A stretch of 64,000 nt of DNA from Lachnospiraceae bacterium (lineage in GTDB: Bacteria > Bacillota > Clostridia > Lachnospirales > Lachnospiraceae). The notes beneath the pieces were generated by a model. That model had not been told where the DNA came from and did no database searches. It saw only the letters and a program-made list of their open reading frames with translations. Position 1 is the first letter of the stretch; the number at the start of each line of letters is the position of its first letter. The DNA lies in contig CAJTHM010000002.1 in the NCBI GenBank assembly GCA_910576125.1, forward strand, positions 248,001 to 312,000, written 5' to 3'. Positions 1-64,000 of the stretch are shown piece by piece. The translations under genes and the position numbers were made by a program.

Positions 1-57
1 GGAAATACCGGGGGCACACAATTTTTCATTCAGAATTATAACGGAGAACAGGGCTGA
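1..57 (+). CDS. C-terminal end of an upstream gene (partial)
   Basis: The frame starting at base 1 is open and ends with TGA at 55-57, overlapping the ATG of the next gene (ATGA overlap), as is usual in tightly packed operons. Only 18 residues are visible (ending NYNGEQG), too few to assign a family. An 'acggagaac' ribosome-site-like stretch for the next gene lies inside it. It could be chance open frame, but the overlap supports a real gene end. Confidence 0.4.
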   Translation, partial: GNTGGTQFFIQNYNGEQG

Positions 58-1574
58 TGAAAGAAGATGATGAGAGCAGGGAGATAGCAGAGGCGCAGCA
101 GGAAAGAGAAGAGCAGGCACAGACGGACGGAGCGGAAGAGCTGGAGGACGATGAGGAAGATGGCCGCATAGAGACGGCAGAGGAACTGGCCAAAAAGAAA
201 ACGGAAAACAAATTTAAAGCCAGCGGGAATTTGGGCAACATACAGATATTTATGCAGAATGCGAATTTCAGGGATGGTACAGGACTGAAGCAAATCTTGG
301 ATTTGGCATACAGGGATGTGGGCGCTGACCCAAAATACGATTTGGAAAAGGAAGATGACTGTGCGGCTTTTTTCCGCAACTGTAAAAACAAAGATTATGT
401 CGCATTGGCTATCGTGCTTTCTGTCTTTGAAATGGTCTCAGTAGGAGATTTGGCCAATCTGAAAGATACGCTGATGGAATGTCTCCCGCCTGTTTTCCGG
501 TTGGATCAGGAGGGCAAAGTGATATCTGCGCCTGAGTCGAATCCATATCTTTCCCTGAATGATGTGTTGCCTGTGATTCAGGGAAAAATATTTGTCACAG
601 AAGAAGGCCGGCAATGCATTGGATACGGGAGGGAGCCGTCAAAAGTACTGAAGAATATGTGGATACAGTTTCCTGCCTTGCGAAAGCCCATCATCATATG
701 GCTGCTGAAAGTCAATGATACATTCGAGTATCGGACTACATTTGAAGCATACCAGATTGTGACGGCATTTGCCAGAGTCGTTTCGGAAGATTTTCCGTAT
801 GCGAAAAAGGAAGTATTTGAAAGACTATATTCGAATCCGAGGAATTTAGGGCTCCTGGCACGGCTGGCGCATGAACTTTTAAAAAAGGGAAAGAACCGGA
901 ACGGCTCAGAGGAGATGGTGCTCAAGTGGGCTGAGTCGGATAGCGAATGGCTTTGGAAAGCGGCGCTTTTGGTCTATTTATATGCGGATGCCCCATTTCC
1001 GGGCGAAAAACTGGAAAAGGCTTTGGCTCTGACTGTAAAAAAGAAATTCCTTAGGCTGCACAGGGGAGACTTAAGGTTCATTGCCGTATATGCCGGACAT
1101 TTCAAGAATATGCGTTCTTTCATGACAGGGGTGTTCCGCGAGCTGGGTGCATCTCAGGAAAAGGACTATCTTCCATATCTGGCGGTAATCTATTTGTATC
1201 TGACGAAATATGGGTACTTTATGATTGATAAAAAGATGACAAATCTGCCTTTTGTCGTGCACGATTCCCAAAAGCAGGCAGTGGCGATGTCTCCGGTTCT
1301 GGCATATATCATGGCACGGTACGATTTGCGCCGTCAGCTGTATTCCGTCCTGAGGGCATATCTGGAAGAAATCGCGGACTATGATGTACCGCAAAGCATG
1401 ATAAAGCATATCTCAGCCTATTTTTATATACTGGCTCAAAGCGATTCCGGTTACCGGACAGACATATTGATGTTCTTAAGGGAGTCTGGCGGCAGTGTTG
1501 CGAAGTCTGTCTGTCATATGCTGACAGAGATATATAGGAACAAGGGGGAAATGGCACATGAACAAATTCTATAA
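57..1574 (+). CDS. hypothetical protein, 505 aa, first complete gene of a three-gene operon
   Basis: I do not recognise the family. The first ~55 residues are very acidic and low-complexity (runs of E and D, then KKK), probably a disordered or coiled segment. From ~60 the protein looks globular and mostly helical, with no transmembrane segment, signal peptide or obvious catalytic motif. The ATG overlaps the stop of the preceding frame (ATGA), with ggaga 9 bases upstream. Its 3' end overlaps the next gene by 17 bp, so the genes are probably translationally coupled. The helical-repeat look suggests a scaffold or regulatory role, but that is a guess. Confidence 0.75.
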   Translation: MKEDDESREIAEAQQEREEQAQTDGAEELEDDEEDGRIETAEELAKKKTENKFKASGNLGNIQIFMQNANFRDGTGLKQILDLAYRDVGADPKYDLEKEDDCAAFFRNCKNKDYVALAIVLSVFEMVSVGDLANLKDTLMECLPPVFRLDQEGKVISAPESNPYLSLNDVLPVIQGKIFVTEEGRQCIGYGREPSKVLKNMWIQFPALRKPIIIWLLKVNDTFEYRTTFEAYQIVTAFARVVSEDFPYAKKEVFERLYSNPRNLGLLARLAHELLKKGKNRNGSEEMVLKWAESDSEWLWKAALLVYLYADAPFPGEKLEKALALTVKKKFLRLHRGDLRFIAVYAGHFKNMRSFMTGVFRELGASQEKDYLPYLAVIYLYLTKYGYFMIDKKMTNLPFVVHDSQKQAVAMSPVLAYIMARYDLRRQLYSVLRAYLEEIADYDVPQSMIKHISAYFYILAQSDSGYRTDILMFLRESGGSVAKSVCHMLTEIYRNKGEMAHEQIL

Positions 1575-2454
1575 CAAGCTGATACTGGCAGATGAGGTGT
1601 ATCCTAATGACTGGTTCCCGCAGATTCCCAACTACAGGAAACAGGGATCCGCATTCATCCTGGTAGAAGGGAAAAACGACAATATCCTGGTAGATGGGAA
1701 CACCACCACAAAAGAAATCAGGCAGGGAAAATACAAACGCCTGATTGAAATTTCAACAGTCCCTTATATGGAAGAAATCAGGTTCGAATCTGCCAGCAAG
1801 GAGACTACATTCACTTTTGATGTCTATGTCAAAGCGGTGATACAGGTACGGAATCCTATTACCTTTTATAACAATCGAAATCTTGACGTGACTTCCTATT
1901 TTACAAATATGTTTTTGTTGGATGTGAGGAAAATAACAAGAAAGTACAGTGTCCTCAACTATGACGGCATGGATGAAGTCCTGACAAAAAAGCTATCCAG
2001 TTACAACAATGTGGATGTTTCGACGGGATTCGAATATCGGATTTCAGTGGTGGATGCGAAGCCGGGGGGCAAGGCAATTGAATATGTCAGACGGAGCAAT
2101 GAACAGAGCCTGAATGCCGAACTGCGGAACAGAGCCGGAAAACTGATTGGGGATGTTACGCTGGATTATGAGAATGCAGTAAGGATGCAAGTCGTCGAAG
2201 GGAAAATATCGGAAGAAGAGGCGATTCTGAAAATCTGGGAATTCAAACAGGCCAGCTATAAAGACCGGATGAAGCAGATTACGGAATTAAGGGGAAACAG
2301 CCTGATAACAGATACGGAAGCCAGGGGCATGATAAAGAAGCTGATGCTGCCACAGGAGACCGAGAAGCTGACAGGAGAAGTGCAGCAGGACGAATGGACA
2401 GATTCCGATTTGGAAAACGATAGGGTACTGGACGAGCTTTATGAAGAGGGCTGA
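1558..2454 (+). CDS. hypothetical protein with possible SPFH/band-7-like domain
   Basis: 298 aa, starting at the ATG after 'gggggaaatggcac' and overlapping the previous gene. Residues ~35-190 (TFDVYVKAVIQVRNP, then alternating beta strands and a helix with many charged residues) resemble in outline the SPFH/band-7 or virion-core-like fold seen in bacterial membrane-scaffold proteins. The C-terminal ~100 residues are charged helix with EEEAILKIWEF, ending in an acidic tail. There is no membrane segment. The family call is a low-certainty impression from strand pattern only. Its neighbour downstream is a membrane protein, which would suit a scaffold partner. Confidence 0.7.
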   Translation: MNKFYNKLILADEVYPNDWFPQIPNYRKQGSAFILVEGKNDNILVDGNTTTKEIRQGKYKRLIEISTVPYMEEIRFESASKETTFTFDVYVKAVIQVRNPITFYNNRNLDVTSYFTNMFLLDVRKITRKYSVLNYDGMDEVLTKKLSSYNNVDVSTGFEYRISVVDAKPGGKAIEYVRRSNEQSLNAELRNRAGKLIGDVTLDYENAVRMQVVEGKISEEEAILKIWEFKQASYKDRMKQITELRGNSLITDTEARGMIKKLMLPQETEKLTGEVQQDEWTDSDLENDRVLDELYEEG

Positions 2455-2460
2455 TTGCTT

Positions 2461-3252
2461 ATGAAAGATTACCTGATGGGGTTTCTGTCATTCGATTTGT
2501 GGATTCAGATGGCGGTAGTGCTGGCATTCCTGTTCGCTGTCGCCTGGCTGATTGCGGGAAAAGGAATCGTTAAGATAATGTCTTTGGTTCCGTGGGGATT
2601 GCAAAAGATATTTCAGTTTTTCTATATGCTCGTAGAAGGGCCTATATGCCTGCTGCATAAAAATATAGGAGAATGTTTTTATCATCTGGATAATGGGATG
2701 GCGGCCAGAGGAAAGAAAACCGATACATTCCTGCGGCAATGGCAAGAGAGATGGCGGGCACCGGAGAAGCGATATTGCGGTGCCGGTTTTATGGCATATG
2801 CAATATTGCTCTGGTTGGTATATGCCTCTTATGAAACAGACGGAATCATCGCGACTATGTATTCCAAAACAAAGGATGGGCTTGTAAACCGGCTGGAGGA
2901 GCTAAGCGAGATTGAGGAAGCCGCCGCAGAAGCTGTTTTGGCTGAAAATCAGCCGGAAGTTCCTGAAGTCGTAAAAGAATCACGGGATATTGTCATGATA
3001 GTGTCTACCGCAAAGGATCCGTTGAGCATACGTGACATACCCTCAATGGAGGACTGTGAGATTCTGGATCGGGCGGACAGGGGGAGCAGCGTTATCTGGA
3101 TAGGGGATTTGGCATTTGGGACAGGCGATTCCGATAAAATAGAACCATGGGCCAAAGTCATGACGGATAACGGAATCGTCGGATGGGCGAGGCTAAAGTA
3201 TCTTTGCCCTGAAGATGAAAGCGATTATGATTTGGCCTTGTGGATTGAATAG
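2461..3252 (+). CDS. membrane protein with C-terminal SH3-like domain
   Basis: 263 aa. I chose the ATG at 2461 (agaggg 10 bases upstream) over an in-frame TTG at 2455. Two or three hydrophobic segments are visible: ~10-35 (QMAVVLAFLFAVAWLIAG), ~45-60, and ~112-128 (FMAYAILLWLVYASY). After a linker rich in E and A (~145-170), residues ~180-263 (TAKDPLSIRDIPSMEDCEIL ... WAKVMTDNGIVGWARLKYL) look like a bacterial SH3 domain, the type that binds cell wall or peptides. It ends the operon; the next signal is the fla1 promoter 10 bp after the stop. Function unknown. Confidence 0.75.
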   Translation: MKDYLMGFLSFDLWIQMAVVLAFLFAVAWLIAGKGIVKIMSLVPWGLQKIFQFFYMLVEGPICLLHKNIGECFYHLDNGMAARGKKTDTFLRQWQERWRAPEKRYCGAGFMAYAILLWLVYASYETDGIIATMYSKTKDGLVNRLEELSEIEEAAAEAVLAENQPEVPEVVKESRDIVMIVSTAKDPLSIRDIPSMEDCEILDRADRGSSVIWIGDLAFGTGDSDKIEPWAKVMTDNGIVGWARLKYLCPEDESDYDLALWIE

Positions 3253-3262
3253 CAAAAAGAAC

Positions 3263-3289
3263 TAAAGTAAATCCAGAATCATCCGATAT
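3263..3289 (+). promoter_or_regulatory. sigma-28 promoter of fla1
   Basis: TAAA at 3263-3266, a 15-bp spacer and TCCGATAT at 3282-3289. This matches the SigD/FliA consensus TAAA-N15-GCCGATAT except for one base. Equivalent elements stand before fla2, fla3, fla4 and fla7. Confidence 0.92.
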
Positions 3290-3296
3290 AATGATT

Positions 3297-3490
3297 AGTC
3301 GGAGTGAATCCGGGGGGGGCAATCATGCCGCCCTTCGGATTTCTCGTCCGGGAATCCCAGGCGATTCGCACGATTGTGGGGGAATTCCCGATATCCGGCC
3401 TACAGAAAGCCCGGACGTGCGACCCGGGCGGAAGTCGGCCAAACAGCCTCAGGGAAGAGGCATTCAATCCAATTCAAGGAGGAATATACA
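3297..3490 (+). promoter_or_regulatory. structured flagellin leader RNA, copy 1 (kissing-loop type)
   Basis: About 195 nt of untranslated leader. Four hairpins can be drawn: P1 (atccg at 3308 with cggat at 3336), P2 (gggaat 3350-3355 with attccc 3384-3389), P3 (gcccgg 3409-3414 with a ccgggc at 3424) and P4 (gcctc 3446-3450, loop agggaa, gaggc 3457-3461). The P2 loop tcgcacg (3366-3372) is the exact complement of the P3 loop cgtgcga (3416-3422). P4 and the ribosome site caaggagg (3475-3482) both fit the CsrA target CAnGGAnG. Apparent reading frames through this region are GC-rich leader and not credible protein. Confidence 0.75.
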
Positions 3491-4762
3491 ATGGTAGTAC
3501 AGCACAATTTAACAGCTATGAACTCCAACAGAATGTTGGGAATCACCACAGGCGCTCAGGCAAAGGCAACCGAGAAGCTGTCTTCCGGCTACAAGATTAA
3601 CCGTGCAGCAGATGACGCTGCAGGGCTTGCCATCTCCGAGAAGATGCGTAAGCAGATTCGCGGCCTGACCCAGGCTTCCGCCAATGCCCAGGACGGCATC
3701 AGCGCAGTGCAGACTGCAGAGGGCGCTTTGACCGAAGTGCATGACATGCTGCAGAGAATGAACGAGCTGGCAGTAAAGGCTGCTAACGGCACCATGTCCG
3801 AGAGCGACAGGGACGCTATCCAGAGCGAGGTTGACCAGCTGGTGACCGAGATTGACCGTGTCGCTACTACGACTAAGTTCAATGAGACTTATCTGTTGAA
3901 AGGCAGCAATGGCGGTGTGGCTGGATCTCTGAAGTATACTACTGCGAACAATAATTTGGTAGCTAATGGTGTTAACAATATTAACTTTAATTCAACCACT
4001 GGAACAGGAAGCGCGACGGTTACTGAAACAGCAGATGCAGGCGAGGCTGTTGGAACTACGGACACAGTATTTCATGGTAAGAAATTTACGGTAGGTAATA
4101 CAACATATATTCTAGTGGAGAGTACAGCACCTAGTGCTACTGCGACAGGAGATGATAAGCTGAGCGTAAAAGAAGCGGCTGAAAAGTTGACAGATGACAC
4201 AGCCACACCTCAGACGAAAGGTTTCACGAGTATGGATGCTCTGATGTCTGCCATTAAGCGTGACAACAGCGAGGATATTAAGACAGTGACATCTTTCATT
4301 AATAGCAGTAACGAGGTAGAGTTGAAGATTGAAGCTTTCGCCGACCTGAACGATGCCATCGACTTCAGCCTTCACGTAGGTGCCGACTCCTCCGATGACA
4401 ACAAGATTAACCTGAACATCTCCTCCATGGGAGCCAGGGGACTTGGTGTCAACGGCCTGACCATCACTGGCGACAATGACGACAACGCTACCGCCGCTAT
4501 CGACGTAGTAGCTGACGCTCTGGAGAGAGTATCCGCACAGCGCGCGACCCTCGGTGCCGTCCAGAACCGTCTGGAGCACACCATCGCCAACCTGGACAAC
4601 GTAGTAGAGAACACCACATCCGCAGAGTCCGCTATCCGCGATACGGATATGGCTACCCAGATGGTCACCTACTCCAACAACCAGATTCTGGCGCAGGCAG
4701 GCCAGGCGATGCTGGCTCAGTCCAACCAGGCGAACCAGGGCGTATTGTCTCTGTTAGGCTAA
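3491..4762 (+). CDS. flagellin (fla1)
   Basis: 423 aa flagellar filament subunit, exported by the flagellar type III apparatus and polymerised outside the cell. The N-terminal D0/D1 (residues 1-~140, MVVQHNLTAMNSNRMLG ... TKFNETYLLKG) and C-terminal D1/D0 (~300-423, ending NQANQGVLSLLG) are almost identical to the other eight copies. Residues ~143-290 are the variable, surface-exposed D2/D3 part rich in T, S, G and N. The start is set by aaggagg 9 bases upstream and by the conserved first residues; longer upstream frames run through the leader. It carries the 'fixed' class markers SSMGARGLGVNG and NTTSAES. Confidence 0.97.
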   Translation: MVVQHNLTAMNSNRMLGITTGAQAKATEKLSSGYKINRAADDAAGLAISEKMRKQIRGLTQASANAQDGISAVQTAEGALTEVHDMLQRMNELAVKAANGTMSESDRDAIQSEVDQLVTEIDRVATTTKFNETYLLKGSNGGVAGSLKYTTANNNLVANGVNNINFNSTTGTGSATVTETADAGEAVGTTDTVFHGKKFTVGNTTYILVESTAPSATATGDDKLSVKEAAEKLTDDTATPQTKGFTSMDALMSAIKRDNSEDIKTVTSFINSSNEVELKIEAFADLNDAIDFSLHVGADSSDDNKINLNISSMGARGLGVNGLTITGDNDDNATAAIDVVADALERVSAQRATLGAVQNRLEHTIANLDNVVENTTSAESAIRDTDMATQMVTYSNNQILAQAGQAMLAQSNQANQGVLSLLG

Positions 4763-4779
4763 TCGTAGGGACTTTTATA

Positions 4780-4841
4780 CTACATAACGCCAGAATTTAC
4801 CGTACTGCATTGCTTAAACGTACATGGCTGGCGTTATGTAG
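4780..4841 (+). terminator. long hairpin after fla1
   Basis: A 14-bp perfect stem (ctacataacgccag at 4780-4793, ctggcgttatgtag at 4828-4841) with a 34-nt loop that can fold further (gtac/gtac). No T-run follows, so it may stabilise the mRNA 3' end more than terminate; 4917-4948 is the better terminator. Confidence 0.6.
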
Positions 4842-4916
4842 TCAGGTTACTCGGAAATTTTAACTGTTAAGCAGTATAAAATGTGCCTTTGCGGCACAAG
4901 GACAGTAAGAAAAGGG

Positions 4917-4948
4917 AAAGGAACCGGTGCAGGCTGGTTCCTTTCTTT
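4917..4948 (+). terminator. rho-independent terminator of fla1
   Basis: Stem aaaggaacc (4917-4925) with ggttccttt (4936-4944), running into cttt. It sits 33 bases before the fucosyltransferase ATG at 4981 and argues against the upstream in-frame start at 4927, which lies inside the stem. Confidence 0.75.
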
Positions 4949-4980
4949 GCGAAGACACCTTTTGGAAAGGGATTGCGGAT

Positions 4981-5868
4981 ATGAAGATACAGTTTCTCAA
5001 TGGCGGACTTGCCAATCAGGCCTTTCAGTATATTTTTACAAGGAGCTATGAACTGGCCCGCCCCGGGGAAGTGATGTATATGGACGACTCTTATTTTGCC
5101 CTGAATACAGTGCATAACGGCTATGAGCTGGAGAAAGTATTCGGGATTCATCCCCATATGCTGAGCAGCTGCTTTGACGACGAAGTGTGGGGATTTATCC
5201 TGGAGGAACGCAGACAGGGGAAGAGCGTGCCTCAGATATTGTGCGAGAATGGCATTGAGACCTATATGATATCCGAAGTGGGCGGGAACCACCAGACATT
5301 CAACCCCTTTGACGGCAGGGTAATCGCAACCCCCTGCAATGGGTACAATCCGGAGATTCTGGATGCCCAGGGGGACGTCTACTACCATGGATACTGGATC
5401 AATAAGAAATGGTTCGCCGGAATCTTGGAGGACATCCGGCAGGAGTTCCGTTTCCCGGAGATAACAGACCAAAAGAACCAGGAGTATTTGAAAAAGATAC
5501 AAAATACCCAGTCAGTGTCCGTTCATATCCGGCGGGGAGACTATGTGTCGCTAGGGTGGGAACTGGGAACAGATTTCTTCAGAAACAATACGGGACAGTT
5601 CCTGGACATTGCCCCCGGAAAGTGGAACCTTTTCGTGTTTTCGGATGACATTCCATGGTGCAGGACACATCGGAAAGAAATGGGGTTCGGCCGCTTTAAG
5701 AACGTCATTTTTGTAGAGGGGAACAATCACGGTAGGAATTATATCGACATGCAGCTCATGAGCCAGTGCAAAGGGATGATCATCTCGAACAGCGCGTTCT
5801 GCTATCTGGCAGCGCTGCTGAATACGGGCATGGAGTATTGCGTGAATCCGACTATCAGGGAAGTGTAA
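4981..5868 (+). CDS. glycosyltransferase family 11 (alpha-1,2-fucosyltransferase-like)
   Basis: 295 aa. The N-terminus MKIQFLNGGLANQAFQY is the GT11 opening motif (FxGGLGNQxFQY in the family). The GDP-fucose-binding motif VHIRRGDYV is at ~180. The C-terminal motifs FSDDIPWC and the tail CKGMIISNSAFCYLAALLN match the family, although the usual SxFSWWAAWL is replaced here. GT11 enzymes transfer fucose (or another GDP-sugar) to a galactose-type acceptor. The start at 4981 has ggaaagg upstream. Its place between fla1 and fla2 suggests it decorates flagellin; acceptor and donor are inferred. Confidence 0.88.
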   Translation: MKIQFLNGGLANQAFQYIFTRSYELARPGEVMYMDDSYFALNTVHNGYELEKVFGIHPHMLSSCFDDEVWGFILEERRQGKSVPQILCENGIETYMISEVGGNHQTFNPFDGRVIATPCNGYNPEILDAQGDVYYHGYWINKKWFAGILEDIRQEFRFPEITDQKNQEYLKKIQNTQSVSVHIRRGDYVSLGWELGTDFFRNNTGQFLDIAPGKWNLFVFSDDIPWCRTHRKEMGFGRFKNVIFVEGNNHGRNYIDMQLMSQCKGMIISNSAFCYLAALLNTGMEYCVNPTIREV

Positions 5869-5961
5869 GCGGAATGAAGATTGAAAACTTGCATGATAGC
5901 TTTCCGCTGTATGCGCCACCGGGGCGGCATGACGGAAAATGTGATTCTGCCGGAAAATCGC

Positions 5962-5988
5962 TAAAGTAAATCCAAAATCGTCCGATAT
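5962..5988 (+). promoter_or_regulatory. sigma-28 promoter of fla2
   Basis: TAAA 5962-5965, 15-bp spacer, TCCGATAT 5981-5988; near-perfect SigD/FliA promoter. Confidence 0.92.
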
Positions 5989-5995
5989 AATGATT

Positions 5996-6193
5996 AGTCG
6001 GAATGAAGCCGGGGGGCAGCTATGCCTCCCCCCGGATTTCTCGTCCGGGAACCCCCAGCGATTCGCACGATTGCGGGGGCGTTCCCGAAACCAGGCCGTC
6101 GGAAAGCCCGGACGTGCGAACCGGGTTTGAAGATTGGCGCCAACAGCCTCAGGGAAGAGGCATTTTCATCCAAAATTCAAGGAGGAATATATT
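5996..6193 (+). promoter_or_regulatory. structured flagellin leader RNA, copy 2
   Basis: P1 ccgggggg (6009) with ccccccgg (6028). P2 gggaac (6048-6053) with gttccc (6081-6086) and loop tcgcacg (6063-6069). P3 gcccgg (6106) with ccgggt (6121) and loop cgtgcga (6113-6119). P4 gcctc-agggaa-gaggc before the ribosome site caaggagg. The outer P2 pair is C-G where copy 1 has T-A, a compensatory change supporting the stem. Confidence 0.75.
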
Positions 6194-7438
6194 ATGGTAG
6201 TACAACACAATTTAACGGCTATGAACTCCAACCGTATGCTGGGAATCACCACAGGCGCTCAGGCGAAAGCCACAGAGAAGCTGTCTTCCGGATATAAGAT
6301 TAACCGTGCGGCAGATGACGCTGCAGGGCTTGCCATCTCCGAGAAGATGCGGAAGCAGATCCGCGGCCTGACCCAGGCATCCGCCAACGCCCAGGACGGC
6401 ATCAGCGCAGTGCAGACTGCAGAGGGCGCTCTCACCGAAGTACATGACATGCTGCAGAGAATGAACGAACTGGCAGTTAAGGCTGCTAACGGCACCATGT
6501 CCGAGAGCGACAGGGACGCTATCCAGAGCGAGGTTGACCAGCTGGTGACCGAGATTGACCGTGTCGCTACTACGACTAAGTTCAATGAGACTTATTTGTT
6601 GAAAGGCAGCAAGAACGGAGTGGCCGGATCTTTGACGTATAACACAGCGGATACTAAACTTAGCGGTATGGGTGCTGATGTCACTTGGAATAAAGGTACT
6701 GGAACGGCAAGCGTTGCGCTTGGCAGCACTACTTCCCAAACCCAGGGGAACAGTCAGGCTACAACCAAGGAATTTAAGGTAGGAAGCACAAACTATATTT
6801 TAGTGGAAAGTGTGGCAGAAGTTAATGCTGGACAGGGGAAGCTGAGTGTAAAAGAAATGGCTGAAAAGCTGACAGATGATACTTCTAATACAAAAGGCTT
6901 CACTAGCATGGATGCTCTGATGTCGGCTATTAAGCGTGACAACAGTGAGGATATCAAAACGGTGACTTCTTATATCAATTCCAGCAATGACGTAGAATTG
7001 AAAATCGAAGCTTTCGCTGACCTGAACGATGCCATCGACTTCAGCCTTCACGTAGGAGCCGACTCCTCCGATGACAACAAGATTAACCTGAACATCTCCT
7101 CCATGGGAGCCAGGGGACTTGGTGTCAACGGCCTGACCATCACCGGTGACAATGACGACAACGCTACCGCCGCCATCGATGTGGTAGCTGACGCTCTGGA
7201 GAGAGTATCCGCCCAGCGTGCGACTCTCGGTGCCGTCCAGAACCGTCTGGAGCACACCATCGCCAACCTGGACAACGTAGTGGAGAACACCACCTCAGCC
7301 GAGTCCGCTATCCGTGATACGGATATGGCTACCCAGATGGTCACCTACTCCAACAACCAGATTCTGGCGCAGGCAGGCCAGGCAATGCTGGCTCAGTCCA
7401 ACCAGGCGAACCAGGGCGTCCTGTCCCTGCTTGGCTAA
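6194..7438 (+). CDS. flagellin (fla2)
   Basis: 414 aa. The D0/D1 ends are virtually identical to fla1; the variable centre (~143-280) differs, for example WNKGTGTASVALGS. Start from caaggagg 9 bases upstream. The last ~130 residues share the VNGLTITGDNDDNAT block with fla1 and fla3, so the ends are homogenised while the middle diverges. Own sigma-28 promoter and own terminator, hence monocistronic. Confidence 0.97.
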   Translation: MVVQHNLTAMNSNRMLGITTGAQAKATEKLSSGYKINRAADDAAGLAISEKMRKQIRGLTQASANAQDGISAVQTAEGALTEVHDMLQRMNELAVKAANGTMSESDRDAIQSEVDQLVTEIDRVATTTKFNETYLLKGSKNGVAGSLTYNTADTKLSGMGADVTWNKGTGTASVALGSTTSQTQGNSQATTKEFKVGSTNYILVESVAEVNAGQGKLSVKEMAEKLTDDTSNTKGFTSMDALMSAIKRDNSEDIKTVTSYINSSNDVELKIEAFADLNDAIDFSLHVGADSSDDNKINLNISSMGARGLGVNGLTITGDNDDNATAAIDVVADALERVSAQRATLGAVQNRLEHTIANLDNVVENTTSAESAIRDTDMATQMVTYSNNQILAQAGQAMLAQSNQANQGVLSLLG

Positions 7439-7495
7439 TAAGATAGCCAGAAATCGGTGGAATAAGTGCCAAAAGACAACAATAAAAATTTGGAA

Positions 7496-7525
7496 AGGCG
7501 CGGGGGTTTCTCCCGTGCCTTTTTT
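7496..7525 (+). terminator. terminator of fla2
   Basis: Stem around aggcgcggg / cccgtgcct followed by tttttt at 7521. Confidence 0.85.
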
Positions 7526-7676
7526 CTTCTTTTTGCTGTCGGCCGGAGACGAAAGGAAAGTAACCTGCAAAACACAGCCACAAAATTCTAAAAACCAGTA
7601 AAAAGTAACAGCAAAAACCGCCAAAAATCACTGAAAACCACAAAAAACCACAAAAGCCAAAAACCAGAAAAAATGC
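7526..7676. other. A-rich non-coding spacer
   Basis: Low-complexity stretch of short imperfect repeats of the type aaaaccac/aaaacca between the fla2 terminator and the next promoter. A related stretch (acgaaaaa repeats) precedes the second Rpn gene at ~19030-19105. I see no coding signal in it. Confidence 0.5.
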
Positions 7677-7705
7677 TTGCCAAATCCCATCCGATATGCT
7701 AAACT
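7677..7705 (+). promoter_or_regulatory. sigma-A promoter of the Rpn-like gene
   Basis: TTGCCA (7677-7682), 17-bp spacer, TAAACT (7700-7705) with an extended TGc. The downstream bases tatctacaagcagatttt recur in nearly the same form before the second Rpn copy. Confidence 0.6.
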
Positions 7706-7873
7706 TATCTACAAGCAGATTTTGTTCACGAAATATTCAATAAATCTCAACTATTTATGTAAATCAGAAGAATCCTGCTTAAATTTCAGAAAACGGCAAA
7801 CCAAATAACGACAGTCTGAAAACGGCAAGCGGGAGCGTTCTGTCTCCCGCTCGTAACAGAGGGGAGGGAAGCG

Positions 7874-8782
7874 ATGGCAGAGAAAGATATTCTGGAGAAG
7901 AGCCTGATGCTGTATGCGGACGTGTTCGCGGACTGCATCAATACGCTGGTATACGATGGGAGGCGGCTGCTGGATCAGGGCAACACCCGGCCGGCGCCTA
8001 CGGAGACATTCTACCAGGGGAAAGAGCGGCTGCACAACCAGTTCTGTGACGCCAGCAGGTACATGGTGGAGGAGGGCAGGGACATCGTCCAATACCTGAT
8101 AGAGAACGAGACGGAGCTGCGCAGAAGACAGGTGCTGCGGAAAGCATCCTACCAGGGCGGCGCATACCGGCAGCAGCTGGAAAGCAGCAGCCCCGTCCAT
8201 GCCGTGGTCTGCATCGTCATGGACTGGACAGGGAAGAGCAGCCGCATCCCCAGGAGCCTGCACGAGCTCCTGGAAGAGGACGGCGTGCCGCAGGAAGTGC
8301 TGGGGCAGGTGGACGATGTGGGGCTCACGGTTTACCATATGAACAACCTTTCGGCAGAGACCAGGAGGAAGTTCACCAGCGACATGGGATTCGTGGCGGA
8401 CTACCTGAACGAGGGCGGCTTCCAGGGCCGCAGCGGCCAGAGGATCCTGCATCCCGTGGCCCTGTGCAGGATGATGGAAGCCCTCACCGGGGATACCAGG
8501 TTCACGGAGCGTGTGACGGAATTTATGCAGAAAGAAAGGAAAGGGGAAACGGTCATGATGTGCGAGTACATCAATATGCTGGAGGCGAGAGGAGAAGCCC
8601 GTGGCGAGGCAAGGGGAATGGCAAAAGGAGAGATAAAAGGTGAGACGAAACTGTCCCTGCTGCTGGAAAACCTGTATGGGCTGAACCGCGATGAAGAGGC
8701 GAAGCAGGCAGTGCTGGACATTGCCGTCCGGGCCAGGCTTTACGAAGAGTTCCACATCGCAAGCTCTGTTCCCAGCCCCTGA
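7874..8782 (+). CDS. Rpn family recombination-promoting nuclease / putative transposase
   Basis: 302 aa. The layout is typical of the Rpn (YhgA-like, PD-(D/E)XK) group common in Lachnospiraceae: an N-terminal nuclease-like part (MAEKDILEKSLMLYADVFADC) and a C-terminal tail with G-E-A-R-G-type repeats (EARGEARGEARGMAKGEIKGE, ~233-255) before a helical end. Family members promote RecA-independent recombination or act as selfish nucleases. Ribosome site gaggggaggg. It lies between two flagellins with its own sigma-A promoter, so it is independent cargo; a second copy (19305) and two remnants are in the same array. I could not place the catalytic residues with certainty. Confidence 0.75.
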   Translation: MAEKDILEKSLMLYADVFADCINTLVYDGRRLLDQGNTRPAPTETFYQGKERLHNQFCDASRYMVEEGRDIVQYLIENETELRRRQVLRKASYQGGAYRQQLESSSPVHAVVCIVMDWTGKSSRIPRSLHELLEEDGVPQEVLGQVDDVGLTVYHMNNLSAETRRKFTSDMGFVADYLNEGGFQGRSGQRILHPVALCRMMEALTGDTRFTERVTEFMQKERKGETVMMCEYINMLEARGEARGEARGMAKGEIKGETKLSLLLENLYGLNRDEEAKQAVLDIAVRARLYEEFHIASSVPSP

Positions 8783-8827
8783 ATGGTGATTTCTCCGACA
8801 TGCTTATGGAATACAGCCAAAAATCGC

Positions 8828-8854
8828 TAAAGTAAATCCAAAACCGTCCGATAT
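8828..8854 (+). promoter_or_regulatory. sigma-28 promoter of fla3
   Basis: TAAA 8828-8831, 15-bp spacer, TCCGATAT 8847-8854. Confidence 0.92.
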
Positions 8855-8861
8855 AATTATT

Positions 8862-9059
8862 AGTCGGAGCAAATCCGGGGGGCAGCCATGCCTCCCCCGG
8901 ATTTCTCGTCCGGGACGCCCCAGCGATTCGCACGATTGCGGGGGGCGTTCCCGAAAGTAGGCCGTCGGAAAGCCCGGACGTGCGAACCGGGTTTGAAGAT
9001 TGGCATCAACAGCCTCAGGGAAGAGGCATTTTCATCCAAAATTCAAGGAGGAATACATT
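8862..9059 (+). promoter_or_regulatory. structured flagellin leader RNA, copy 3
   Basis: P1 from aatccggggg to cccccggatt. P2 gggacg (8912) with cgttccc (8946), loop tcgcacg (8928-8934). P3 gcccgg (8972) with ccgggt (8987), loop cgtgcga (8979-8985). P4 with an agggaa loop and the ribosome site caaggagg follow. The P2 stem differs from copies 1 and 2 in several pairs yet still closes. Confidence 0.75.
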
Positions 9060-10325
9060 ATGGTAGTACAACACAATTTAACGGCTATGAACTCCAACCG
9101 TATGCTGGGGATTACCACAGGCGCTCAGGCGAAAGCCACAGAGAAGCTGTCTTCCGGATATAAGATTAACCGTGCGGCAGACGATGCGGCAGGGCTTGCC
9201 ATCTCCGAGAAGATGCGGAAGCAGATCCGCGGCCTGACCCAGGCATCCGCCAACGCCCAGGACGGCATCAGCGCAGTGCAGACTGCAGAGGGCGCTTTGA
9301 CCGAAGTACATGACATGCTGCAGAGAATGAACGAGCTGGCAGTTAAGGCTGCTAACGGCACCATGTCCGAGAGCGACAGGGACGCTATCCAGAGCGAGGT
9401 TGATCAGCTGGTGACAGAGATTGACCGTGTCGCTACTACGACTAAGTTCAATGAGACTTATTTGTTGAAAGGGTCTAATAATGGTGTGGCGGGTTCTTTG
9501 GCTTATACAACGGCTCAAGGACATACATCTTTGAATGCTGACTTGGCGAGTATTAATAGCGCTACAGGTACAATGAGTGTTACAGTGGACGATTATACTG
9601 ATAGTGATACTGCTGTTAGTGGTGCGGATATTACTGGAAAATCAGCTACTTTTGGTAATACAACATATATTCTTGTTGAAACCAGTGCACCTACAGCAAC
9701 GACAGATCCTAAATTGAGTGTGAAAGAGACAGCAGAAAAACTTACAGGAACTACAGATGCTACTTCTGGCAAAGCTGTAAAGGCTTTCACGAGCATGGAC
9801 GCGCTGATGTCAGCCATGAAGCGTGACAACGGCGAAGATGTTAAGACGGTTACTTCTTTCATCAACAGCTCAGGCAATGTGGAATTAAAGGTAGAGGCTT
9901 TCGCCGACCTGAACGATGCCATCGACTTCAGCCTCCACGTAGGAGCCGACTCCTCCGATGACAATAAGATTAACCTGAACATCTCCTCCATGGGAGCCAG
10001 GGGACTTGGTGTCAACGGCCTGACCATCACCGGCGACAATGACGACAACGCTACCGCCGCCATCGACGTAGTAGCAGACGCATTGGAGAGAGTATCCGCC
10101 CAGCGCGCGACCCTGGGTGCCGTCCAGAACCGTCTGGAGCACACCATCGCCAACCTGGACAACGTAGTGGAGAACACCACCTCAGCCGAGTCCGCAATCC
10201 GCGATACCGACATGGCTACCCAGATGGTCACCTACTCCAACAACCAGATTCTGGCGCAGGCAGGCCAGGCGATGCTGGCACAGTCCAACCAGGCGAACCA
10301 GGGCGTTTTGTCCCTGTTGGGCTAA
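9060..10325 (+). CDS. flagellin (fla3)
   Basis: 421 aa with conserved D0/D1 ends and its own variable centre (~143-290, TDSDTAVSGADITG). ATG at 9060 after caaggagg. 'Fixed' class by SSMGARGLGVNG and TTSAESAIRD. The T-, S- and N-rich central domain is where O-glycans would sit if the protein is glycosylated. Confidence 0.97.
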   Translation: MVVQHNLTAMNSNRMLGITTGAQAKATEKLSSGYKINRAADDAAGLAISEKMRKQIRGLTQASANAQDGISAVQTAEGALTEVHDMLQRMNELAVKAANGTMSESDRDAIQSEVDQLVTEIDRVATTTKFNETYLLKGSNNGVAGSLAYTTAQGHTSLNADLASINSATGTMSVTVDDYTDSDTAVSGADITGKSATFGNTTYILVETSAPTATTDPKLSVKETAEKLTGTTDATSGKAVKAFTSMDALMSAMKRDNGEDVKTVTSFINSSGNVELKVEAFADLNDAIDFSLHVGADSSDDNKINLNISSMGARGLGVNGLTITGDNDDNATAAIDVVADALERVSAQRATLGAVQNRLEHTIANLDNVVENTTSAESAIRDTDMATQMVTYSNNQILAQAGQAMLAQSNQANQGVLSLLG

Positions 10326-10362
10326 TCGCATAATAGCGGATTTGAAAACAAGTAATACAGCA

Positions 10363-10392
10363 AAGGGGTACGGTCAATCCGTACCTCTTTTT
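10363..10392 (+). terminator. terminator of fla3
   Basis: Stem aggggtacgg / ccgtacct followed by cttttt. Confidence 0.85.
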
Positions 10393-10518
10393 GCCGCACT
10401 ATAATTTCCCGATTCTCCGGCATGGATTCGGAACTGTCTTAAAGGCCGGAAGATGCCGCATGGCCCGCCAGGCCTGATGACGGGTTCGGCAGTTTCCGCA
10501 TATTTGCGCCGGAATCCC

Positions 10519-10545
10519 TAAACTAATTCCGAATCTCTCCGATAT
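10519..10545 (+). promoter_or_regulatory. sigma-28 promoter of fla4
   Basis: TAAA 10519-10522, 15-bp spacer, TCCGATAT 10538-10545. Confidence 0.92.
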
Positions 10546-10552
10546 AATAATT

Positions 10553-10748
10553 AGCCGGAACAAGTCCGGGGGGGCAGCCATGCCTCCCCCGGATTTCTCG
10601 TTCGGGGATGCCAGGCGATTCGCACGATTGCTGAGGGATTCCCGATAGTCGGCTGACTGGCTGACAGGAAGCCCGGACGTGCGAACCGGGCGGAAAGCCG
10701 GCCCAATGGCCTCAGGGAAGAGGCATTTCATTCAAGGAGGAATATACT
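10553..10748 (+). promoter_or_regulatory. structured flagellin leader RNA, copy 4
   Basis: P2 loop tcgcacg (10620-10626) and P3 loop cgtgcga (10678-10684) are kept although both stems differ from the other copies; P2 closes as ggggat with attccc through a G-U pair. P4 here is cctc-agggaa-gagg. It is followed by the ribosome site caaggagg. Confidence 0.72.
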
Positions 10749-12005
10749 ATGGTAGTACAACACAATTTAACGGCTATGAACTCCAACAGAATGTTGGGAA
10801 TCACCACAGGCGCTCAGGCGAAAGCGACAGAGAAGCTGTCTTCCGGATATAAGATTAACCGTGCGGCAGACGATGCGGCAGGGCTTGCCATTTCCGAGAA
10901 GATGAGGAAGCAGATTCGCGGCCTGACCCAGGCATCCGCCAACGCCCAGGACGGCATCAGCGCAGTGCAGACTGCAGAGGGCGCTTTGACCGAAGTACAT
11001 GACATGCTGCAGAGAATGAACGAGCTGGCAGTAAAGGCCGCCAACGGCACCATGTCCGAGAGCGACAGGGACGCTATCCAGAGCGAAGTTGACCAGCTGG
11101 TGACCGAGATTGACCGTGTCGCTACTACGACTAAGTTCAATGAGACTTATCTGCTGAAAGGTAGTAGTGGCGGTGTTGCGGGAAGCTTGAGCTATTCTAC
11201 AGTGAAGACTACGTTGGAGACCAACACTACAGGAGCTAATCAGCTTTCCATTAATACTATGACCGGAACGGCATCAGTTTCACTTGATACAAAAAAAAGC
11301 GAGGCTTTGGACGATGGTGGGACTGCTACAACAAAAGAATTTAAAGTAGGTAGCACTACTTATATTCTGGTGGAGAGCACGGCTGCAGCTACCAATTCCA
11401 GTACTAAGACTAGCGTAAAGGAAGCGGCAGAAGAACTGACAGATGATACTGCTAAGACAAAAGGCTTTACCAGCATGGACGCGCTGATGTCAGCCATCAA
11501 GCGGGATCACAGCTCCGAAATCAAGACAGTGACATCTTTCATTAATTCAAATAATGCGGTAGAGCTGAAAGTAGAAGCTTTCGCCGACCTGAACGATGCC
11601 ATTGACTTCAGTCTCCATGTAGGAGCTGACTCCTCCGATGACAACAAGATTAACCTGAACATCTCTTCTATGAGTGCAAGGGGACTTGGTGTCAACGGCC
11701 TGACCATCACCGGCAACAATGACGACAACGCTACCGCCGCTATCGACGTAGTAGCAGACGCATTGGAGAGAGTATCTGCCCAGCGTGCCACCCTCGGTGC
11801 CGTCCAGAACCGTCTGGAGCACACCATCGCCAACCTGGACAACGTTGTGGAGAACACCACCTCAGCCGAGTCCGCAATCCGCGATACCGACATGGCTACT
11901 CAGATGGTAACCTACTCCAACAACCAGATTCTGGCGCAGGCAGGCCAGGCGATGCTGGCACAGTCCAACCAGGCGAACCAGGGTGTCCTGTCCCTGTTGG
12001 GCTAA
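10749..12005 (+). CDS. flagellin (fla4)
   Basis: 418 aa; conserved ends and a variable centre (~143-285). It reads SSMSARGLGVNGLTITGNNDDNAT where fla1-3 have SSMGARG...GDNDD. Its centre (SLDTKKSEALDDGGTATTKEFKVGSTTYILVEST) is clearly closest to fla9's, so central domains have moved or been copied between the fixed and switchable classes. It is the gene immediately left of invertible module 1. Confidence 0.97.
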   Translation: MVVQHNLTAMNSNRMLGITTGAQAKATEKLSSGYKINRAADDAAGLAISEKMRKQIRGLTQASANAQDGISAVQTAEGALTEVHDMLQRMNELAVKAANGTMSESDRDAIQSEVDQLVTEIDRVATTTKFNETYLLKGSSGGVAGSLSYSTVKTTLETNTTGANQLSINTMTGTASVSLDTKKSEALDDGGTATTKEFKVGSTTYILVESTAAATNSSTKTSVKEAAEELTDDTAKTKGFTSMDALMSAIKRDHSSEIKTVTSFINSNNAVELKVEAFADLNDAIDFSLHVGADSSDDNKINLNISSMSARGLGVNGLTITGNNDDNATAAIDVVADALERVSAQRATLGAVQNRLEHTIANLDNVVENTTSAESAIRDTDMATQMVTYSNNQILAQAGQAMLAQSNQANQGVLSLLG

Positions 12006-12065
12006 TAAACTGACCAAAAAACGGCAATACAAATACGGTACGATGACCAATAAAGGTTCGGAAAG

Positions 12066-12092
12066 GCACGGGGATTTTCACCCGTGCTTTTC
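12066..12092 (+). terminator. terminator of fla4
   Basis: gcacggg (12066-12072) with cccgtgc (12081-12087), then tttt. Confidence 0.85.
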
Positions 12093-12139
12093 TGCGCCCA
12101 TTTGTTTTCGTCCAGAGCCGAAAAAGAAAACAGCCAAGC

Positions 12140-12325
12140 AACACGCTGGTGTACGGCGGGGAGCGGAAGCTGGACTACCTGAACGAGGGAGGCTTCCAGA
12201 ACCGCAGCGGCCAGAGGATTCTGCACCCACGGCGCTGTGCAGGATGATGGAGTCCCTCACCGGGGACGCCAGGTTCATGGGGCAGATTACAGCCTCGAAT
12301 GAAAAACAGAAAAATGGGCAAAATA
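12140..12325 (+). pseudogene. remnant of an Rpn-like gene
   Basis: The frame from 12140 reads NTLVYGGERKLDYLNEGGFQ, which joins the N-terminal NTLVYGG of the intact Rpn genes directly to their C-terminal-half DYLNEGGFQGRSGQRI. Most of the middle is therefore deleted. A frameshift follows near 12235, after which ALCRMMESLTGD continues in another frame. It ends at the left site of module 1. Confidence 0.75.
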
Positions 12326-12330
12326 AAAAT

Positions 12331-12355
12331 GCAACATTTTGGTAGAGAATGTTGC
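12331..12355. repeat. recombination site L of invertible module 1
   Basis: 10-bp arm gcaacatttt, 5-bp core ggtag (12341-12345), arm agaatgttgc. The partner at 13039 carries the core as ctacc, its exact inverse. Outer bases extend the palindrome to aaaaat...attttt (12325-12361), so this site also looks like a bidirectional intrinsic terminator for leftward transcription from the promoter at 12402. Confidence 0.8.
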
Positions 12356-12375
12356 ATTTTTGCCGCTCACATATA

Positions 12376-12402
12376 TTATCGGAGGGAATCTCAAATACTT
12401 TA
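12376..12402 (-). promoter_or_regulatory. invertible sigma-28 promoter, module 1 (points left, OFF)
   Basis: On the - strand: TAAA (12402-12399), 15-bp spacer, TCCGATAA (12383-12376), a near-perfect SigD/FliA promoter. It lies inside the segment bounded by the two sites and reads away from csrA-fla5-fla6. Inversion between the cores would place it ~90 bp before the csrA start, reading into it. Confidence 0.85.
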
Positions 12403-12437
12403 GAGGTTCTGCATAAGAAATTTACGTTATCTTTTTT

Positions 12438-13016
12438 CTATAATCGTATCTTGGAGAACACCTCGTCCTTATCGTCCTGGTCGATACCCAGATATCGCTT
12501 CGTAATCTGATAAGAGGAATGGTTGTAAATGCTCATGAGCAATGCGGGGGGAGTCCCCTGCTTCCAGGCATGGTATCCGAAAGTCTTCCGCAGGGAATGG
12601 CAGCTTACATTGGCGTCAAATCCGGCAAAGGCCGCCGCAGCCTTTATGATCCGATAGGCCTGGAAACGGCTTAGGGGAAAGTTCTGCCGGATTTGGCTGT
12701 CAAATAGCCAGGAAGAAGCCGATTTCCTGCCTGGTGCCGCATAGGCTTCCAAAGTTTCCCGGATTTCCCGATTCACATAGACCCGGTTGGTCTTGCCGGT
12801 CTTCTGCTCCTTTACGGTCAAGTGCGTCCTCCACGTCCTGTCCTCATAGTGATAGACGTCCCCATAGGTCAGGTTCAGGATGTCCGAAATGCGCAAAGCC
12901 GTATTCAGGCCCATGACGATCAGCATATGGTTCCTGGGATTGGGCTTTTCCCACAGATAATATTCCTTGAAGATCTTCAGCCGGGCTGTGTCCTTGATGG
13001 GCTGTGTCGTACTCAT
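12438..13016 (-). CDS. tyrosine recombinase (FimB/FimE-size DNA invertase), module 1
   Basis: 192 aa. Catalytic residues of the tyrosine recombinase family are in place: Arg in NTALRISDIL (~42), H-x-x-R in CHSLRKTFGYH (~142), H in IYNHSSYQ (~167) and Tyr in KRYLGI (~175). There is no separate N-terminal SAM-like core-binding domain beyond a short helix, as in FimB/FimE (~200 aa). The start ATG at 13016 with ggaggcag upstream is only 22 bp from site R, so its promoter must lie in or beyond that site. It presumably catalyses inversion of its own segment. Confidence 0.9.
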   Translation of the reverse strand: MSTTQPIKDTARLKIFKEYYLWEKPNPRNHMLIVMGLNTALRISDILNLTYGDVYHYEDRTWRTHLTVKEQKTGKTNRVYVNREIRETLEAYAAPGRKSASSWLFDSQIRQNFPLSRFQAYRIIKAAAAFAGFDANVSCHSLRKTFGYHAWKQGTPPALLMSIYNHSSYQITKRYLGIDQDDKDEVFSKIRL

Positions 13017-13038
13017 GTCTGCCTCCTTTTCGTTTTCT

Positions 13039-13063
13039 GCAACATTCTCTACCAGAAAGTTGC
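13039..13063. repeat. recombination site R of invertible module 1
   Basis: Arms gcaacattct and agaaagttgc around the core ctacc (13049-13053), inverse of the L core ggtag. One arm base differs (agaaag for agaatg), a difference shared by all three R sites. There is no flanking T-run, so it is a weaker terminator than site L. Confidence 0.8.
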
Positions 13064-13109
13064 ATTATGTGAAAAACAGGCCCAGGAGCCGAAGAGAGGA
13101 GGCGGAGGG

Positions 13110-13352
13110 ATGCTGAGACTTACGGTAAGCCCGGAAGAGTATCTGCTGATCAATGACAATATAAAAATCATCTTCCTGGGCGGTTCCAAGAACAACCTGC
13201 GGATTATGGTAGATGCGCCCAGGGAAGTGAACATCGTCAGAAGCGCTGCTCTGGAAAACAGCATTCCAGATTCGGAGGAGAGGGCCGGAATGCCGCGTTA
13301 TTATGCGGTGCCTGAGGCTCCGGAGAGATACCGCAGGCCGAAATCCAGATAA
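13110..13352 (+). CDS. csrA: CsrA-like RNA-binding translational regulator (module 1)
   Basis: 80 aa. MLRLTVSPEEYLLINDNIKI and the second half (LRIMVDAPREVNIVR) match the CsrA/RsmA fold, a strand-swapped dimer that binds GGA in hairpin loops. Leu4 and Arg44, used by E. coli CsrA for RNA contact, are kept; Arg6-Arg7 are Val-Ser. A ~30-residue basic tail follows the core. The ribosome site is agaggaggcggaggg. It sits between invertible site R and fla5-fla6 and has no recognisable promoter of its own, so it should be transcribed with the flagellins when the segment is flipped. Other CsrA family members repress flagellin (hag) translation with FliW as antagonist; no fliW is in this window. Confidence 0.87.
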   Translation: MLRLTVSPEEYLLINDNIKIIFLGGSKNNLRIMVDAPREVNIVRSAALENSIPDSEERAGMPRYYAVPEAPERYRRPKSR

Positions 13353-13580
13353 GGATCGGGACGGGAACGGCGGTTCAAGGGCCCGAACAGCTGGTTCCCG
13401 GCTCGGTTGCTTATAGAGGCTGCCAGTGCGATATGCGCACAAGGCGGCAGTGGAACACTTTCCGGCTGACGCGGATGGGGCGGAAAGGCTGCCCCGGGTG
13501 GATCCGGAAAGGCAAAGCGAGATTCACAGAGAGAACAACTGACGCAAAAGGATTTGCGCAGTAATACAAGGAGGTAAATC
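13353..13580 (+). promoter_or_regulatory. csrA-fla5 intergenic leader with AGGA-loop hairpin
   Basis: No sigma-28 promoter found here. Just before the start lies a 6-bp stem cgcaaa/tttgcg with the loop AGGA (13543-13558, loop 13549-13552), then the ribosome site acaaggagg. An AGGA tetraloop on a short stem is the classic high-affinity CsrA target. The identical element precedes fla6, fla8 and fla9 and none of the fixed-class flagellins. Confidence 0.75.
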
Positions 13581-14786
13581 ATGGTAGTACAACACAATCT
13601 TACAGCAATGAATTCCAACCGTATGCTTGGCATCACCACAGGAGCCCAGGCAAAAGCCACAGAGAAGCTGTCATCCGGCTACAAGATCAACCGTGCGGCG
13701 GACGACGCGGCAGGGCTTGCCATCTCCGAGAAGATGAGGAAGCAGATCCGCGGCCTGACCCAGGCATCCGCCAACGCCCAGGACGGCATCAGCGCGGTGC
13801 AGACAGCAGAGGGCGCTTTGACAGAAGTGCACGACATGCTGCAGAGGATGAACGAGCTGGCGGTAAAAGCGGCCAACGGCACCATGTCCAAGAGCGACAG
13901 GGACGCGCTCCAGAGCGAGGTTGACCAGCTGGTGACGGAAATCGACCGTGTATCCACCACCACCAAGTTCAATGAGACCTACCTGCTGAAAGGCGCCAGC
14001 GGCGGTTCCGCAGGAAAGCTGGTATTTACCACTGCCACGACTAAGCTCACGTCCAACTTCGGAACCTGGAACGAGAATACCGGAACCACCAGCGTTAACG
14101 TTGGAACGACACAGACGCAGGCAGGCTCTTATACCTATAAGTCTGTTCAGGTAGGCGCAAAAACCACTTACATGTTGGTGGAGTCGTCCTTAAAAGATGG
14201 CAAAGGCGTGACAGAATGGGCAAAAGATCTTAGCACAGGCAATACGAAGGCTTTCACCAGCATGGACGCCTTGATGGCAGCCATCAAACGTGATAATGGC
14301 GAAGATGTCAAGAGCGTGTCCGCCTATTATGATGGAGGAGTGAAGCTGAAGATAGAGGCTTTCGCGAACCTGAACGATGCCATTGACTTCAGTCTCCACG
14401 TAGGAGCCGACTCCTCGGACGACAACAAGATCAACCTGAACATCTCTCAGATGAGCGCAAGAGGCCTGGGCATCAACGGTCTTGACATCAGCGGCAACGA
14501 TGACACCAAAGCGACGGCTGCAATCGATGTGGTTGCGGATGCGCTGTCAAGGGTGTCCGCGCAGCGCGCGACCCTGGGTGCCGTCCAGAACCGCCTGGAG
14601 CACACCATCGCCAACTTGGACAACGTAGTGGAGAACACCACAGCCGCTGAGTCCGCAATCCGTGACACGGATATGGCCACCCAGATGGTGACATACTCCA
14701 ACAACCAGATTCTGGCGCAGGCCGGCCAGGCGATGCTGGCACAGTCCAATCAGGCGAACCAGGGAGTCCTGTCCTTGCTTGGATAA
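13581..14786 (+). CDS. flagellin, switchable class (fla5)
   Basis: 401 aa. Conserved D0/D1 ends with class-specific differences: SKSDRDALQSE at ~105, ISQMSARGLGING and TTAAES near the C-terminus. The centre (~143-265) is short. ATG after acaaggagg. It lies 228 bp after csrA and 179 bp before fla6 with no strong terminator between, so csrA-fla5-fla6 is a plausible operon that depends on the invertible promoter. Confidence 0.97.
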   Translation: MVVQHNLTAMNSNRMLGITTGAQAKATEKLSSGYKINRAADDAAGLAISEKMRKQIRGLTQASANAQDGISAVQTAEGALTEVHDMLQRMNELAVKAANGTMSKSDRDALQSEVDQLVTEIDRVSTTTKFNETYLLKGASGGSAGKLVFTTATTKLTSNFGTWNENTGTTSVNVGTTQTQAGSYTYKSVQVGAKTTYMLVESSLKDGKGVTEWAKDLSTGNTKAFTSMDALMAAIKRDNGEDVKSVSAYYDGGVKLKIEAFANLNDAIDFSLHVGADSSDDNKINLNISQMSARGLGINGLDISGNDDTKATAAIDVVADALSRVSAQRATLGAVQNRLEHTIANLDNVVENTTAAESAIRDTDMATQMVTYSNNQILAQAGQAMLAQSNQANQGVLSLLG

Positions 14787-14927
14787 TTTTGTCATGAAAG
14801 CCTGAAAATCAAAGATTTCTTTCGAAAACACTTGATTTTCTGAACACGTTAGACAATGTCTGACAGCGGCAGCTGCCATGACTGCTTTAAGCGAAAGCCA
14901 GGGGCTGCCGTAAATGAAAGGAATTGA

Positions 14928-14943
14928 CGCAAAAGGATTTGCG
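14928..14943 (+). promoter_or_regulatory. AGGA-loop hairpin before fla6
   Basis: Stem cgcaaa/tttgcg with loop AGGA (14934-14937), followed by acaaggagg; predicted CsrA binding pair at the fla6 start. Confidence 0.7.
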
Positions 14944-14965
14944 CGGTCATACAAGGAGGTAAATT

Positions 14966-16171
14966 ATGGTAGTACAACACAACTTAACAGCAATGAATTC
15001 CAACAGAATGCTCGGCATCACCACAGGAGCACAGGCTAAGGCAACAGAGAAGCTGTCATCTGGCTACAAGATTAACCGTGCGGCGGACGATGCGGCAGGG
15101 CTTGCCATCTCCGAGAAGATGCGGAAGCAGATCCGCGGCTTGACCCAGGCATCCGCCAACGCCCAGGACGGCATCAGCGCGGTGCAGACAGCAGAGGGCG
15201 CTTTGACAGAAGTGCACGACATGCTGCAGAGGATGAACGAGCTGGCGGTAAAAGCGGCTAACGGCACCATGTCCAAGAGCGACAGGGACGCGCTCCAGAG
15301 CGAGGTTGACCAGCTGGTGACGGAAATCGACCGTGTGTCCACCACCACCAAGTTCAACGAGACCTACCTGCTGAAAGGCGCCAACAATGGTTCCGCAGGA
15401 AAGCTGGTGTTCACCACAGCGACTACGGCGCTGGGAAAGAATAGCATTACCATTTCTGATTCCACAACCGGTACGGGAAACATTAGCATTGCAACCAGTT
15501 CAGCGGTCACCGGTGGTACGGGAGTAGAAACAGGGAAATTGGGTAGTACGAATTATGTCCTGGTTCAGACATCCACCACAACCGGCAAGAGCGTGACGGA
15601 GCTGGCAAAGGATTTGACGAAAAATGGAGTAAAGGCGTTTACCAGCATGGACGCGCTGATGGCGGCTGTGAAACGGGACAATGGGGAGAACCTTAAGAGT
15701 GTGTCCTCCTATTATGAGGGCGGACTGAAGCTGAAAGTAGAGGCTTTCGCGAACCTGAACGATGCCATCGACTTCAGCCTCCACGTAGGAGCCGACTCCT
15801 CCGATGACAACAAGATCAACCTGAACATCTCTCAGATGAGCGCAAGAGGCCTGGGCATCAACGGGCTCAACATCAGCGGCAATGATGATACCAAGGCGAC
15901 AGCCGCAATCGATGTGGTGGCGGATGCATTGTCAAGGGTATCCGCCCAGCGCGCTACCCTGGGTGCAGTGCAGAACCGTCTGGAGCACACCATCGCCAAC
16001 CTGGACAACGTAGTGGAGAACACCACGGCAGCCGAGTCCGCAATCCGCGACACGGATATGGCTACCCAGATGGTGACATACTCCAACAACCAGATTCTGG
16101 CGCAGGCCGGTCAGGCGATGCTGGCACAGTCCAACCAGGCGAACCAGGGTGTCCTGTCTCTGCTTGGCTAA
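14966..16171 (+). CDS. flagellin, switchable class (fla6)
   Basis: 401 aa, sister of fla5: same length, same SKSDRDALQSE and ISQMSARGLGING markers, different centre (SITISDSTTGTGNISIATSS). Start from acaaggagg. No promoter of its own is visible; only weak hairpins lie between it and fla5. Co-transcription with csrA and fla5 is inferred. Confidence 0.97.
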   Translation: MVVQHNLTAMNSNRMLGITTGAQAKATEKLSSGYKINRAADDAAGLAISEKMRKQIRGLTQASANAQDGISAVQTAEGALTEVHDMLQRMNELAVKAANGTMSKSDRDALQSEVDQLVTEIDRVSTTTKFNETYLLKGANNGSAGKLVFTTATTALGKNSITISDSTTGTGNISIATSSAVTGGTGVETGKLGSTNYVLVQTSTTTGKSVTELAKDLTKNGVKAFTSMDALMAAVKRDNGENLKSVSSYYEGGLKLKVEAFANLNDAIDFSLHVGADSSDDNKINLNISQMSARGLGINGLNISGNDDTKATAAIDVVADALSRVSAQRATLGAVQNRLEHTIANLDNVVENTTAAESAIRDTDMATQMVTYSNNQILAQAGQAMLAQSNQANQGVLSLLG

Positions 16172-16201
16172 AAGTGAACTGAAAAAAATAGAACCACAAA
16201 G

Positions 16202-16226
16202 ACAGCGCAGCTCTCTGCGCTGTTTT
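16202..16226 (+). terminator. terminator of the csrA-fla5-fla6 unit
   Basis: acagcgcag / ctgcgctgt with a 4-nt loop, then ttttt. Confidence 0.88.
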
Positions 16227-16359
16227 TGCGGTTTCGGAAGATTGTTCGGGAGGTACAAAACGCACAAACTGTAACCGTGATTTCGGGGTTGTCAACTCTG
16301 GTGGAATGCGTTATCATAAAATCAGTCCCTTTTTGAGGCAAAGGAGGCATTTTATTTTG

Positions 16360-16782
16360 TAGCGTCAGGGAGAGCGGGCGGTTCCGCTATACATTGCATC
16401 TTCTATGACTCATGAACTGACCCCTTTTATAAAAGCGTTGGCGGCGACCTGGCGAATTGACTGGCTCTACCGCGATGAGGTGGAGAATAGCTTGCACCCG
16501 CTGCTACAGGGGGAGATGGCGCGATGGGTGATTCGCATGGCGAACGCAGGGCTGCATGTATTGATAAGCTCCCACAGCGACACGATGGCAAGCCGACTTA
16601 ATAACTTGTTCATGCTGACAGAGTTGAACAGGAGAAGAGCGGATTATGGAATGTTGGCGGAGCTGGGATTGACGGAGGCAGATTTGCTGCATCCGGATGT
16701 GGAGGTTGGCATATATGAATTCCGGAGCGAGGAAGATGGGAAGCTTTTGAGAAAATCAGGGGATTTCACAAAAATGCTATAG
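16360..16782 (+). pseudogene. truncated AAA-family ATPase (C-terminal part)
   Basis: The open frame (first ATG 16405) encodes the C-terminal end of an ABC/SMC-like AAA ATPase. A Walker-B-type DEVENSLHP at ~25-33 and the switch histidine motif ISSHSD (~55) are present; the N-terminal half with Walker A is absent. Residues upstream of the ATG (VPLYIASSMTHEL) still look like the family, so the start is probably lost rather than chosen. These ATPases usually work in defence or plasmid-type two-gene systems; this copy is unlikely to be active. Confidence 0.7.
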
Positions 16783-16799
16783 GGACAAGCTCTTCGTTG

Positions 16800-17275
16800 A
16801 CGAGCATTCTTTTCGGCCATATTATTCGGCAGCCTTTTTGTATCTGAATGTAGAGGCCCTTTTCAGAGAAAGGAAGCTGCCAAAAGCATTAAGTAATTAC
16901 AAAATGCATATTATTTTACTGGTCAAAGAGATGAAAGGTGGCCCTTCGCCGGATTTGTCTTCTAAGGATATCGACAAATACTGCAATCGGTTACTGAAAG
17001 CCCTGGAAAACGGTAAGCTAAAGCAATGTGCCCTGGAAGCCGGTGATAAATTTGAAGATATAAGGGAAAAGTGGATTAAAGCAAAGGGAGAGCAATATAA
17101 ATCCGGTATTAAAGACAGTGCGGAATTTCGGAACTTCCTGATGAAAGAAATTCATGGGGCGATGGACGGGCATTCGGCGGAGAGTTTGTATACGGGATAT
17201 GTCATAAAAGTAGACTTGGATAAGCACAATACCTTGTTGTCAGCTACAAGATTGTCCGTGATGGGAACCAGGTGA
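16800..17275 (+). CDS. hypothetical protein following the ATPase remnant (possibly incomplete at 5' end)
   Basis: The clear open frame has a TTG at 16838 (145 aa from there), but the frame is also open upstream to the end of the ATPase remnant (KLFVDEHSFRPYYSAAFL), without ATG or GTG. The original start may have been lost or may be coupled to the upstream gene. The protein is charged and helical; I do not recognise it. It probably was the partner gene of the ATPase in a two-gene accessory system. Confidence 0.5.
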
Positions 17276-17320
17276 GGGCAATCAATGTGCGGCTCATAGA
17301 GCCAAAGGTCGAAAAACAAC

Positions 17321-17347
17321 TAAAGTAAATTTAAAATCGTCCGATAT
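17321..17347 (+). promoter_or_regulatory. sigma-28 promoter of fla7
   Basis: TAAA 17321-17324, 15-bp spacer, TCCGATAT 17340-17347. Confidence 0.92.
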
Positions 17348-17354
17348 AATTATT

Positions 17355-17542
17355 AGTCGGAGCAAATCCGGGGGGGCAGTTATGCCTCCCCCGGATTTCT
17401 CGTCCAGGAATCCCAAGCGATTCGCACGATTGCGCGGGCATTCCCGATAGTCGGCTGATGGAAAGCCCGGACGTGCGAACCGGGCGGAAAGTCGGCCAGA
17501 TAGCCTCAGGGAAGAGGCATACTATTCAAGGAGGAATATATT
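17355..17542 (+). promoter_or_regulatory. structured flagellin leader RNA, copy 5
   Basis: P2 loop tcgcacg (17422-17428), P3 gcccgg/ccgggc with loop cgtgcga (17472-17478), P4 gcctc-agggaa-gaggc, ribosome site caaggagg. Same architecture as copies 1-4. Confidence 0.75.
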
Positions 17543-18781
17543 ATGGTAGTACAACACAATTTAACGGCTATGAACTCCAACAGAATGTTGGGAATTACCA
17601 CCGGCGCTCAGGCAAAGGCGACAGAGAAGCTGTCTTCCGGATATAAGATCAACCGCGCGGCTGACGATGCGGCAGGGCTTGCCATCTCCGAGAAGATGCG
17701 GAAGCAGATTCGCGGCCTGACCCAGGCATCCGCCAACGCCCAGGACGGCATCAGCGCAGTACAGACTGCTGAGGGCGCGCTGACCGAAGTGCATGACATG
17801 CTGCAGAGAATGAACGAACTGGCAGTAAAGGCCGCTAACGGCACCATGTCCGAGAGCGACAGAGATGCTATCCAGAGTGAGGTTGACCAGCTGGTGACTG
17901 AGATTGACCGTGTCGCTACGACGACTAAGTTCAATGAGACATATTTATTGAAAGGCAGCAATGGTGGTGTGGCTGGGTCTCTGAAGTATACTGACGCTAA
18001 TACTGCGGGTATAAGTGGCGTGACATTTGATTCGACAACCGGAACTGCGAGTGTTGCACAGGCCGGGGGAAGTTATCAAACATCGGCAGGTGAGACTCTT
18101 ACGACTAAAGATTTTACCGTCGGTTCTACGACATATGTCTTGGTAGAAAGTGTAACGGCTTTAGCAGGAGCTAGCAGTAAAACAAGTGTAAAAGAAGCAG
18201 CAGAAGGTATTGCTGATGCAGCGGGTAAAAAGGGCTTTACGAGCATGGATTCTCTGATGGCAGCCATCAAGCGCGACCATGGCGAGAACATCAAGACAGT
18301 GACTTCTTACATTGATAAATCAGCGAATAATGCTGTGAAGCTGAAGGTAGAAGCTTTCGCCGACCTGAACGATGCCATCGACTTCAGTCTCCACGTAGGT
18401 GCGGACTCCTCCGATGACAACAAGATCAACCTGAACATCTCCTCCATGGGCGCAAGAGGCCTCGGCATCAACGGCCTGACCATCACCGGCTCCAACGATG
18501 ACAACGCCACAGCTTCCATCGATGTAGTAGCCGATGCCCTGGAGAGAGTGTCCGCACAGCGCGCGACCTTGGGTGCAGTCCAGAACCGTCTGGAGCACAC
18601 CATCGCCAACTTGGACAACGTAGTGGAGAACACCACTTCCGCAGAGTCCGCAATCCGCGACACGGATATGGCTACCCAGATGGTGACCTACTCCAACAAC
18701 CAGATCCTGGCGCAGGCCGGCCAGGCAATGCTGGCACAGTCCAACCAGGCGAACCAGGGCGTCCTGTCCCTGCTGGGCTAA
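17543..18781 (+). CDS. flagellin (fla7)
   Basis: 412 aa with its own sigma-28 promoter and kissing-loop leader. Intermediate in type: SSMGARGLGING and TTSAESAIRD mix features of both classes. Variable centre ~143-280. It is the only fixed-promoter flagellin to the right of module 1. Confidence 0.97.
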   Translation: MVVQHNLTAMNSNRMLGITTGAQAKATEKLSSGYKINRAADDAAGLAISEKMRKQIRGLTQASANAQDGISAVQTAEGALTEVHDMLQRMNELAVKAANGTMSESDRDAIQSEVDQLVTEIDRVATTTKFNETYLLKGSNGGVAGSLKYTDANTAGISGVTFDSTTGTASVAQAGGSYQTSAGETLTTKDFTVGSTTYVLVESVTALAGASSKTSVKEAAEGIADAAGKKGFTSMDSLMAAIKRDHGENIKTVTSYIDKSANNAVKLKVEAFADLNDAIDFSLHVGADSSDDNKINLNISSMGARGLGINGLTITGSNDDNATASIDVVADALERVSAQRATLGAVQNRLEHTIANLDNVVENTTSAESAIRDTDMATQMVTYSNNQILAQAGQAMLAQSNQANQGVLSLLG

Positions 18782-18830
18782 TCCCTGGCTGTAGGTTCAG
18801 TACAAAAGAAAAAGACATAAGAAAACCGGA

Positions 18831-18868
18831 AGGCACGGCACAGGAGAGACACTGTGCCGTGCCTTTTC
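18831..18868 (+). terminator. terminator of fla7
   Basis: aggcacggcaca / tgtgccgtgcct, 12-bp stem, then tttt. From here to 19109 the DNA is non-coding, with short acgaaaaa/tagcacga repeats. Confidence 0.88.
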
Positions 18869-19109
18869 CATAGATAGGGGATAAGCTCCCGCTCAACTAT
18901 CCCCCTTCCAAAGGCCTCCTCCTGCCGTTTTACAATTCCATAAGGAACGGAGAGCGCCCTGCAACTGCCCGGACGGCTGTCCCCAGGGAGACGAACCGCA
19001 CGGGAAATGGCTGCACGTGCACGATGCACGAAAAATAGCTGCACGTGCGCGGTGTACGAAAAATAGCACGAAAAACACGAAAAAGCACGAAAAATAGCAG
19101 AAAAAGCAC

Positions 19110-19138
19110 TTGCGCAAAGCCACAGGGTATGGTACACT
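19110..19138 (+). promoter_or_regulatory. sigma-A promoter of the second Rpn-like gene
   Basis: TTGCGC (19110-19115), 17-bp spacer, TACACT (19133-19138) with extended TGg; same layout as the promoter at 7677. Confidence 0.6.
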
Positions 19139-19304
19139 CATCTATAAGCAGATTTCCTCTAAGGGACATTCGACAGATCTATCTTCAGTTCGGCAAATCG
19201 GAAAAATCCTGCTTGATTCTCGTAGAAGACAACAGTATAAAAAGAGGGCGGGAGAGCCGTAGAGCCGCAGCAGCCTCCCGCCTGATTCGGAACGGGGGAG
19301 CGCC

Positions 19305-20273
19305 ATGGCGGAGAAAGACATATTGGAGAAGAGCCTGCTGTCATATGAGGACGTGTTCACGGACTGCATCAACACGCTGGTGTACGGCGGCAGGAGGCGG
19401 CTGGAGGAAGGGCGCACCCAGCCTGCGCCCACGGAGAGCTTCTACCAGGGTGCGGAGGGGCTCCGCAACCAGCTCTGCGACACCAGCAGGTACCTGTTGG
19501 AGGAGGGGCGCATCGTAGCCCAGTACCTGATAGAGAACGAGACGGGGCTGCGCAGGAAGCAGATCCTGCGGAAGGCATCCTACCAGGGCGGCGCCTACAG
19601 GCAGCAGCTGGGGAACGGCCGCCCGGCCTATGCGGTGATCGGCATCGTGATGGCCTGGAGCGGGAAGGGGAGCCGCATCCCCCGCAGCCTGCACCAGCTG
19701 CTGGAGGAGGACGGCGTGCCTGCAGACCTGCTGGAGCAGGTGGACGAGGCCCGGATGGAGGTGATCCACATGAACAGCCTCCCGGCAGAGACCCGAAGGA
19801 AGTTCACGGGCGACATGGGCTTCGTGGCGGACTTCCTGAACGAGGGGAGCTTCCAGGGTCGAAGCGGCCAGAGGATACGGCACCCGTCAGCGCTGTGCAG
19901 GATGATGGAGACGCTCACCGGGGACAGCAGGTTCACGGGGCAGATAGGGGAGCTCATGGAAAAGGAGAGTAAGGGGGAGGACGTCATGATGTGCGAGTAT
20001 ATTGATATGCTGGAGGCCAGGGGGGAAGCCAGAGGAGTGGCGATAGGAGAAGCCAGAGGAGTGGCGATAGGAGAAGCCAGAGGAGTGGCGATAGGAGAAG
20101 CCAGAGGAGTGACGATAGGAGAGGCGCGGGGAGAGACGAAGCTGTCCTCGCTGCTGGAGCGTCTATATGAGCAGGGCAGGGACGAGGAAGCGAAGCAGGC
20201 AGTGCTGGACACTACGGCGCGTGCAAGGCTGTACCAGGAGCTGCATATCCCGAATTTCAGCACCAACCCTTAA
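19305..20273 (+). CDS. Rpn family nuclease / putative transposase, second copy
   Basis: 322 aa, paralogue of the 302-aa protein at 7874 (shared DILEKSLLSYEDVFTDCIN and RKFTGDMGFVADFLNEG). The extra length is in the tail: four in-frame copies of an 8-residue unit (EARGVAIG) at residues ~241-272, encoded by a 24-bp tandem repeat. Ribosome site gggggag before ATG. GC-rich like the flagellins' ends, unlike the AT-rich glycan genes further on. Confidence 0.75.
   Translation: MAEKDILEKSLLSYEDVFTDCINTLVYGGRRRLEEGRTQPAPTESFYQGAEGLRNQLCDTSRYLLEEGRIVAQYLIENETGLRRKQILRKASYQGGAYRQQLGNGRPAYAVIGIVMAWSGKGSRIPRSLHQLLEEDGVPADLLEQVDEARMEVIHMNSLPAETRRKFTGDMGFVADFLNEGSFQGRSGQRIRHPSALCRMMETLTGDSRFTGQIGELMEKESKGEDVMMCEYIDMLEARGEARGVAIGEARGVAIGEARGVAIGEARGVTIGEARGETKLSSLLERLYEQGRDEEAKQAVLDTTARARLYQELHIPNFSTNP
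20025..20120 (+). repeat. 24-bp tandem repeat inside the Rpn-like gene
   Basis: Four copies beginning gaagccagagga and ending cgatagga; the last copy has gtgacg for gtggcg. Being a multiple of three, copy-number change would lengthen or shorten the protein tail without a frameshift. Confidence 0.9.
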
Positions 20274-20486
20274 CTATGGCTAAGACTCGAACGGCGATTG
20301 CAGCCGGCATGATGGATGGAAGTACAGACCATTAAGTGCTCTATGGAGAGGATTTACCTCCTACAAGGAGGCTTGTTATCATTGCGGAGCCACCTGATTT
20401 GATGTCTGCCCAGGGCGGCCGCAGGGTGGGGGGAACTCCAGGGCACCATTCCTCACAGCCCTGTAGCGGGGAGGTTTCTTCCAAAA

Positions 20487-20521
20487 ACTTTGCCAGAGAC
20501 ATGGGCTACGTGGCGGATTTC
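20487..20521 (+). pseudogene. short remnant of an Rpn-like gene
   Basis: Encodes FARDMGYVADF, matching FTGDMGFVADF of the intact copies, and is joined directly to a flagellin 3' end. The 20274-20486 stretch before it shows no gene I can support. Confidence 0.65.
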
Positions 20522-20595
20522 CGGCGCAGGCCGGTCAGGCGATGCTGGCACAGTCCAACCAGGCGAACCAGGGCGTTCTGTCTCTGCTCGGCTAA
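20522..20595 (+). pseudogene. 3' remnant of a flagellin gene
   Basis: Encodes AGQAMLAQSNQANQGVLSLLG and a stop, identical to the last 21 residues of the intact flagellins. It is followed by the same ~200 bp of downstream sequence (terminator, flank, site L) as fla8 at 23446. A flagellin gene was deleted here, leaving only its tail. Confidence 0.92.
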
Positions 20596-20644
20596 TCTCT
20601 GGCTGTCGCTTCCGCACAGAAGAGAAAGACATAAGGATAACGAA

Positions 20645-20683
20645 AGGCATGACGCAGGAGGAATCCTGTGCCATGCCTTTTCC
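20645..20683 (+). terminator. terminator of the deleted flagellin
   Basis: aggcatgacgcagga / tcctgtgccatgcct, then tttt; nearly identical to the fla8 terminator at 23494. Confidence 0.8.
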
Positions 20684-20793
20684 CTTGGAGAGGAGAATCT
20701 GCCCCTGGACGGTTCTGAAACTCTGGAACCAGTAAAATGTTGCAGGACAGGAAGCGGCGAATGGTATTCTAAGAAATGGGTAAAATAAAAAAT

Positions 20794-20818
20794 GCAACAT
20801 TCTTGGAAAGAATGTTGC
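20794..20818. repeat. recombination site L of invertible module 2
   Basis: Arms gcaacattct and agaatgttgc around the core tggaa (20804-20808). Flanking aaaaat/attttt make it a long palindrome that can also terminate leftward transcription. Confidence 0.8.
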
Positions 20819-20838
20819 ATTTTTGCTGCTCACATATA

Positions 20839-20865
20839 TTATCGGTGGGAATCCGAAATACTTTA
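20839..20865 (-). promoter_or_regulatory. invertible sigma-28 promoter, module 2 (points left, OFF)
   Basis: On the - strand: TAAA (20865-20862), 15-bp spacer, ACCGATAA (20846-20839). It would read into csrA-fla8 after inversion, about 110 bp from the csrA start. Confidence 0.83.
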
Positions 20866-20910
20866 GGGGTCTTCGGAAGAATTTATCCAATTTTTTCTAT
20901 GAAGTTTTTT

Positions 20911-21489
20911 CTATAAACGTATCCTGGAGAACACCTTGTCCTTGTCGTCCTGGTCGATGCACAGATATCTTTTGGTCACCTGATAAGAGGAATGGTTATA
21001 GATTGCCATGAGCAGCGCAGGGGGCGTCCCCTGTTTCCAGGCATGATACCCGAAAGTCTTCCGCAGGGAGTGGCAGCTGATATTGGTGTCCACCCCGGCA
21101 AAAGTCGCGGCCTTTTTTATGATACGAAATGCCTGGAAACGGCTTAAGTGCTGCTCTGCCTGTATCTGGCTGCTAAACAGCCAGGAAGAAGCTTCCTTTT
21201 CTTTCGGATTCAGATACATTTCCAGTATATCCCGGATTTCGCGGTTGATATAGATTCGATTGGTCTTTCCGGTTTTCTGCTCCCTTACGGTCAGATGGGT
21301 CTTCCAGGCACCTTTTTCATAGCGATAGATATCCCCATAGGTCAGCCCCAGGATATCTGAGATACGGAGAGCCGAATTCAGGCCAATGACAATCAGCATG
21401 TGATTTCTGGGATTCGGTTTTTGCAGCAGATAGTATTCTTTGAAGCGTTTTAACTGGGCTGTGTCTTTAATGGGCTGTGTCGTACTCAT
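20911..21489 (-). CDS. tyrosine recombinase, module 2
   Basis: 192 aa, same length as the other two copies and closest to module 3. Catalytic set visible: SALRISDIL, CHSLRKTFGYH, YNHSSYQ and KRYLCI. ATG at 21489 with gaggagga upstream, 24 bp from site R. The frame is also open upstream through the site and into csrA antisense, but the ribosome site and the alignment with the sister copies fix the start here. Confidence 0.9.
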   Translation of the reverse strand: MSTTQPIKDTAQLKRFKEYYLLQKPNPRNHMLIVIGLNSALRISDILGLTYGDIYRYEKGAWKTHLTVREQKTGKTNRIYINREIRDILEMYLNPKEKEASSWLFSSQIQAEQHLSRFQAFRIIKKAATFAGVDTNISCHSLRKTFGYHAWKQGTPPALLMAIYNHSSYQVTKRYLCIDQDDKDKVFSRIRL

Positions 21490-21512
21490 GGTTGTCCTCC
21501 TCGAATTTTTCT

Positions 21513-21537
21513 GCAACATTCTTTCCAAGAAAGTTGC
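21513..21537. repeat. recombination site R of invertible module 2
   Basis: Arms gcaacattct and agaaagttgc around the core ttcca (21523-21527), the exact inverse of tggaa in site L. Confidence 0.8.
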
Positions 21538-21600
21538 ATTTTGCCGGAGCTGATTCAGGCATATCGGCGGCACAAATGTAAAGAGACGGGAGGCGGAGGG

Positions 21601-21846
21601 ATGCTGAGACTGACGGTCAGTCCGGAAGAGTATCTGATGATCAACGACAATATAAAGATTATCTTTCTGGGCGGTTCGAAGAACAACATGCGAATCATGG
21701 TAGATGCCCCCAGGGACGTGCATATCGTCCGCAGCGCCGCATTGGAGAACAGCATTCCCAGTCCGGAGGAGAGGGCGAAGCTGCCGAAGTACCATGCGGT
21801 GCCGGACGCGCCGGAGAAGTACCGGAGCCGGAAAGCGAAGCGGTAA
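21601..21846 (+). CDS. csrA: CsrA-like RNA-binding translational regulator (module 2)
   Basis: 81 aa. Same CsrA core as the module 1 copy, with Met30, Asp39 and His41 variants and Arg44 kept; basic tail ends RSRKAKR. Start after gacgggaggcggaggg. It is followed by degenerate GGA-containing repeats and fla8. No promoter is visible between site R and the start, which fits control by the inverted sigma-28 promoter. Confidence 0.87.
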   Translation: MLRLTVSPEEYLMINDNIKIIFLGGSKNNMRIMVDAPRDVHIVRSAALENSIPSPEERAKLPKYHAVPDAPEKYRSRKAKR

Positions 21847-22010
21847 CCGTAGCAGAAAATGGAGGGCGATGACCGAAGCCGGAAAGCGAGGGGATAATCG
21901 CGGCCGGAAGGCGAAGCGATAACCATAGCAGAAAATGGAGGGCAATGGCTGGAACCGGAAAGCGAAGCGATAACCCCGGCAGACAATCGAGGTAATAACC
22001 GAAACGGAAG
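21847..22010 (+). repeat. degenerate repeats after csrA of module 2
   Basis: Imperfect units such as agccggaaagcga, agcagaaaatggaggg and gcgataacc repeat through this spacer; the frame of csrA does not continue into it. A related, more regular array follows csrA of module 3. Confidence 0.6.
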
Positions 22011-22191
22011 CAAAGGCTCAGGGCCCGGGCCGGAGGCTGCCGATTCGGTTACTATAAAAAATCATTGCGATGCCGCAAGGCGGGCGGTGGTTCTATGCTC
22101 CTCAGGAAGCGAAGCGGAATGGGGAGGGATGCCCCTTAAAATGGAGCCGGGACGGCGGACATGGGGCAGGCGGACAAAAACATGCAACTGA

Positions 22192-22207
22192 CGCAAAAGG
22201 ATTTGCG
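22192..22207 (+). promoter_or_regulatory. AGGA-loop hairpin before fla8
   Basis: Stem cgcaaa/tttgcg, loop AGGA (22198-22201), then acaaggagg: predicted CsrA target. No sigma-28 promoter lies between csrA and fla8. Confidence 0.72.
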
Positions 22208-22229
22208 CGGTAATACAAGGAGGTAAATT

Positions 22230-23444
22230 ATGGTAGTACAACACAACTTAACAGCAATGAATTCCAACAGAATGCTGGGCATCACCACAGGCGCCCAGGC
22301 GAAAGCCACAGAGAAGCTGTCTTCCGGCTACAAGATCAACCGTGCGGCAGACGATGCGGCAGGGCTTGCCATCTCCGAGAAGATGAGGAAGCAGATCCGC
22401 GGCCTGACCCAGGCTTCCGCCAATGCCCAGGACGGCATCAGCGCAGTGCAGACAGCAGAGGGCGCTCTGACCGAAGTGCATGACATGCTGCAGAGAATGA
22501 ATGAGCTGGCAGTAAAGGCCGCTAACGGCACCATGTCCGAGAGCGACAGGGACGCTATCCAGAGCGAAGTGGATCAGCTGGTAACGGAAATCGACCGTGT
22601 TTCCAACACGACCAAGTTCAATGAGACCTATCTGCTGAAGGGAACATCTAACAGCGGGGCTGCCGGGAGTTTGACATTTACGACAGCAAGTGGGGCGATA
22701 AGCGGTCTTACGGGCGTAAGCGGCTTTAACTCTACTACAGGTACAGCTTCTGCGGCAGTAACAAGCGTAACAAGCGGAGTTACAGGCCTCGCATCAGGAA
22801 AAAGCGTCCAGGTAGGTACTACGACATACTATCTGGTTGAAACAGCAGCAGCCGGCACAAGCCCTGCTAAAGTGGCAGAGGCGAACAAGACTGGCACCAC
22901 CAAGGCCTTTACCAGCATGGATTCCCTGATGGCGGCAATCAAGCGTGATAACAGTGCGGACATCAAGACGGTATCTTCTGTGAATAATGGCGGCACAATC
23001 AGTCTTAAGATTGAGACTTTCGCAGACATGAACAGCGCTATTGACTTCAGTCTGCATGTAGGAGCCGACTCTTCTGATGACAACAAGATTAACCTGAACA
23101 TCTCCCAGATGAGCGCAAGAGGCCTGGGAATCAATGGTCTGACCATCACTGGCGACAATGACGATAACGCTACAGCTGCCATTGATGTGGTTGCCGATGC
23201 TCTTGCCAAGGTATCTGGTCAGCGTGCCACCCTGGGTGCAGTCCAGAACCGTCTGGAGCACACCATCGCCAACCTGGACAACGTAGTGGAGAACACCACC
23301 GCTGCAGAGTCTGCTGTTCGCGATACGGATATGGCTACTCAGATGGTGACCTACTCCAACAACCAGATTCTGGCACAGGCTGGCCAGGCGATGCTGGCAC
23401 AGTCCAACCAGGCGAACCAGGGCGTTCTGTCCCTGCTGGGCTAA
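22230..23444 (+). CDS. flagellin, switchable class (fla8)
   Basis: 404 aa. Switchable-class markers ISQMSARGLGING and NTTAAESAVRD, plus ADALAKVSGQRATLG where others have ERVSAQRATLG. The centre (~143-270) is distinct. Start from acaaggagg. It follows csrA of module 2 and ends with its own terminator; immediately downstream is module 3. Confidence 0.97.
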   Translation: MVVQHNLTAMNSNRMLGITTGAQAKATEKLSSGYKINRAADDAAGLAISEKMRKQIRGLTQASANAQDGISAVQTAEGALTEVHDMLQRMNELAVKAANGTMSESDRDAIQSEVDQLVTEIDRVSNTTKFNETYLLKGTSNSGAAGSLTFTTASGAISGLTGVSGFNSTTGTASAAVTSVTSGVTGLASGKSVQVGTTTYYLVETAAAGTSPAKVAEANKTGTTKAFTSMDSLMAAIKRDNSADIKTVSSVNNGGTISLKIETFADMNSAIDFSLHVGADSSDDNKINLNISQMSARGLGINGLTITGDNDDNATAAIDVVADALAKVSGQRATLGAVQNRLEHTIANLDNVVENTTAAESAVRDTDMATQMVTYSNNQILAQAGQAMLAQSNQANQGVLSLLG

Positions 23445-23493
23445 TCTCTGGCTGTCGCTTCCATACAGAAGAGAAAGACATAAGGATAACGAA

Positions 23494-23533
23494 AGGCATG
23501 ACGCAGGAGGAATCCTGTGCCATGCCTTTTCCC
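23494..23533 (+). terminator. terminator of fla8
   Basis: aggcatgacgcagga / tcctgtgccatgcct, then tttt. Confidence 0.88.
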
Positions 23534-23642
23534 TTGGAGAGGAGAATCTACCCCTGGAGGGCTCTGAAACTCTGGAACCAGTAAAATGTTGCAGGACAGG
23601 AAGCGGCGAATGGTATTCTAAGAAATGGGTAAAATAAAAAAT

Positions 23643-23667
23643 GCAACATTCTATGGAAGAATGTTGC
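23643..23667. repeat. recombination site L of invertible module 3
   Basis: Arms gcaacattct and agaatgttgc around the core atgga (23653-23657), flanked by aaaaaat and attttt. Confidence 0.8.
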
Positions 23668-23687
23668 ATTTTTGCCGTTCACATATA

Positions 23688-23714
23688 TTATCGGAGGGAA
23701 TCCGAAATACTTTA
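23688..23714 (-). promoter_or_regulatory. invertible sigma-28 promoter, module 3 (points left, OFF)
   Basis: On the - strand: TAAA (23714-23711), 15-bp spacer, TCCGATAA (23695-23688). Same position relative to site L as in modules 1 and 2. Confidence 0.85.
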
Positions 23715-23759
23715 GGGGTTTTCGGAAGAATTTATCCGATCTTTTTGACAATCTTTTTT

Positions 23760-24338
23760 CTACAATCGTATCTTGGAGTACACTTCATCCTTGTCGTCCT
23801 GGTCGATGCACAGATATCGTTTCGTAATCTGATAAGAGGAATGGTTATAGATTGCCATGAGCAGGGCGGGGGGCGTTCCCTGTTTCCAGGCATGGTATCC
23901 GAAGGTCTTCCGCAGGGAGTGGCAGCTGATATTGGTGTCCACCCCGGCGAAGGCCGCTGCCCTCTTAATGATGCGGAAGGCCTGGAAACGGCTTAAGGGG
24001 CGCTCTCCCTGTATCTGGCTGCCGAACAGCCAGGAGGCGGGCTCCTTTTCCCGGGGGGTTACATACATTTCCAGAGTTTCCCGGATTTCCCGGTTGATAT
24101 AGATCTGATTGGTCTTTCCGGTCTTCTGCTCCGTCACGGTGAGATGGGTCTTCCAGGCGTCTTTTTCATAGTGGTAGATATCCCCATAGGTGAGCCCCAG
24201 GATATCCGAGATGCGGAGCGCGGAATTCAGGCCGATGACGATCAGCATATGGTTTCTGGGGTTGGGCTTCTGCAGCAGGTAGTACTCTTTGAAGCGTTTT
24301 AGCTGGGCGGTGTCTTTAATGGGCTGTGTGGTGCACAT
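23760..24338 (-). CDS. tyrosine recombinase, module 3
   Basis: 192 aa. SALRISDIL, CHSLRKTFGYH, YNHSSYQ and KRYLCI give the R...HxxR...H...Y set. The start ATG at 24338 (gaggagga upstream) lies 26 bp from site R. The C-terminus DDKDEVYSKIRL is shared with the sister copies. Very similar to module 2, in line with tandem duplication of the whole module. Confidence 0.9.
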   Translation of the reverse strand: MCTTQPIKDTAQLKRFKEYYLLQKPNPRNHMLIVIGLNSALRISDILGLTYGDIYHYEKDAWKTHLTVTEQKTGKTNQIYINREIRETLEMYVTPREKEPASWLFGSQIQGERPLSRFQAFRIIKRAAAFAGVDTNISCHSLRKTFGYHAWKQGTPPALLMAIYNHSSYQITKRYLCIDQDDKDEVYSKIRL

Positions 24339-24363
24339 AGTTCTCCTCCTCGTAAATTTTTCT

Positions 24364-24388
24364 GCAACATTCTTCCATAGAAAGTTGC
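24364..24388. repeat. recombination site R of invertible module 3
   Basis: Arms gcaacattct and agaaagttgc around the core tccat (24374-24378), exact inverse of atgga in site L. Confidence 0.8.
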
Positions 24389-24455
24389 AATTTGCGGTAT
24401 CACAATCCAAGCTTACCAGCGGCGGCGGAAAAGTAAAGAGTCAGGGGGTGGAGGG

Positions 24456-24698
24456 ATGCTGAGGCTTACAGTGAGCCCGGAAGAATATCTGATGATAAAC
24501 GACAATATAAAGATCATCTTCCTGGGCGGTTCCAAGAACAACATGCGGATTATGGTAGATGCCCCCAGGGACGTGCACATCGTCCGCAGCGCCGCATTGG
24601 AGAACAGCGTCCCCAGCCCGGAGGAGAGGGCGAAGATGCCGAAGTACCATGCGGTGCCGGAAGCGCCGGAGAAGTACCGGAGCCGGAAAATGAGGTAA
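24456..24698 (+). CDS. csrA: CsrA-like RNA-binding translational regulator (module 3)
   Basis: 80 aa, nearly the same as the module 2 protein (VPSPEERAKMPKYHAVPEAPEKY in the tail region). Start after a gggggtggaggg ribosome site, 68 bp right of site R. Arg44 kept. Predicted to be co-expressed with fla9 only after inversion of module 3. Confidence 0.87.
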   Translation: MLRLTVSPEEYLMINDNIKIIFLGGSKNNMRIMVDAPRDVHIVRSAALENSVPSPEERAKMPKYHAVPEAPEKYRSRKMR

Positions 24699-24945
24699 TG
24701 CCCGAAACCGGGAAGCAGGGAAACAACCGGAGCCGGAAAGCGAGGTAATGCCCGAAACCGAGAAGCAGGGAAACAACCGGAGCCGGAAAGCAGGGTAATA
24801 ACCGGAGCCAGAAAGCGAGGTAATGTCCGAAGCCGGAGCAGCGCAACAACCGGAGCCGGAGAGCGAGGTAATGTTCGTGGCCGAAAAGCAAGGCAACAAC
24901 CGCAACCCAAAAACAGGGTAATAACCGAAACGAGAGCAATGGCTC
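24699..24945 (+). repeat. GGA-rich degenerate tandem repeats between csrA and fla9
   Basis: Units built on aaccggagccggaaagcg and aggtaatgcccgaaacc repeat about five times with variation. I count about eleven GGA triplets on the + strand within ~210 nt, many in ccggagccgg contexts that can pair. It is transcribed between csrA and fla9 if the promoter is ON. Whether it binds CsrA is a hypothesis. Confidence 0.65.
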
Positions 24946-25117
24946 AGGGCCCGGGTCTGCCGCTCCCGGTTCGGTTACTATAAAAAATCATTGCGATGCC
25001 GCAAGGCGGGCAGTGATTCCATGCTCCTCAGGAAGCGAAGCGGAATGGGGAGGGGCGCCCCATAAAAGTGGAGCCGGGACGGCGGATATGGGGCAGACAG
25101 CAAGAACAAGCAACTGA

Positions 25118-25133
25118 CGCAAAAGGATTTGCG
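25118..25133 (+). promoter_or_regulatory. AGGA-loop hairpin before fla9
   Basis: Stem cgcaaa/tttgcg, loop AGGA (25124-25127), then acaaggagg; predicted CsrA target. Confidence 0.72.
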
Positions 25134-25155
25134 CGGTAATACAAGGAGGTAAATT

Positions 25156-26409
25156 ATGGTAGTACAACACAACTTAACAGCAATGAATTCCAACAGAATG
25201 CTTGGCATCACCACAAAGACACAGGCAAAGGCAACAGAGAAGCTGTCTTCCGGCTACAAGATCAACCGTGCGGCTGACGACGCGGCAGGGCTGGCCATCT
25301 CCGAGAAGATGCGGAAGCAGATCCGCGGGCTCACCCAGGCTTCCGCCAACGCCCAGGACGGCATCAGCGCAGTGCAGACTGCTGAAGGCGCACTGACAGA
25401 AGTGCACGACATGCTCCAGAGAATGAACGAGCTGGCAGTGAAGGCCGCCAACGGCACCATGTCCGAGAGCGACAGGAATGCTATCCAGAACGAGGTGGAT
25501 CAGCTGGTGACTGAGATTGACCGTGTGGCCACCACCACCAAGTTCAACGAGACTTATCTGCTGAAAGGGTCTCACGGCGGTGCTGCGGGAAGCTTGAGCT
25601 ATACTAAGGTGGCGGCTACTTTGTCGACCAATACCAGCACCGGAACTGAGCTTGCCATCAACGAAACGACCGGAACGGCAGCAGTTACACTTAGTAACAC
25701 TACCAGCCAGACCTTGAATGATGGTGGCAAAGCTACAACAAAAGAATTTGTGGTAGGAAGCACTACTTATATTCTGGTGGAAAGTACGGCTGCAAAAACG
25801 GGTTCCGATACTAAGACCAGCGTTAAAGAAGCGGCGGAAGAGCTGACTAAGAAGGCTAATACACAAGGCTTTACTAGTATGGATGCTCTGATGTCAGCTA
25901 TCAAGCGTGATCACAGTTCGGAAATCAAGACAGTGACATCTTATATTAATTCCAGCAATAAGGTGGAACTGAAAGTAGAAGCGTTTGCCGACCTGAACGA
26001 TGCCATCGATTTCAGTCTCCATGTAGGTGCCGATTCCTCCGATGACAACAAGATCAACCTGAACATCTCCTCCATGAGCGCCAGGGGACTTGGCGTCAAC
26101 GGCCTGACCATCACGGGCAACAACGATGACAACGCCACCGGAGCCATCGATGTGGTAGCCGACGCACTGGAGAGGGTATCCGCCCAGCGCGCCACCCTGG
26201 GTGCCGTCCAGAACCGTCTGGAGCACACCATCGCCAACCTGGACAATGTAGTGGAGAACACCACCGCAGCCGAGTCCGCTGTCCGCGACACGGATATGGC
26301 TACCCAGATGGTGACCTACTCCAACAACCAGATCCTGGCGCAGGCCGGCCAGGCGATGCTGGCACAGTCCAACCAGGCGAACCAGGGCGTTCTGTCTCTG
26401 TTAGGCTAA
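25156..26409 (+). CDS. flagellin, switchable class (fla9)
   Basis: 417 aa. It has the TTAAESAVRD marker of the switchable class, but SSMSARGLGVNGLTITGNNDDNAT like fla4, and its centre is also closest to fla4. It is thus a mosaic. Residues 20-22 read TKTQAK where all others have TGAQAK. Start from acaaggagg. Confidence 0.97.
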   Translation: MVVQHNLTAMNSNRMLGITTKTQAKATEKLSSGYKINRAADDAAGLAISEKMRKQIRGLTQASANAQDGISAVQTAEGALTEVHDMLQRMNELAVKAANGTMSESDRNAIQNEVDQLVTEIDRVATTTKFNETYLLKGSHGGAAGSLSYTKVAATLSTNTSTGTELAINETTGTAAVTLSNTTSQTLNDGGKATTKEFVVGSTTYILVESTAAKTGSDTKTSVKEAAEELTKKANTQGFTSMDALMSAIKRDHSSEIKTVTSYINSSNKVELKVEAFADLNDAIDFSLHVGADSSDDNKINLNISSMSARGLGVNGLTITGNNDDNATGAIDVVADALERVSAQRATLGAVQNRLEHTIANLDNVVENTTAAESAVRDTDMATQMVTYSNNQILAQAGQAMLAQSNQANQGVLSLLG

Positions 26410-26497
26410 TTTCAGGCTGTAGGTTAAGTGAAAAACGAATTTCCGTATGGAATAGATTTCTACGGTGCAAAACTGAAATTCCCTATGGAAAAACTAT

Positions 26498-26528
26498 ACG
26501 GTGCAGGATATTCCTGCACCGTGTTTTT
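26498..26528 (+). terminator. terminator of fla9
   Basis: acggtgcagga / tcctgcaccgt, then gttttt. It closes the flagellin array. Confidence 0.88.
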
Positions 26529-26533
26529 ATTCC

Positions 26534-26562
26534 TTGTGTTTTTCCCATATTGCCATTATAAT
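26534..26562 (+). promoter_or_regulatory. sigma-A promoter
   Basis: TTGTGT (26534-26539), 17-bp spacer, TATAAT (26557-26562), upstream of the AAA-ATPase-like gene. Confidence 0.65.
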
Positions 26563-26632
26563 GGATATGATGGGGTGAAGTAACGGTTCGGCGACATGTC
26601 TGAACTGTTACAGGAGAAAGGGGCCAGCGCAA

Positions 26633-28270
26633 GTGGGAAACTATCTGAATGCCAGAACAGCATATGACGCCTACCGCAGAGAATGCGGCAGTCCCTATTT
26701 TGTGGACAAATCCCTTCTGCTGGACGAGCTGATCCAGAGGATGGAGACCACCGCCAATTATATCTGCATCACCAGGCCCCGGCGGTTCGGCAAGTCTGTG
26801 GCGGCGAATATGATCGCCTGTTTTTTCTCAAGAGAATGCAGGGCAGAGGATATCTTCGACAGACTGCGCATCGCCCAGACGGATTCTTACCAGAGCAATG
26901 TGGGAAAGCATGACGTTATCTTCATCTCTTTCAATGAGCTGCCAAGAAAATGCAGAAACTATGAGGAATACATTGACAGGATTTCAGACAGGCTGCTTGA
27001 GGATTTGCGGAATGCATATCCGAAAGCGGGCATCCATGAAAAAGATGCGGTGTGGGACGCGCTTCTTTCCGTGTACCAGGCATATGATTCCAAGCGCTTT
27101 ATCTTTGTCCTGGACGAGTGGGATTTTATCTTCCACAGGAATTTCGTCACAGACAGGGACAAGGCGGACTACATTGATTTCCTGAGCAACCTGCTGAAAG
27201 GGAAAGCCTATGTCTCCCTGGCCTATATGACCGGGATTCTGCCCATTGCGAAGTATTCCAGCGGCTCGGAGCAGAACATGTTCCTGGAGTATTCCATGAC
27301 GGCCAGGGAAAAGTTCGGTGAATATTTCGGGTTCACGGAGGAGGAGACGGATGACCTGTATCAGAGGTACCTTGTGCTTGAAGCCAGCCCAAAGGTGAGC
27401 CGGGAGGGGCTGCGGTTCTGGTATGACGGTTATCAGACCGCGTCCGGTAAAAGGCTGTACAATCCGCGCTCAGTGGTAGGGGCATTGAGCGATAACCAAT
27501 TGGGAAGCTATTGGACCAGCAGCGGGCCCTATGACGAGATTTTTTATTATATTGGGGCAAACGTGGATGCTGTGAGGGACAGCCTGGCATTTATGGTATC
27601 CGGCACTCCGGTACCGGCAAAGGTGCAGGAATATGCGGCCACGTCCATGAGGCTGTCCACAAGGGACGAGATTTTTTCCGCCATGGTGGTTTATGGCTTC
27701 CTTAGTTATGAAAATGGCTGCGTACGGATTCCCAATAAGGAGCTGATGGAAAAATTTGACGATATGCTGCTGAAAGAGCCGTCTTTGGGGTATGTGAATC
27801 GGCTGGCTGAGATATCCTCTCAGATGCTGCGGGCGACGCTGGGGGCCGACACCGATAAAATGTCGGAGATTCTGGAATTTGCCCATAATACGGAGACTCC
27901 GCTTCTGGCATATAATCATGAAGCGGAATTGACGGCAATCGTGAACCTGGTATATCTTGCGGCAAGGGATTCCTACCGGATAGAGCGGGAGGACAAGGCC
28001 GGAACGGGATATGTGGACTTCATCTTTTATCCGGAGACGGACAGTAGGGCGGACGGCATTGTTTTGGAGCTGAAAGTAGGGCATACCCCGGAAGAGGCGC
28101 TGCGGCAGATTCGGGACAGGAAATATGCGCTGAAATTCGAGGGGAAAATAGGGGAAAAGCGTCAATATGCCGGCCGCATCCTGGGGGTGGGCATTGCCTA
28201 TGACAGGGATACAAAGGTACATTCCTGTAAGGTGGAGGTATTGCGGGACGCGTTGAAGACGGATAGGTAG
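26633..28270 (+). CDS. AAA-ATPase-like protein with C-terminal PD-(D/E)XK nuclease domain
   Basis: 545 aa, GTG start after aggagaaagggg. The N-terminus (FVDKSLLLDELIQ, then ITRPRRFGKSVAANM at ~48-62 as Walker A and FIFVLDEWDFI at ~155 as Walker B) is the 'AAA-ATPase_like' (PF09820) signature. The C-terminus GYVDFIFYP...GIVLELKVG (~465-490) gives D...ExK of the PD-(D/E)XK/DUF1703 domain. These genes are abundant in Bacteroidetes and Lachnospiraceae; their role is poorly defined (mobile or defence-like). It lies alone between the flagellins and the glycan genes. Confidence 0.85.
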   Translation: MGNYLNARTAYDAYRRECGSPYFVDKSLLLDELIQRMETTANYICITRPRRFGKSVAANMIACFFSRECRAEDIFDRLRIAQTDSYQSNVGKHDVIFISFNELPRKCRNYEEYIDRISDRLLEDLRNAYPKAGIHEKDAVWDALLSVYQAYDSKRFIFVLDEWDFIFHRNFVTDRDKADYIDFLSNLLKGKAYVSLAYMTGILPIAKYSSGSEQNMFLEYSMTAREKFGEYFGFTEEETDDLYQRYLVLEASPKVSREGLRFWYDGYQTASGKRLYNPRSVVGALSDNQLGSYWTSSGPYDEIFYYIGANVDAVRDSLAFMVSGTPVPAKVQEYAATSMRLSTRDEIFSAMVVYGFLSYENGCVRIPNKELMEKFDDMLLKEPSLGYVNRLAEISSQMLRATLGADTDKMSEILEFAHNTETPLLAYNHEAELTAIVNLVYLAARDSYRIEREDKAGTGYVDFIFYPETDSRADGIVLELKVGHTPEEALRQIRDRKYALKFEGKIGEKRQYAGRILGVGIAYDRDTKVHSCKVEVLRDALKTDR

Positions 28271-28317
28271 CTTATATAATTAGGAAGATTATATAACATA
28301 GAAAGGAATGGAAAAAC

Positions 28318-30657
28318 ATGGGCAAGCAGATTCTTTTGACCATATCGATTTTGGTCTCCAACCGTCCGGACACGGTGAGGAAGTGTCTGGATTCCATAAA
28401 GCCTTTATTGGAGGAAGTCCCCTCGGAGCTGATTCTGGTGGATACGGGCTGCGGGGAGCAGGTCAGGGGCATCATTGAGGAGTACACAGACAATATCATT
28501 GATTTCGAGTGGTGCAGGGACTTTGCCAAGGCGCGGAATGCGGGGCTGAAGAAAGCCAGGGGCAAGTGGTTCCTGTTCCTGGACGACGACGAGTGGTTCG
28601 AGGATACGGGAGAGATCATCGAGTTCTTCCGCTCGGGGGAATACAGAAACTATGGGTTCGCGGTCTACACCCAGCGCAATTACCTGGATCTGGAGGGAAG
28701 CGTATTCAGCGACCTGCTGGTGGGGCGCATGACGAAGCTGGAGCCGGATGTGAAGTTCATCTACAGCATACACGAGTGTTTCAACAGGGTCAAGGGCAAG
28801 ACGAAGAAATTCCAGGCCTATGTGCATCATTACGGCTACGCCTACCGGACGCCCAAGGACGCCCGCGCCCATTCCTTGCGGAATATCAGCCTGCTTCTGG
28901 AGGAGCACAAGGCAGACCCGGGGAACATGAAGCATACCCTGCAGCTGGCCCAGGAGTACAATGCCATTGAGGAGTACAGCAAGTCCCTGGAAATGTCCGT
29001 AGAGGGCATAGGCCTGTTCCGGCAGGGGAAGATAGATAATGAGTATTTTCTCGCTTCCCTTTTTGCCAATGAGATCAATTGCTATATGGAGCTGTACCGC
29101 TATGATGAGGCCATCGAGAAAGGGGAGCAGTATCTGCGGGAAGAGAAAGCGGACAAGATGGTGAAAGCCATGATCGCCGGAGACCTGGCGGTGGCGTACA
29201 TGGAGCGGGGCGAGCTGGAGAAAGCCCTGAAGAACGCGGAATATTACTGGAAGATTTACCAGGATTACCTTGTGGACGATGAGGCTTTCCTGGGTTTTGA
29301 GACTACGATTACCAACAAATGCTTTGAACAGCGCAACCGCAGCATCGTCCTGGGGAACGGGATGCGTGCCGCTATCGAATCGGGAAAGGCGGAGGTGGCG
29401 GAGAGGTGGTTCCAAAGCTTTGACTGGAAAGAGCCGCAGCTTTTCGTGAACAATGAGATGCTCAAGTCCCTGATAGAGCGGATGCCGCAGGCAGAGGGGG
29501 AAGAGCGGGAGATTTATAGAAAGATGTGCGATGTGCTCCTGGAACGGGAGGAGCTGGAGGGCTTTCTGGTGCAGACCATATCGGACTGCTGCAAGAAGCA
29601 GGAGGAGCTTGCGGAGCGGATCAGGACGCTTTCCGTCTATGGGGATTTGAAGTCGAAGCATTGGTTCTTCAGGCTGGCGGAGATCGTGACGGCGGCTTTC
29701 CTGCCGGAGGCGGGAAACGGGAAAGAGCCGGCGGAGGAGATGCCCGCGGCTCCAAGGCTTTCCGGGGAGGCTGCGGATCTGGCGGCCTGTGTGTGGGAGC
29801 GGCCGGAGCAGGGCATGTATGCGGTGAAGACGTACTCCATGCTGGAAGCTGTGGAGCGGCTGGGGGGAGATAACCGCGAGGTTTTGGAGGCAGTGCCTTT
29901 TTACCGCTGGAAGAAGGGGATGGAGAAGTATTTCGAGAAGTTCTCCTGGGAGGAGGCGGACTGGTGGAATGAGCGGTTTACGGCTATCCTGGAGGAGGGG
30001 AGCGCGCGTTTGCGGGTGTGGAAGGGGCTCTACAGTCTGGCCGGCGCCGTCAGGGAAGGGGGACGCTGGGAGAAGGAAGGGCTGGGGAGAGCCATGGAGT
30101 CCGGGCAGGTTTCTCCGGGAGCCGGGGGTCTGCCGGGAGCGGGGAAAGGGCTTCCCGGAGACGGAGACGGGACAGAGGAGTCAAAGGCAGGAGAAAAAGC
30201 GATCCGTTTTATCATGGAAAAGCTGGGTGAGTATGCCGCCTGTCAGAAGGCGCTGTGCGAGAGCATCTATCAGGGGGAGGTGATTGCCCGGAAGCCTGAC
30301 ATGCTGCCGGAAGAATATCAGGGGGCATATCTGATCTCTGATTTCCTGAGGTTGGCGGAAGCGGGAGAGTACGGCGGGGCAGTGACTGCAATCAGGCAGG
30401 TGAGAAAGCTGCTGCCGGGGCTGGACAAGGTGGTAAAGCCCTGTCTGCAGTGGATAGACGGGGAGCTGAAGCGGCAGGAGCAGGAATCCCGCCAGGCGGC
30501 TGGGGAGTTCCAGGTGCTGGCCAGGCAGATTAAGGCCAGGCTCAGGGCATTCATGGACGCCGGGCAGCATGAAGCGGCGCTGGCCGTGGCCAGGCAGATG
30601 GAGCCTTTGCTGCCGGGAGATGAGGAAATCCGGCGGATTATCGAGAAGCTGGGCTGA
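28318..30657 (+). CDS. family 2 glycosyltransferase with TPR-like helical C-terminal region
   Basis: 779 aa, ATG after gaaaggaatgg. Residues ~1-150 are GT-A: TISILVSNRPDTVRKCLDSI at the start, ARNAGLKKARGKWFLFLDDDEW (~75-95) with the metal-binding D-D-D. From ~185 the protein is all helical with TPR-like pairs (EYNAIEEYSKSLEMSVEGI, GDLAVAYMERGELEKALKNA), and a low-complexity G/E/P linker around ~600-620. GT2-TPR proteins beside flagellin genes are commonly flagellin O-glycosyltransferases, the TPR part binding the protein acceptor. That role is inferred from position and architecture. Confidence 0.85.
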   Translation: MGKQILLTISILVSNRPDTVRKCLDSIKPLLEEVPSELILVDTGCGEQVRGIIEEYTDNIIDFEWCRDFAKARNAGLKKARGKWFLFLDDDEWFEDTGEIIEFFRSGEYRNYGFAVYTQRNYLDLEGSVFSDLLVGRMTKLEPDVKFIYSIHECFNRVKGKTKKFQAYVHHYGYAYRTPKDARAHSLRNISLLLEEHKADPGNMKHTLQLAQEYNAIEEYSKSLEMSVEGIGLFRQGKIDNEYFLASLFANEINCYMELYRYDEAIEKGEQYLREEKADKMVKAMIAGDLAVAYMERGELEKALKNAEYYWKIYQDYLVDDEAFLGFETTITNKCFEQRNRSIVLGNGMRAAIESGKAEVAERWFQSFDWKEPQLFVNNEMLKSLIERMPQAEGEEREIYRKMCDVLLEREELEGFLVQTISDCCKKQEELAERIRTLSVYGDLKSKHWFFRLAEIVTAAFLPEAGNGKEPAEEMPAAPRLSGEAADLAACVWERPEQGMYAVKTYSMLEAVERLGGDNREVLEAVPFYRWKKGMEKYFEKFSWEEADWWNERFTAILEEGSARLRVWKGLYSLAGAVREGGRWEKEGLGRAMESGQVSPGAGGLPGAGKGLPGDGDGTEESKAGEKAIRFIMEKLGEYAACQKALCESIYQGEVIARKPDMLPEEYQGAYLISDFLRLAEAGEYGGAVTAIRQVRKLLPGLDKVVKPCLQWIDGELKRQEQESRQAAGEFQVLARQIKARLRAFMDAGQHEAALAVARQMEPLLPGDEEIRRIIEKLG

Positions 30658-30715
30658 GGCGGATAGCCGGATGGCATGGGAAGACAGGGGCGGCATAAGT
30701 GATTGGGAGGAAGAC

Positions 30716-31261
30716 ATGATACAGCATAGCGAAAGGCGGTATACATCGAAGGATTACTGGAAGCTGCCGGAGGGGAAGCGGGCGGAATTGATAGACGGGA
30801 AATTTTACGATATGGCGCCGCCCGGTTTTGTGCATCAGAAGCTGGTGGCCAAGCTTACCAGGGTAATCGGTAATCATGTGGAGGCAAAGGGCGGCGGCTG
30901 TGAGGTCATGCCAGCGCCCTTTGCCGTGAACCTGAACGCGGACGATGAGAAGTGGGTGGAGCCTGATATCAGCGTGATCTGCGATAGAGAGAAGCTTTCG
31001 GAGCGGGGCTGCGAAGGGGCGCCGGATTTTGTCATAGAGGTGGTCTCGCCCTCCAGCAGGAAGATGGACTACGCAAAGAAGACCGTCCTGTATTTGGATG
31101 CGGGCGTTCGGGAATATTGGATTGTGGATCCTCAAAAGGGGCGGACTACGGTATATCGGTTTGAAGAGGATGTAGCGCCGATTATATTCCCTTTTGGGGA
31201 GGATATCACGGTGGGGATATACGGAGATTTGGAAATCAATATGGGGAAGCTGCTGGAGTGA
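30716..31261 (+). CDS. Uma2 family (DUF820) restriction-endonuclease-like protein
   Basis: 181 aa. ATG at 30716 with gggaggaag upstream, preferred over longer frames that enter the previous gene. Motifs of the Uma2/DUF820 PD-(D/E)XK fold: GKRAELIDGKFYDM (E), WVEPDISVICD (PD), PDFVIEVVSPSS (E-x-V) and DYAKKTVLYLDAGVREYWIVDP. The members' biological role is unclear. An accessory gene between two glycan enzymes. Confidence 0.85.
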   Translation: MIQHSERRYTSKDYWKLPEGKRAELIDGKFYDMAPPGFVHQKLVAKLTRVIGNHVEAKGGGCEVMPAPFAVNLNADDEKWVEPDISVICDREKLSERGCEGAPDFVIEVVSPSSRKMDYAKKTVLYLDAGVREYWIVDPQKGRTTVYRFEEDVAPIIFPFGEDITVGIYGDLEINMGKLLE

Positions 31262-31406
31262 GGGGGCGATTGTCTGCGGTATACGTAAGCCGGGCGGAAT
31301 GACTGTTGTTCGGCACGACGGCAGGGAAAGAGCAGAAGAAAGAAATAACATAAGAAAGAAATAACATAAGAAAGATATAACAGAAGAAAGAAACAGGAGA
31401 GATTGC

Positions 31407-34091
31407 ATGAGACGGGAGCAGAAAAAGCAGATTCAGGATTTTGCGGAATTGCTGGGCCAGGCACATGAGGAGATAAGAAAGGAAATCCAGAACAGGAATC
31501 CGGCAGCAGCCATGGATTTACTGGCTCAGTGCCAGGAGGGGGCAATCCAGCTGGGCGGCCTCATCGAAGCTGCGGAAAGGGAAGATGCTCCCACAATTTC
31601 GCTGCTGGAATCCTACTGCGAGCTTGCATACGAGATATATGGGGAACTGGGGCGGTGGAGCGGCCTGCCTGGGGACGCAGATGGGGCGGAAGAGCGAGAG
31701 TTGGACGGGAAAAAGGCGGGCAGGACTGCCACGGCGGGGGGAACGATGAATGGCGCAAAAGCTTATAAGAAGCTCCGCAATGCCCTGCTGCGGATAGAGG
31801 GCAGCATCCGCAATGATATCAAGGTGCGGCTGGAAATTGCCTTTTTCCCTTACAAGGCTTCTATGTGGGATTCTCTGGAGAGCGTCTGGCGGGCGGCAGC
31901 GGCGGATCCGGACTGTGACGCCTATGTGGTGCCCATTCCTTATTATGACCGTAATAGGGATGGTAGCCTGGGGACATACCATTATGAGGGGAATGCGTTT
32001 CCGCCGGACGTTCCTGTTGTTTATTATGAGAATTATCGCCTGGAAGAGCGGAAGCCGGATATTGTGTACATCCATAATCCTTATGATGAGGGCAATTATG
32101 TCACCACGGTGGATCCCAGGTTCTATTCCGGGGAATTGAAAAAATATGCGGATAAATTAGTATATATACCTTATTATACAACAACAGGCGGGATGGCGGA
32201 GTCCCAGGCCAGATGTTTTGCATACTATAACGCTGACTATATCGTGATACAGGCGGAAAAATACCGTAAATTTTTTGCGCCGGAACTGCCGGATGATAAA
32301 TTCCTGGCCTTTGGATCTCCGAAATTCGACCGGGTAATCCGGATGTGCGCCCAGCCAGGGTCCTTGCCGGAGGCCTGGAGAGACAGGATGGCAGGCCGGA
32401 CGGTGTACTTTTATAATACGAGCATCAACGGCCTGCTGGCGGATACGCCCAGGTTTTTGAAGAAGATGGCGTATGTATTCCGCTGCTTTCAGGGCAGGGA
32501 GGACGCCTGCCTGCTCTGGCGTCCCCATCCGCTGCTGGAATCCACCTTGGACTCTCTGAGGCCGGAGCTGCGGCCGGTCTATGACAAGATGAAGCGTTTT
32601 TTCATCGAGAACGGCATCGGAATCTATGACGATACGCCGGATATCACGGAGACGATTTCCCACTGCGATGTTTATCTGGGGGATTCGGCCACATCCGTCA
32701 CATCCCTCTTCGGCATGGCCGGAAAGCCGCTGTTCGTCTTCAACAACTATATTGACAGCGCGCCGGGGGAGGGCGACTGGCGGGGCGAGATTGTCAGGGG
32801 TTTTCAGATTGACGGTCAGGACAGATGGCTCATTACCCAGGGGAATAAGCTGTACCATTCGCCGAGGAATGATTATCAGTACCGGTATTATTGTGATTTG
32901 TCGGAGTATTCTTCAGGCAATTATTACAGCAGGGTCTTGGAAGTTGGGGGGAAAGTGTATGTGTGCCCCGCAAACGCCCAGGAGATTCTTGTGGTGGGCG
33001 ACAGGAGGATTCAGAGACGGATCCGGCTGGAACGCTGTCTGGAGCAGTACGGCGCCTTTTCTATGGCATGGAATATCGGCAGGTATCTGTTCCTGGTTCC
33101 CATGCAGTATCCGGCTGTGGTCAGATATGATACGGAGCGGGACAGGGTGGAGTATATCAGAGGGTATAACGATGTCTTTGTTGATTGCGCCAATGGCGTG
33201 TGGCGGGTGGGCGGAAGCTGTGTGTGGAAAGACTTTCTGATGCTTGCGTCTCCCACGGATAACCGTATCCTGGCCATAGACAGTAAGACCGGAAAGGCAG
33301 GGGTGATGACTACGGGGGTGGAGGATTCGGGGGGATGCGAGGGGCTGTTTCCCGATGGGGAAGACTTGTGGCTGCTTCCTTATTTCGGGCGAAAAGTGAC
33401 CAGATGGAACCCTCAAAGCGGAGAAGCCAGGGTATATGACAGCTTTCCGGAGGGATTCCGATGCAGGGAGCTTCCCAAAGGCTGCGAGAGCACGGAGCAG
33501 CCTTTCAGCGGTATTGCATTTGGAGAAAGGTTCGCCTATCTCTCGCCTTGTTGGGGGAATATGATTGTGCGCCTGGACAGGGAAACCGGGGAGATGCGGG
33601 AATGGAAGCCGGGGTTTCCCATGCCGGAGAAAGAGAAGAACGGGTACTTTATTTTTGGGGGACGAGGGGTCTTTTTGCAGAAAGCCGATAAGACTTTCTG
33701 TTCTGCGGGGCAGGCTGCTGCGGAAAAGGATTCCATGGATACCGATATGGAAGCAGCGGGGAGATGGACATATCGGTATTTCTCCATGCTAGACCGAAAA
33801 TTCTATAACGTCAATCCGGACACAGAGGAATATCAGGAGATAGAGGTTGTCTTCGATGAAAAGGAATTGCAGGAGCATACGGCTGGTTTTTCGGAAGAGT
33901 CGGACTGGATGCAGTATGCCTGTGACGAGAGCGCGTATAATTCGCTGGAGGATTTGCTGGACGGAAATATCAGCGGAAGTTCGTTCGACAGGGAAAGGCA
34001 GCTTTGGGCCTATGAAAAGATTGCGGCGAACAATGACGGCACATGCGGCGAGAAAGTGCACGCATTCGTGTGCAAGAGCCTGGGGCTGTAA
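31407..34091 (+). CDS. CDP-glycerol glycerophosphotransferase-like protein with C-terminal beta-propeller-like region
   Basis: 894 aa. After a helical N-terminal ~130 residues, ~135-460 match the TagB/TagF-type phosphotransferase (Glyphos_transf): VRLEIAFFPYKASMWDSLESV, DIVYIHNPYD, ADYIVIQAEKYRKFF, FGSPKFDRV, WRPHPLLESTL, and CDVYLGDSATSVTSLFGMAGKPLF near the active-site end. The remaining ~400 residues are beta-rich repeated blades (GDRRIQRRI, RYDTERDRVEYI, LAIDSKTGKAGV, VRLDRETGEM), a likely propeller. Such enzymes pass a phosphopolyol from a CDP carrier to a sugar. Acceptor unknown. Confidence 0.82.
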   Translation: MRREQKKQIQDFAELLGQAHEEIRKEIQNRNPAAAMDLLAQCQEGAIQLGGLIEAAEREDAPTISLLESYCELAYEIYGELGRWSGLPGDADGAEERELDGKKAGRTATAGGTMNGAKAYKKLRNALLRIEGSIRNDIKVRLEIAFFPYKASMWDSLESVWRAAAADPDCDAYVVPIPYYDRNRDGSLGTYHYEGNAFPPDVPVVYYENYRLEERKPDIVYIHNPYDEGNYVTTVDPRFYSGELKKYADKLVYIPYYTTTGGMAESQARCFAYYNADYIVIQAEKYRKFFAPELPDDKFLAFGSPKFDRVIRMCAQPGSLPEAWRDRMAGRTVYFYNTSINGLLADTPRFLKKMAYVFRCFQGREDACLLWRPHPLLESTLDSLRPELRPVYDKMKRFFIENGIGIYDDTPDITETISHCDVYLGDSATSVTSLFGMAGKPLFVFNNYIDSAPGEGDWRGEIVRGFQIDGQDRWLITQGNKLYHSPRNDYQYRYYCDLSEYSSGNYYSRVLEVGGKVYVCPANAQEILVVGDRRIQRRIRLERCLEQYGAFSMAWNIGRYLFLVPMQYPAVVRYDTERDRVEYIRGYNDVFVDCANGVWRVGGSCVWKDFLMLASPTDNRILAIDSKTGKAGVMTTGVEDSGGCEGLFPDGEDLWLLPYFGRKVTRWNPQSGEARVYDSFPEGFRCRELPKGCESTEQPFSGIAFGERFAYLSPCWGNMIVRLDRETGEMREWKPGFPMPEKEKNGYFIFGGRGVFLQKADKTFCSAGQAAAEKDSMDTDMEAAGRWTYRYFSMLDRKFYNVNPDTEEYQEIEVVFDEKELQEHTAGFSEESDWMQYACDESAYNSLEDLLDGNISGSSFDRERQLWAYEKIAANNDGTCGEKVHAFVCKSLGL

Positions 34092-34192
34092 AAGGGGAAA
34101 ACAATTTTTGGCAAAGGAATGGAGTTTTCCGGGAATGGCTGTCCGGATGCCTGCCGGATTGGGGGAATAGACTATGAAATGGGAGCATTATT

Positions 34193-35527
34193 ATGATAAA
34201 GGTGATTACGTACGGGACATTTGACCTCTTCCACGAGGGGCACTACCGCCTGCTGCAGAGAGCCAAGGCCCTGGGGGATTATCTGATTGTGGGCGTGACT
34301 ACGGAAGCCTACGACAAGACCAGGGGAAAGCTGAACGTGATAGATTCCCTGGTGACCCGTATCGAAAATATAAAAAAGACAGGCTTCGCGGATGAAATCA
34401 TCATCGAGGAGACGGAGGGGCAGAAGTTCAACGATATCAAGAGGCTGGGCATTGACATCTTCACTGTGGGATCCGACTGGACGGGCTGCTTTGACTACCT
34501 GAATGATTACTGCAAGGTAGTCTATTTGGAGCGCACCAAGAACATTTCCAGCACCATGCTGCGGGAACAGAACAGCCATATCCAGAGAATCGGCATCATA
34601 GGGACGGGCAGGATTGCGGGCAGGTTCATGCCAGAGGCGAAGCTTGTCAGCGGCATCAGCACCCAGGGGGTATATAATCCCCATTGGGACAGCGCGGTGA
34701 GATTTGCCGACAGATGGGAAATCGATGCCTATGCGGATATGGAGGAATTCTTCGCGGCTGTGGACGTGGTGTACATCGCTTCGCCCCATGAGACCCACTA
34801 CGGATATATCAGGGCGGCTCTGGAGCATGGAAAGCATGTGCTCTGCGAGAAGCCCATGGTGCTGGAGCGGGCCCAGGCGGAGGAGCTGTTCCGGCAGGCA
34901 AAGGAGCGGGAGCTGATTCTCTTCGAGGGAATCAAGACAGCGTACTGCCCGGGTTTCCAGAAGCTGCTGGGAATCGCCTGCAGCGGCAGCATAGGAAGCA
35001 TCCGGAACGTGGAGGCCTGCTTTACGAAGCTGGAGGCGGCAGATACAAGGGAACTGACGGACGCAAGGTATGGAGGGAGCTTTACGGAGCTGGGGAGCTA
35101 TTGCATGCTGCCGATCCTGAAGCTGTTCGGGAAGGAGTTCCAGGAGATACGGTTCGACTCCCTCAATGGGGAGAACGGGCTGGATCTGTTCACGAAAGTC
35201 TCTTTGAAGTATCCCAATGGAATCGCTACGGCCACCTGCGGCCTGGGGGTCAAGTCGGAGGGGCGGCTGCTGATTGCGGGCACGAAAGGGTACATCGTGG
35301 CGGAGGCGCCCTGGTGGAAGACGGCCTATTTCGAAGTGCATCACGAGAATCCGGGGGACATACAGAAGTATTCGGAAATCTTCCTGGGGGACGGGCTGCG
35401 GTATGAAATCAGCGATTTCCTGTCCATGATTACCAGCACCGAGAAGAATAATTTTAAGCTGACGAGAGGGGAATCCGTGGCGCTGGCGGGGATGATGGAG
35501 AGGTTCCTGGGCCAGGCCGGGCGGTAG
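34193..35527 (+). CDS. bifunctional: TagD-like cytidylyltransferase fused to Gfo/Idh/MocA oxidoreductase
   Basis: 444 aa. Residues 1-~128 are a glycerol-3-phosphate cytidylyltransferase type domain: TYGTFDLFHEGHYRLLQRAK (HxGH) and RTKNISSTMLR (RTxGISTT motif). Residues ~132-444 are an NAD(P)-dependent oxidoreductase with GIIGTGRIAGRF, then EKP at CEKPMVL. The two activities in one chain suggest that a polyol phosphate is made or modified by redox and then activated with CTP to a CDP-polyol for the neighbouring phosphotransferases. Ribosome site gggag. The substrate cannot be read from the sequence. Confidence 0.87.
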   Translation: MIKVITYGTFDLFHEGHYRLLQRAKALGDYLIVGVTTEAYDKTRGKLNVIDSLVTRIENIKKTGFADEIIIEETEGQKFNDIKRLGIDIFTVGSDWTGCFDYLNDYCKVVYLERTKNISSTMLREQNSHIQRIGIIGTGRIAGRFMPEAKLVSGISTQGVYNPHWDSAVRFADRWEIDAYADMEEFFAAVDVVYIASPHETHYGYIRAALEHGKHVLCEKPMVLERAQAEELFRQAKERELILFEGIKTAYCPGFQKLLGIACSGSIGSIRNVEACFTKLEAADTRELTDARYGGSFTELGSYCMLPILKLFGKEFQEIRFDSLNGENGLDLFTKVSLKYPNGIATATCGLGVKSEGRLLIAGTKGYIVAEAPWWKTAYFEVHHENPGDIQKYSEIFLGDGLRYEISDFLSMITSTEKNNFKLTRGESVALAGMMERFLGQAGR

Positions 35528-35588
35528 AACGGGATAGGGAACATAGAATGAATAGAACATATTAAAGACGCAGAAGAGGAGTCAGTTC

Positions 35589-36314
35589 ATGAAAATATGG
35601 GCGCACAGGGGATGCAGCCAGATGTATCCCGAAAATACGATACTGGCATTTGAAAAAGCGGCTGCAATTGAGGGCCTGGCGGGAATCGAACTGGATATCC
35701 AGCTCTCCAGAGACGGGCATATGGTGGTATGCCATGACGAAAGGGTAGACCGGACGACGGATGGCATCGGGGAAGTCCGCGGCTTCACGCTGGCGGAGCT
35801 GAAAGGCCTGAGGATAGAGGCGGGAGGCGGCAGGACAGAGCGGATTCCCACCATAGAGGAGGTTCTGGATTTGCTGGAGCCGAAGTTCGCCGGAGGCTTC
35901 AAGCTGAACATAGAGCTGAAGAACAGCAATTTCCCCTATGAGGGGATGGAAGAGCGCATAGTGGAACTGGTACAGGAAAGAGGGCTGCAGGGAAATGTGA
36001 TATACTCTTCTTTCAGCGCGTTGTCTCTGGAGAAGCTTCGCAGGATTGACCCAAAGGCCGAAATCGGGATGCTGGATACCAAGGTTTCGGACTGCCTTTT
36101 CAAGCTGAAAGGCAGCTGCGGCGCCAATGCGCTCCATCCGTTCTGGCGGGGGATAGACCTGCCTGCGGAGCAGCTGCGGGGCTATGCGGTGAGGGCATGG
36201 CTTTCCGGGCATCTGTATCCGGAGAGGCCTACGGGCGCAAGGCTGGATCTGGCGGCGCTGGAGGGGAGGGGGATTACGGATTTGTTCTTGAATGAGCCGG
36301 AGGTGTACTGTTAA
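35589..36314 (+). CDS. glycerophosphodiester phosphodiesterase (GDPD family)
   Basis: 241 aa, usual length for cytosolic GDPD. Motifs AHRGCSQMYPENT (catalytic HRG...PENT), GIELDIQLSRDGHMVVCHDERVDRTT (E-x-D metal ligands and HD) and LNIELK are present. It hydrolyses glycerophosphodiesters to glycerol-3-phosphate plus an alcohol. There is no signal peptide, so cytoplasmic. Next to the CDP-polyol genes it could supply or recycle glycerol-3-phosphate. ATG after gaagaggagtc. Confidence 0.9.
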   Translation: MKIWAHRGCSQMYPENTILAFEKAAAIEGLAGIELDIQLSRDGHMVVCHDERVDRTTDGIGEVRGFTLAELKGLRIEAGGGRTERIPTIEEVLDLLEPKFAGGFKLNIELKNSNFPYEGMEERIVELVQERGLQGNVIYSSFSALSLEKLRRIDPKAEIGMLDTKVSDCLFKLKGSCGANALHPFWRGIDLPAEQLRGYAVRAWLSGHLYPERPTGARLDLAALEGRGITDLFLNEPEVYC

Positions 36315-36448
36315 AGAAAAGGAAGATACCGTCAGGAATACTCTTAAGCGGATTGAGGAAAGGTAATAGCTGGTCATGGAGTGATTCGTGATTGCAATAA
36401 AGAGACGAGCATGTTATAATTTTGAAATAAGAAAGGGGGGGATATCCC

Positions 36449-36967
36449 ATGGACAGCGATAAGAAAAATAAGTATATGGAAATGCTTCTGAATGCTTACA
36501 ATAAAGGATTGCTCAGAATAATTTGGAGCACATCAGGTTTTTCACTGGGAATTGAAACAGAAAAGAGGGATTTTATCCCTGAATTGAGCGAAAAGGCATT
36601 TGTTGATTATGTGTTTTCTGTTATTAAAATTGTGATTGATCTTGCGGAAGGCAGAAATGTAGACGATATATCGGAAGAGGATTTGGAAGTCGCCAGGGCA
36701 ATTTATGAGCAGGAGGATGACTTGAAAAATCATCTTTATATAAAGAAGCACAGCAAAATTCATTGCTTTAAATTGTTGGAAAGCCAAATTATCAGTTACA
36801 GGAATGATGAAAATCCTAAAGAAACAGAGGCTGTTTCAGCCATATTGAAGTTATCCACGGAGAATGGGGATGATGAGTCGTCAAATGCTTTTGAGGTTTC
36901 AGGAAGGGACTTGGAATATATCATAAAATATTTAACAGAACTTAAAGAAAAAATGGATTCAATCTGA
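36449..36967 (+). CDS. hypothetical protein upstream of a toxin-antitoxin-like pair
   Basis: 172 aa, ATG with gaaaggggggg upstream. Helical, acidic, no recognised motif or membrane segment. It ends 10 bp before the DUF433 gene and shares its orientation and lower GC, so it is probably in the same operon. Function not assigned. Confidence 0.7.
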   Translation: MDSDKKNKYMEMLLNAYNKGLLRIIWSTSGFSLGIETEKRDFIPELSEKAFVDYVFSVIKIVIDLAEGRNVDDISEEDLEVARAIYEQEDDLKNHLYIKKHSKIHCFKLLESQIISYRNDENPKETEAVSAILKLSTENGDDESSNAFEVSGRDLEYIIKYLTELKEKMDSI

Positions 36968-36977
36968 TGGAGGAAAG

Positions 36978-37400
36978 ATGGCAGAGCTATTAATGAAGAA
37001 TTTTGATACTGTTTTTCCGGAGCTGTACAGGTATACATATAAAATGGAAAAAGAATATACATCCGGTTTAAGCAGTAAATATCAGACATATAATAATACT
37101 ATGAAGACTGATATTATATATTTGAAAAATGAACCCGGAAATGGCAGGGATATAAAACGGTACTTTGCCGAAATTGCTCAAAAATTTAATGAAATTCAGA
37201 GTAGCAGTGCAATTTTAGGGGGTATGCCGACAATAAAAGGAACCAGAATACCTGTCAGTCTGATGGTTGCCTGCTTTAAAGATGAAATGACTGTTCAGGA
37301 GATATGCGAGGAATACAATCTGACGCGGGATGAGGTTGAAAAGTCTATGGAGTATACAATGGAAATCTTAGATACTCCATATCAGGAAGGCTTGGAATGA
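36978..37400 (+). CDS. DUF433 domain protein (antitoxin-like)
   Basis: 140 aa. The C-terminal ~70 residues (GGMPTIKGTRIPVSLMVACFKDEMTVQEICEEYNLTRDEVEKSM) are the DUF433 winged-helix motif (xGxPxIxGTRIPV), typical of DNA-binding antitoxins paired with DUF5615 PIN-like toxins. The N-terminal half has no clear match. Its stop overlaps the next start (ATGA). Confidence 0.87.
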   Translation: MAELLMKNFDTVFPELYRYTYKMEKEYTSGLSSKYQTYNNTMKTDIIYLKNEPGNGRDIKRYFAEIAQKFNEIQSSSAILGGMPTIKGTRIPVSLMVACFKDEMTVQEICEEYNLTRDEVEKSMEYTMEILDTPYQEGLE

Positions 37401-37819
37401 AAGTATTGTTAGACGAAAATATTACTCAAAAGTCAATACCTGTTTTAGAAAAATACGGACATAATGTCATTCATGTATTAGACAGGTATAGTGCTGGGGA
37501 AAGCGATGAAACTGTATTTCAGCTTGCACTGAATGAACGGCGTGTATTAATAACATTAAATGGAAAAGACTTCATTATCTTTATTCCGCCTGTTGCTGAT
37601 TTGCCGTTGCATTATGGTCTGATATGGCTGAGAGGATTTCAGGTAACAAAAAAGAGTTACGAAAAAGTGATGGATATCATAGGCAGCTTTTTGGAAATCG
37701 AGGGCGATTCCGTAAAAAATACATATTATGCCATGAAAAAGAACAATGATTCTTATGACATAGTCAAACGATTTCCAGTAACGAAATTCCGTATGGTATC
37801 TGATCCGTGCAAATCTTAA
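37397..37819 (+). CDS. DUF5615 PIN-like protein (putative toxin)
   Basis: 140 aa. MKVLLDENI, then VLITLNGKDF, follows the DUF5615/Mut7-C PIN-like pattern: Asp6 and Glu7 near the N-terminus and a later acidic position. PIN-like proteins are RNases in toxin-antitoxin pairs; family members here are mostly uncharacterised. At 140 aa it is longer than the usual ~115. Confidence 0.85.
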   Translation: MKVLLDENITQKSIPVLEKYGHNVIHVLDRYSAGESDETVFQLALNERRVLITLNGKDFIIFIPPVADLPLHYGLIWLRGFQVTKKSYEKVMDIIGSFLEIEGDSVKNTYYAMKKNNDSYDIVKRFPVTKFRMVSDPCKS

Positions 37820-37994
37820 AAATCCGCCCTTTCCATGGTAAAGAATCAGGATATACAGGCCGATATAACTTCTAGAGCATTTTCCAACAATATATAAAGT
37901 GAATATCGCAGCAGGGAAGCATTAAGAGATTGCATGGAAGCAGGAGAATGACGGAACCTATTGTTGCTTGTGCAATGATGGGTTTTTTTGTAAG

Positions 37995-38023
37995 TTGATT
38001 TTAAGGTATATATATTTTATTAT
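37995..38023 (+). promoter_or_regulatory. sigma-A-type promoter of the glycan locus
   Basis: TTGATT (37995-38000), 17-bp spacer, TATTAT (38018-38023), 62 bp before the cytidylyltransferase start; very AT-rich surroundings. A similar tatatattttattatat stretch lies at 41850 before the radical SAM genes. Confidence 0.55.
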
Positions 38024-38084
38024 ATAATAAACAAATGAGCCGAACCGCTCAATAGAAAGCAAAGGCAGAACGGAGACAGAGACA

Positions 38085-38816
38085 GTGAACTATGCAATCA
38101 TACTTGCCGCCGGGGTAGGCCAGCGTATGCGGAACAGCGGACTGCCCAAGCAGTTCCTGAAACTGATGGGCAAGCCCATTATTGTCTATACACTGGAAAA
38201 ATTTGAAGAGTGCAGGGAAATCGACCGAGTGATCGTGGTCTGCCATGGAAGTTATGTGGAGCATATGAACAGCCTCATTGCGCTGTACCGTATCAGTAAG
38301 GCGGATAGAGTAATCGTAGGGGGCAGCGACAGGCAGAACAGCTTGCAGAAAGGCCTTGGCACCGTAGTAGAAGAGGGCGGGAAAGAAGACGATATTGTGG
38401 TAATACATGACGGCGTTCGGCCGCTGGTGGATCCGTCCATCCTCCATGAGAACATACGCATCGCCAGGCAGCATGGCTGTGCCGTCACGGTACATCCGGT
38501 GACGGAGACCGTGGTGATAACGGATGCGGAGGATGCAGGCATGGATGATTTTAAAAAAAGGGAAGATACCTATTCCATGACGTCGCCCCAGACGTTCCGG
38601 CTGGGCAGTATCCTGGACGCATACCGGAAGACAGAGATAGCAGGGAACCAGGCCCTTCCCCTGCTGGATGCCGCCATGGTGTATGCCAGGGCAGGCGGAG
38701 AGGTTCATTTGGTGAAAGAACAGGGCGTGAACATCAAAATCACCACGCCGGAAGATTATTACTTTTTAAAGGCCATGCTGGAGCTGGAGGAAAACAAATT
38801 CGTGTTCGGCCTGTGA
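38085..38816 (+). CDS. IspD/TarI-type cytidylyltransferase (likely ribitol- or other polyol-phosphate)
   Basis: 243 aa, GTG start after cggagacaga. Motifs: IILAAGVGQRMRNSGLPKQF (CTP loop), IHDGVRPLVDP, MTSPQTFR and INIKITTPEDY near the end. The fold covers IspD (isoprenoid) and TarI (CDP-ribitol). Neighbours (an SDR-type enzyme and a CDP-glycerol-type phosphotransferase) favour a TarI-like role in making an activated polyol phosphate. A housekeeping IspD role cannot be excluded from sequence alone. Confidence 0.87.
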   Translation: MNYAIILAAGVGQRMRNSGLPKQFLKLMGKPIIVYTLEKFEECREIDRVIVVCHGSYVEHMNSLIALYRISKADRVIVGGSDRQNSLQKGLGTVVEEGGKEDDIVVIHDGVRPLVDPSILHENIRIARQHGCAVTVHPVTETVVITDAEDAGMDDFKKREDTYSMTSPQTFRLGSILDAYRKTEIAGNQALPLLDAAMVYARAGGEVHLVKEQGVNIKITTPEDYYFLKAMLELEENKFVFGL

Positions 38817-38887
38817 TAGAGACATGCGATATTGTGGGATTCAGCCGGAAAGCAAAATCTGCGGGATGCGACGTGAGGAGTGAGACC

Positions 38888-39931
38888 ATGGTGGAACAGA
38901 GGGATATAGATATCATAATGAATAATCCCATAGACTGGGAGAGGTTCAGAAATAAGACGGTTCTGGTCACGGGAGCTACCGGAAGGCTTGGAATGTATCT
39001 TGTAGAGGCTGTCAGTAAAGCCGATATTGACTGGAACCTTAATGTCACAATCATCGCGCTGGCAAGAAATGGGAAGAAGCTGGAGAGAGTGTTCGGTGAA
39101 TCCTTAAAACTGCCCAATGTCCATACACTGGTACAGGACATCACGGAACCGATCAGATGGGACGGAGCTGTGCATTACATTTTCCACACGGCAGGGGCGG
39201 CCAGCCCCATGGACTTTACCAATGAGCCGGTGGACACCCTCTGGGGGCATGTACAGGGGACGCGGAACGTGCTGGAGCTTGCCAAAGAGAAGAAAAGTGA
39301 GAAAGTTCTTTATGTATCTACCGTCGAAATATACGGTGAGTGGAAGCGGGAAGAAGGGATTCGGGAGGATGACATGGGAGCTCTCCACTGTGACGGAGCC
39401 AGAGCCTGTTATCCGGAGGCAAAGCGTATGTGCGAGACTATGTTGGCGTCTTATGAGGCGCAGTACGGCATCCCCTATGTGGGAGTCCGGCTCTGCCATA
39501 CATTCGGCCCGGGGATATCCCTGGAGGACGGGCGGGCGTTTTCGGAGTTCCTCCGGAATGTGATAAAGGGGGAGGACATCGTGCTGCAGTCGGACGGCAG
39601 CGCGGTGCGCACCTACACTTATGTGGCGGATGCCATCGGCGGGCTGCTGCTGGCATTTACGAAAGGAAGAGAACATTATTACAATATTGCGAACTTAGAT
39701 AATCTGATCAGCATCCGGGATTTGGCGGAACTGATTGCCGGGCTGGATGCCAGGGGCAGGGTGAAGGTGCGGTATGCCAACCAGGAGGAGCAGAAGCTGC
39801 AGTATCTGCCTTTTAAGCTGGGCATCATGAACGTGGACAGGATCATGGGCATCGGTTGGCATCCGCAGGTGGGGCTGGAGGACGCGTTCCGGTATACGCT
39901 GGAGTCCTTTCAGCAGAGGAGCGGGAGTTGA
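38888..39931 (+). CDS. NAD-dependent epimerase/dehydratase (extended SDR)
   Basis: 347 aa from the ATG at 38888 (gaggag upstream). An in-frame GTG at 38813 overlapping the previous stop would add 25 residues with no family likeness. Rossmann motif VTGATGRLGMYLVEAV, catalytic Y-x-x-x-K in CYPEAKRM, and substrate-side VRLCHTFGPG and VRTYTYVADAIGGLLLA. Closest in type to nucleotide-sugar epimerases/decarboxylases. Together with the cytidylyltransferase it probably shapes a CDP- or NDP-linked intermediate. Confidence 0.87.
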   Translation: MVEQRDIDIIMNNPIDWERFRNKTVLVTGATGRLGMYLVEAVSKADIDWNLNVTIIALARNGKKLERVFGESLKLPNVHTLVQDITEPIRWDGAVHYIFHTAGAASPMDFTNEPVDTLWGHVQGTRNVLELAKEKKSEKVLYVSTVEIYGEWKREEGIREDDMGALHCDGARACYPEAKRMCETMLASYEAQYGIPYVGVRLCHTFGPGISLEDGRAFSEFLRNVIKGEDIVLQSDGSAVRTYTYVADAIGGLLLAFTKGREHYYNIANLDNLISIRDLAELIAGLDARGRVKVRYANQEEQKLQYLPFKLGIMNVDRIMGIGWHPQVGLEDAFRYTLESFQQRSGS

Positions 39932-39989
39932 GGAAGCTGAGGGAGAGGAAAAGCGGGAACAGGGAAGAGCTGCGTTGAAGAAGCGGGTG

Positions 39990-40105
39990 TAGAGATGTTA
40001 TGGAACCTGGGGAAGGAAAAGAAGCAGTGCAGAGATGTTGCTGAACCTGGGGAAAGAGGAAAAAGAAGCAAGGCAGGATGTTGCTGAATCTGCCGAAAGA
40101 GAAAG
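39990..40105 (+). repeat. three imperfect direct repeats in the gap after the SDR gene
   Basis: Units of ~45 bp starting agagatgttatggaacctgg, then gatgttgctgaacctgggg, then gatgttgctgaatctgcc, each followed by gaaa/aaag-rich sequence. They end just before the phosphotransferase 5' end and may have arisen with the damage to that start. Confidence 0.6.
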
Positions 40106-41338
40106 GCGGGAGCAGGAATAAACGAAGAAGCGCGGTATATACAAAAAAGAATATGGAAAGCGAGACTTCAGAGCGTCCCGTTCTATCTCTGCAGAATCTT
40201 TCCCATTCGCAGAAAGAAAATCGTCTTTTGCTGCATAGAGGGAACTACCGGCTATACCTGCAACCCCAAATATATTGCAGAGGAATTTATCCACCGGAAT
40301 GAGGGGTATGAGCTGGTATGGCTGGTGAATGATACCACAAAGCGATTTCCCGGGGAAATAAAGGTTGTCCGCAATACACTATGGAACAGGGCATACCAGC
40401 TGTCAACGGCGCATTTTTGGATTGATAACAGCAGAAAGCAGCTGGAAGCCAGGAAGCGCAGAGGGCAGATTTACATCCAGACCTGGCATGCAAAGCTGGG
40501 ATTCAAGCCCACTTGCCTGGACAGAGGGGCATCCTTTTCCAGAATCGCATACTTGGTCAGCAAGCACGATTCGGACATGATAGATTATGTGCTGTCCAAT
40601 TCAAAATGGTACGATGACACGCTTCCCACAGGGATGATTTATAACGGGCCGGTACTACGGACAGGTTCGCCGCGGTGCGACATCCTGGTCAATGACAGGA
40701 CTGTGGCAAGGAAGAAAGTAAGGGAAGACTATCATCTGGAAAAGGACGCGAAGATACTCATGTATGCGCCCACGTTCCGAGGAGGAAGCCAGGGGACGGA
40801 CAGGGCGATTGCGGTAAACCAGGGGTTCCCGGATTTCGGGCGGCTGCTGGCGGCATTGGAGAAAAGGTTTGGCGGGACATGGTATCTGTTCTTACGGCTG
40901 CACCCGCAGCTGGTGGCCCGGAACATGGACAGGGGAGCGGAAGACGGCGGGACTGAGGAAAGGCATTCCGATGGCAGGAAGAAAAGAATCGTGGATGTGA
41001 GCCGCGTGGACGACATGTATGAGATATTGGCCGGATGCGACGCCTTTATGACGGATTATTCCAGCGCGGCCTTCGACGCGGCCGTGATGAAGATACCAGT
41101 GTTCCTGTATGCGGATGATTATGGGGAGTATGAGGCGGAGCGGGGGAGGCTGCTGTGGGATTTGAGGAAGATGCCGTTCCCGCTGGCGTTGGATGACGAG
41201 GAGCTGGAGGGAAAGATTGTAGGATTTCAGGAGGCAATGTATCTGGATGGGGTGGAAACGTTATTTCGGGAAACCGGGATGGTTGAGGATGGGAATGCCG
41301 CGGGGAGGGTGGCGGATGTCGTCTGCCGGAATTGCTGA
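40088..41338 (+). CDS. CDP-glycerol glycerophosphotransferase family protein; normal start codon missing
   Basis: The first usable start is GTG 40325 (337 aa), but conserved family sequence lies upstream in the same frame (FYLCRIFPIRRKKIV, then TTGYTCNPKYIAEEF) with no ATG, GTG or TTG back to the stop at 40085. An ATA at 40118 in an apt place after 'gggagcagga' may be a mutated ATG; a frameshift is the alternative. The rest is typical: QTWHAKLGFKP, FRGG, LHPQL, VSRVDDMYEILAGCDAFMTDYSS and DYGEYEAERG. Transfers a glycerol- or ribitol-phosphate from a CDP carrier to a glycan. Activity is doubtful unless start is at GTG or ATA. Confidence 0.8.
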   Translation: MCRKRKAGAGINEEARYIQKRIWKARLQSVPFYLCRIFPIRRKKIVFCCIEGTTGYTCNPKYIAEEFIHRNEGYELVWLVNDTTKRFPGEIKVVRNTLWNRAYQLSTAHFWIDNSRKQLEARKRRGQIYIQTWHAKLGFKPTCLDRGASFSRIAYLVSKHDSDMIDYVLSNSKWYDDTLPTGMIYNGPVLRTGSPRCDILVNDRTVARKKVREDYHLEKDAKILMYAPTFRGGSQGTDRAIAVNQGFPDFGRLLAALEKRFGGTWYLFLRLHPQLVARNMDRGAEDGGTEERHSDGRKKRIVDVSRVDDMYEILAGCDAFMTDYSSAAFDAAVMKIPVFLYADDYGEYEAERGRLLWDLRKMPFPLALDDEELEGKIVGFQEAMYLDGVETLFRETGMVEDGNAAGRVADVVCRNC

Positions 41339-41415
41339 TATACCGTGCATTGAAATTTGAGATTGAAGTGTATAGGGAAATGTGATAAGATGTATGCGGG
41401 CTGGGAGACCAGCTT

Positions 41416-41722
41416 AAGGTGTTGCCTAAATGGTTAGCGGTTCGCCTTTCGCCAAAATGAGTACATTTTGAGAACTTCCTGTATCTGGGAGGTGGTACAT
41501 AGTGGAAAATAAGACGGAAGGATATATAATTGGTGTTAGATACTGTCTTGAAGATTGTCAGCATTATCTCCACGGTTGTAAATGTGATTACAAAAGTGGC
41601 TGATGTGCGGCAGAAGACAAAAGATAAACATCAAAAAAGCAACCGCGACGCCCAAGTTTAAGTTGCTTCTTTGATACCCAACTAATGATAAAGGCGAACC
41701 GTTGATATATGGGTGACACCTT
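41416..41722. mobile_element. MITE-like element with imperfect ~34-bp terminal inverted repeats
   Basis: The ends start aaggtgttgcc (41416) and, read from the right, aaggtgtcacc (to 41722). The innermost 12 bp (cggttcgccttt and its complement) are perfect. No transposase inside. It contains a 42-codon frame (GTG 41532 to ~41660) encoding a hydrophobic-then-basic peptide (LDTVLKIVSIISTVVNVITK), followed by a hairpin aagcaac/gttgctt. No clear target duplication. The alternative is a type I toxin-antitoxin-like locus. The rest of 41339-41963 is AT-rich non-coding DNA. Confidence 0.5.
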
Positions 41723-41963
41723 TTACAAGAATATTGTAGCATTGGCGGTGGAGAGTGTCAAGAGAGAACTTTTGTCTGATATTTGGGAGCTCGCTTTACT
41801 TCTATAATTATCGTAATGTAGATGTTTGTATTATAATACAAAGGTTTATATATTTTATTATATTAATTAGCATTTGTGGAGAAATAAAGGATAGTGACAT
41901 ACTTTAGTATTGATAAAATAATAGTTGAAATAAGAGCTGTTATGAAAGGATTAGGGGCTTTTT

Positions 41964-43169
41964 ATGATTGATATAGAAAATAAAATAGCGAATGACAAAA
42001 AAAGATATTTGGATTTTTGGGAGAGAAACAGAAATTATATAACGAATGTATATATATATGGGGCAGGTAGAATGGCTAAACCACTTGCGATGTTTCTAAA
42101 AGAAAATGGCGTGAAAATAAGTGCTTTTTGTGTTAGCGATAAGACATTGAATAAAAAGGAAGAGGAAGAAATACCTATTATTCAAATAGATGAATTGAAT
42201 GCTGATAGAGATAGAACTTTATTTATGTTAGGAGTTAATCCGCGTCTTAACAAGGAAATAACAGATACCTTATATAAACACGGATATAAAAATATAATAC
42301 AGTCTACAGAATATATTAGGTATTACGATAAATATCATTATGATTTCTATACGAATCCAATGATAGAAATAACTACAAAAGTAGGATGTGCTATAAACTG
42401 TAAATATTGTCCTCAGGATGTATTTATAAAGAATTACTTCAAAATTGGAAACGAAGACAGATACATGAAGTTTGAAACTTTTAAGAAATGTATTGATAAA
42501 ACACCTAAAAATACTCTGATAGAGTTTGCAGGTTTTTCTGAACCATTTTTGAATGATGAATGTATTCATATGATTGAGTATGCAAAGGAATCAGGGAGAA
42601 AGATTAATCTCTTTACAACTTTAGTCGGAATGAAGAAAGAAATGCTGCCAATTTTAGAGGATATTGAATATGGTGAGTTTGTATTGCATGTCCCTGACTC
42701 AGATAAGTATGCAAACATACCTGTAACAAATGAATATTTGGACTTGCTGGATTTGGTAATGGCAGGAAAAAAACCGAGTGGTGTACCATTAGTTGACTAT
42801 GCATGTAGCCAGGGAAAAGTGCCTGAAAATATTAAAGAACACTTAGGTGATAACGTTAGGATATTTATTTCATTATTGGATCGTGCCGGAAATTTAGATG
42901 ACCAATGCCTGTTTAAGAAACGAGGAATATCTGGAAAAATAGGTTGTGATATTTCGAAAACTATTAATCATAATGTACTTTTGCCAGACGGTAGAGTTGT
43001 AGTTTGTGCACAAGATTATGGAATGCAGCATGTACTAGGAAATTTGAGAGAAAAAACTTATGAAGAAATTATAAGTGGAAAGGAAGCAAAGAATATTATT
43101 TCGTGTATGGATAATCTTGCTGATACGAGTATTTTGTGTAGAAATTGCAGTTTGGCACGACAAGTATGA
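41964..43169 (+). CDS. radical SAM/SPASM protein with N-terminal GxG Rossmann-like module
   Basis: 401 aa. Residues ~28-130 hold the module seen in many neighbours (VYIYGAGRMAKPLAMFL at 29-45). The radical SAM [4Fe-4S] motif C-x3-C-x2-C is Cys142, Cys146, Cys149 (GCAINCKYCPQ). C-terminal cysteines (IGCDISKT, VVCAQDYGM, CRNCSLARQV) form a SPASM-like region for extra clusters. Such enzymes modify peptides or sugars by radical chemistry. AT-rich, unlike upstream genes. Tandem paralogue follows, overlapping slightly in frame space. Confidence 0.85.
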   Translation: MIDIENKIANDKKRYLDFWERNRNYITNVYIYGAGRMAKPLAMFLKENGVKISAFCVSDKTLNKKEEEEIPIIQIDELNADRDRTLFMLGVNPRLNKEITDTLYKHGYKNIIQSTEYIRYYDKYHYDFYTNPMIEITTKVGCAINCKYCPQDVFIKNYFKIGNEDRYMKFETFKKCIDKTPKNTLIEFAGFSEPFLNDECIHMIEYAKESGRKINLFTTLVGMKKEMLPILEDIEYGEFVLHVPDSDKYANIPVTNEYLDLLDLVMAGKKPSGVPLVDYACSQGKVPENIKEHLGDNVRIFISLLDRAGNLDDQCLFKKRGISGKIGCDISKTINHNVLLPDGRVVVCAQDYGMQHVLGNLREKTYEEIISGKEAKNIISCMDNLADTSILCRNCSLARQV

Positions 43170-43183
43170 CAGGAAAGGGCAGT

Positions 43184-44365
43184 ATGGATATTTTCTTTTT
43201 ACAAGTGAATGAATTGAAAAAAAGATGTAGAGAACTGTACATCTATGGTGCGGGTTTGTATGGACAAAATATTTATAAAATCCTAAAAAAAAATAACATA
43301 TCAGTAGATGGATTTATTGTATCTGAAATAGGTGAAAGCGAATCGTTATTTGATATTCCGATTTATTCAATTCGGAATATATCCTTGGATAATGTCGGAA
43401 TTATATTAGGGTTAAATAGACATAATACAGTAGATGTACTCAAGCTGTTAAGGCAACTTAATTTCGATGAGAGTAAAATGCTAATCGGGAGTGAGTATAT
43501 TGATAGAGGTGCAGTTAGAGGGGGATATGATGAGATACCTACAATAGAAATAACAACAAGGATTGGGTGCCGAATCAATTGTAGATATTGTCCACAAAGT
43601 TCTCTTTTATCAAAATATTTTTGCGGGAAAAATGATAGAGAAATAATTATGAGCTTTGATGTTTTTAAGGAGTGCATGAAAAATGTTCCCCAAGAGGCAG
43701 TTATATTATTCAGTGGTATGACAGAACCATTACATAATTCATATTGCATTGATATGATTGATTATGCTTTGAATAAAGGGCATAAAGTGGATTTGTATTC
43801 TACTTTTTCAGAAGTTTCTATGGATGATGTTAAGACAATCAGCAAGCTTCCATTGGAATTTGTTGGACTGCACGTTGCGGATAAAAGAAAATATGCAAAT
43901 ATTATAAATGATGAGGAATATTATCAAAAGATTGAGTTTTTGATTAATGCTAAAAAGAAAGATGGGACGCCATTTGTGAGTGTATGTAATTCACAAACAG
44001 AGCCGGATGATAGAGTTGTAGATTTGTGTGAGGGAAAATATGAAATTCTTACAACAATGCTTGATAGAGCAGGAAATTTGCAAGACGAGAGCTTGTATAG
44101 TAAAAAAACGCTACATGGGAAAATTTCCTGTAGTCTATGTGGGGAGCAATTGAATCATAATGTATTATTACCAGATGGAACATTATTGCTTTGCTGTATG
44201 GATTATGGAATGGAGCATATACTGGGGAATCTTCGCTATCAAAAATATGAACAGATAATGTTGGGAAAGGCAATGCAGCAGATAAAAGCAGGATTGTCAG
44301 GAGACGAAAAAGTAAATATTTTATGCAGGAAATGTTCATGTGCTAATTTAGTAGAGGATGTTTGA
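43184..44365 (+). CDS. radical SAM/SPASM protein, tandem paralogue
   Basis: 393 aa from the ATG at 43184 (aggaaaggg upstream); earlier in-frame TTG/ATG codons lie within or at the end of the previous gene. GxG module ELYIYGAGLYGQNIYKIL at ~15-35. Radical SAM cysteines Cys129, Cys133, Cys136 (RINCRYCPQ). SPASM-type tail ISCSLCGEQLNHNVLLPDG ... CRKCSCANL. Clear duplicate of the previous gene; the shared NHNVLLPDG...GNLR block shows both bind the same type of substrate or clusters. Confidence 0.85.
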   Translation: MDIFFLQVNELKKRCRELYIYGAGLYGQNIYKILKKNNISVDGFIVSEIGESESLFDIPIYSIRNISLDNVGIILGLNRHNTVDVLKLLRQLNFDESKMLIGSEYIDRGAVRGGYDEIPTIEITTRIGCRINCRYCPQSSLLSKYFCGKNDREIIMSFDVFKECMKNVPQEAVILFSGMTEPLHNSYCIDMIDYALNKGHKVDLYSTFSEVSMDDVKTISKLPLEFVGLHVADKRKYANIINDEEYYQKIEFLINAKKKDGTPFVSVCNSQTEPDDRVVDLCEGKYEILTTMLDRAGNLQDESLYSKKTLHGKISCSLCGEQLNHNVLLPDGTLLLCCMDYGMEHILGNLRYQKYEQIMLGKAMQQIKAGLSGDEKVNILCRKCSCANLVEDV

Positions 44366-44427
44366 TGATTACGATTTGACTGGATATATGTATAATTGTA
44401 AAAAGATGCTCCAGAATTGGGGGTAAG

Positions 44428-45507
44428 ATGATAAATATAATAGATTGTACAATTGAAGAATTTAAGTTACGTACACAAAACAAACATATTTATATGTTTG
44501 GCGCTGGAACGAGAGCAAAAGTATTTTATAAATATTTACTTAGAACGAGCAATATAGAAGGAATTATTGATAATAATGGTGGTCTGCAGGGAACGAAATG
44601 GGACGTTGACAACCAATTGGAAATCTTCAGCATGCAGATGTTTATAAATAGTATTGGCAATGTAGACAAGTCCTCCATTGTTATTTTTATAACACCCATT
44701 TTTGGAGGATTAGAGATTATTAAGCAATTGAATGAATATGATGATGAACTTGAAGGTATAGAGTGCTATGTAGGCAGCCTGTTGTTGATGCATAATGAAA
44801 AGAAGAATTTCTCCTTTTCAACTGGAGAACCTCAAATACCAAAAAAAATACATTATTGTTGGTTTGGTAAGACGGAGATTCCTAAAGTTTTACAGAATTA
44901 TATGGAATCATGGAAAAAATATTGTCCAGATTATGAAATAATACGGTGGGATGAAAGTAATTACGACATATCAAAGAACAGATATATGTACGAGGCATAT
45001 CAGAACAGGAAGTGGGGATTTGTCCCAGATTATGCACGTTTGGATATCATATATAACGAAGGTGGTATCTATTTAGACACAGATGTGGAACTTATTTCTA
45101 ATATGGACAAGCTTTTATGCGACAAGATGTTCTGTGGAGCTATGTCGGAGGTATCAATTGCATTTGGGCTTGGATTTGGAGCGGTCAAAGGGAATGAATT
45201 AATTAGAAGATGCAGAGATGCCTATGAAGATATTTCATTTTATGGAAAGAATAGAGAACTTAATTTACAGCCTTGTGGGGAATATCAGGCACCAGTTCTT
45301 GAAAAAATGGGGTTTAGAATTACAAATGAATATCAGAATATTGATGGACATGTAATATATCCGCTTGAGGTTCTCAGTCCTACGATGCATGGCGAAGCCA
45401 ATTTTTTTACAGAACATACGGTTTCTATACATCATGGAGCAAATAGCTGGCTTGATGAAAGGCAACGGAAAAGTTGGGATGAGTTCATGAGGTATATGAA
45501 ATTCTAA
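44428..45507 (+). CDS. GT32-type glycosyltransferase with N-terminal GxG module
   Basis: 359 aa, ATG after ttgggggtaag. Residues ~19-120 carry the module (IYMFGAGTRAKVFYKYLL). From ~135: KKIHYCWFGKTEIPKVLQNY, SWKKYCPDYEI, DYARLDIIYNEGGIYLDTDVEL, with the D-x-D at YLDTD, the hallmark of the GT32 (OCH1-like, capsular) family. Transfers a sugar from a nucleotide donor. Cytoplasmic; no membrane segment. Confidence 0.85.
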   Translation: MINIIDCTIEEFKLRTQNKHIYMFGAGTRAKVFYKYLLRTSNIEGIIDNNGGLQGTKWDVDNQLEIFSMQMFINSIGNVDKSSIVIFITPIFGGLEIIKQLNEYDDELEGIECYVGSLLLMHNEKKNFSFSTGEPQIPKKIHYCWFGKTEIPKVLQNYMESWKKYCPDYEIIRWDESNYDISKNRYMYEAYQNRKWGFVPDYARLDIIYNEGGIYLDTDVELISNMDKLLCDKMFCGAMSEVSIAFGLGFGAVKGNELIRRCRDAYEDISFYGKNRELNLQPCGEYQAPVLEKMGFRITNEYQNIDGHVIYPLEVLSPTMHGEANFFTEHTVSIHHGANSWLDERQRKSWDEFMRYMKF

Positions 45508-45522
45508 AGAAAGGAAAATGTG

Positions 45523-46770
45523 ATGAAGGTTGGAACAATTTTATTGACCTATGCGAGGCCAAAACATACGAAACAAGTGCTTGACGCATTAAGAAACAAC
45601 ACGGTATTGCCAGAAAAATTGTATATATTTCAAGATGGTGAAAAAGAAACAACAAACCATGAAGATTGGTGTGCTGTAAGGAAATATATAAATAGTATAG
45701 ATTGGTGTTGGTCGAAGGTTATTTTTTCAGAATATAATAAAGGATTAGCATCATCGGTAGTGGATGCAATAAATTATGTGTTGATAGAGAATGACGCTGT
45801 CATTGTACTAGAGGATGATTGTGTACCACATAAGCTTTTTATGGAATACATGTATTTAGCGCTTGAAAAATACTGTGATGTAAAAGATATTTATCATGTA
45901 TCTGGATCGGCTTGGGATAATGATGTTAAAGATAATGGATATGATGCGTACTTTATGGGGAGAATCCATTCTTGCGGCTGGGCTACATGGAAAGATAGAT
46001 GGGAGTATTATAGTGTAGATTATACGTTGCTAAAAAAGATAAGAAAAGATGCTGGCTTGAATGAACACTTGGAAATATGGGGGCCTGATTTAGAAAATAT
46101 GCTTGTAGGAAATATATGTGGAATCAATGACTCGTGGGCAATTTTTTGGGATTTGACAGTAATGAGTAGATTAGGAAAAGTATTATGTCCCTATAAGTCA
46201 TTAATAACAAATATTGGCTATGACGGAAGTGGTGTTCATTCTATGAACTGTGAATTTTATCAAAGGGTAGAAAGTGCTGATAGATTTGAAAAATTTCATC
46301 TTCCAGAAAAAATAGAAATTGCAGAAGAAACAAAAAATGCATTTAAACATTTCTTTTCAAGTGCAAGCGCCCTAGTAATGCTGAAATATAGAAATGATAT
46401 ATTATCTAAATGGCTTTATCTTAAATGTAAAGGGCTTGACTTAAAAAGATATTTATTAAATGAAAATATTGCACATATATCGGTGTGGGGAGCAGGAATG
46501 TTTCTTGATTTATTGTATGATGAACTATTACCTGATATAGAAATTGATCATATTATTAAATCCTGTATGGATGGATCTGTGTACCACAATATCAAAACGA
46601 TACCAATTGAGAGAATTGATGATGTTACACAATTATTAGTTGTTATACCAACATATGATTTTGCAGCAATTGCACGTAAGGCAGCAAAGCATTTTGACGG
46701 AAAAATTGTTTCTTTATTTAGCTTATTAGATGATGTGATTAAGAGACAGGAATTGGACAGATTCATTTAA
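45523..46770 (+). CDS. glycosyltransferase (GT2/GNT-I-like) with C-terminal GxG module
   Basis: 415 aa. Start ATG 45523 (aagga upstream) rather than the GTG just before. VGTILLTYARPKHTKQVLDAL opens a GT-A fold. AVIVLEDDCVPHKLFMEYM holds the metal-binding D-D and SCGWATWKDRWEYY is a family-typical acceptor-side motif. From ~320 the chain switches to the shared module (HISVWGAGMFLDLLYDELL). AT-rich. Confidence 0.8.
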   Translation: MKVGTILLTYARPKHTKQVLDALRNNTVLPEKLYIFQDGEKETTNHEDWCAVRKYINSIDWCWSKVIFSEYNKGLASSVVDAINYVLIENDAVIVLEDDCVPHKLFMEYMYLALEKYCDVKDIYHVSGSAWDNDVKDNGYDAYFMGRIHSCGWATWKDRWEYYSVDYTLLKKIRKDAGLNEHLEIWGPDLENMLVGNICGINDSWAIFWDLTVMSRLGKVLCPYKSLITNIGYDGSGVHSMNCEFYQRVESADRFEKFHLPEKIEIAEETKNAFKHFFSSASALVMLKYRNDILSKWLYLKCKGLDLKRYLLNENIAHISVWGAGMFLDLLYDELLPDIEIDHIIKSCMDGSVYHNIKTIPIERIDDVTQLLVVIPTYDFAAIARKAAKHFDGKIVSLFSLLDDVIKRQELDRFI

Positions 46771-46834
46771 AAAGAACAACTTAGGGTATGGGATTTTTCA
46801 ATTGTCAAGAATAATTAGGCAAGGCATTTTGAAG

Positions 46835-47713
46835 ATGAGATTTCTAAATCAAATAATAAAAAAGTATAAATCAAATCGTTGGCAGATTGCATATAGGATG
46901 CACAATTCAGAAACTTTTGTGTTGCTAGATAATCCATCGTGGGGATGGGCAGCTGATCCATTTCCGATTGAATATAAAGGTGAACTATATATTTTTGCAG
47001 AGATTTTTTTATATAAATCAGAGAGGAATGGAGTTATTGCATATTGTAAGTATGATGGAGATAGATTTTCTGACTGGAAAGTTAGCATGGATAGACATTG
47101 GCATTTATCATATCCAAATGTATGGGTTGAAAATAATCAATTGTATATGTGTCCAGAGTCGTATCAAAATGAAGAAATCGCAATATATAAATTAATAGAA
47201 TTGCCAGATAAATGGATTAAGGAGGCTGTGTTGCTTAATAATGAAAAATGTGTAGATACAACCTTCTTAAACCATGGGAATAAGAAATATGTATTTGTTT
47301 ATAAACCTACATTTATTAAGGAGAATGGAACATTATATCTTTATGAGCTATGTAATGGAAAAATGAATAGTGCACGTTATATTTCAGATGATATTTCAAA
47401 CTCAAGACCAGGAGGAAATATTATTAAGAAAGATAATAAAATAATACGAGTCGCGCAAAATAGTGAAGGTGGTTATGGATTAAGTTTGGTATTTAACGAA
47501 ATAAAGCGGATTGAACCTATATATATTGAAATTCCAATCATGAGTATCAAAGCAACAGATATACCAGGAGACTGGAAAAAGAAATTCATAGGAATTCATA
47601 CATATAATCACAATGCAAGTATTGAGGTTGTTGATTTGAAATATGAAGTGTTTTCTTTGGCAGAATATAGAGCCAGAATGAGGGTTAAAAAGGTATTTAC
47701 GAATAAGTATTAG
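46835..47713 (+). CDS. GINT1-N-like beta-propeller protein (glucosamine inositolphosphorylceramide transferase N-terminal type)
   Basis: 292 aa from ATG 46835; TTG 46802 would add 11 residues and cannot be excluded. Repeated blades with the family phrases WAADPFPIEYKGELYIFAE, NGVIAYCKYDGDRFSDW, HLSYPNVWVENNQLYMCPES and SRPGGNI: a five-bladed propeller resembling GH43-type folds and found attached to or near glycosyl- and formyltransferases. Whether it is catalytic is not known. It follows the glycosyltransferase by ~65 bp. Confidence 0.75.
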   Translation: MRFLNQIIKKYKSNRWQIAYRMHNSETFVLLDNPSWGWAADPFPIEYKGELYIFAEIFLYKSERNGVIAYCKYDGDRFSDWKVSMDRHWHLSYPNVWVENNQLYMCPESYQNEEIAIYKLIELPDKWIKEAVLLNNEKCVDTTFLNHGNKKYVFVYKPTFIKENGTLYLYELCNGKMNSARYISDDISNSRPGGNIIKKDNKIIRVAQNSEGGYGLSLVFNEIKRIEPIYIEIPIMSIKATDIPGDWKKKFIGIHTYNHNASIEVVDLKYEVFSLAEYRARMRVKKVFTNKY

Positions 47714-47742
47714 ATAGTACTCAGTAAAGGAGGAAACGATAT

Positions 47743-48892
47743 ATGGATAAAGTGTTGGTATTTGGACGAGGATGGTATTATCAAAAAAAAACAATTACTT
47801 CAACAAAAATATGAAGTAGTTGGTTTTCTTGATAACTCAGTGGAGGTAGGAAATGATTATTATGTAGAAGGCATATTAGTTAGAAATCCCAATGATATTT
47901 TGAAATTTCCTAAGATGAGAGTGATAATAATGTCTATGTCTTTTTGTGACATGTATAATCAATTAGTGGCACTTGGAATTTCCCAAGAAGATATTCTTTT
48001 TGGGATGAATGAAGAACCAGCATATGATAGGGAAGAAGAATGGATACATGATTCAAAAGGTCATTTTCGGATAGAAGATAATAAGATATATTTAGATTTT
48101 AATACAGTAAAATATCAGATTCTTAATAATGAAGATTATAAGGAAGTGACTTCGAAATATTTACGCAGTCAAAGGGGAAACCTCGTAGAACAAATTCAGC
48201 TGATGCCTGTAAAGCCTATTAGCCATAATTTTGGAGTAGAATTTGGAAAGGCGGTTGACAGAGTTTATATTGAAAGATTTATTAAAGAACATAAGAGATA
48301 TATTAAAAATGATGTGATGGAAATAGGGGATAATTATTATACAAAACTTTTTGGGAGTGAAGTTAATAATTCATTTGTTTTACACGTAGAAGGTAAAGGA
48401 AGAAATGCGATTAAAGGTAATTTAGCAACAGGGGAAGGTATAGAGGAGGAGAGTATTGATTGCTTGATTTGCACTCAAACAATACAGACGATATACGCAT
48501 TTGAAGATGCAGTGGCTAATATATATAAACTTTTAAAACCGAGTGGGGTTGCATTGATTACTGGACACTGTATTGGCCAAATAAGTATGTCAGATTATGC
48601 CAGATGGGGGGAATACTGGAGATATACTCCTAAGGCAATGAAGCAGGTATTTGGCAAATATTTTGGTATGCAAAATACAGAGGTGTTTAATTATGGAAAT
48701 GTTAAAACTATAACAAGTATGTTATATGGACTGTGCGCAGAAGATTTAAAGGCGGAAGATTTTGAGTATCATGATGAACAGTATACTATGATTGTGGCAG
48801 CATTTGTCAGAAAGGAAAATAAGAGCCCTAACCCCAGCTATGCTGGGGAGAATAGAGCAAGCAGAAGCGGTGAGGTGCTGAGGAGGATATAA
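47743..48892 (+). pseudogene. methyltransferase with N-terminal GxG module, out of frame at an A9 tract
   Basis: A strong start (aaaggaggaaacgat then ATG 47743) opens MDKVLVFGRGWYYQKK, the beginning of the GxG module, but this frame stops soon after a run of nine A (47783-47791). The remaining ~370 residues (KQLLQQKYEVVGFLDNS onward) continue in the +1 frame. Removing one A (A8) or adding two (A11) fuses them into one 382-383-aa protein. The C-terminal half is a class I methyltransferase (DVMEIGDNYYTKLFG, EESIDCLICTQTIQTI, LLKPSGVALITGHC). It could be a phase-variable gene, a case of polymerase slippage, a sequencing error or a decayed gene. The bulk frame alone has only a weak TTG at 47762. 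Confidence 0.8.
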
Positions 48893-48894
48893 GG

Positions 48895-50220
48895 GTGGGA
48901 AAACTGTACCAAGCAATTATAGAAGGGCAAGAAAATATTTCCGTGGTGGGGCTTGGGTATGTGGGAATGCCTCTTGCTGTGGCATTTGCTAAAAAAGTTG
49001 GTGTCATTGGATATGATTTGAATCAAGAAAAAATTGATTCCTATAAAAAAGGTAAAGATGTTACAAATGAAGTGGGGGATGATGCAATTCGGGCAACTAA
49101 TGTGAGGTTTACTTCTGATGAGAAAAAATTACGAGAAGCAAAATTTCACATAGTCGCAGTACCCACACCGGTTAACCAAGATCATACACCAAATTTGGCA
49201 TCCATAGAAAAAGCCTCAAGAACGGTGGGAAGAAATTTAACAGGAGGTTCTATTGTTGTTTTTGAATCAACGGTTTATCCAGGGGTTACGGAAGAAATAT
49301 GTGTCCCTATTTTGGAAAAAGAATCTGGATTGACCTGTGGGGAAGATTTTAAAGTGGGCTATTCTCCTGAACGTATCAATCCAGGAGATCATATACATCG
49401 TTTGGAAAATATTCAGAAAATTATTTCTGGTATGGATAAAGAAACAACAGAGGAGATACGGTTGGTTTATAATCTGGTTATCGAGGCAGGAACCTATCCG
49501 GTATCTACGATTCGTACAGCTGAGGCTATTAAAATTTCAGAAAATAGCCAACGGGATATCAATATTGCATTTGTAAATGAGTTGGCAATCATTTTTGACA
49601 AAATGGGGATAGATACAAATGAAGTTGTAGATGGTATGAATACAAAATGGAATGCATTGGGGTTTAGGCCTGGACTTGTGGGAGGGCATTGCATAGGCGT
49701 TGATCCTTATTACTTCACATATGAGGCAGAAAGTTTAGGGTATCATAGTCAAATTATTTTGTCAGGACGAAGAGTAAATGACGGAATGGGAGTATTTGTT
49801 GCAGATAGTACTATAAAACAGATGATTCTTGCAGGGAAAGCACCAAAGGAAAGTACAATTATTATTTTTGGACTTACATTTAAGGAGAATTGCCCAGATA
49901 TAAGAAATAGTAAGGTCATAGATATCGTTCGGAGACTGGAAGAATATGGAATACATCCGATTTTGGCAGATCCCTGGGTAAAGCCTGAAGAGGCGAAAAA
50001 GGAATATTCAGTAGAATTGTTACCAGTAGAAAGAGTGAGAGATGTTGATTGCGTTATTTTAGCAGTTGCACATGATGAATTTAAAAAGTTCTCATGGGAG
50101 GATTTTGAGCAGATGTATAAAAAAGACCTAGCAGGCACTCAGAGGATACTGATAGATGTAAAAGGGATGTGTAATAAGGCAGAGGCGCAGGAGAGGAAGT
50201 ACAGATATTGGAGATTATAG
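48895..50220 (+). CDS. nucleotide-sugar dehydrogenase (UDP-GlcNAc/GalNAc dehydrogenase type)
   Basis: 441 aa, GTG start after aggaggatataag. NAD-binding GLGYVGMPLAVAFAKK at ~19-34, hinge ISENSQRDINIAFVNELA, and catalytic Cys266 in VGGHCIGVDPYYF. The C-terminal UDP-binding domain has FGLTFKENCPDIRNS. Four-electron oxidation of a UDP-hexose or UDP-HexNAc to the uronic acid. The length and RDIN... pattern are nearer WbpO/TviB (HexNAc) than UDP-glucose dehydrogenase. It implies an acidic sugar in the glycan. The following 208 bp contain no gene I can support. Confidence 0.9.
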   Translation: MGKLYQAIIEGQENISVVGLGYVGMPLAVAFAKKVGVIGYDLNQEKIDSYKKGKDVTNEVGDDAIRATNVRFTSDEKKLREAKFHIVAVPTPVNQDHTPNLASIEKASRTVGRNLTGGSIVVFESTVYPGVTEEICVPILEKESGLTCGEDFKVGYSPERINPGDHIHRLENIQKIISGMDKETTEEIRLVYNLVIEAGTYPVSTIRTAEAIKISENSQRDINIAFVNELAIIFDKMGIDTNEVVDGMNTKWNALGFRPGLVGGHCIGVDPYYFTYEAESLGYHSQIILSGRRVNDGMGVFVADSTIKQMILAGKAPKESTIIIFGLTFKENCPDIRNSKVIDIVRRLEEYGIHPILADPWVKPEEAKKEYSVELLPVERVRDVDCVILAVAHDEFKKFSWEDFEQMYKKDLAGTQRILIDVKGMCNKAEAQERKYRYWRL

Positions 50221-50428
50221 GAAATCAGCTGACACCCTAGTAATGATTGGACGGGAGATTGGAATTTACCAGAGATGCAGGTAACCTTGGTGGACATGGG
50301 AGGTTTGGGGCTATAGAAGGATAAGGATGTACAAAGGCTATGCAGAAAAAGCCAGAACATTCTGGTTCGTGTACCCTACCTTTCTTGATTCTTTGTTGGA
50401 GAATCATTTGACAGAATAGGGAGGATGT

Positions 50429-51097
50429 ATGGATAGTGTAAAGGAGTCGGGTAAAAATAGAAAAGGATTTCTTCGAGATAATTCAAAATGTGAATTCTGG
50501 GGAACGAAATATGGAGGGTTTTATATACCGAAAGACTTTGGGAAAGGGATAGTATATTCTTTTGGAATTGGAGAGGATTTGTCTTTTAGCGAAGAGGCCA
50601 TTCGACATGGTAATGAAGTATATGCGTTTGACCCAACGCCAAAAGCAATTAAGTTTGTTGAAAACCATATTTTATTTTCAAATTCAAAATTTCATTTTTT
50701 TCCATACGGTATTTCTGATTGTAATGGGAAGGAAAACTTTTATTTGCCAATTAGACCAGATTTCGTTTCTGCATCAACGATAAAACATAAGAATGTGGAT
50801 GTTGCGTATCCAATCTGTGTAGAGATGAAAAATATACGGACGATTATGCATGAATTGAAACATAAGCAGATTGACATTCTTAAAATGGATATTGAAGGTT
50901 CTGAGTTTAAAGTAGTTGAAGACATGATGAATCCTGAATTGGACCCAGTTCAAATTAGATTGTGCTGCTTGGAGACACATGGACGTTTTTTTGAAAATGG
51001 AAAAGATATTGTTGATAAAATGTATAGTATAATGTATAGAAATGGATTTAATGATTTGTATGGAACGGATGAAGAGCCTACTTTTGTAAAGAATTAA
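50429..51097 (+). CDS. FkbM family methyltransferase
   Basis: 222 aa, ATG after agggagg. GIVYSFGIGEDLSFSEEAI is the SAM-binding strand, EVYAFDPTPKAIKFVE the acidic end of strand 2, and DILKMDIEGSEFKVVEDM is the FkbM/Methyltransf_21 signature. Methylates a sugar or small-molecule hydroxyl. Confidence 0.87.
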   Translation: MDSVKESGKNRKGFLRDNSKCEFWGTKYGGFYIPKDFGKGIVYSFGIGEDLSFSEEAIRHGNEVYAFDPTPKAIKFVENHILFSNSKFHFFPYGISDCNGKENFYLPIRPDFVSASTIKHKNVDVAYPICVEMKNIRTIMHELKHKQIDILKMDIEGSEFKVVEDMMNPELDPVQIRLCCLETHGRFFENGKDIVDKMYSIMYRNGFNDLYGTDEEPTFVKN

Positions 51098-51154
51098 AGG
51101 AATACCAAGGACTGTTCTCAAGACTTGGCCAAAAGATTATGGGAAAAGGTAAAT

Positions 51155-52399
51155 ATGGATATTGCAGTAAAAGTGTCAGTAATAATACCGATTTATAACG
51201 TAGAAAGATATATAGAAGAATGTTTAGAAAGTGTTACATTTCAGAAATTGAAAGAAATAGAAATAATATGTATCAATGATGCGTCTACAGATAACTCGGA
51301 AGAAATAGTCCGAAGGTATATAGAATGTGATAAGCGTATTGTATTAATGAGGAATGACTGCAATCGTGGTTTGGCATATACAAGAAATGTCGGCTTATCT
51401 GTTGCAAAGGGGAAATATGTATATTTTTTGGATTCCGATGACAAAATTTCTTTGGATGCATTAAGTAATCTTTATGAGTACGCAGAAACTAATCAGGTCG
51501 ATGGTATTTTTTTTGATGCTTCTTTATTGATAGATGATTCAATGCTGGAATATGAGAATGTATATCAATTGTATCAAAGAAGTGGAATCTCAGAAAATGT
51601 GCAGAGTGGAAAACAGCTGTTGCACCAATTCCTAAAAAATAATAATTTTCAGGCATCAGTGCCACAGCAATTTTGGAGTAGAGCTTTTTTGGAAAAAAAT
51701 AGAATTAAGTTTTTTGATGGTATTTTACATGAGGATGAATTATTTAGTTTTCAAGCAATAACGTTAGCTATAAAAGCTTGTTATATAAAAGAGCGTTTAT
51801 TTGTAAGACGGATTAGAGCAGGGTCTATTACGACAAGCGGGCAATCATATAAAAATTTAATAGGTGTTTGGACTTGCTTTTATTATATGGTACTCCTGGC
51901 TGAAGAAAATGAATATGAAGATAGAAATTTAGTGGATAGTTATATAGCACGTTTATATAATAGAGCAGCTAATCTGTATGAACAATATGGGGATGAAATT
52001 GATTTAAATGATTTTGCAAATAAGAGATTAGTCGAGTCTTTTCAAATTTTTCGTGCAACACAAAGAAGGTATATGGCTTATGGATTATTTTCAGAATCAC
52101 AATTAGAGGAAATAAGAAAACATTCAAAAATATATGTGTATGGTACAGGTAGCATCGCAAGGTCAGTCATTGAGGGTCTGATACATAATAATTTCTTAAT
52201 AGAAGGTTTTGTTGTAACAAAAAGTTCTAATAATGAAAGGGTATTTAAGGGGCACAGGGTATATGAGTTTAACGAAATAAACGCTAATTGTACGGATGTA
52301 TTAGTTGTTGTTGCGACAAGCTTGTTGCATCAAAACAATATTATTAGTTTATTAAAAAAACATAAAATGCAATATATATGTTGGCAAGATAATCATTAA
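51155..52399 (+). CDS. family 2 glycosyltransferase with C-terminal GxG module
   Basis: 414 aa from ATG 51155 (aaaaggt upstream). A TTG at 51125 would add 10 residues. GT-A: VSVIIPIYNVERYIEECLESV, INDASTDNSEEI, YFLDSDDKIS (D-x-D) and a later HEDELFSF. Residues ~325-414 are the module, opening KIYVYGTGSIARSVIEGL. It probably extends the glycan with one sugar. Confidence 0.88.
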   Translation: MDIAVKVSVIIPIYNVERYIEECLESVTFQKLKEIEIICINDASTDNSEEIVRRYIECDKRIVLMRNDCNRGLAYTRNVGLSVAKGKYVYFLDSDDKISLDALSNLYEYAETNQVDGIFFDASLLIDDSMLEYENVYQLYQRSGISENVQSGKQLLHQFLKNNNFQASVPQQFWSRAFLEKNRIKFFDGILHEDELFSFQAITLAIKACYIKERLFVRRIRAGSITTSGQSYKNLIGVWTCFYYMVLLAEENEYEDRNLVDSYIARLYNRAANLYEQYGDEIDLNDFANKRLVESFQIFRATQRRYMAYGLFSESQLEEIRKHSKIYVYGTGSIARSVIEGLIHNNFLIEGFVVTKSSNNERVFKGHRVYEFNEINANCTDVLVVVATSLLHQNNIISLLKKHKMQYICWQDNH

Positions 52400-52448
52400 G
52401 TATTATTTAGGTTCCCTTGAGTTATTTAGGGAATGCCGGAGATGGGAG

Positions 52449-53630
52449 GTGGAGAATATAACAGATTTAGTCAGCATCATAATTCCAGTATTTAACATCG
52501 AAAAATATGTATCCGAATGTATAGAAAGTATTGCGGCACAAACTTACAAAAATATTCAGATTATTTTAGTTGATGATGGTTCGACAGATAAATCCGGTGA
52601 AATTTGTGATAAATATGCCGCATTGGATGGAAGAATAGAGGTTATTCATCAACACAATAAAGGATTGGTGGTTGCCAGAAAGCAGGGACTGAAAAGCGCA
52701 AAGGGTCAGTACATCGGCTTTGTTGATGGGGATGATTATGTGGCTCCGGATATGTTCGAAAGGCTTTTGATGGAAATACAAAGAAGTAATGCTGATTTCG
52801 TGCATTCGGGATATTTTCAAAATAGTAAGGAGATAATTCCATTTCGAAAAGAAATCATACATATTTCAGAACAAAAAGTTAAAGCAGAATTCCTTAAAAA
52901 GGCAATATTTGGAGTGGAGGCCTATATTACGCCAAGTATTTGGTCAAAACTATTTAAAGCAGAGTTCATTAAAAGAAATTATAGCCAGGTTCCCAATGAG
53001 GCTCAATATGGGGAGGATTTGATAAGTCTTTGCATCTGTATTGAGGAGGGGACTAGTATCTTGCTGCTAAATGAAGCGTTTTATTATTATAGACATAGAG
53101 AAGATTCCATTACGAACGAGGTAAATGGTAGAAATTTAGAGAATATTTTTAAGTGCTATAAAAATTTGAGTGTTGTACTGGAAAACTATGATTACTATAA
53201 TATGGTTAAAGATTCAATCCTCGAATACATCTGTAGAAACATTTTAAATAAAATAAGTATCTTTTCTAGTGATAAGTTTCGAATAGCGGGCTATTGTTAT
53301 CCATATGCTGAAGAAATTCAAGGGAAAAAAATAGTTATATATGGCGCAGGTGCCGTTGGGAGGGATTATTATACCCAGATAAGCAGATATACGGATTGTG
53401 ATATTGTGGCATGGGTGGATTTGGACTCGGAAAAATATGACTATCCATATATAAAATTATATGGAATAGAGGCCTTGGATGTTTTGGAATTTGATTTGGT
53501 ACTTATAGCGGTTAAGAAAGAGGAGATGGCAAAACATATATATAAACAGCTAATACAAAAAAATGTTGATAAGGATAAAATTATTTGGGTGGAACCTCGA
53601 ACATATGGGATATTGCCAGAAGAAAATTAA
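52449..53630 (+). CDS. family 2 glycosyltransferase with C-terminal GxG module
   Basis: 393 aa, GTG start. VSIIIPVFNIEKYVSECIESI, LVDDGSTDKSGEICD, FVDGDDYV (D-x-D) and YGEDLISL are all GT2 hallmarks. From ~295 the module IVIYGAGAVGRDYYTQI follows, with ADIVAWVDLDSE-like second strand. Paralogue of the 51155 and 59200 proteins. Confidence 0.88.
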   Translation: MENITDLVSIIIPVFNIEKYVSECIESIAAQTYKNIQIILVDDGSTDKSGEICDKYAALDGRIEVIHQHNKGLVVARKQGLKSAKGQYIGFVDGDDYVAPDMFERLLMEIQRSNADFVHSGYFQNSKEIIPFRKEIIHISEQKVKAEFLKKAIFGVEAYITPSIWSKLFKAEFIKRNYSQVPNEAQYGEDLISLCICIEEGTSILLLNEAFYYYRHREDSITNEVNGRNLENIFKCYKNLSVVLENYDYYNMVKDSILEYICRNILNKISIFSSDKFRIAGYCYPYAEEIQGKKIVIYGAGAVGRDYYTQISRYTDCDIVAWVDLDSEKYDYPYIKLYGIEALDVLEFDLVLIAVKKEEMAKHIYKQLIQKNVDKDKIIWVEPRTYGILPEEN

Positions 53631-53729
53631 AAGTCAGATTTTTATTAGGACATTATTGAGGAGAAATTAGGTAGAGAAATATTCTTTGTGGGATGACCTG
53701 GAAGAATATTTATTTGAGGGAGAATAGCC

Positions 53730-54608
53730 GTGAACATAGTATGTTTTTCAGGGGGACTTGGGAATCAAATGTTCCAGTATGCATTTTACAAGGCGCTTAA
53801 GTTAAGAGGAAAGGGTACTGTTAAGGTAAACTTGGCGGAATATCGCAATAATGCAGAAAAGCGCAAATTTGAATTGAACAGTGTGTTCCCTAGTATTAAG
53901 TTGGAAAACGATGGAAAGAATATTTATTCGAAGAAAAAAAACAGGTATTTAAAAATGAGAACCGGCAGGAACTGGGTTGCGTATATTAACTATCATTTGC
54001 TGCCTATGTGTATTTACTTTAAAGAAAAGGAAGATAGCGTATATGATAAGAGAGTCTATAAACTAAGAAATGCCGCCATGTATGGCTACTGGCAGACAGA
54101 AAAATATTTTAGCAATATAAAGGAAGAACTAAAGAAGGATTTCACTTTCCAGTATGGGGAACGACAGCTGGAATTATTAAGGAATAAATTCCTTAATGAC
54201 GAAAAAACAGTTGCCATACATATACGAAGAGGGGATTATCTGAAAAAACCCGCTATATATGGAAATTTGAGTGAGAGCAGTTACTATAAGAATTCCATTG
54301 AAAGCATGAAGACCAAATTGGGAGAGGCGCATTTAGTCTTTTTTTCCGATGATATTCCATGGGTGAAAAAGCATTATGATTTCCCGGATGCTACTTATAT
54401 AAGCGGAGAGATGTTCGAGCGATATGAACCATGGTATGATATGTGTTTGATGTCGAGCTGTGCCCATAATATTATTGCAAATAGTTCTTTCAGCTGGTGG
54501 GCGGCGTGGTTAAACCAAAATCAGAACAAAATAGTGATTGCCCCAAAGAAATGGCTGATTGGAAGGGAAACCCCGGATATTTGGTGCGATGGGTGGATTG
54601 TAATATAG
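53730..54608 (+). CDS. GT11 alpha-1,2-fucosyltransferase-like protein
   Basis: 292 aa, GTG start after tgagggag. MNIVCFSGGLGNQMFQYAF is the textbook GT11 opening; VAIHIRRGDYLKK binds GDP-fucose; FFSDDIPWVKKHY and IIANSSFSWWAAWLN complete the family set. A more canonical member than the copy at 4981. Adds fucose (alpha-1,2) or a similar deoxysugar to a galactose-type acceptor. No GDP-fucose synthesis genes are in the window. Confidence 0.92.
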   Translation: MNIVCFSGGLGNQMFQYAFYKALKLRGKGTVKVNLAEYRNNAEKRKFELNSVFPSIKLENDGKNIYSKKKNRYLKMRTGRNWVAYINYHLLPMCIYFKEKEDSVYDKRVYKLRNAAMYGYWQTEKYFSNIKEELKKDFTFQYGERQLELLRNKFLNDEKTVAIHIRRGDYLKKPAIYGNLSESSYYKNSIESMKTKLGEAHLVFFSDDIPWVKKHYDFPDATYISGEMFERYEPWYDMCLMSSCAHNIIANSSFSWWAAWLNQNQNKIVIAPKKWLIGRETPDIWCDGWIVI

Positions 54609-54623
54609 GCTGGAGGGAATGTA

Positions 54624-55670
54624 GTGAAAATAGCGGTTGTGGGGATAGGAAAAATATATTTTAGGGAAAAAGGTTTTCTGGAAAAAAAGTATGATATAGC
54701 AGCGATTGCAGATAATGCGAAAGCAGGACAATATATTGAAGGATATAATTGTGTATCAATTGGCGAGCTGCAAAGGATAGATTGGGATAAAATCCTTATC
54801 TGTACCAGTGCGTATATGGCAGAGCTGAGGAGCCAATTAAATGAGATGGGAATCGAAAATGATAAGATTTTGAGCATCAACGAAATTTTGGACGAGATTC
54901 ATAAAGATGCTGATATGGATAAATACAATGCGGATAAAGCGGAATATAAAAGACAATGTGTTGAGAAAAGGGCGTCTCTGTTTTTATTTAATAGCAGGTA
55001 TGAAAAACCGAAAATAAAAGATTACAGAGAGCAATCTGGCGATATGGATCATCATTATTATTATATGGATATCTTAGTGGCCAAAAAAATTATACAGGAT
55101 TGTCCAAAGCATCATTATGATATAGGCTCACGAGTTGACGGACTGATATCCCATTTGATTACGGCCGATATCATGACGACAGCCATAGATATCAGACCAC
55201 TAACTGTAAGGAATCCAGGAGGCGGAATTGTGCCGCTTGAATTTATTCAGGCGGATGCAGTGACATTGACAGAAATACAGGATAATTCTATCGCGTCCTT
55301 GTCGTCTTTACATGCGGTTGAGCATTTTGGATTAGGGCGATATGGGGATGTGATAGATACAGATGCGTGCTATAAAGCGATGAAAACCATGCAGAGGGTT
55401 TTGGCTTGTGGAGGCAAATTGTACTTTGCAGTGCCTGTTGGAAAAGAAGACCGACTGTATTTCAATGCGCATAGAGTTTTTCGGCCTGATACATTATTAG
55501 AATGCTTCGACCAATTGAAAGCTGAAGAAATGTTTCTGATACACAATAATGAGATTTTGGCATATACTTCTGCTGATATTGCTGCAAAATCCTACCAACA
55601 GGAAGTTGGTGAATATGATTGCGGCATTTTTATCTTTAGTAAAAGTCAGGAGTGGGTTCACGGTGATTAG
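54624..55670 (+). CDS. DUF268 (methyltransferase-like) protein with N-terminal GxG module
   Basis: 348 aa, ATG or GTG at 54624 after ggagggaatgta. Residues 1-~85 are the module (KIAVVGIGKIYFREKGFL). From ~145: DHHYYYMDILVAKKII, HHYDIGSRVDGLISHLI, SSLHAVEHFGLGRYGDVID and GGKLYFAVPVGKEDRLYFNAHRVF are DUF268 hallmarks (a SAM-methyltransferase-like fold). The substrate is unknown. Confidence 0.82.
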   Translation: MKIAVVGIGKIYFREKGFLEKKYDIAAIADNAKAGQYIEGYNCVSIGELQRIDWDKILICTSAYMAELRSQLNEMGIENDKILSINEILDEIHKDADMDKYNADKAEYKRQCVEKRASLFLFNSRYEKPKIKDYREQSGDMDHHYYYMDILVAKKIIQDCPKHHYDIGSRVDGLISHLITADIMTTAIDIRPLTVRNPGGGIVPLEFIQADAVTLTEIQDNSIASLSSLHAVEHFGLGRYGDVIDTDACYKAMKTMQRVLACGGKLYFAVPVGKEDRLYFNAHRVFRPDTLLECFDQLKAEEMFLIHNNEILAYTSADIAAKSYQQEVGEYDCGIFIFSKSQEWVHGD

Positions 55671-57729
55671 CTTTGATATTTTTGATACATTGATTACACG
55701 AAAGACAGTATTCTCTACGGGGACTTTTCTCATTGTGCAGAAACGCCTTGAACGTGAGAAACTTGATGTTGACAGATGCTTTATTGATAATTTTTTCGAT
55801 TTGAGAATCAGCGCTGAGAATAGTGCAAGGATTCTGGCAAAAGGGGACGCGAAGGATGAGGTATGCATTGAGGATATATATGATGAGCTTGCAGATAAAA
55901 CAGGCTTGGCTCCTGCCACCGCTGATGCCATAAAAAGTATGGAAATGGAAGCAGAGAGAGATAATATAGTTCCCTGTATGAAAAATATAGAAAAGCTGAA
56001 AAGATACCATGAGAAGGGAGAAAGGATTGTACTTATTTCCGATATGTATCTGGATTCTGCAACATTGAGAAGGATTCTTTGTTCGATAGACTCTGTATTT
56101 GAGAAAATTCCGATTTATGTTTCCAGTGAGTATGGTGTAACAAAGTCTGATGGGAAACTATACCAGCTTGTGCAGAAAGTAGAAAAGACCGAAAGCAGCA
56201 ATTGGGTACATTACGGTGATAACAGGGAAGCTGATATACTCATTCCGAGGCTTATGGGAATAGCGGCTTATTTATCTAGAATACCAGAGCTTGAGGAATG
56301 GGAACTTAAAATAGCAGATAGATGTAACGTGAAATATAATCTGGATTTGCAAGTGTTTTTGGGAATGGCAAGATATGTAAGGCAAACCAGAAAATTAGAT
56401 GTGAATACAAAGATTGGATTGTCTATAGGTGGAATGGCGCTATATCCATATGCATGTTGGATTTTGAGGAGATGTGGCGAATTAAATATAAACAGATTGT
56501 ATTTCATAGCAAGAGATGGGTACATAATAAAAGCTGTAACAGATAGAATTATAAAAAATCAAGGATTAGATGTCGCAACGTCTTACTTTTATGGTTCTAG
56601 GATGGCATGGAAAGATGATGGCCGATATAGCAATAAGAAGAATTTGATTTTTCAATATATACAACAGGAAATAGATTTTTCTGATGAAAATTTTGCATTT
56701 GTCGATGTACAGGGAACGGGAGAGACTTTTAATGCTTTTGCTGCTCTATTAGGAACATTTATAGAGCAGCCATGTAGGATATTTTACTACGATCTTTTTA
56801 AAAAAAGAAAACTTGATAATTGTAAAACTTATAGTTTTTTTACGAATAACGAATGCGCAATGTGCGAGAGTGTGTGCAGGGCACCTCACGATATTACAAT
56901 TGGATATCGAAGGAAGAATGGTAAGATAGTGCCTGTTCTGGATTCTGATGACAGAGAAAAATGGAGTAGATGTGGAATTCGGGATTTTACGAGAGGAACG
57001 ATTCTTTTTGCGGACTACATGAGCAAATATGTCAATGAGATAGAACAGATAAACGTGGAGAATCAACAATTAGCTATTGAAGCAATGGCATATATTAAGA
57101 ATCCTTCCAGTAAGATGGTAATGGATTATTTTGCAGAAATACCCCATGGAAATGCAGAAAAAGAGGCAGGTTATACATTTGCCCCTAAGCTTAGCTATAC
57201 AGATTTTTTTAAAATTTTTCTTTACAGAACAGATGAAAGCATAGAGACATTTTATCATGGTTCTGATTTGGAATATTCACTAAAAAGGACAAATTTAATG
57301 GAAGAGAAATTTCTAAACTGGTGCAGGAAAGAGAACTTCAAGGGATTGGGAAACTGCATTCATAGGTGGAAACAATATAAGAGGCAGGGGGAGAAAGTAA
57401 AGCGAAGAAAACTTCCGAAAATCATTTTATATGGCGCAGGGGACAATGGGAAAAAGCTATTTCATCAGATATCGCTATATGATTCTGGGAGTATTGTTGC
57501 ATGGGTCGACATTAAAAAAGACATATATGTAGGCAAAGGATATCCAGTGAAGTCAGTTAAGAATATTTTTTTGAAAGAATATGATTATCTCGTTCTGACA
57601 ATGAGGAACCATGAAATAAGGGATAGTCTGCGTCATATGCTGCAGCAGGCGGGAATCAGGGGAGATAAGATTCTGACAATAGACCAATATACCAAGTATG
57701 TATTAGAGGGCAAAAAGCAGGAGGAATAA
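55663..57729 (+). CDS. HAD-superfamily protein with C-terminal GxG module
   Basis: 688 aa. I start it at GTG 55663, overlapping the previous stop by 8 bp, with aggag upstream. That makes the HAD motif I (ISFDIFDTLITRK) nearly N-terminal as in the family; longer in-frame extensions lie inside the previous gene. VLISDMYL is motif II, and NWVHYGDNREADI motif IV. Residues ~240-540 form a large all-alpha/beta middle often seen in glycan-locus HAD proteins. The end (~585-688) is the module (IILYGAGDNGKKLFHQI). A phosphatase or phosphotransferase on a sugar- or polyol-phosphate is likely. Confidence 0.8.
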   Translation: MISFDIFDTLITRKTVFSTGTFLIVQKRLEREKLDVDRCFIDNFFDLRISAENSARILAKGDAKDEVCIEDIYDELADKTGLAPATADAIKSMEMEAERDNIVPCMKNIEKLKRYHEKGERIVLISDMYLDSATLRRILCSIDSVFEKIPIYVSSEYGVTKSDGKLYQLVQKVEKTESSNWVHYGDNREADILIPRLMGIAAYLSRIPELEEWELKIADRCNVKYNLDLQVFLGMARYVRQTRKLDVNTKIGLSIGGMALYPYACWILRRCGELNINRLYFIARDGYIIKAVTDRIIKNQGLDVATSYFYGSRMAWKDDGRYSNKKNLIFQYIQQEIDFSDENFAFVDVQGTGETFNAFAALLGTFIEQPCRIFYYDLFKKRKLDNCKTYSFFTNNECAMCESVCRAPHDITIGYRRKNGKIVPVLDSDDREKWSRCGIRDFTRGTILFADYMSKYVNEIEQINVENQQLAIEAMAYIKNPSSKMVMDYFAEIPHGNAEKEAGYTFAPKLSYTDFFKIFLYRTDESIETFYHGSDLEYSLKRTNLMEEKFLNWCRKENFKGLGNCIHRWKQYKRQGEKVKRRKLPKIILYGAGDNGKKLFHQISLYDSGSIVAWVDIKKDIYVGKGYPVKSVKNIFLKEYDYLVLTMRNHEIRDSLRHMLQQAGIRGDKILTIDQYTKYVLEGKKQEE

Positions 57730-57731
57730 GG

Positions 57732-59135
57732 TTGCAGGAAAATGTTTTTTGGGGGGCTGGGAAATTAGGCAAAAAAATGTGCGAGTTATGGGCCTCTTAT
57801 GGAATCAGGCCAGATTACGTTTTTGATAACAACAAAGAATTAGAAGGAACTTATTGTAATGGCATCGCGATTTCACCAAAAGAAAAAATCAAAGAATTAG
57901 TGAATCCAAGGATTTTCATCACTTGCAGCCGAACAGAGGAAATAGCAGAACAACTGCGGGACGAATATGGCTATACAAATATTGTAGAATGTGACAACGT
58001 TAGAAAGATGGTCAGGGTTTTGGTTTTAAATGAGATGATAAAACCACAGAATACCTTGTGCAGTGCAAGTAGAAAGCACGATATACTTTTTGATTTGGAA
58101 AATGGAATGGTCTTAGGAGGAGTGGAATCATGGACGTTTGAGTCGGCAGCGAAGCTTGAGAAAATGGGGTATAACTGTGAGTATATTTCAACAGATTTCC
58201 AGCAGAGTACAGTTTCTTGCGAAAAGGTTGATATTACTGAAATCCCCTATGTCAGATTGGGATGGGCGGCAGGCTTAGAGTTGTGCTGTAGAGAAGTTCT
58301 GGCAAATATGCCCTGCACTGTCATATGCAATTTTGCGGGACTTCATTTTTTAGCTGCATGCATGGCCAAAAACGTGGACAGAGAAAAAGTGTGTCTGATT
58401 GCGGTACAACACAGCGATGACGAGGCCTACTACGAAGCCTATACAGATATGGAAAGCTACATCGACAAATGTCTTGTGGTCAGTAACCGAATCAGACAGA
58501 AGTTGTCGGCAAAGGGATTCCCTGAAGAGAAATGCCGCTATCTGCCCTGGAAAGTTCCCTGTGAAGAGGAAAAGGTACGACCCTATTCAGAAGCAGGTTC
58601 ACCCATCCGGCTGGGATATGCAGGGCGTATTGTGAAATCTCAGAAGCGGGCGGACTGCTTGGTGGAAATAGCCAAAAAACTTCGGGACAAGGGTATACCT
58701 TTCCTTCTGGAAGCGGCCGGAGAAGGAGACGCACAGGGAGCCATGGAAGAAGAAACCCTCCGGGAGGGATTACAGGAATCAGTCAGGTTTGTGGGAGTGA
58801 TAAAGCGCCAGGAAATCAGCCTGTTCTGGAAACGCCAGGATATCATGCTCAGTTGCTCTGAAGTGGAGGGGCACAGCATTTCACAGGCGGAAGCCATGGC
58901 ATCCGGCGCAGTTCCGGTGATTACAAATGTATCAGGTGCAGAGGACGATGTGGTTGATGGACAAAATGGATTCATTGTTGAGATAGGGGACATAGACGGT
59001 ATAGTGGAAAAGATATGCTATCTACACCGGAACCGTGATAAGCTTGCTCAGATGGGGAAAGAAGCTCATGCTACGATTTACATGAGGCAGAAAAACTTTG
59101 ATTATAAGAGATTTTGGGAAGATTTGTTGAAATGA
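57732..59135 (+). CDS. GT4-type glycosyltransferase with N-terminal GxG module
   Basis: 467 aa, TTG start with a strong ribosome site gcaggaggaat. The N-terminus ENVFWGAGKLGKKMCELW ... FDNNKELEGTYCNGIAI is the module. From ~125 GT-B: GGVESWTFESAAKLEKMGY, LGYAGRIVKSQKRADCLVEIA, EGHSISQAEAMASGAVPVIT (E-x7-E motif). GC rises again from the middle of this gene, marking the right border of the AT-rich block. Confidence 0.87.
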   Translation: MQENVFWGAGKLGKKMCELWASYGIRPDYVFDNNKELEGTYCNGIAISPKEKIKELVNPRIFITCSRTEEIAEQLRDEYGYTNIVECDNVRKMVRVLVLNEMIKPQNTLCSASRKHDILFDLENGMVLGGVESWTFESAAKLEKMGYNCEYISTDFQQSTVSCEKVDITEIPYVRLGWAAGLELCCREVLANMPCTVICNFAGLHFLAACMAKNVDREKVCLIAVQHSDDEAYYEAYTDMESYIDKCLVVSNRIRQKLSAKGFPEEKCRYLPWKVPCEEEKVRPYSEAGSPIRLGYAGRIVKSQKRADCLVEIAKKLRDKGIPFLLEAAGEGDAQGAMEEETLREGLQESVRFVGVIKRQEISLFWKRQDIMLSCSEVEGHSISQAEAMASGAVPVITNVSGAEDDVVDGQNGFIVEIGDIDGIVEKICYLHRNRDKLAQMGKEAHATIYMRQKNFDYKRFWEDLLK

Positions 59136-59199
59136 AGAGATTCAGCAAAAAATGTTCATTCGTGAAGGCAATGGTGAAAACCATTTAGAGGTGAAATAG

Positions 59200-60498
59200 G
59201 TGGCTGAGATATCAATATTGGTTCCGGTATATAACGTGGAAAGGTACATCAGGGCATGTTTGGACAGTATACTGGAACAGTCATTCAAGGACTTTGAAGT
59301 GATTTGTATGGACGATGGTTCTACTGACAGTTCAGGAGCCATTCTGGATGAATACGCATCCAGAGATAGCCGGATAAAGGTGGTACATAAGAAGAACTCC
59401 GGTTACGGAAATACCATGAACGAAGCCATGCGGCTGGCACAAGGCCGATACATTGGAATCGTGGAGAGTGATGATACTATAGAAAAGGGCATGTTCCGGA
59501 CGTTGTATGAGACCGCATCAGGCCATGATTTGGACATGGTGAAGACTGATTTCTGCCGGGTCTGGCATGATGAAACGGTTGGCAGAGAAGTCAGGAGACA
59601 GTACGCGAAACTGACGGAAAACCAATCCATGTATGACAGGGTGATAGACCCTAATTTGGAACTGCAGTCCTATTTATTAGAGAAATTCACATGGAATGCC
59701 CTCTATAAAAGGGAGATGATCATAAAAAATAATATACAATACAATGAAACGCCTGGAGCCTCCTATCAGGACAATGGATTCTGGTTCCAGACATTTTATT
59801 GGGCAAAAAGGGCCATGTTTCTGGAGAAATCCTTCTATAATTACAGACAGGATAATATGGCCGCCTCTTCGCACAGCAAACAGAAAGTATATGCCATGAA
59901 GAGCGAATTTGACTTTATTCGAAATTTCATGATTGCCCATCAGGACGACAGAAAGGAATTGTACAAAATCTGTTTCCATCTCCGGATGATGGCATATTTG
60001 TTCACGCTGTCCAGAATAGATTTATCCTTAAAACTGGAATTTGCCCAAACGATAGAAAAAGAATGCCGATATTTTGAACTGCAGGGTGAGGCAAGCTATG
60101 ACTGGCTGGATGAAGCGCAAAAATCAATCCTGAAGAATCCAGTGAAATATGTGGATGAAGTAGTCATAGGATGCAGGGAAATAGAAAAAGCCATAGCAGG
60201 ATATCGCAATATTATCGTATATGGTGCTGGCGCATACGGTGAGCGGGCTGTCATAAGGCTGCATAACTGTATGAATGGAAAGCAGGCTGTAAAAGTAGCA
60301 GTCACCGGCCTCGGCGGAAGGACAATGAGCTGTCAGGGGGAGCCTGTATACGAAATTGTCGATTGCATCAAGGACAGGGAGACAGTGCTGGTGATTCTGG
60401 CTGTCAAAGAGGGGACAGATGCTTATCGAGAGATGCGGGCTAATTTAAAGAGTCTGCAGTTTAAAAATGTGATATCCATATCAGCGAGGAGTGTGTAG
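59200..60498 (+). CDS. family 2 glycosyltransferase with C-terminal GxG module
   Basis: 432 aa, GTG start. ISILVPVYNVERYIRACLDSI, CMDDGSTDSSGAILDEY, GIVESDDTIEKG (acidic D-D), and WFQTFYWAKRAMFLEKSFYNYRQD. Module at ~340-432 (IIVYGAGAYGERAVIRL). No membrane part. Overlaps the next gene's ribosome site. Confidence 0.88.
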   Translation: MAEISILVPVYNVERYIRACLDSILEQSFKDFEVICMDDGSTDSSGAILDEYASRDSRIKVVHKKNSGYGNTMNEAMRLAQGRYIGIVESDDTIEKGMFRTLYETASGHDLDMVKTDFCRVWHDETVGREVRRQYAKLTENQSMYDRVIDPNLELQSYLLEKFTWNALYKREMIIKNNIQYNETPGASYQDNGFWFQTFYWAKRAMFLEKSFYNYRQDNMAASSHSKQKVYAMKSEFDFIRNFMIAHQDDRKELYKICFHLRMMAYLFTLSRIDLSLKLEFAQTIEKECRYFELQGEASYDWLDEAQKSILKNPVKYVDEVVIGCREIEKAIAGYRNIIVYGAGAYGERAVIRLHNCMNGKQAVKVAVTGLGGRTMSCQGEPVYEIVDCIKDRETVLVILAVKEGTDAYREMRANLKSLQFKNVISISARSV

Positions 60499-60499
60499 C

Positions 60500-62743
60500 A
60501 TGGAACAGTCACAGGATTTGATAAAGGGCATACAAAAGGGGCTTTTACAGTGGTATGATTTTCATGAGGGATGTGAGGCGCTTTATATCGGAGAGAGGGC
60601 AGAGCCCCTTGCGGAGATGCTTGTGGAGAAAGGCTTGAAGGTTTTCTGCGCGACATTTCCGGAAGTGCTTTGTCAGGACAGGCAGAACGGATATGGGCAC
60701 CGTTTCAATTATATCGTGTGTATAGAAGCGCTGGAAAGGGTGACAGACCCCACGGAGGCTCTAAGGGCTTTCCGTGGCATGCTCCGCCAGGACGGGAAGC
60801 TGCTGTTGGGGATGAACAATCGCTTTGGCATACGCTATTTCTGTGGTGACAGGGATATCTATACGAACAGGTGCTTTGATGGCGTGGAAGGATACAGGAG
60901 AGTATATCAGAAAGCAGAAGATGCTTTCAGAGGGCGTTCTTATGACATGGCTGAACTGAAAGATATGCTCAGGCAGTCAGGGTGGAGCTGTTTTCAGTTC
61001 TTTTCCGTCTTTTCAGAGTTAAGGAATCCGACACTGATATATGCAGAAGATTTTTTACCCAACGAGGATTTAACGAACCGCCTGTTCCCTTTTTACCACC
61101 ATCCGCAGAATGTCTTCCTGGATGAGAGGATGCTGTACGGAGATTTGGCAGAGAACGGCATGTTCCACCAGATGGCAAATGCATATTTGATAGAGTGCGG
61201 GATGAGCGATGATATGTCGGATATCAATCAGGTCACCTGCTCTATGGACAGAGGAAAGGAGAATGCCCTATTTACGATTATCCGCAAGTCTGGAATCGTG
61301 GAAAAGAAGCCTGCGTACACGGAGGGCGAAAAGCGTCTGAAGGTGATTATAGAGAACGGGCAGGATCTGGCTGAGCATGGAATTTCCGTGGTCACTGCCA
61401 GATTGGAACACGGCTCATATATCATGCCCTATGTGGACGGAGAAGTAGCGCAGCTGTATTTCGAGAGGCTGATAGAAACAGATGTAGAGAAGTTTCTACA
61501 GGAAATGGATTGTTTCCAGGGGCTGATTCTGCAGTCGTCAGAGATTGTTAAGCAGGATTTGGGGGATGGAGAGGGGGCGATTCTGCGCAAGGGTTACCCG
61601 GATATGGTTCCGTTAAATTGCTTTTACACGGGTGGAGAGTTCGTGTTTTATGACCAGGAATTCTGTGTGGAAAATTATCCCGCCAATGCTATTCTGGCAA
61701 GAACGATTACCACATTTTATTGTGGATACCGGGAAGCGAACAGGATTATTTCCATGGACACATTGTTTGAGCGGTATCATTTGGCTGAGAAGCGTGAAAA
61801 ATGGATACAGATGGAGGGGATGTTCCTCACAGAACTTTTGAACCATAACCAGCTTTCCGTATATTATAATCAACATCGAATCAACGAAGGGGCGCTCAAT
61901 TCCAATCGCCAGAGAATAAATTGTACGGACTGGGAATACAGAAAGCTCTTTGTGGATATTTTTGAACATGCGGATACGCGTAGGCTCATCCTGTTTGGCT
62001 CCGGCAATTTCGCGGAGAAATTCCTGACCTTATATGGGAGGGACTATCCTGTATATGCCATTATAGACAATAATGAGAAGAAATGGGGAAATAAGGTAAA
62101 GGGGATAGAGGTGCAGTCTCCGGATATCCTTCAGCAGATGCGGAAGGATGAATACAAAGTGCTGATTTGCATAAAGAATTATGTGTCAGTGATGGAGCAG
62201 CTGAACGCACTGGGGATTACGGAATACAGTATTTACGACGCAAATATAGGGTATGGAAGGAAGATGGACGCCAGACCTGTCCAGACCTCCGGCCAGAAAG
62301 GGAAGGAATTGCCTAAAAAATACCATGTTGGGTATATTTCCGGTGTATTCGATTTGTTCCATGTGGGACATCTGAATATGTTCAAACGGGCGAAGGAACA
62401 GTGCGACTATCTCATTGTTGGCGTAGTGACGGACGAAGGTGTTCGAAGGTATAAAAAAGCCGAGCCTTTTGTCCCTTTTGAGGAAAGAATAGAGCTGGTT
62501 CGCGCCTGCCGTTATGTGGATGAGGCGGTAGAGATTCCGGTGCAATACAATGATACGAAAGAGGCATATAAACTGTACCATTTCGACTGCCAGTTCTCAG
62601 GCAGTGATTATGAGAATGACCCATTTTGGATTTCGAACAAAAATTATTTGGAACAGAATGGATCTACTCTGGTATTTTTTCCTTATACACAGACCACAAA
62701 TTCAACACGGATTAAAGCGTTGATTGAAAAAAGGCTGATGTAA
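60500..62743 (+). CDS. three-domain protein: methyltransferase-like, GxG module, and TagD-like cytidylyltransferase
   Basis: 747 aa from ATG 60500 (gcgagga 10 bases upstream); an in-frame GTG at 60491 leaves no room for a ribosome site. Residues ~25-110 look like a class I SAM methyltransferase (ALYIGERAEPLAEML, YIVCIEALERVTDPTEAL). The middle is helical. ~495-590 is the module (LILFGSGNFAEKFLTLYG ... IIDNNEKKWG). ~610-747 is a cytidylyltransferase (VGYISGVFDLFHVGHLNMFKRAK with HxGH). It probably activates a phospho-polyol or phospho-amino alcohol and couples that to methylation. Confidence 0.85.
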   Translation: MEQSQDLIKGIQKGLLQWYDFHEGCEALYIGERAEPLAEMLVEKGLKVFCATFPEVLCQDRQNGYGHRFNYIVCIEALERVTDPTEALRAFRGMLRQDGKLLLGMNNRFGIRYFCGDRDIYTNRCFDGVEGYRRVYQKAEDAFRGRSYDMAELKDMLRQSGWSCFQFFSVFSELRNPTLIYAEDFLPNEDLTNRLFPFYHHPQNVFLDERMLYGDLAENGMFHQMANAYLIECGMSDDMSDINQVTCSMDRGKENALFTIIRKSGIVEKKPAYTEGEKRLKVIIENGQDLAEHGISVVTARLEHGSYIMPYVDGEVAQLYFERLIETDVEKFLQEMDCFQGLILQSSEIVKQDLGDGEGAILRKGYPDMVPLNCFYTGGEFVFYDQEFCVENYPANAILARTITTFYCGYREANRIISMDTLFERYHLAEKREKWIQMEGMFLTELLNHNQLSVYYNQHRINEGALNSNRQRINCTDWEYRKLFVDIFEHADTRRLILFGSGNFAEKFLTLYGRDYPVYAIIDNNEKKWGNKVKGIEVQSPDILQQMRKDEYKVLICIKNYVSVMEQLNALGITEYSIYDANIGYGRKMDARPVQTSGQKGKELPKKYHVGYISGVFDLFHVGHLNMFKRAKEQCDYLIVGVVTDEGVRRYKKAEPFVPFEERIELVRACRYVDEAVEIPVQYNDTKEAYKLYHFDCQFSGSDYENDPFWISNKNYLEQNGSTLVFFPYTQTTNSTRIKALIEKRLM

Positions 62744-63013
62744 CTGAGAGAAAATGAAAAATTCCGGACAGGAAATCGAGGAAGTCCAGGAGAGGAACCA
62801 GGGAGAAAAGAAATCCTACAGGGTGGATGACGGTTTCAAGTTACAGGAACCGCATCGTGAACTCTGTAATTAAAGGAGAATTGCTTGTAATATACGAAAA
62901 AGAAAATGCTGCGATTCTGATTCTGTCATGGGGTATACCAGGAGTGGGTCAGCGTATCTATATTAAGGAAGAGAATAGGAAGGTTATATAGTGTCAGGAA
63001 GCTAAAAAACCAA
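62744..63013. other. intergenic region without a supported gene
   Basis: A 54-codon + strand frame (62827-62991, ending REENRKVI-like basic tail) has no good ribosome site, and I do not claim it. No strong hairpin with T-run was found after the 747-aa gene. Confidence 0.5.
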
Positions 63014-63042
63014 TAGACACCCCTTACAGAATATGCTAAACT
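63014..63042 (+). promoter_or_regulatory. sigma-A promoter of the AAA-ATPase-like gene
   Basis: TAGACA (63014-63019), 17-bp spacer, TAAACT (63037-63042) with extended TGc; same -10 form as the Rpn promoter at 7700. Confidence 0.6.
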
Positions 63043-63078
63043 TTCCGTAAACACATTTTCATTCCAGGAGGGCGCAGC

Positions 63079-64000
63079 ATGGCAAGGACAGTTGGCATAG
63101 GTCATCAGAATTTTGAGCAATTGATTCAGGCAAACTGCTTTTACATCGACAAAACAGGATTCATCAAAGAATGGTGGGAGAATAGAGATGTCGTCACCCT
63201 GATTACCCGCCCCAGACGCTTCGGCAAGACCCTGAACATGAGCATGCTGGAGCAGTTCTTTTCCCTGGAATATGCAGACCGGGGCGACCTGTTCCAGGGG
63301 CTTGCCATCTGGGAGGAAGAATCCTCCGACGGAGAAAATTCGCCGGGAGGCGAAAATCTTCTGGCAGGAGAAAATCCCCTTCCAGTAGAAAATCCCCTTC
63401 CAGGGGAAAATCCCCTTCCAGGAGAGTACAAATACAGGAACCTACAGGGGACATACCCCGTCATCAGCCTTTCCTTTGCGAATGTAAAGGAGATATCCTT
63501 TTCCAACGCCAGGAAAAAGATATGCCAGATAATCACGAACCTGTACAATAAGTACGATTATCTGCTGGAAGGCGATGGCCTGAACGCGGATGAAAAGGGA
63601 AGGTTCCACAAGGTATCTGCGGAAATGGAGGATTACATCGCCTCTGATTCCCTGAACGCCCTGTCGAACTATCTTTCGCGGTATTATGGAAAGAAAGTCA
63701 TCATTCTGCTGGACGAATATGATACGCCCATGCAGGAGGCATATGTGCATGGCTACTGGCGGGAGATGGTGGACTTCATCAGGACATTCTTCAACGCGAC
63801 GTTCAAGACGAATCCTTATCTTGACCGGGCAATTATGACAGGGATTACAAGAGTTAGTAAGGAATCTATTTTTTCAGACTTAAACAATCTGGCGGTTGTG
63901 ACCACCACATCTGATATGTATGCGGACAGCTTCGGATTCACAGAGGAAGAAGTGGCAGCCTCATTGGGAGAATATGGGCTTGGGGACAAAATGGCAGAGG
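63079..64000 (+). CDS. AAA-ATPase-like protein (partial, runs off the window)
   Basis: At least 307 residues, ATG after ggagggcgc. FYIDKTGFIKEWW and LITRPRRFGKTLNMSML (Walker A, ~50), then VIILLDEYDTPMQEAY (Walker B, ~215) and GITRVSKESIFSDLNN are the PF09820 signature; a C-terminal DUF1703 nuclease domain is expected beyond the edge. Residues ~93-115 are an insertion of E-N-P-L-P-G repeats coded by an 18-bp tandem repeat (63363-63424), right where the family has a short loop. Confidence 0.87.
   Translation, partial: MARTVGIGHQNFEQLIQANCFYIDKTGFIKEWWENRDVVTLITRPRRFGKTLNMSMLEQFFSLEYADRGDLFQGLAIWEEESSDGENSPGGENLLAGENPLPVENPLPGENPLPGEYKYRNLQGTYPVISLSFANVKEISFSNARKKICQIITNLYNKYDYLLEGDGLNADEKGRFHKVSAEMEDYIASDSLNALSNYLSRYYGKKVIILLDEYDTPMQEAYVHGYWREMVDFIRTFFNATFKTNPYLDRAIMTGITRVSKESIFSDLNNLAVVTTTSDMYADSFGFTEEEVAASLGEYGLGDKMAE
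63363..63424 (+). repeat. 18-bp tandem repeat in the AAA-ATPase-like gene
   Basis: About three and a half copies of gaaaatccccttccag with small variations, in frame, encoding E-N-P-L-P-(G/V) units. Confidence 0.85.

Follow-up and report, generated by a model that had tools for sequence, protein, structure and literature searches.

Within a 64,000-nucleotide stretch of a Lachnospiraceae genome, hereafter the window, three segments of ~0.7 kb, each flanked by inverted 27-bp sites, lie directly before an operon of csrA and flagellin genes. Each segment carries a tyrosine recombinase gene and a sigma-28 promoter (Table 1). We consider it highly probable, judging from sequence, that the segments are flipped by their own recombinase, so that the promoter would likely come to drive csrA and the flagellin. 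The three-fold design, with the promoter facing away from csrA and all three segments assembled in the OFF orientation, had been recognized in a preliminary description of this DNA and is confirmed here. The inverted pairs are present in all three segments as described, but the sites measure 27 bp instead of the 25 bp given there.

Table 1. Features of the three candidate promoter switches and their csrA-flagellin operons (window positions).
Feature	Coordinates	Strand	Remarks
Switch 1 left arm	12330..12356		core TGGTAGA; read leftward, hairpin then U tract
Switch 1 right arm	13038..13064		site pattern
Switch 1 sigma-28 promoter	12376..12402	-	TAAA-N15-TCCGATAA, away from csrA (OFF)
Switch 1 tyrosine recombinase	12438..13016	-	192 aa; PF00589
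csrA paralog 1	13110..13352	+	80 aa; PF02599
fla5 leader	13542..13580	+	hairpin with AGGA loop, then ATACAAGGAGGT
Flagellin fla5	13581..14786	+	ORF and profile match
Flagellin fla6	14966..16171	+	ORF; own promoter not found
Switch 2 left arm	20793..20819		core TTGGAAA; terminator-like on minus strand
Switch 2 right arm	21512..21538		site pattern
Switch 2 sigma-28 promoter	20839..20865	-	TAAA-N15-ACCGATAA (OFF)
Switch 2 tyrosine recombinase	20911..21489	-	192 aa from ATG at 21489; PF00589
csrA paralog 2	21601..21846	+	81 aa; PF02599
Flagellin fla8	22230..23444	+	ORF
Switch 3 left arm	23642..23668		core TATGGAA; terminator-like on minus strand
Switch 3 right arm	24363..24389		site pattern
Switch 3 sigma-28 promoter	23688..23714	-	TAAA-N15-TCCGATAA (OFF)
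Switch 3 tyrosine recombinase	23760..24338	-	192 aa from ATG at 24338; PF00589
csrA paralog 3	24456..24698	+	80 aa; PF02599
Flagellin fla9	25156..26409	+	ORF

The exact pattern TGCAAC-N15-GTTGCA occurs six times in the window, once at each of the six arms, and is absent from 100 shuffles of the window. By coordinate arithmetic, inversion would place the end of the -10 element 91, 108 and 112 bp before the csrA start, in line with the ~90-110 bp proposed earlier.

The window contains nine flagellin genes, and two more, each with its own sigma-28 site, lie just upstream in the same cluster. The motif TAAA-N16-CCGATA is found eight times in the window against 0.13 expected occurrences. Five matches on the forward strand precede fla1, fla2, fla3, fla4 and fla7, so that every window flagellin other than fla5, fla6, fla8 and fla9 has a strict sigma-28 match, as previously noted; the three minus-strand matches lie one inside each segment (12377-12402, 20840-20865 and 23689-23714). 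In total, seven flagellins of the cluster possess their own sigma-28 site, and the genome encodes FliA (266.1 bits, cut-off 189.6). The earlier statement that fla5, fla6, fla8 and fla9 lack a sigma-28 promoter holds for strict matches, of which a pattern scan upstream of these genes found none, but has to be qualified for fla9, where a one-mismatch look-alike (TAAA-N16-CGGATA at 25063) ends 67 bp before the gene. Look-alikes upstream of fla8 have two mismatches, and those upstream of fla5 and fla6 three. The leader form of fla5, an AGGA-loop hairpin followed by ATACAAGGAGGT, recurs before fla6, fla8 and fla9. Lacking a csrA or site of its own, fla6 could be read only together with fla5 and is probably on the same transcript.

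The fla9 look-alike bears on a different reading, in which the segments as assembled already permit expression, with csrA and the flagellin driven by a promoter close to the right arm or by a housekeeping sigma factor, and the sigma-28 promoter acting on something to its left or producing antisense RNA. The bias toward OFF among relatives, described below, would also fit. However, the right repeat ends a median of 56 bp before the csrA start in 78 relatives (43, 58 and 62 bp for the three window switches), too short a distance to accommodate another promoter easily, and in an earlier, less strict tally none of 84 csrA-bearing elements with arms had a sigma-28-like match between right arm and csrA. 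A leftward target is opposed by the terminator-like character of the left arm in the OFF direction and by the neighboring genes, whose strand is not conserved: of 62 cases, 21 have their longest left ORF on the minus strand and 40 on the plus strand, and 1 has none. We regard expression from the assembled orientation as most improbable.

Each segment encodes the 192-aa tyrosine recombinase of the preliminary description; this length applies to translation beginning at the ATG of M(S/C)TTQPIKDT, and the program-made ORF list has more upstream starts for switches 2 and 3. All three proteins match PF00589 (79.4-80.2 bits, cut-off 27.1), the only recombinase family detected in the segments, with no serine recombinase among them. 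The recombinases of switches 1 and 3 share 79% and 89% identity with that of switch 2. In a collection of 136 distinct recombinase genes, 132 copies could be aligned; the catalytic R, K, second R and second H are present in all 132, and the HxxR histidine and the tyrosine in 131 each. The former label "FimB-type" is loosely right, but membership in that family was rejected, as the models PRK09870 and PRK09871, which we take to be FimB and FimE and which are themselves named tyrosine-type DNA invertase, gave 31.7-45.7 bits, far under their cut-offs of 221-222. The XerA match of a window recombinase spans 110-261 of 263. A promoter for the recombinase gene was not found.

Comparison of the arms points to where strand exchange might occur. 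The analysis kept 65 of 98 csrA-bearing elements, for which a TGCAAC-type half-site and 18 matching positions were required, and the core figures derive from the 52 elements with a site length of 27. Positions 11-17 are identical between the arms in 51 of these 52 elements, compared with 32 of 2652 cross-pairs of different elements. At positions 11-16, the arms of one element differ in 0 of 52 cases and different elements in 39-74% of pairs; the selection favors similar arms, but does not favor these positions over position 10, which differs in 17 of 52. A core common to both arms yet private to each element is the mark of a crossover region, which the central 7 bp would thus represent. The three window cores are all different, suggesting that the switches should not cross-react. 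The proposed independence of the three switches is thus supported at the level of the sites; since the half-sites are common to all three, a recombinase may also act on sites other than its own.

Among the 136 recombinase genes, 75 belong to complete elements with csrA, inverted arms and a strict promoter; 18 further elements have csrA and arms without a strict promoter, 12 have csrA without arms at a score of at least 13, and 31 copies, some at contig ends, have no adjoining csrA. Cultured relatives that carry the element include Petralouisia muris NM01 and Lachnospiraceae bacterium GAM79. The promoter faces away from csrA (OFF) in 73 of the 75 complete elements and toward it (ON) in two, L012 and L085. 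More specifically, the segments of both ON elements align with their OFF partners (W1, W2, W3, L014, L067 and L074) only when inverted, at 73-78% identity over 687-728 bp; no inversion is needed for the csrA-side flank (71-76%), nor for the OFF-OFF controls (W1-W3 and L067-L074). The breakpoints are located at the arms; left flanks of ON and OFF elements mostly fail to align, which leaves the segment and the right side as the basis of the comparison. The flipped orientation is thus found in two relatives, which, together with the 7-bp core common to both arms, supports the ON/OFF switch first put forward in the preliminary description. Both ON elements come from MAGs of other species, and both states were not seen in one strain. 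The direction of the recombinase gene relative to csrA was rejected as the origin of the OFF bias, which is present with either gene orientation (66 and 7 elements).

The preponderance of OFF elements, 73 of 75, could also indicate that the segments are old and immobile, and that the csrA-flagellin units are silent archives acting as gene-conversion donors for expressed flagellins. Two relatives would agree with this: the recombinase match of L208 is split in two pieces, with sites intact, and L205 retains only a remnant. Dead DNA, however, would lose the arms, promoter spacing and terminator side that are kept across relatives; catalytic residues are intact in 131-132 of 132 copies, cores match in 51 of 52 elements, and the two ON genomes have their breakpoints at the arms. 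A silent archive is therefore very unlikely. In L219, a relative in a one-contig genome, a right-arm site and an away-facing promoter are present, with no recombinase within 1.5 kb. Outside the family, L222, L224 and L229 carry csrA-flagellin units without a recombinase and with a sigma-28-like match facing away at about -161.

The recombinase also has counterparts in phage records, with 148 matches, all below 60% identity. These include streptococcal phage proteins annotated as integrase or site-specific recombinase (38-40% identity); two matches in faecal "Bacteriophage sp." records without annotation reach 47-48%. Along with the 31 copies lacking an adjoining csrA, they might suggest a small mobile element with the arms as its ends and the promoter carried by chance. 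Such an origin is hardly credible given the position of the right repeat, whose end is 20-132 bp ahead of csrA in 77 of 78 cases, and the viral contigs scanned, where 170 pattern-matching stretches encode no relative. Furthermore, recombinase, csrA and flagellin distances correlate across 87 elements (Mantel r 0.51 and 0.37, with 0 of 999 permutations as high). This correlation is still compatible with some exchange between elements.

Returning to the invertible promoter, the two arms differ in their predicted effect on transcription. In the same 65 elements, the left arm, into which the OFF promoter fires, has the look of an intrinsic terminator in 56, compared with 3 for the right arm beside csrA. 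The T content following the left arm exceeds that following the right arm in 64 of 65 elements, and the modelled OFF transcript folds better than the ON transcript in 64 of 64, with L012, which is ON, left out. For W2 and W3, the predicted hairpins lose little strength in ON compared with OFF (-17.8 vs -19.1 for W2, -18.5 vs -19.3 for W3), and the left-arm stems are GC-poor, making real termination uncertain. Two surface-protein elements, L042 and L060, had been predicted to be two-way without a terminator arm. This failed, as their right arms carry U tracts (9 and 8 T of 10); after the fact, both may be read as one-way elements with the left gene as target.

The csrA products match PF02599 (59.9-61.3 bits, cut-off 27) and stay below the cut-off of the CsrA equivalog TIGR00202 (31.2-32.2 against 70.1 bits); as far as sequence can tell, the operon CsrA belongs to a divergent paralog family. 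Across 96 operon paralogs, Arg44 is found in 96, L4 in 75 and R6 in none. The FliW-contact residues of CsrA are V/I51 and N55 (PMC7829508), and I or V at 51 and N at 55 each occur in 0 of 96 paralogs. Canonical CsrA of the genus, in a set chosen by a start motif requiring R or A at position 6, has I51 in 30 of 30 and N55 in 27 of 30. A separate putative fliW-csrA pair is present in the genome, fliW being named from position and sequence. The Shine-Dalgarno sequence of the flagellin leader resembles a CsrA site. With near-duplicates retained, GGA-loop leaders precede 62 of 75 csrA-linked and 8 of 14 unlinked flagellins; a hairpin special to csrA-linked flagellins was rejected, since the loop occurs in both classes and does not mark targets of the paralog.

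We propose that the recombinase would exchange strands within the central 7 bp and that each pair of arms would recombine only with itself, the cores being different. With the segment OFF, transcripts started at the promoter would run into the left arm and should end there, at its hairpin and U tract. With the segment ON, they would meet the right arm, which has a weaker hairpin and lacks a U tract, and should continue through it to csrA and the flagellin. Switching ON would add a likely antigenically distinct flagellin to the seven fixed-promoter flagellins, or swap it for them, and would also supply a CsrA paralog predicted to be insensitive to FliW. OFF would be the usual state, with ON confined to a minority of the population. 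As a broader and tentative picture, possible but in our view rather doubtful as a whole, Lachnospiraceae may have arrived anew at the flagellar phase switch of Salmonella with unrelated components: a tyrosine recombinase would flip a sigma-28 promoter, one arm would double as OFF terminator, and a FliW-blind CsrA would repress the resident flagellins during synthesis of the new one. Three insulated cores would make eight flagellin states possible per cell line, and in relatives the same module would serve to exchange flagellins in both directions, or would act on several csrA-flagellin cassettes and on other surface proteins.

Among the papers listed in searches of openly (CC) licensed literature, none describes a csrA-flagellin promoter switch. 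If true, it would give the textbook Salmonella switch, whose history is outlined in excerpts of PMC11868660, an independently built counterpart, and would bring with it a recombination arm serving as terminator and a CsrA family tied to single flagellins. Gut-bacterial flagellins, including those of Lachnospiraceae, are studied as Crohn's disease antigens and TLR5 ligands, according to extracts from the literature. Should they be phase variable, the flagellin that a cell displays could not be read from a genome or metagenome, and the switch state would have to be known for serology, TLR5 assays and "flagellome" counts. Excerpts of Neville et al. 2013 (PMC3720852; species from locus tags) report that no promoter was found before one fliC of Eubacterium eligens and before two fliC genes of Roseburia intestinalis, for which hidden invertible promoters may be one candidate reason.

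The layout described here resembles Salmonella hin-fljBA, seemingly made from unrelated parts. In Salmonella, the recombinase gene lies inside the H segment with the promoter near one end, and the target operon consists of a flagellin and a post-transcriptional regulator, with other flagellin genes elsewhere. Likewise, our segments contain recombinase gene and promoter, with the flagellin operon outside; this operon pairs a flagellin with a likely post-transcriptional regulator, and other flagellins lie elsewhere. In contrast, the recombinase is of the tyrosine type here and of the serine type in Hin, and a CsrA paralog precedes the flagellin, whereas FljA follows it. Unlike Salmonella, there are three elements with private cores, a terminator-like arm and several fixed-promoter flagellins.

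FimB and FimE of E. coli are short enzymes of the tyrosine recombinase type that lack an N-terminal core-binding domain, and their genes lie outside the invertible segment. The present elements share the short recombinase without this domain and the invertible promoter, but carry the recombinase gene inside the segment, and the FimB/FimE models remain far below cut-off. As in the Hag-FliW-CsrA system of Bacillus subtilis, we find a putative fliW-csrA pair, GGA-loop hairpin leaders and a CsrA-site-like Shine-Dalgarno sequence; unlike there, an additional CsrA family is co-operonic with single flagellins and lacks the FliW-contact residues. Finally, excerpts on Clostridioides difficile (PMC2784873, PMC7446863) describe a tyrosine recombinase, RecV, that inverts regions upstream of its targets, including flg (flagella) and cwpV, the latter with a terminator predicted for OFF, the state of 96% of strain 630 genomic DNA. 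As described in these excerpts, and unlike here, the repeats do not enclose the cwpV promoter, inversion creates or abolishes the terminator, one enzyme is needed for several switches, and flg inversion controls the flgB operon instead of single flagellins.

The flagellin cluster begins upstream of the window (C2:248001-312000 of a 6.0-Mb draft genome) with fliW-csrA, flaG, fliD and two flagellins, and continues with nine flagellins inside it; csrA and the flagellins were identified by Pfam, and fliW, flaG and fliD are our own assignments. The motif TGCAAC-N15-GTTGCA occurs in the window as six exact copies, forming three inverted pairs, and in none of 100 shuffles. Each pair encloses one minus-strand recombinase gene and, close to its left arm, one minus-strand sigma-28 promoter, with csrA and flagellin genes to the right (fla5 with fla6; fla8; fla9). 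The three-switch layout proposed in the preliminary description is thus borne out, as are the separate sigma-28 sites of the other window flagellins, fla1-4 and fla7; both upstream flagellins also have one. FliA is encoded in the genome. No TAAA-type sigma-28 site was found in the stretches fetched around two divergent flagellins elsewhere in the genome (see table). The nine flagellins share 74-89% identity over their full length and 32-71% in their central regions, where fla9 is nearest to fla4 (71%), so a switch would alter the variable part of the filament, which is probably exposed. Several further features lie nearby (see table); the flagellin remnant left of switch 2, with the hairpin after it, is a trace of whole-unit duplication.

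Features of the window, the source genome (G000) and loci of relatives (L numbers)
Feature	Location	Remarks
Divergent flagellin genes outside the cluster	G000 C12:16369, C15:122628	L165, L166
Flagellin 3'-end remnant	window 20525-20595	left of switch 2; by eye
Hairpin after the remnant	window 20643-20680	same as the hairpin following fla8 (23492-23529)
322-aa ORF with GEARGVAI repeats	window 19305-20273	no Pfam match
Copy-like remnant of this ORF	window ~12150-12300	just left of switch 1; by eye
Full relative of this ORF	L167:10249-11133	by eye
AAA-ATPase-like/PDDEXK_9 protein	window 26633-28270	flagellins on one side, glycosyltransferase on the other
Additional sigma-28-like site, TAAA-N16-GCCGATAT	window 37839-37866	genes for IspD-like, epimerase, glycerophosphotransferase and SPASM proteins come next; sigma-28 may here control flagellin glycosylation
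Divergent flagellins around a recombinase/sigma-28 element	L027:5371-7599, L038:5312-7360	no csrA found here
Recombinase family and sigma-28 promoter beside secreted-looking proteins	L042:4122-6691, L060:3757-6683	L042: Eubacterium sp. 14-2, neighbours with Big_2 domains; terminator-like arm on the far side from these proteins in both

A scan of genome contigs from 84,980 species returned 346 relatives of the recombinase; among the best 80, which were taken on, the closest named ones were mostly Lachnospiraceae or Acetatifactor records. With the source genome counted in both cases, a relative was present in 30 of 117 near relatives (E<=1e-40) and, among 397 genomes from the family, in 29 (E<=1e-45). 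The element occupies the same position in a genome of the source's genus (G006) and in Lachnospiraceae bacterium GAM79, and the usual order is recombinase, arm, csrA, flagellin. Pooling all loci of these and later searches with the window, and removing copies with identical recombinase DNA, left 136 copies. Of these, 31 had no csrA, 12 had csrA without inverted arms at score 13, 18 had arms without a strict promoter, and 75 were complete; for 73 of the complete ones the fetched stretch includes a flagellin in the same direction as csrA. The promoter points away from csrA (OFF) in 73 complete elements and towards it (ON) in two, L012 and L085. The recombinase gene is directed away from csrA in 66 of the OFF elements and towards csrA in seven (L055, L062, L086, L110, L134, L136 and L197, with half-sites of type GTAACAC). 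Since promoter place and direction are the same in both groups, it is the promoter and the arms that are conserved, not gene order. The arrangement is real and well conserved.

The flipped orientation, sought in related genomes, is seen in these two ON elements with breakpoints at the arms. Compared with OFF relatives (L012 with the three window elements and L014; L085 with L067 and L074), the segment aligns only inverted (73-78% identity, 687-728 bp), whereas the csrA flank aligns unflipped (71-76%); left flanks are mostly unalignable. OFF-OFF controls behaved in the opposite way, with unflipped segments. BLAST places the strand change at the arms: L012 984-1725 corresponds to 24393-23640 reversed, and from 1697 the match continues forward from 24363. 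Between L074 and L085, by our reading, the inner half-sites (TGCAAC at the promoter end, TACAAC at the recombinase end) swapped places together with the segment. Two ON elements in 75 would have a probability of 1.5e-19 under a fair coin, a guide only because related genomes are not independent. Such a preponderance of OFF among the assemblies points to it as the usual majority state; for the cwpV switch of C. difficile 630, PMC2784873 gives 96% OFF in genomic DNA.

Within the 27-bp site pairs of 52 elements, positions 11-16 are identical between the two arms in all 52 and position 17 in 51, whereas between different elements these core positions differ in 39-74% of comparisons. At the adjacent position 10, the two arms of an element disagree in 17 of 52. 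The simplest reading is that recombination would depend on homology within a 6-7 bp overlap. The window cores (TGGTAGA, TTGGAAA, TATGGAA) differ pairwise at three or more positions, so the switches should rarely cross-invert, an event that would turn over kilobases of flagellin genes.

A terminator scan, weak by itself (22 sites against 15.6 in shuffles), gave minus-strand terminator-like hits at the left arms of switches 2 and 3. Across 65 elements, the 10 nt of outward flank hold on average 7.15 T at the left arm against 2.46 at the right, with the left higher in 64, and 56 arms on the left but 3 on the right passed a simple terminator test. When the promoter-side half is kept fixed and the ON element L012 omitted, the fold predicted for the OFF transcript is more stable than that of its ON counterpart in 64/64 (mean -20.4 against -11.7); for switches 2 and 3 the two energies lie close together, and the absent U tract is the chief difference. 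In L027 and L038, with a flagellin on either side, neither arm has a strong U tract (T counts in 10 nt: 5/5 and 4/3). Two-way switches would be expected to look like this (n=2), and two-way flagellin exchange is the probable function.

Canonical CsrA (82-94 bits) is encoded in 79 of 101 genomes of the genus and a second type (56-67 bits) in 31, mostly adjoining a recombinase match and excluding one further 33-bit match in G067. L4 and R44 are described as important in CsrA, with the SELEX consensus RUACARGGAUGU, in PMC7652899; among 96 paralogs, Arg44 is present in all, Leu4 in 75 and Arg6 in none. For FliW contact, PMC7829508 names V51 and N55. Canonical proteins carry I51 (30/30) and N55 (27/30); no paralog has I/V at 51 or N at 55, and this region continues into a PEERAKLPKYYAEPEHPEKYRKK-like tail. 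A GGA-loop hairpin is found in 62 of 75 csrA-linked leaders (L012-L091), its stems varying in sequence with pairing kept, as judged by eye rather than by a covariation statistic. The SD region ATACAAGGAGGT of fla5, 6, 8 and 9 matches the SELEX consensus at 11/12 positions (by eye). These leader features suggest that flagellin translation is probably CsrA-controlled; that the paralog exerts this control, and over which leaders, is conjectural.

At four loci there are five csrA-flagellin cassettes (L015, L067, L074, and L085 twice) that keep a lone right-arm-like site, with no recombinase and no promoter just upstream. In L015 the site is a close match to the right arm of the complete element beside it; in the other three loci the half-sites are worn and mainly the core TATAACA is common to site and neighbour. 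One promoter may therefore serve several cassettes through longer inversions. A non-flagellin use of the module is possible in L042 and L060. Two elements are decaying: L208, with its recombinase match in two pieces, intact sites and an OFF promoter, and L205, with a recombinase remnant, a promoter facing away from csrA and no sites found. Outside the family there are distant csrA-flagellin pairs that lack a recombinase in the fetched 3 kb; in one of them, L221, a sigma-28-like site at -177 faces csrA, and in L222, L224 and L229 such a site faces away. L219, a csrA locus with no recombinase nearby, also has an away-facing sigma-28-like match, together with a right-arm site.

Judged from sequence, this is very probably a flagellin phase-variation system. 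The preliminary description knew of no earlier account, and our literature search, which covered openly licensed papers, likewise found no published description of this switch. The system extends invertible-promoter phase variation, itself already known.
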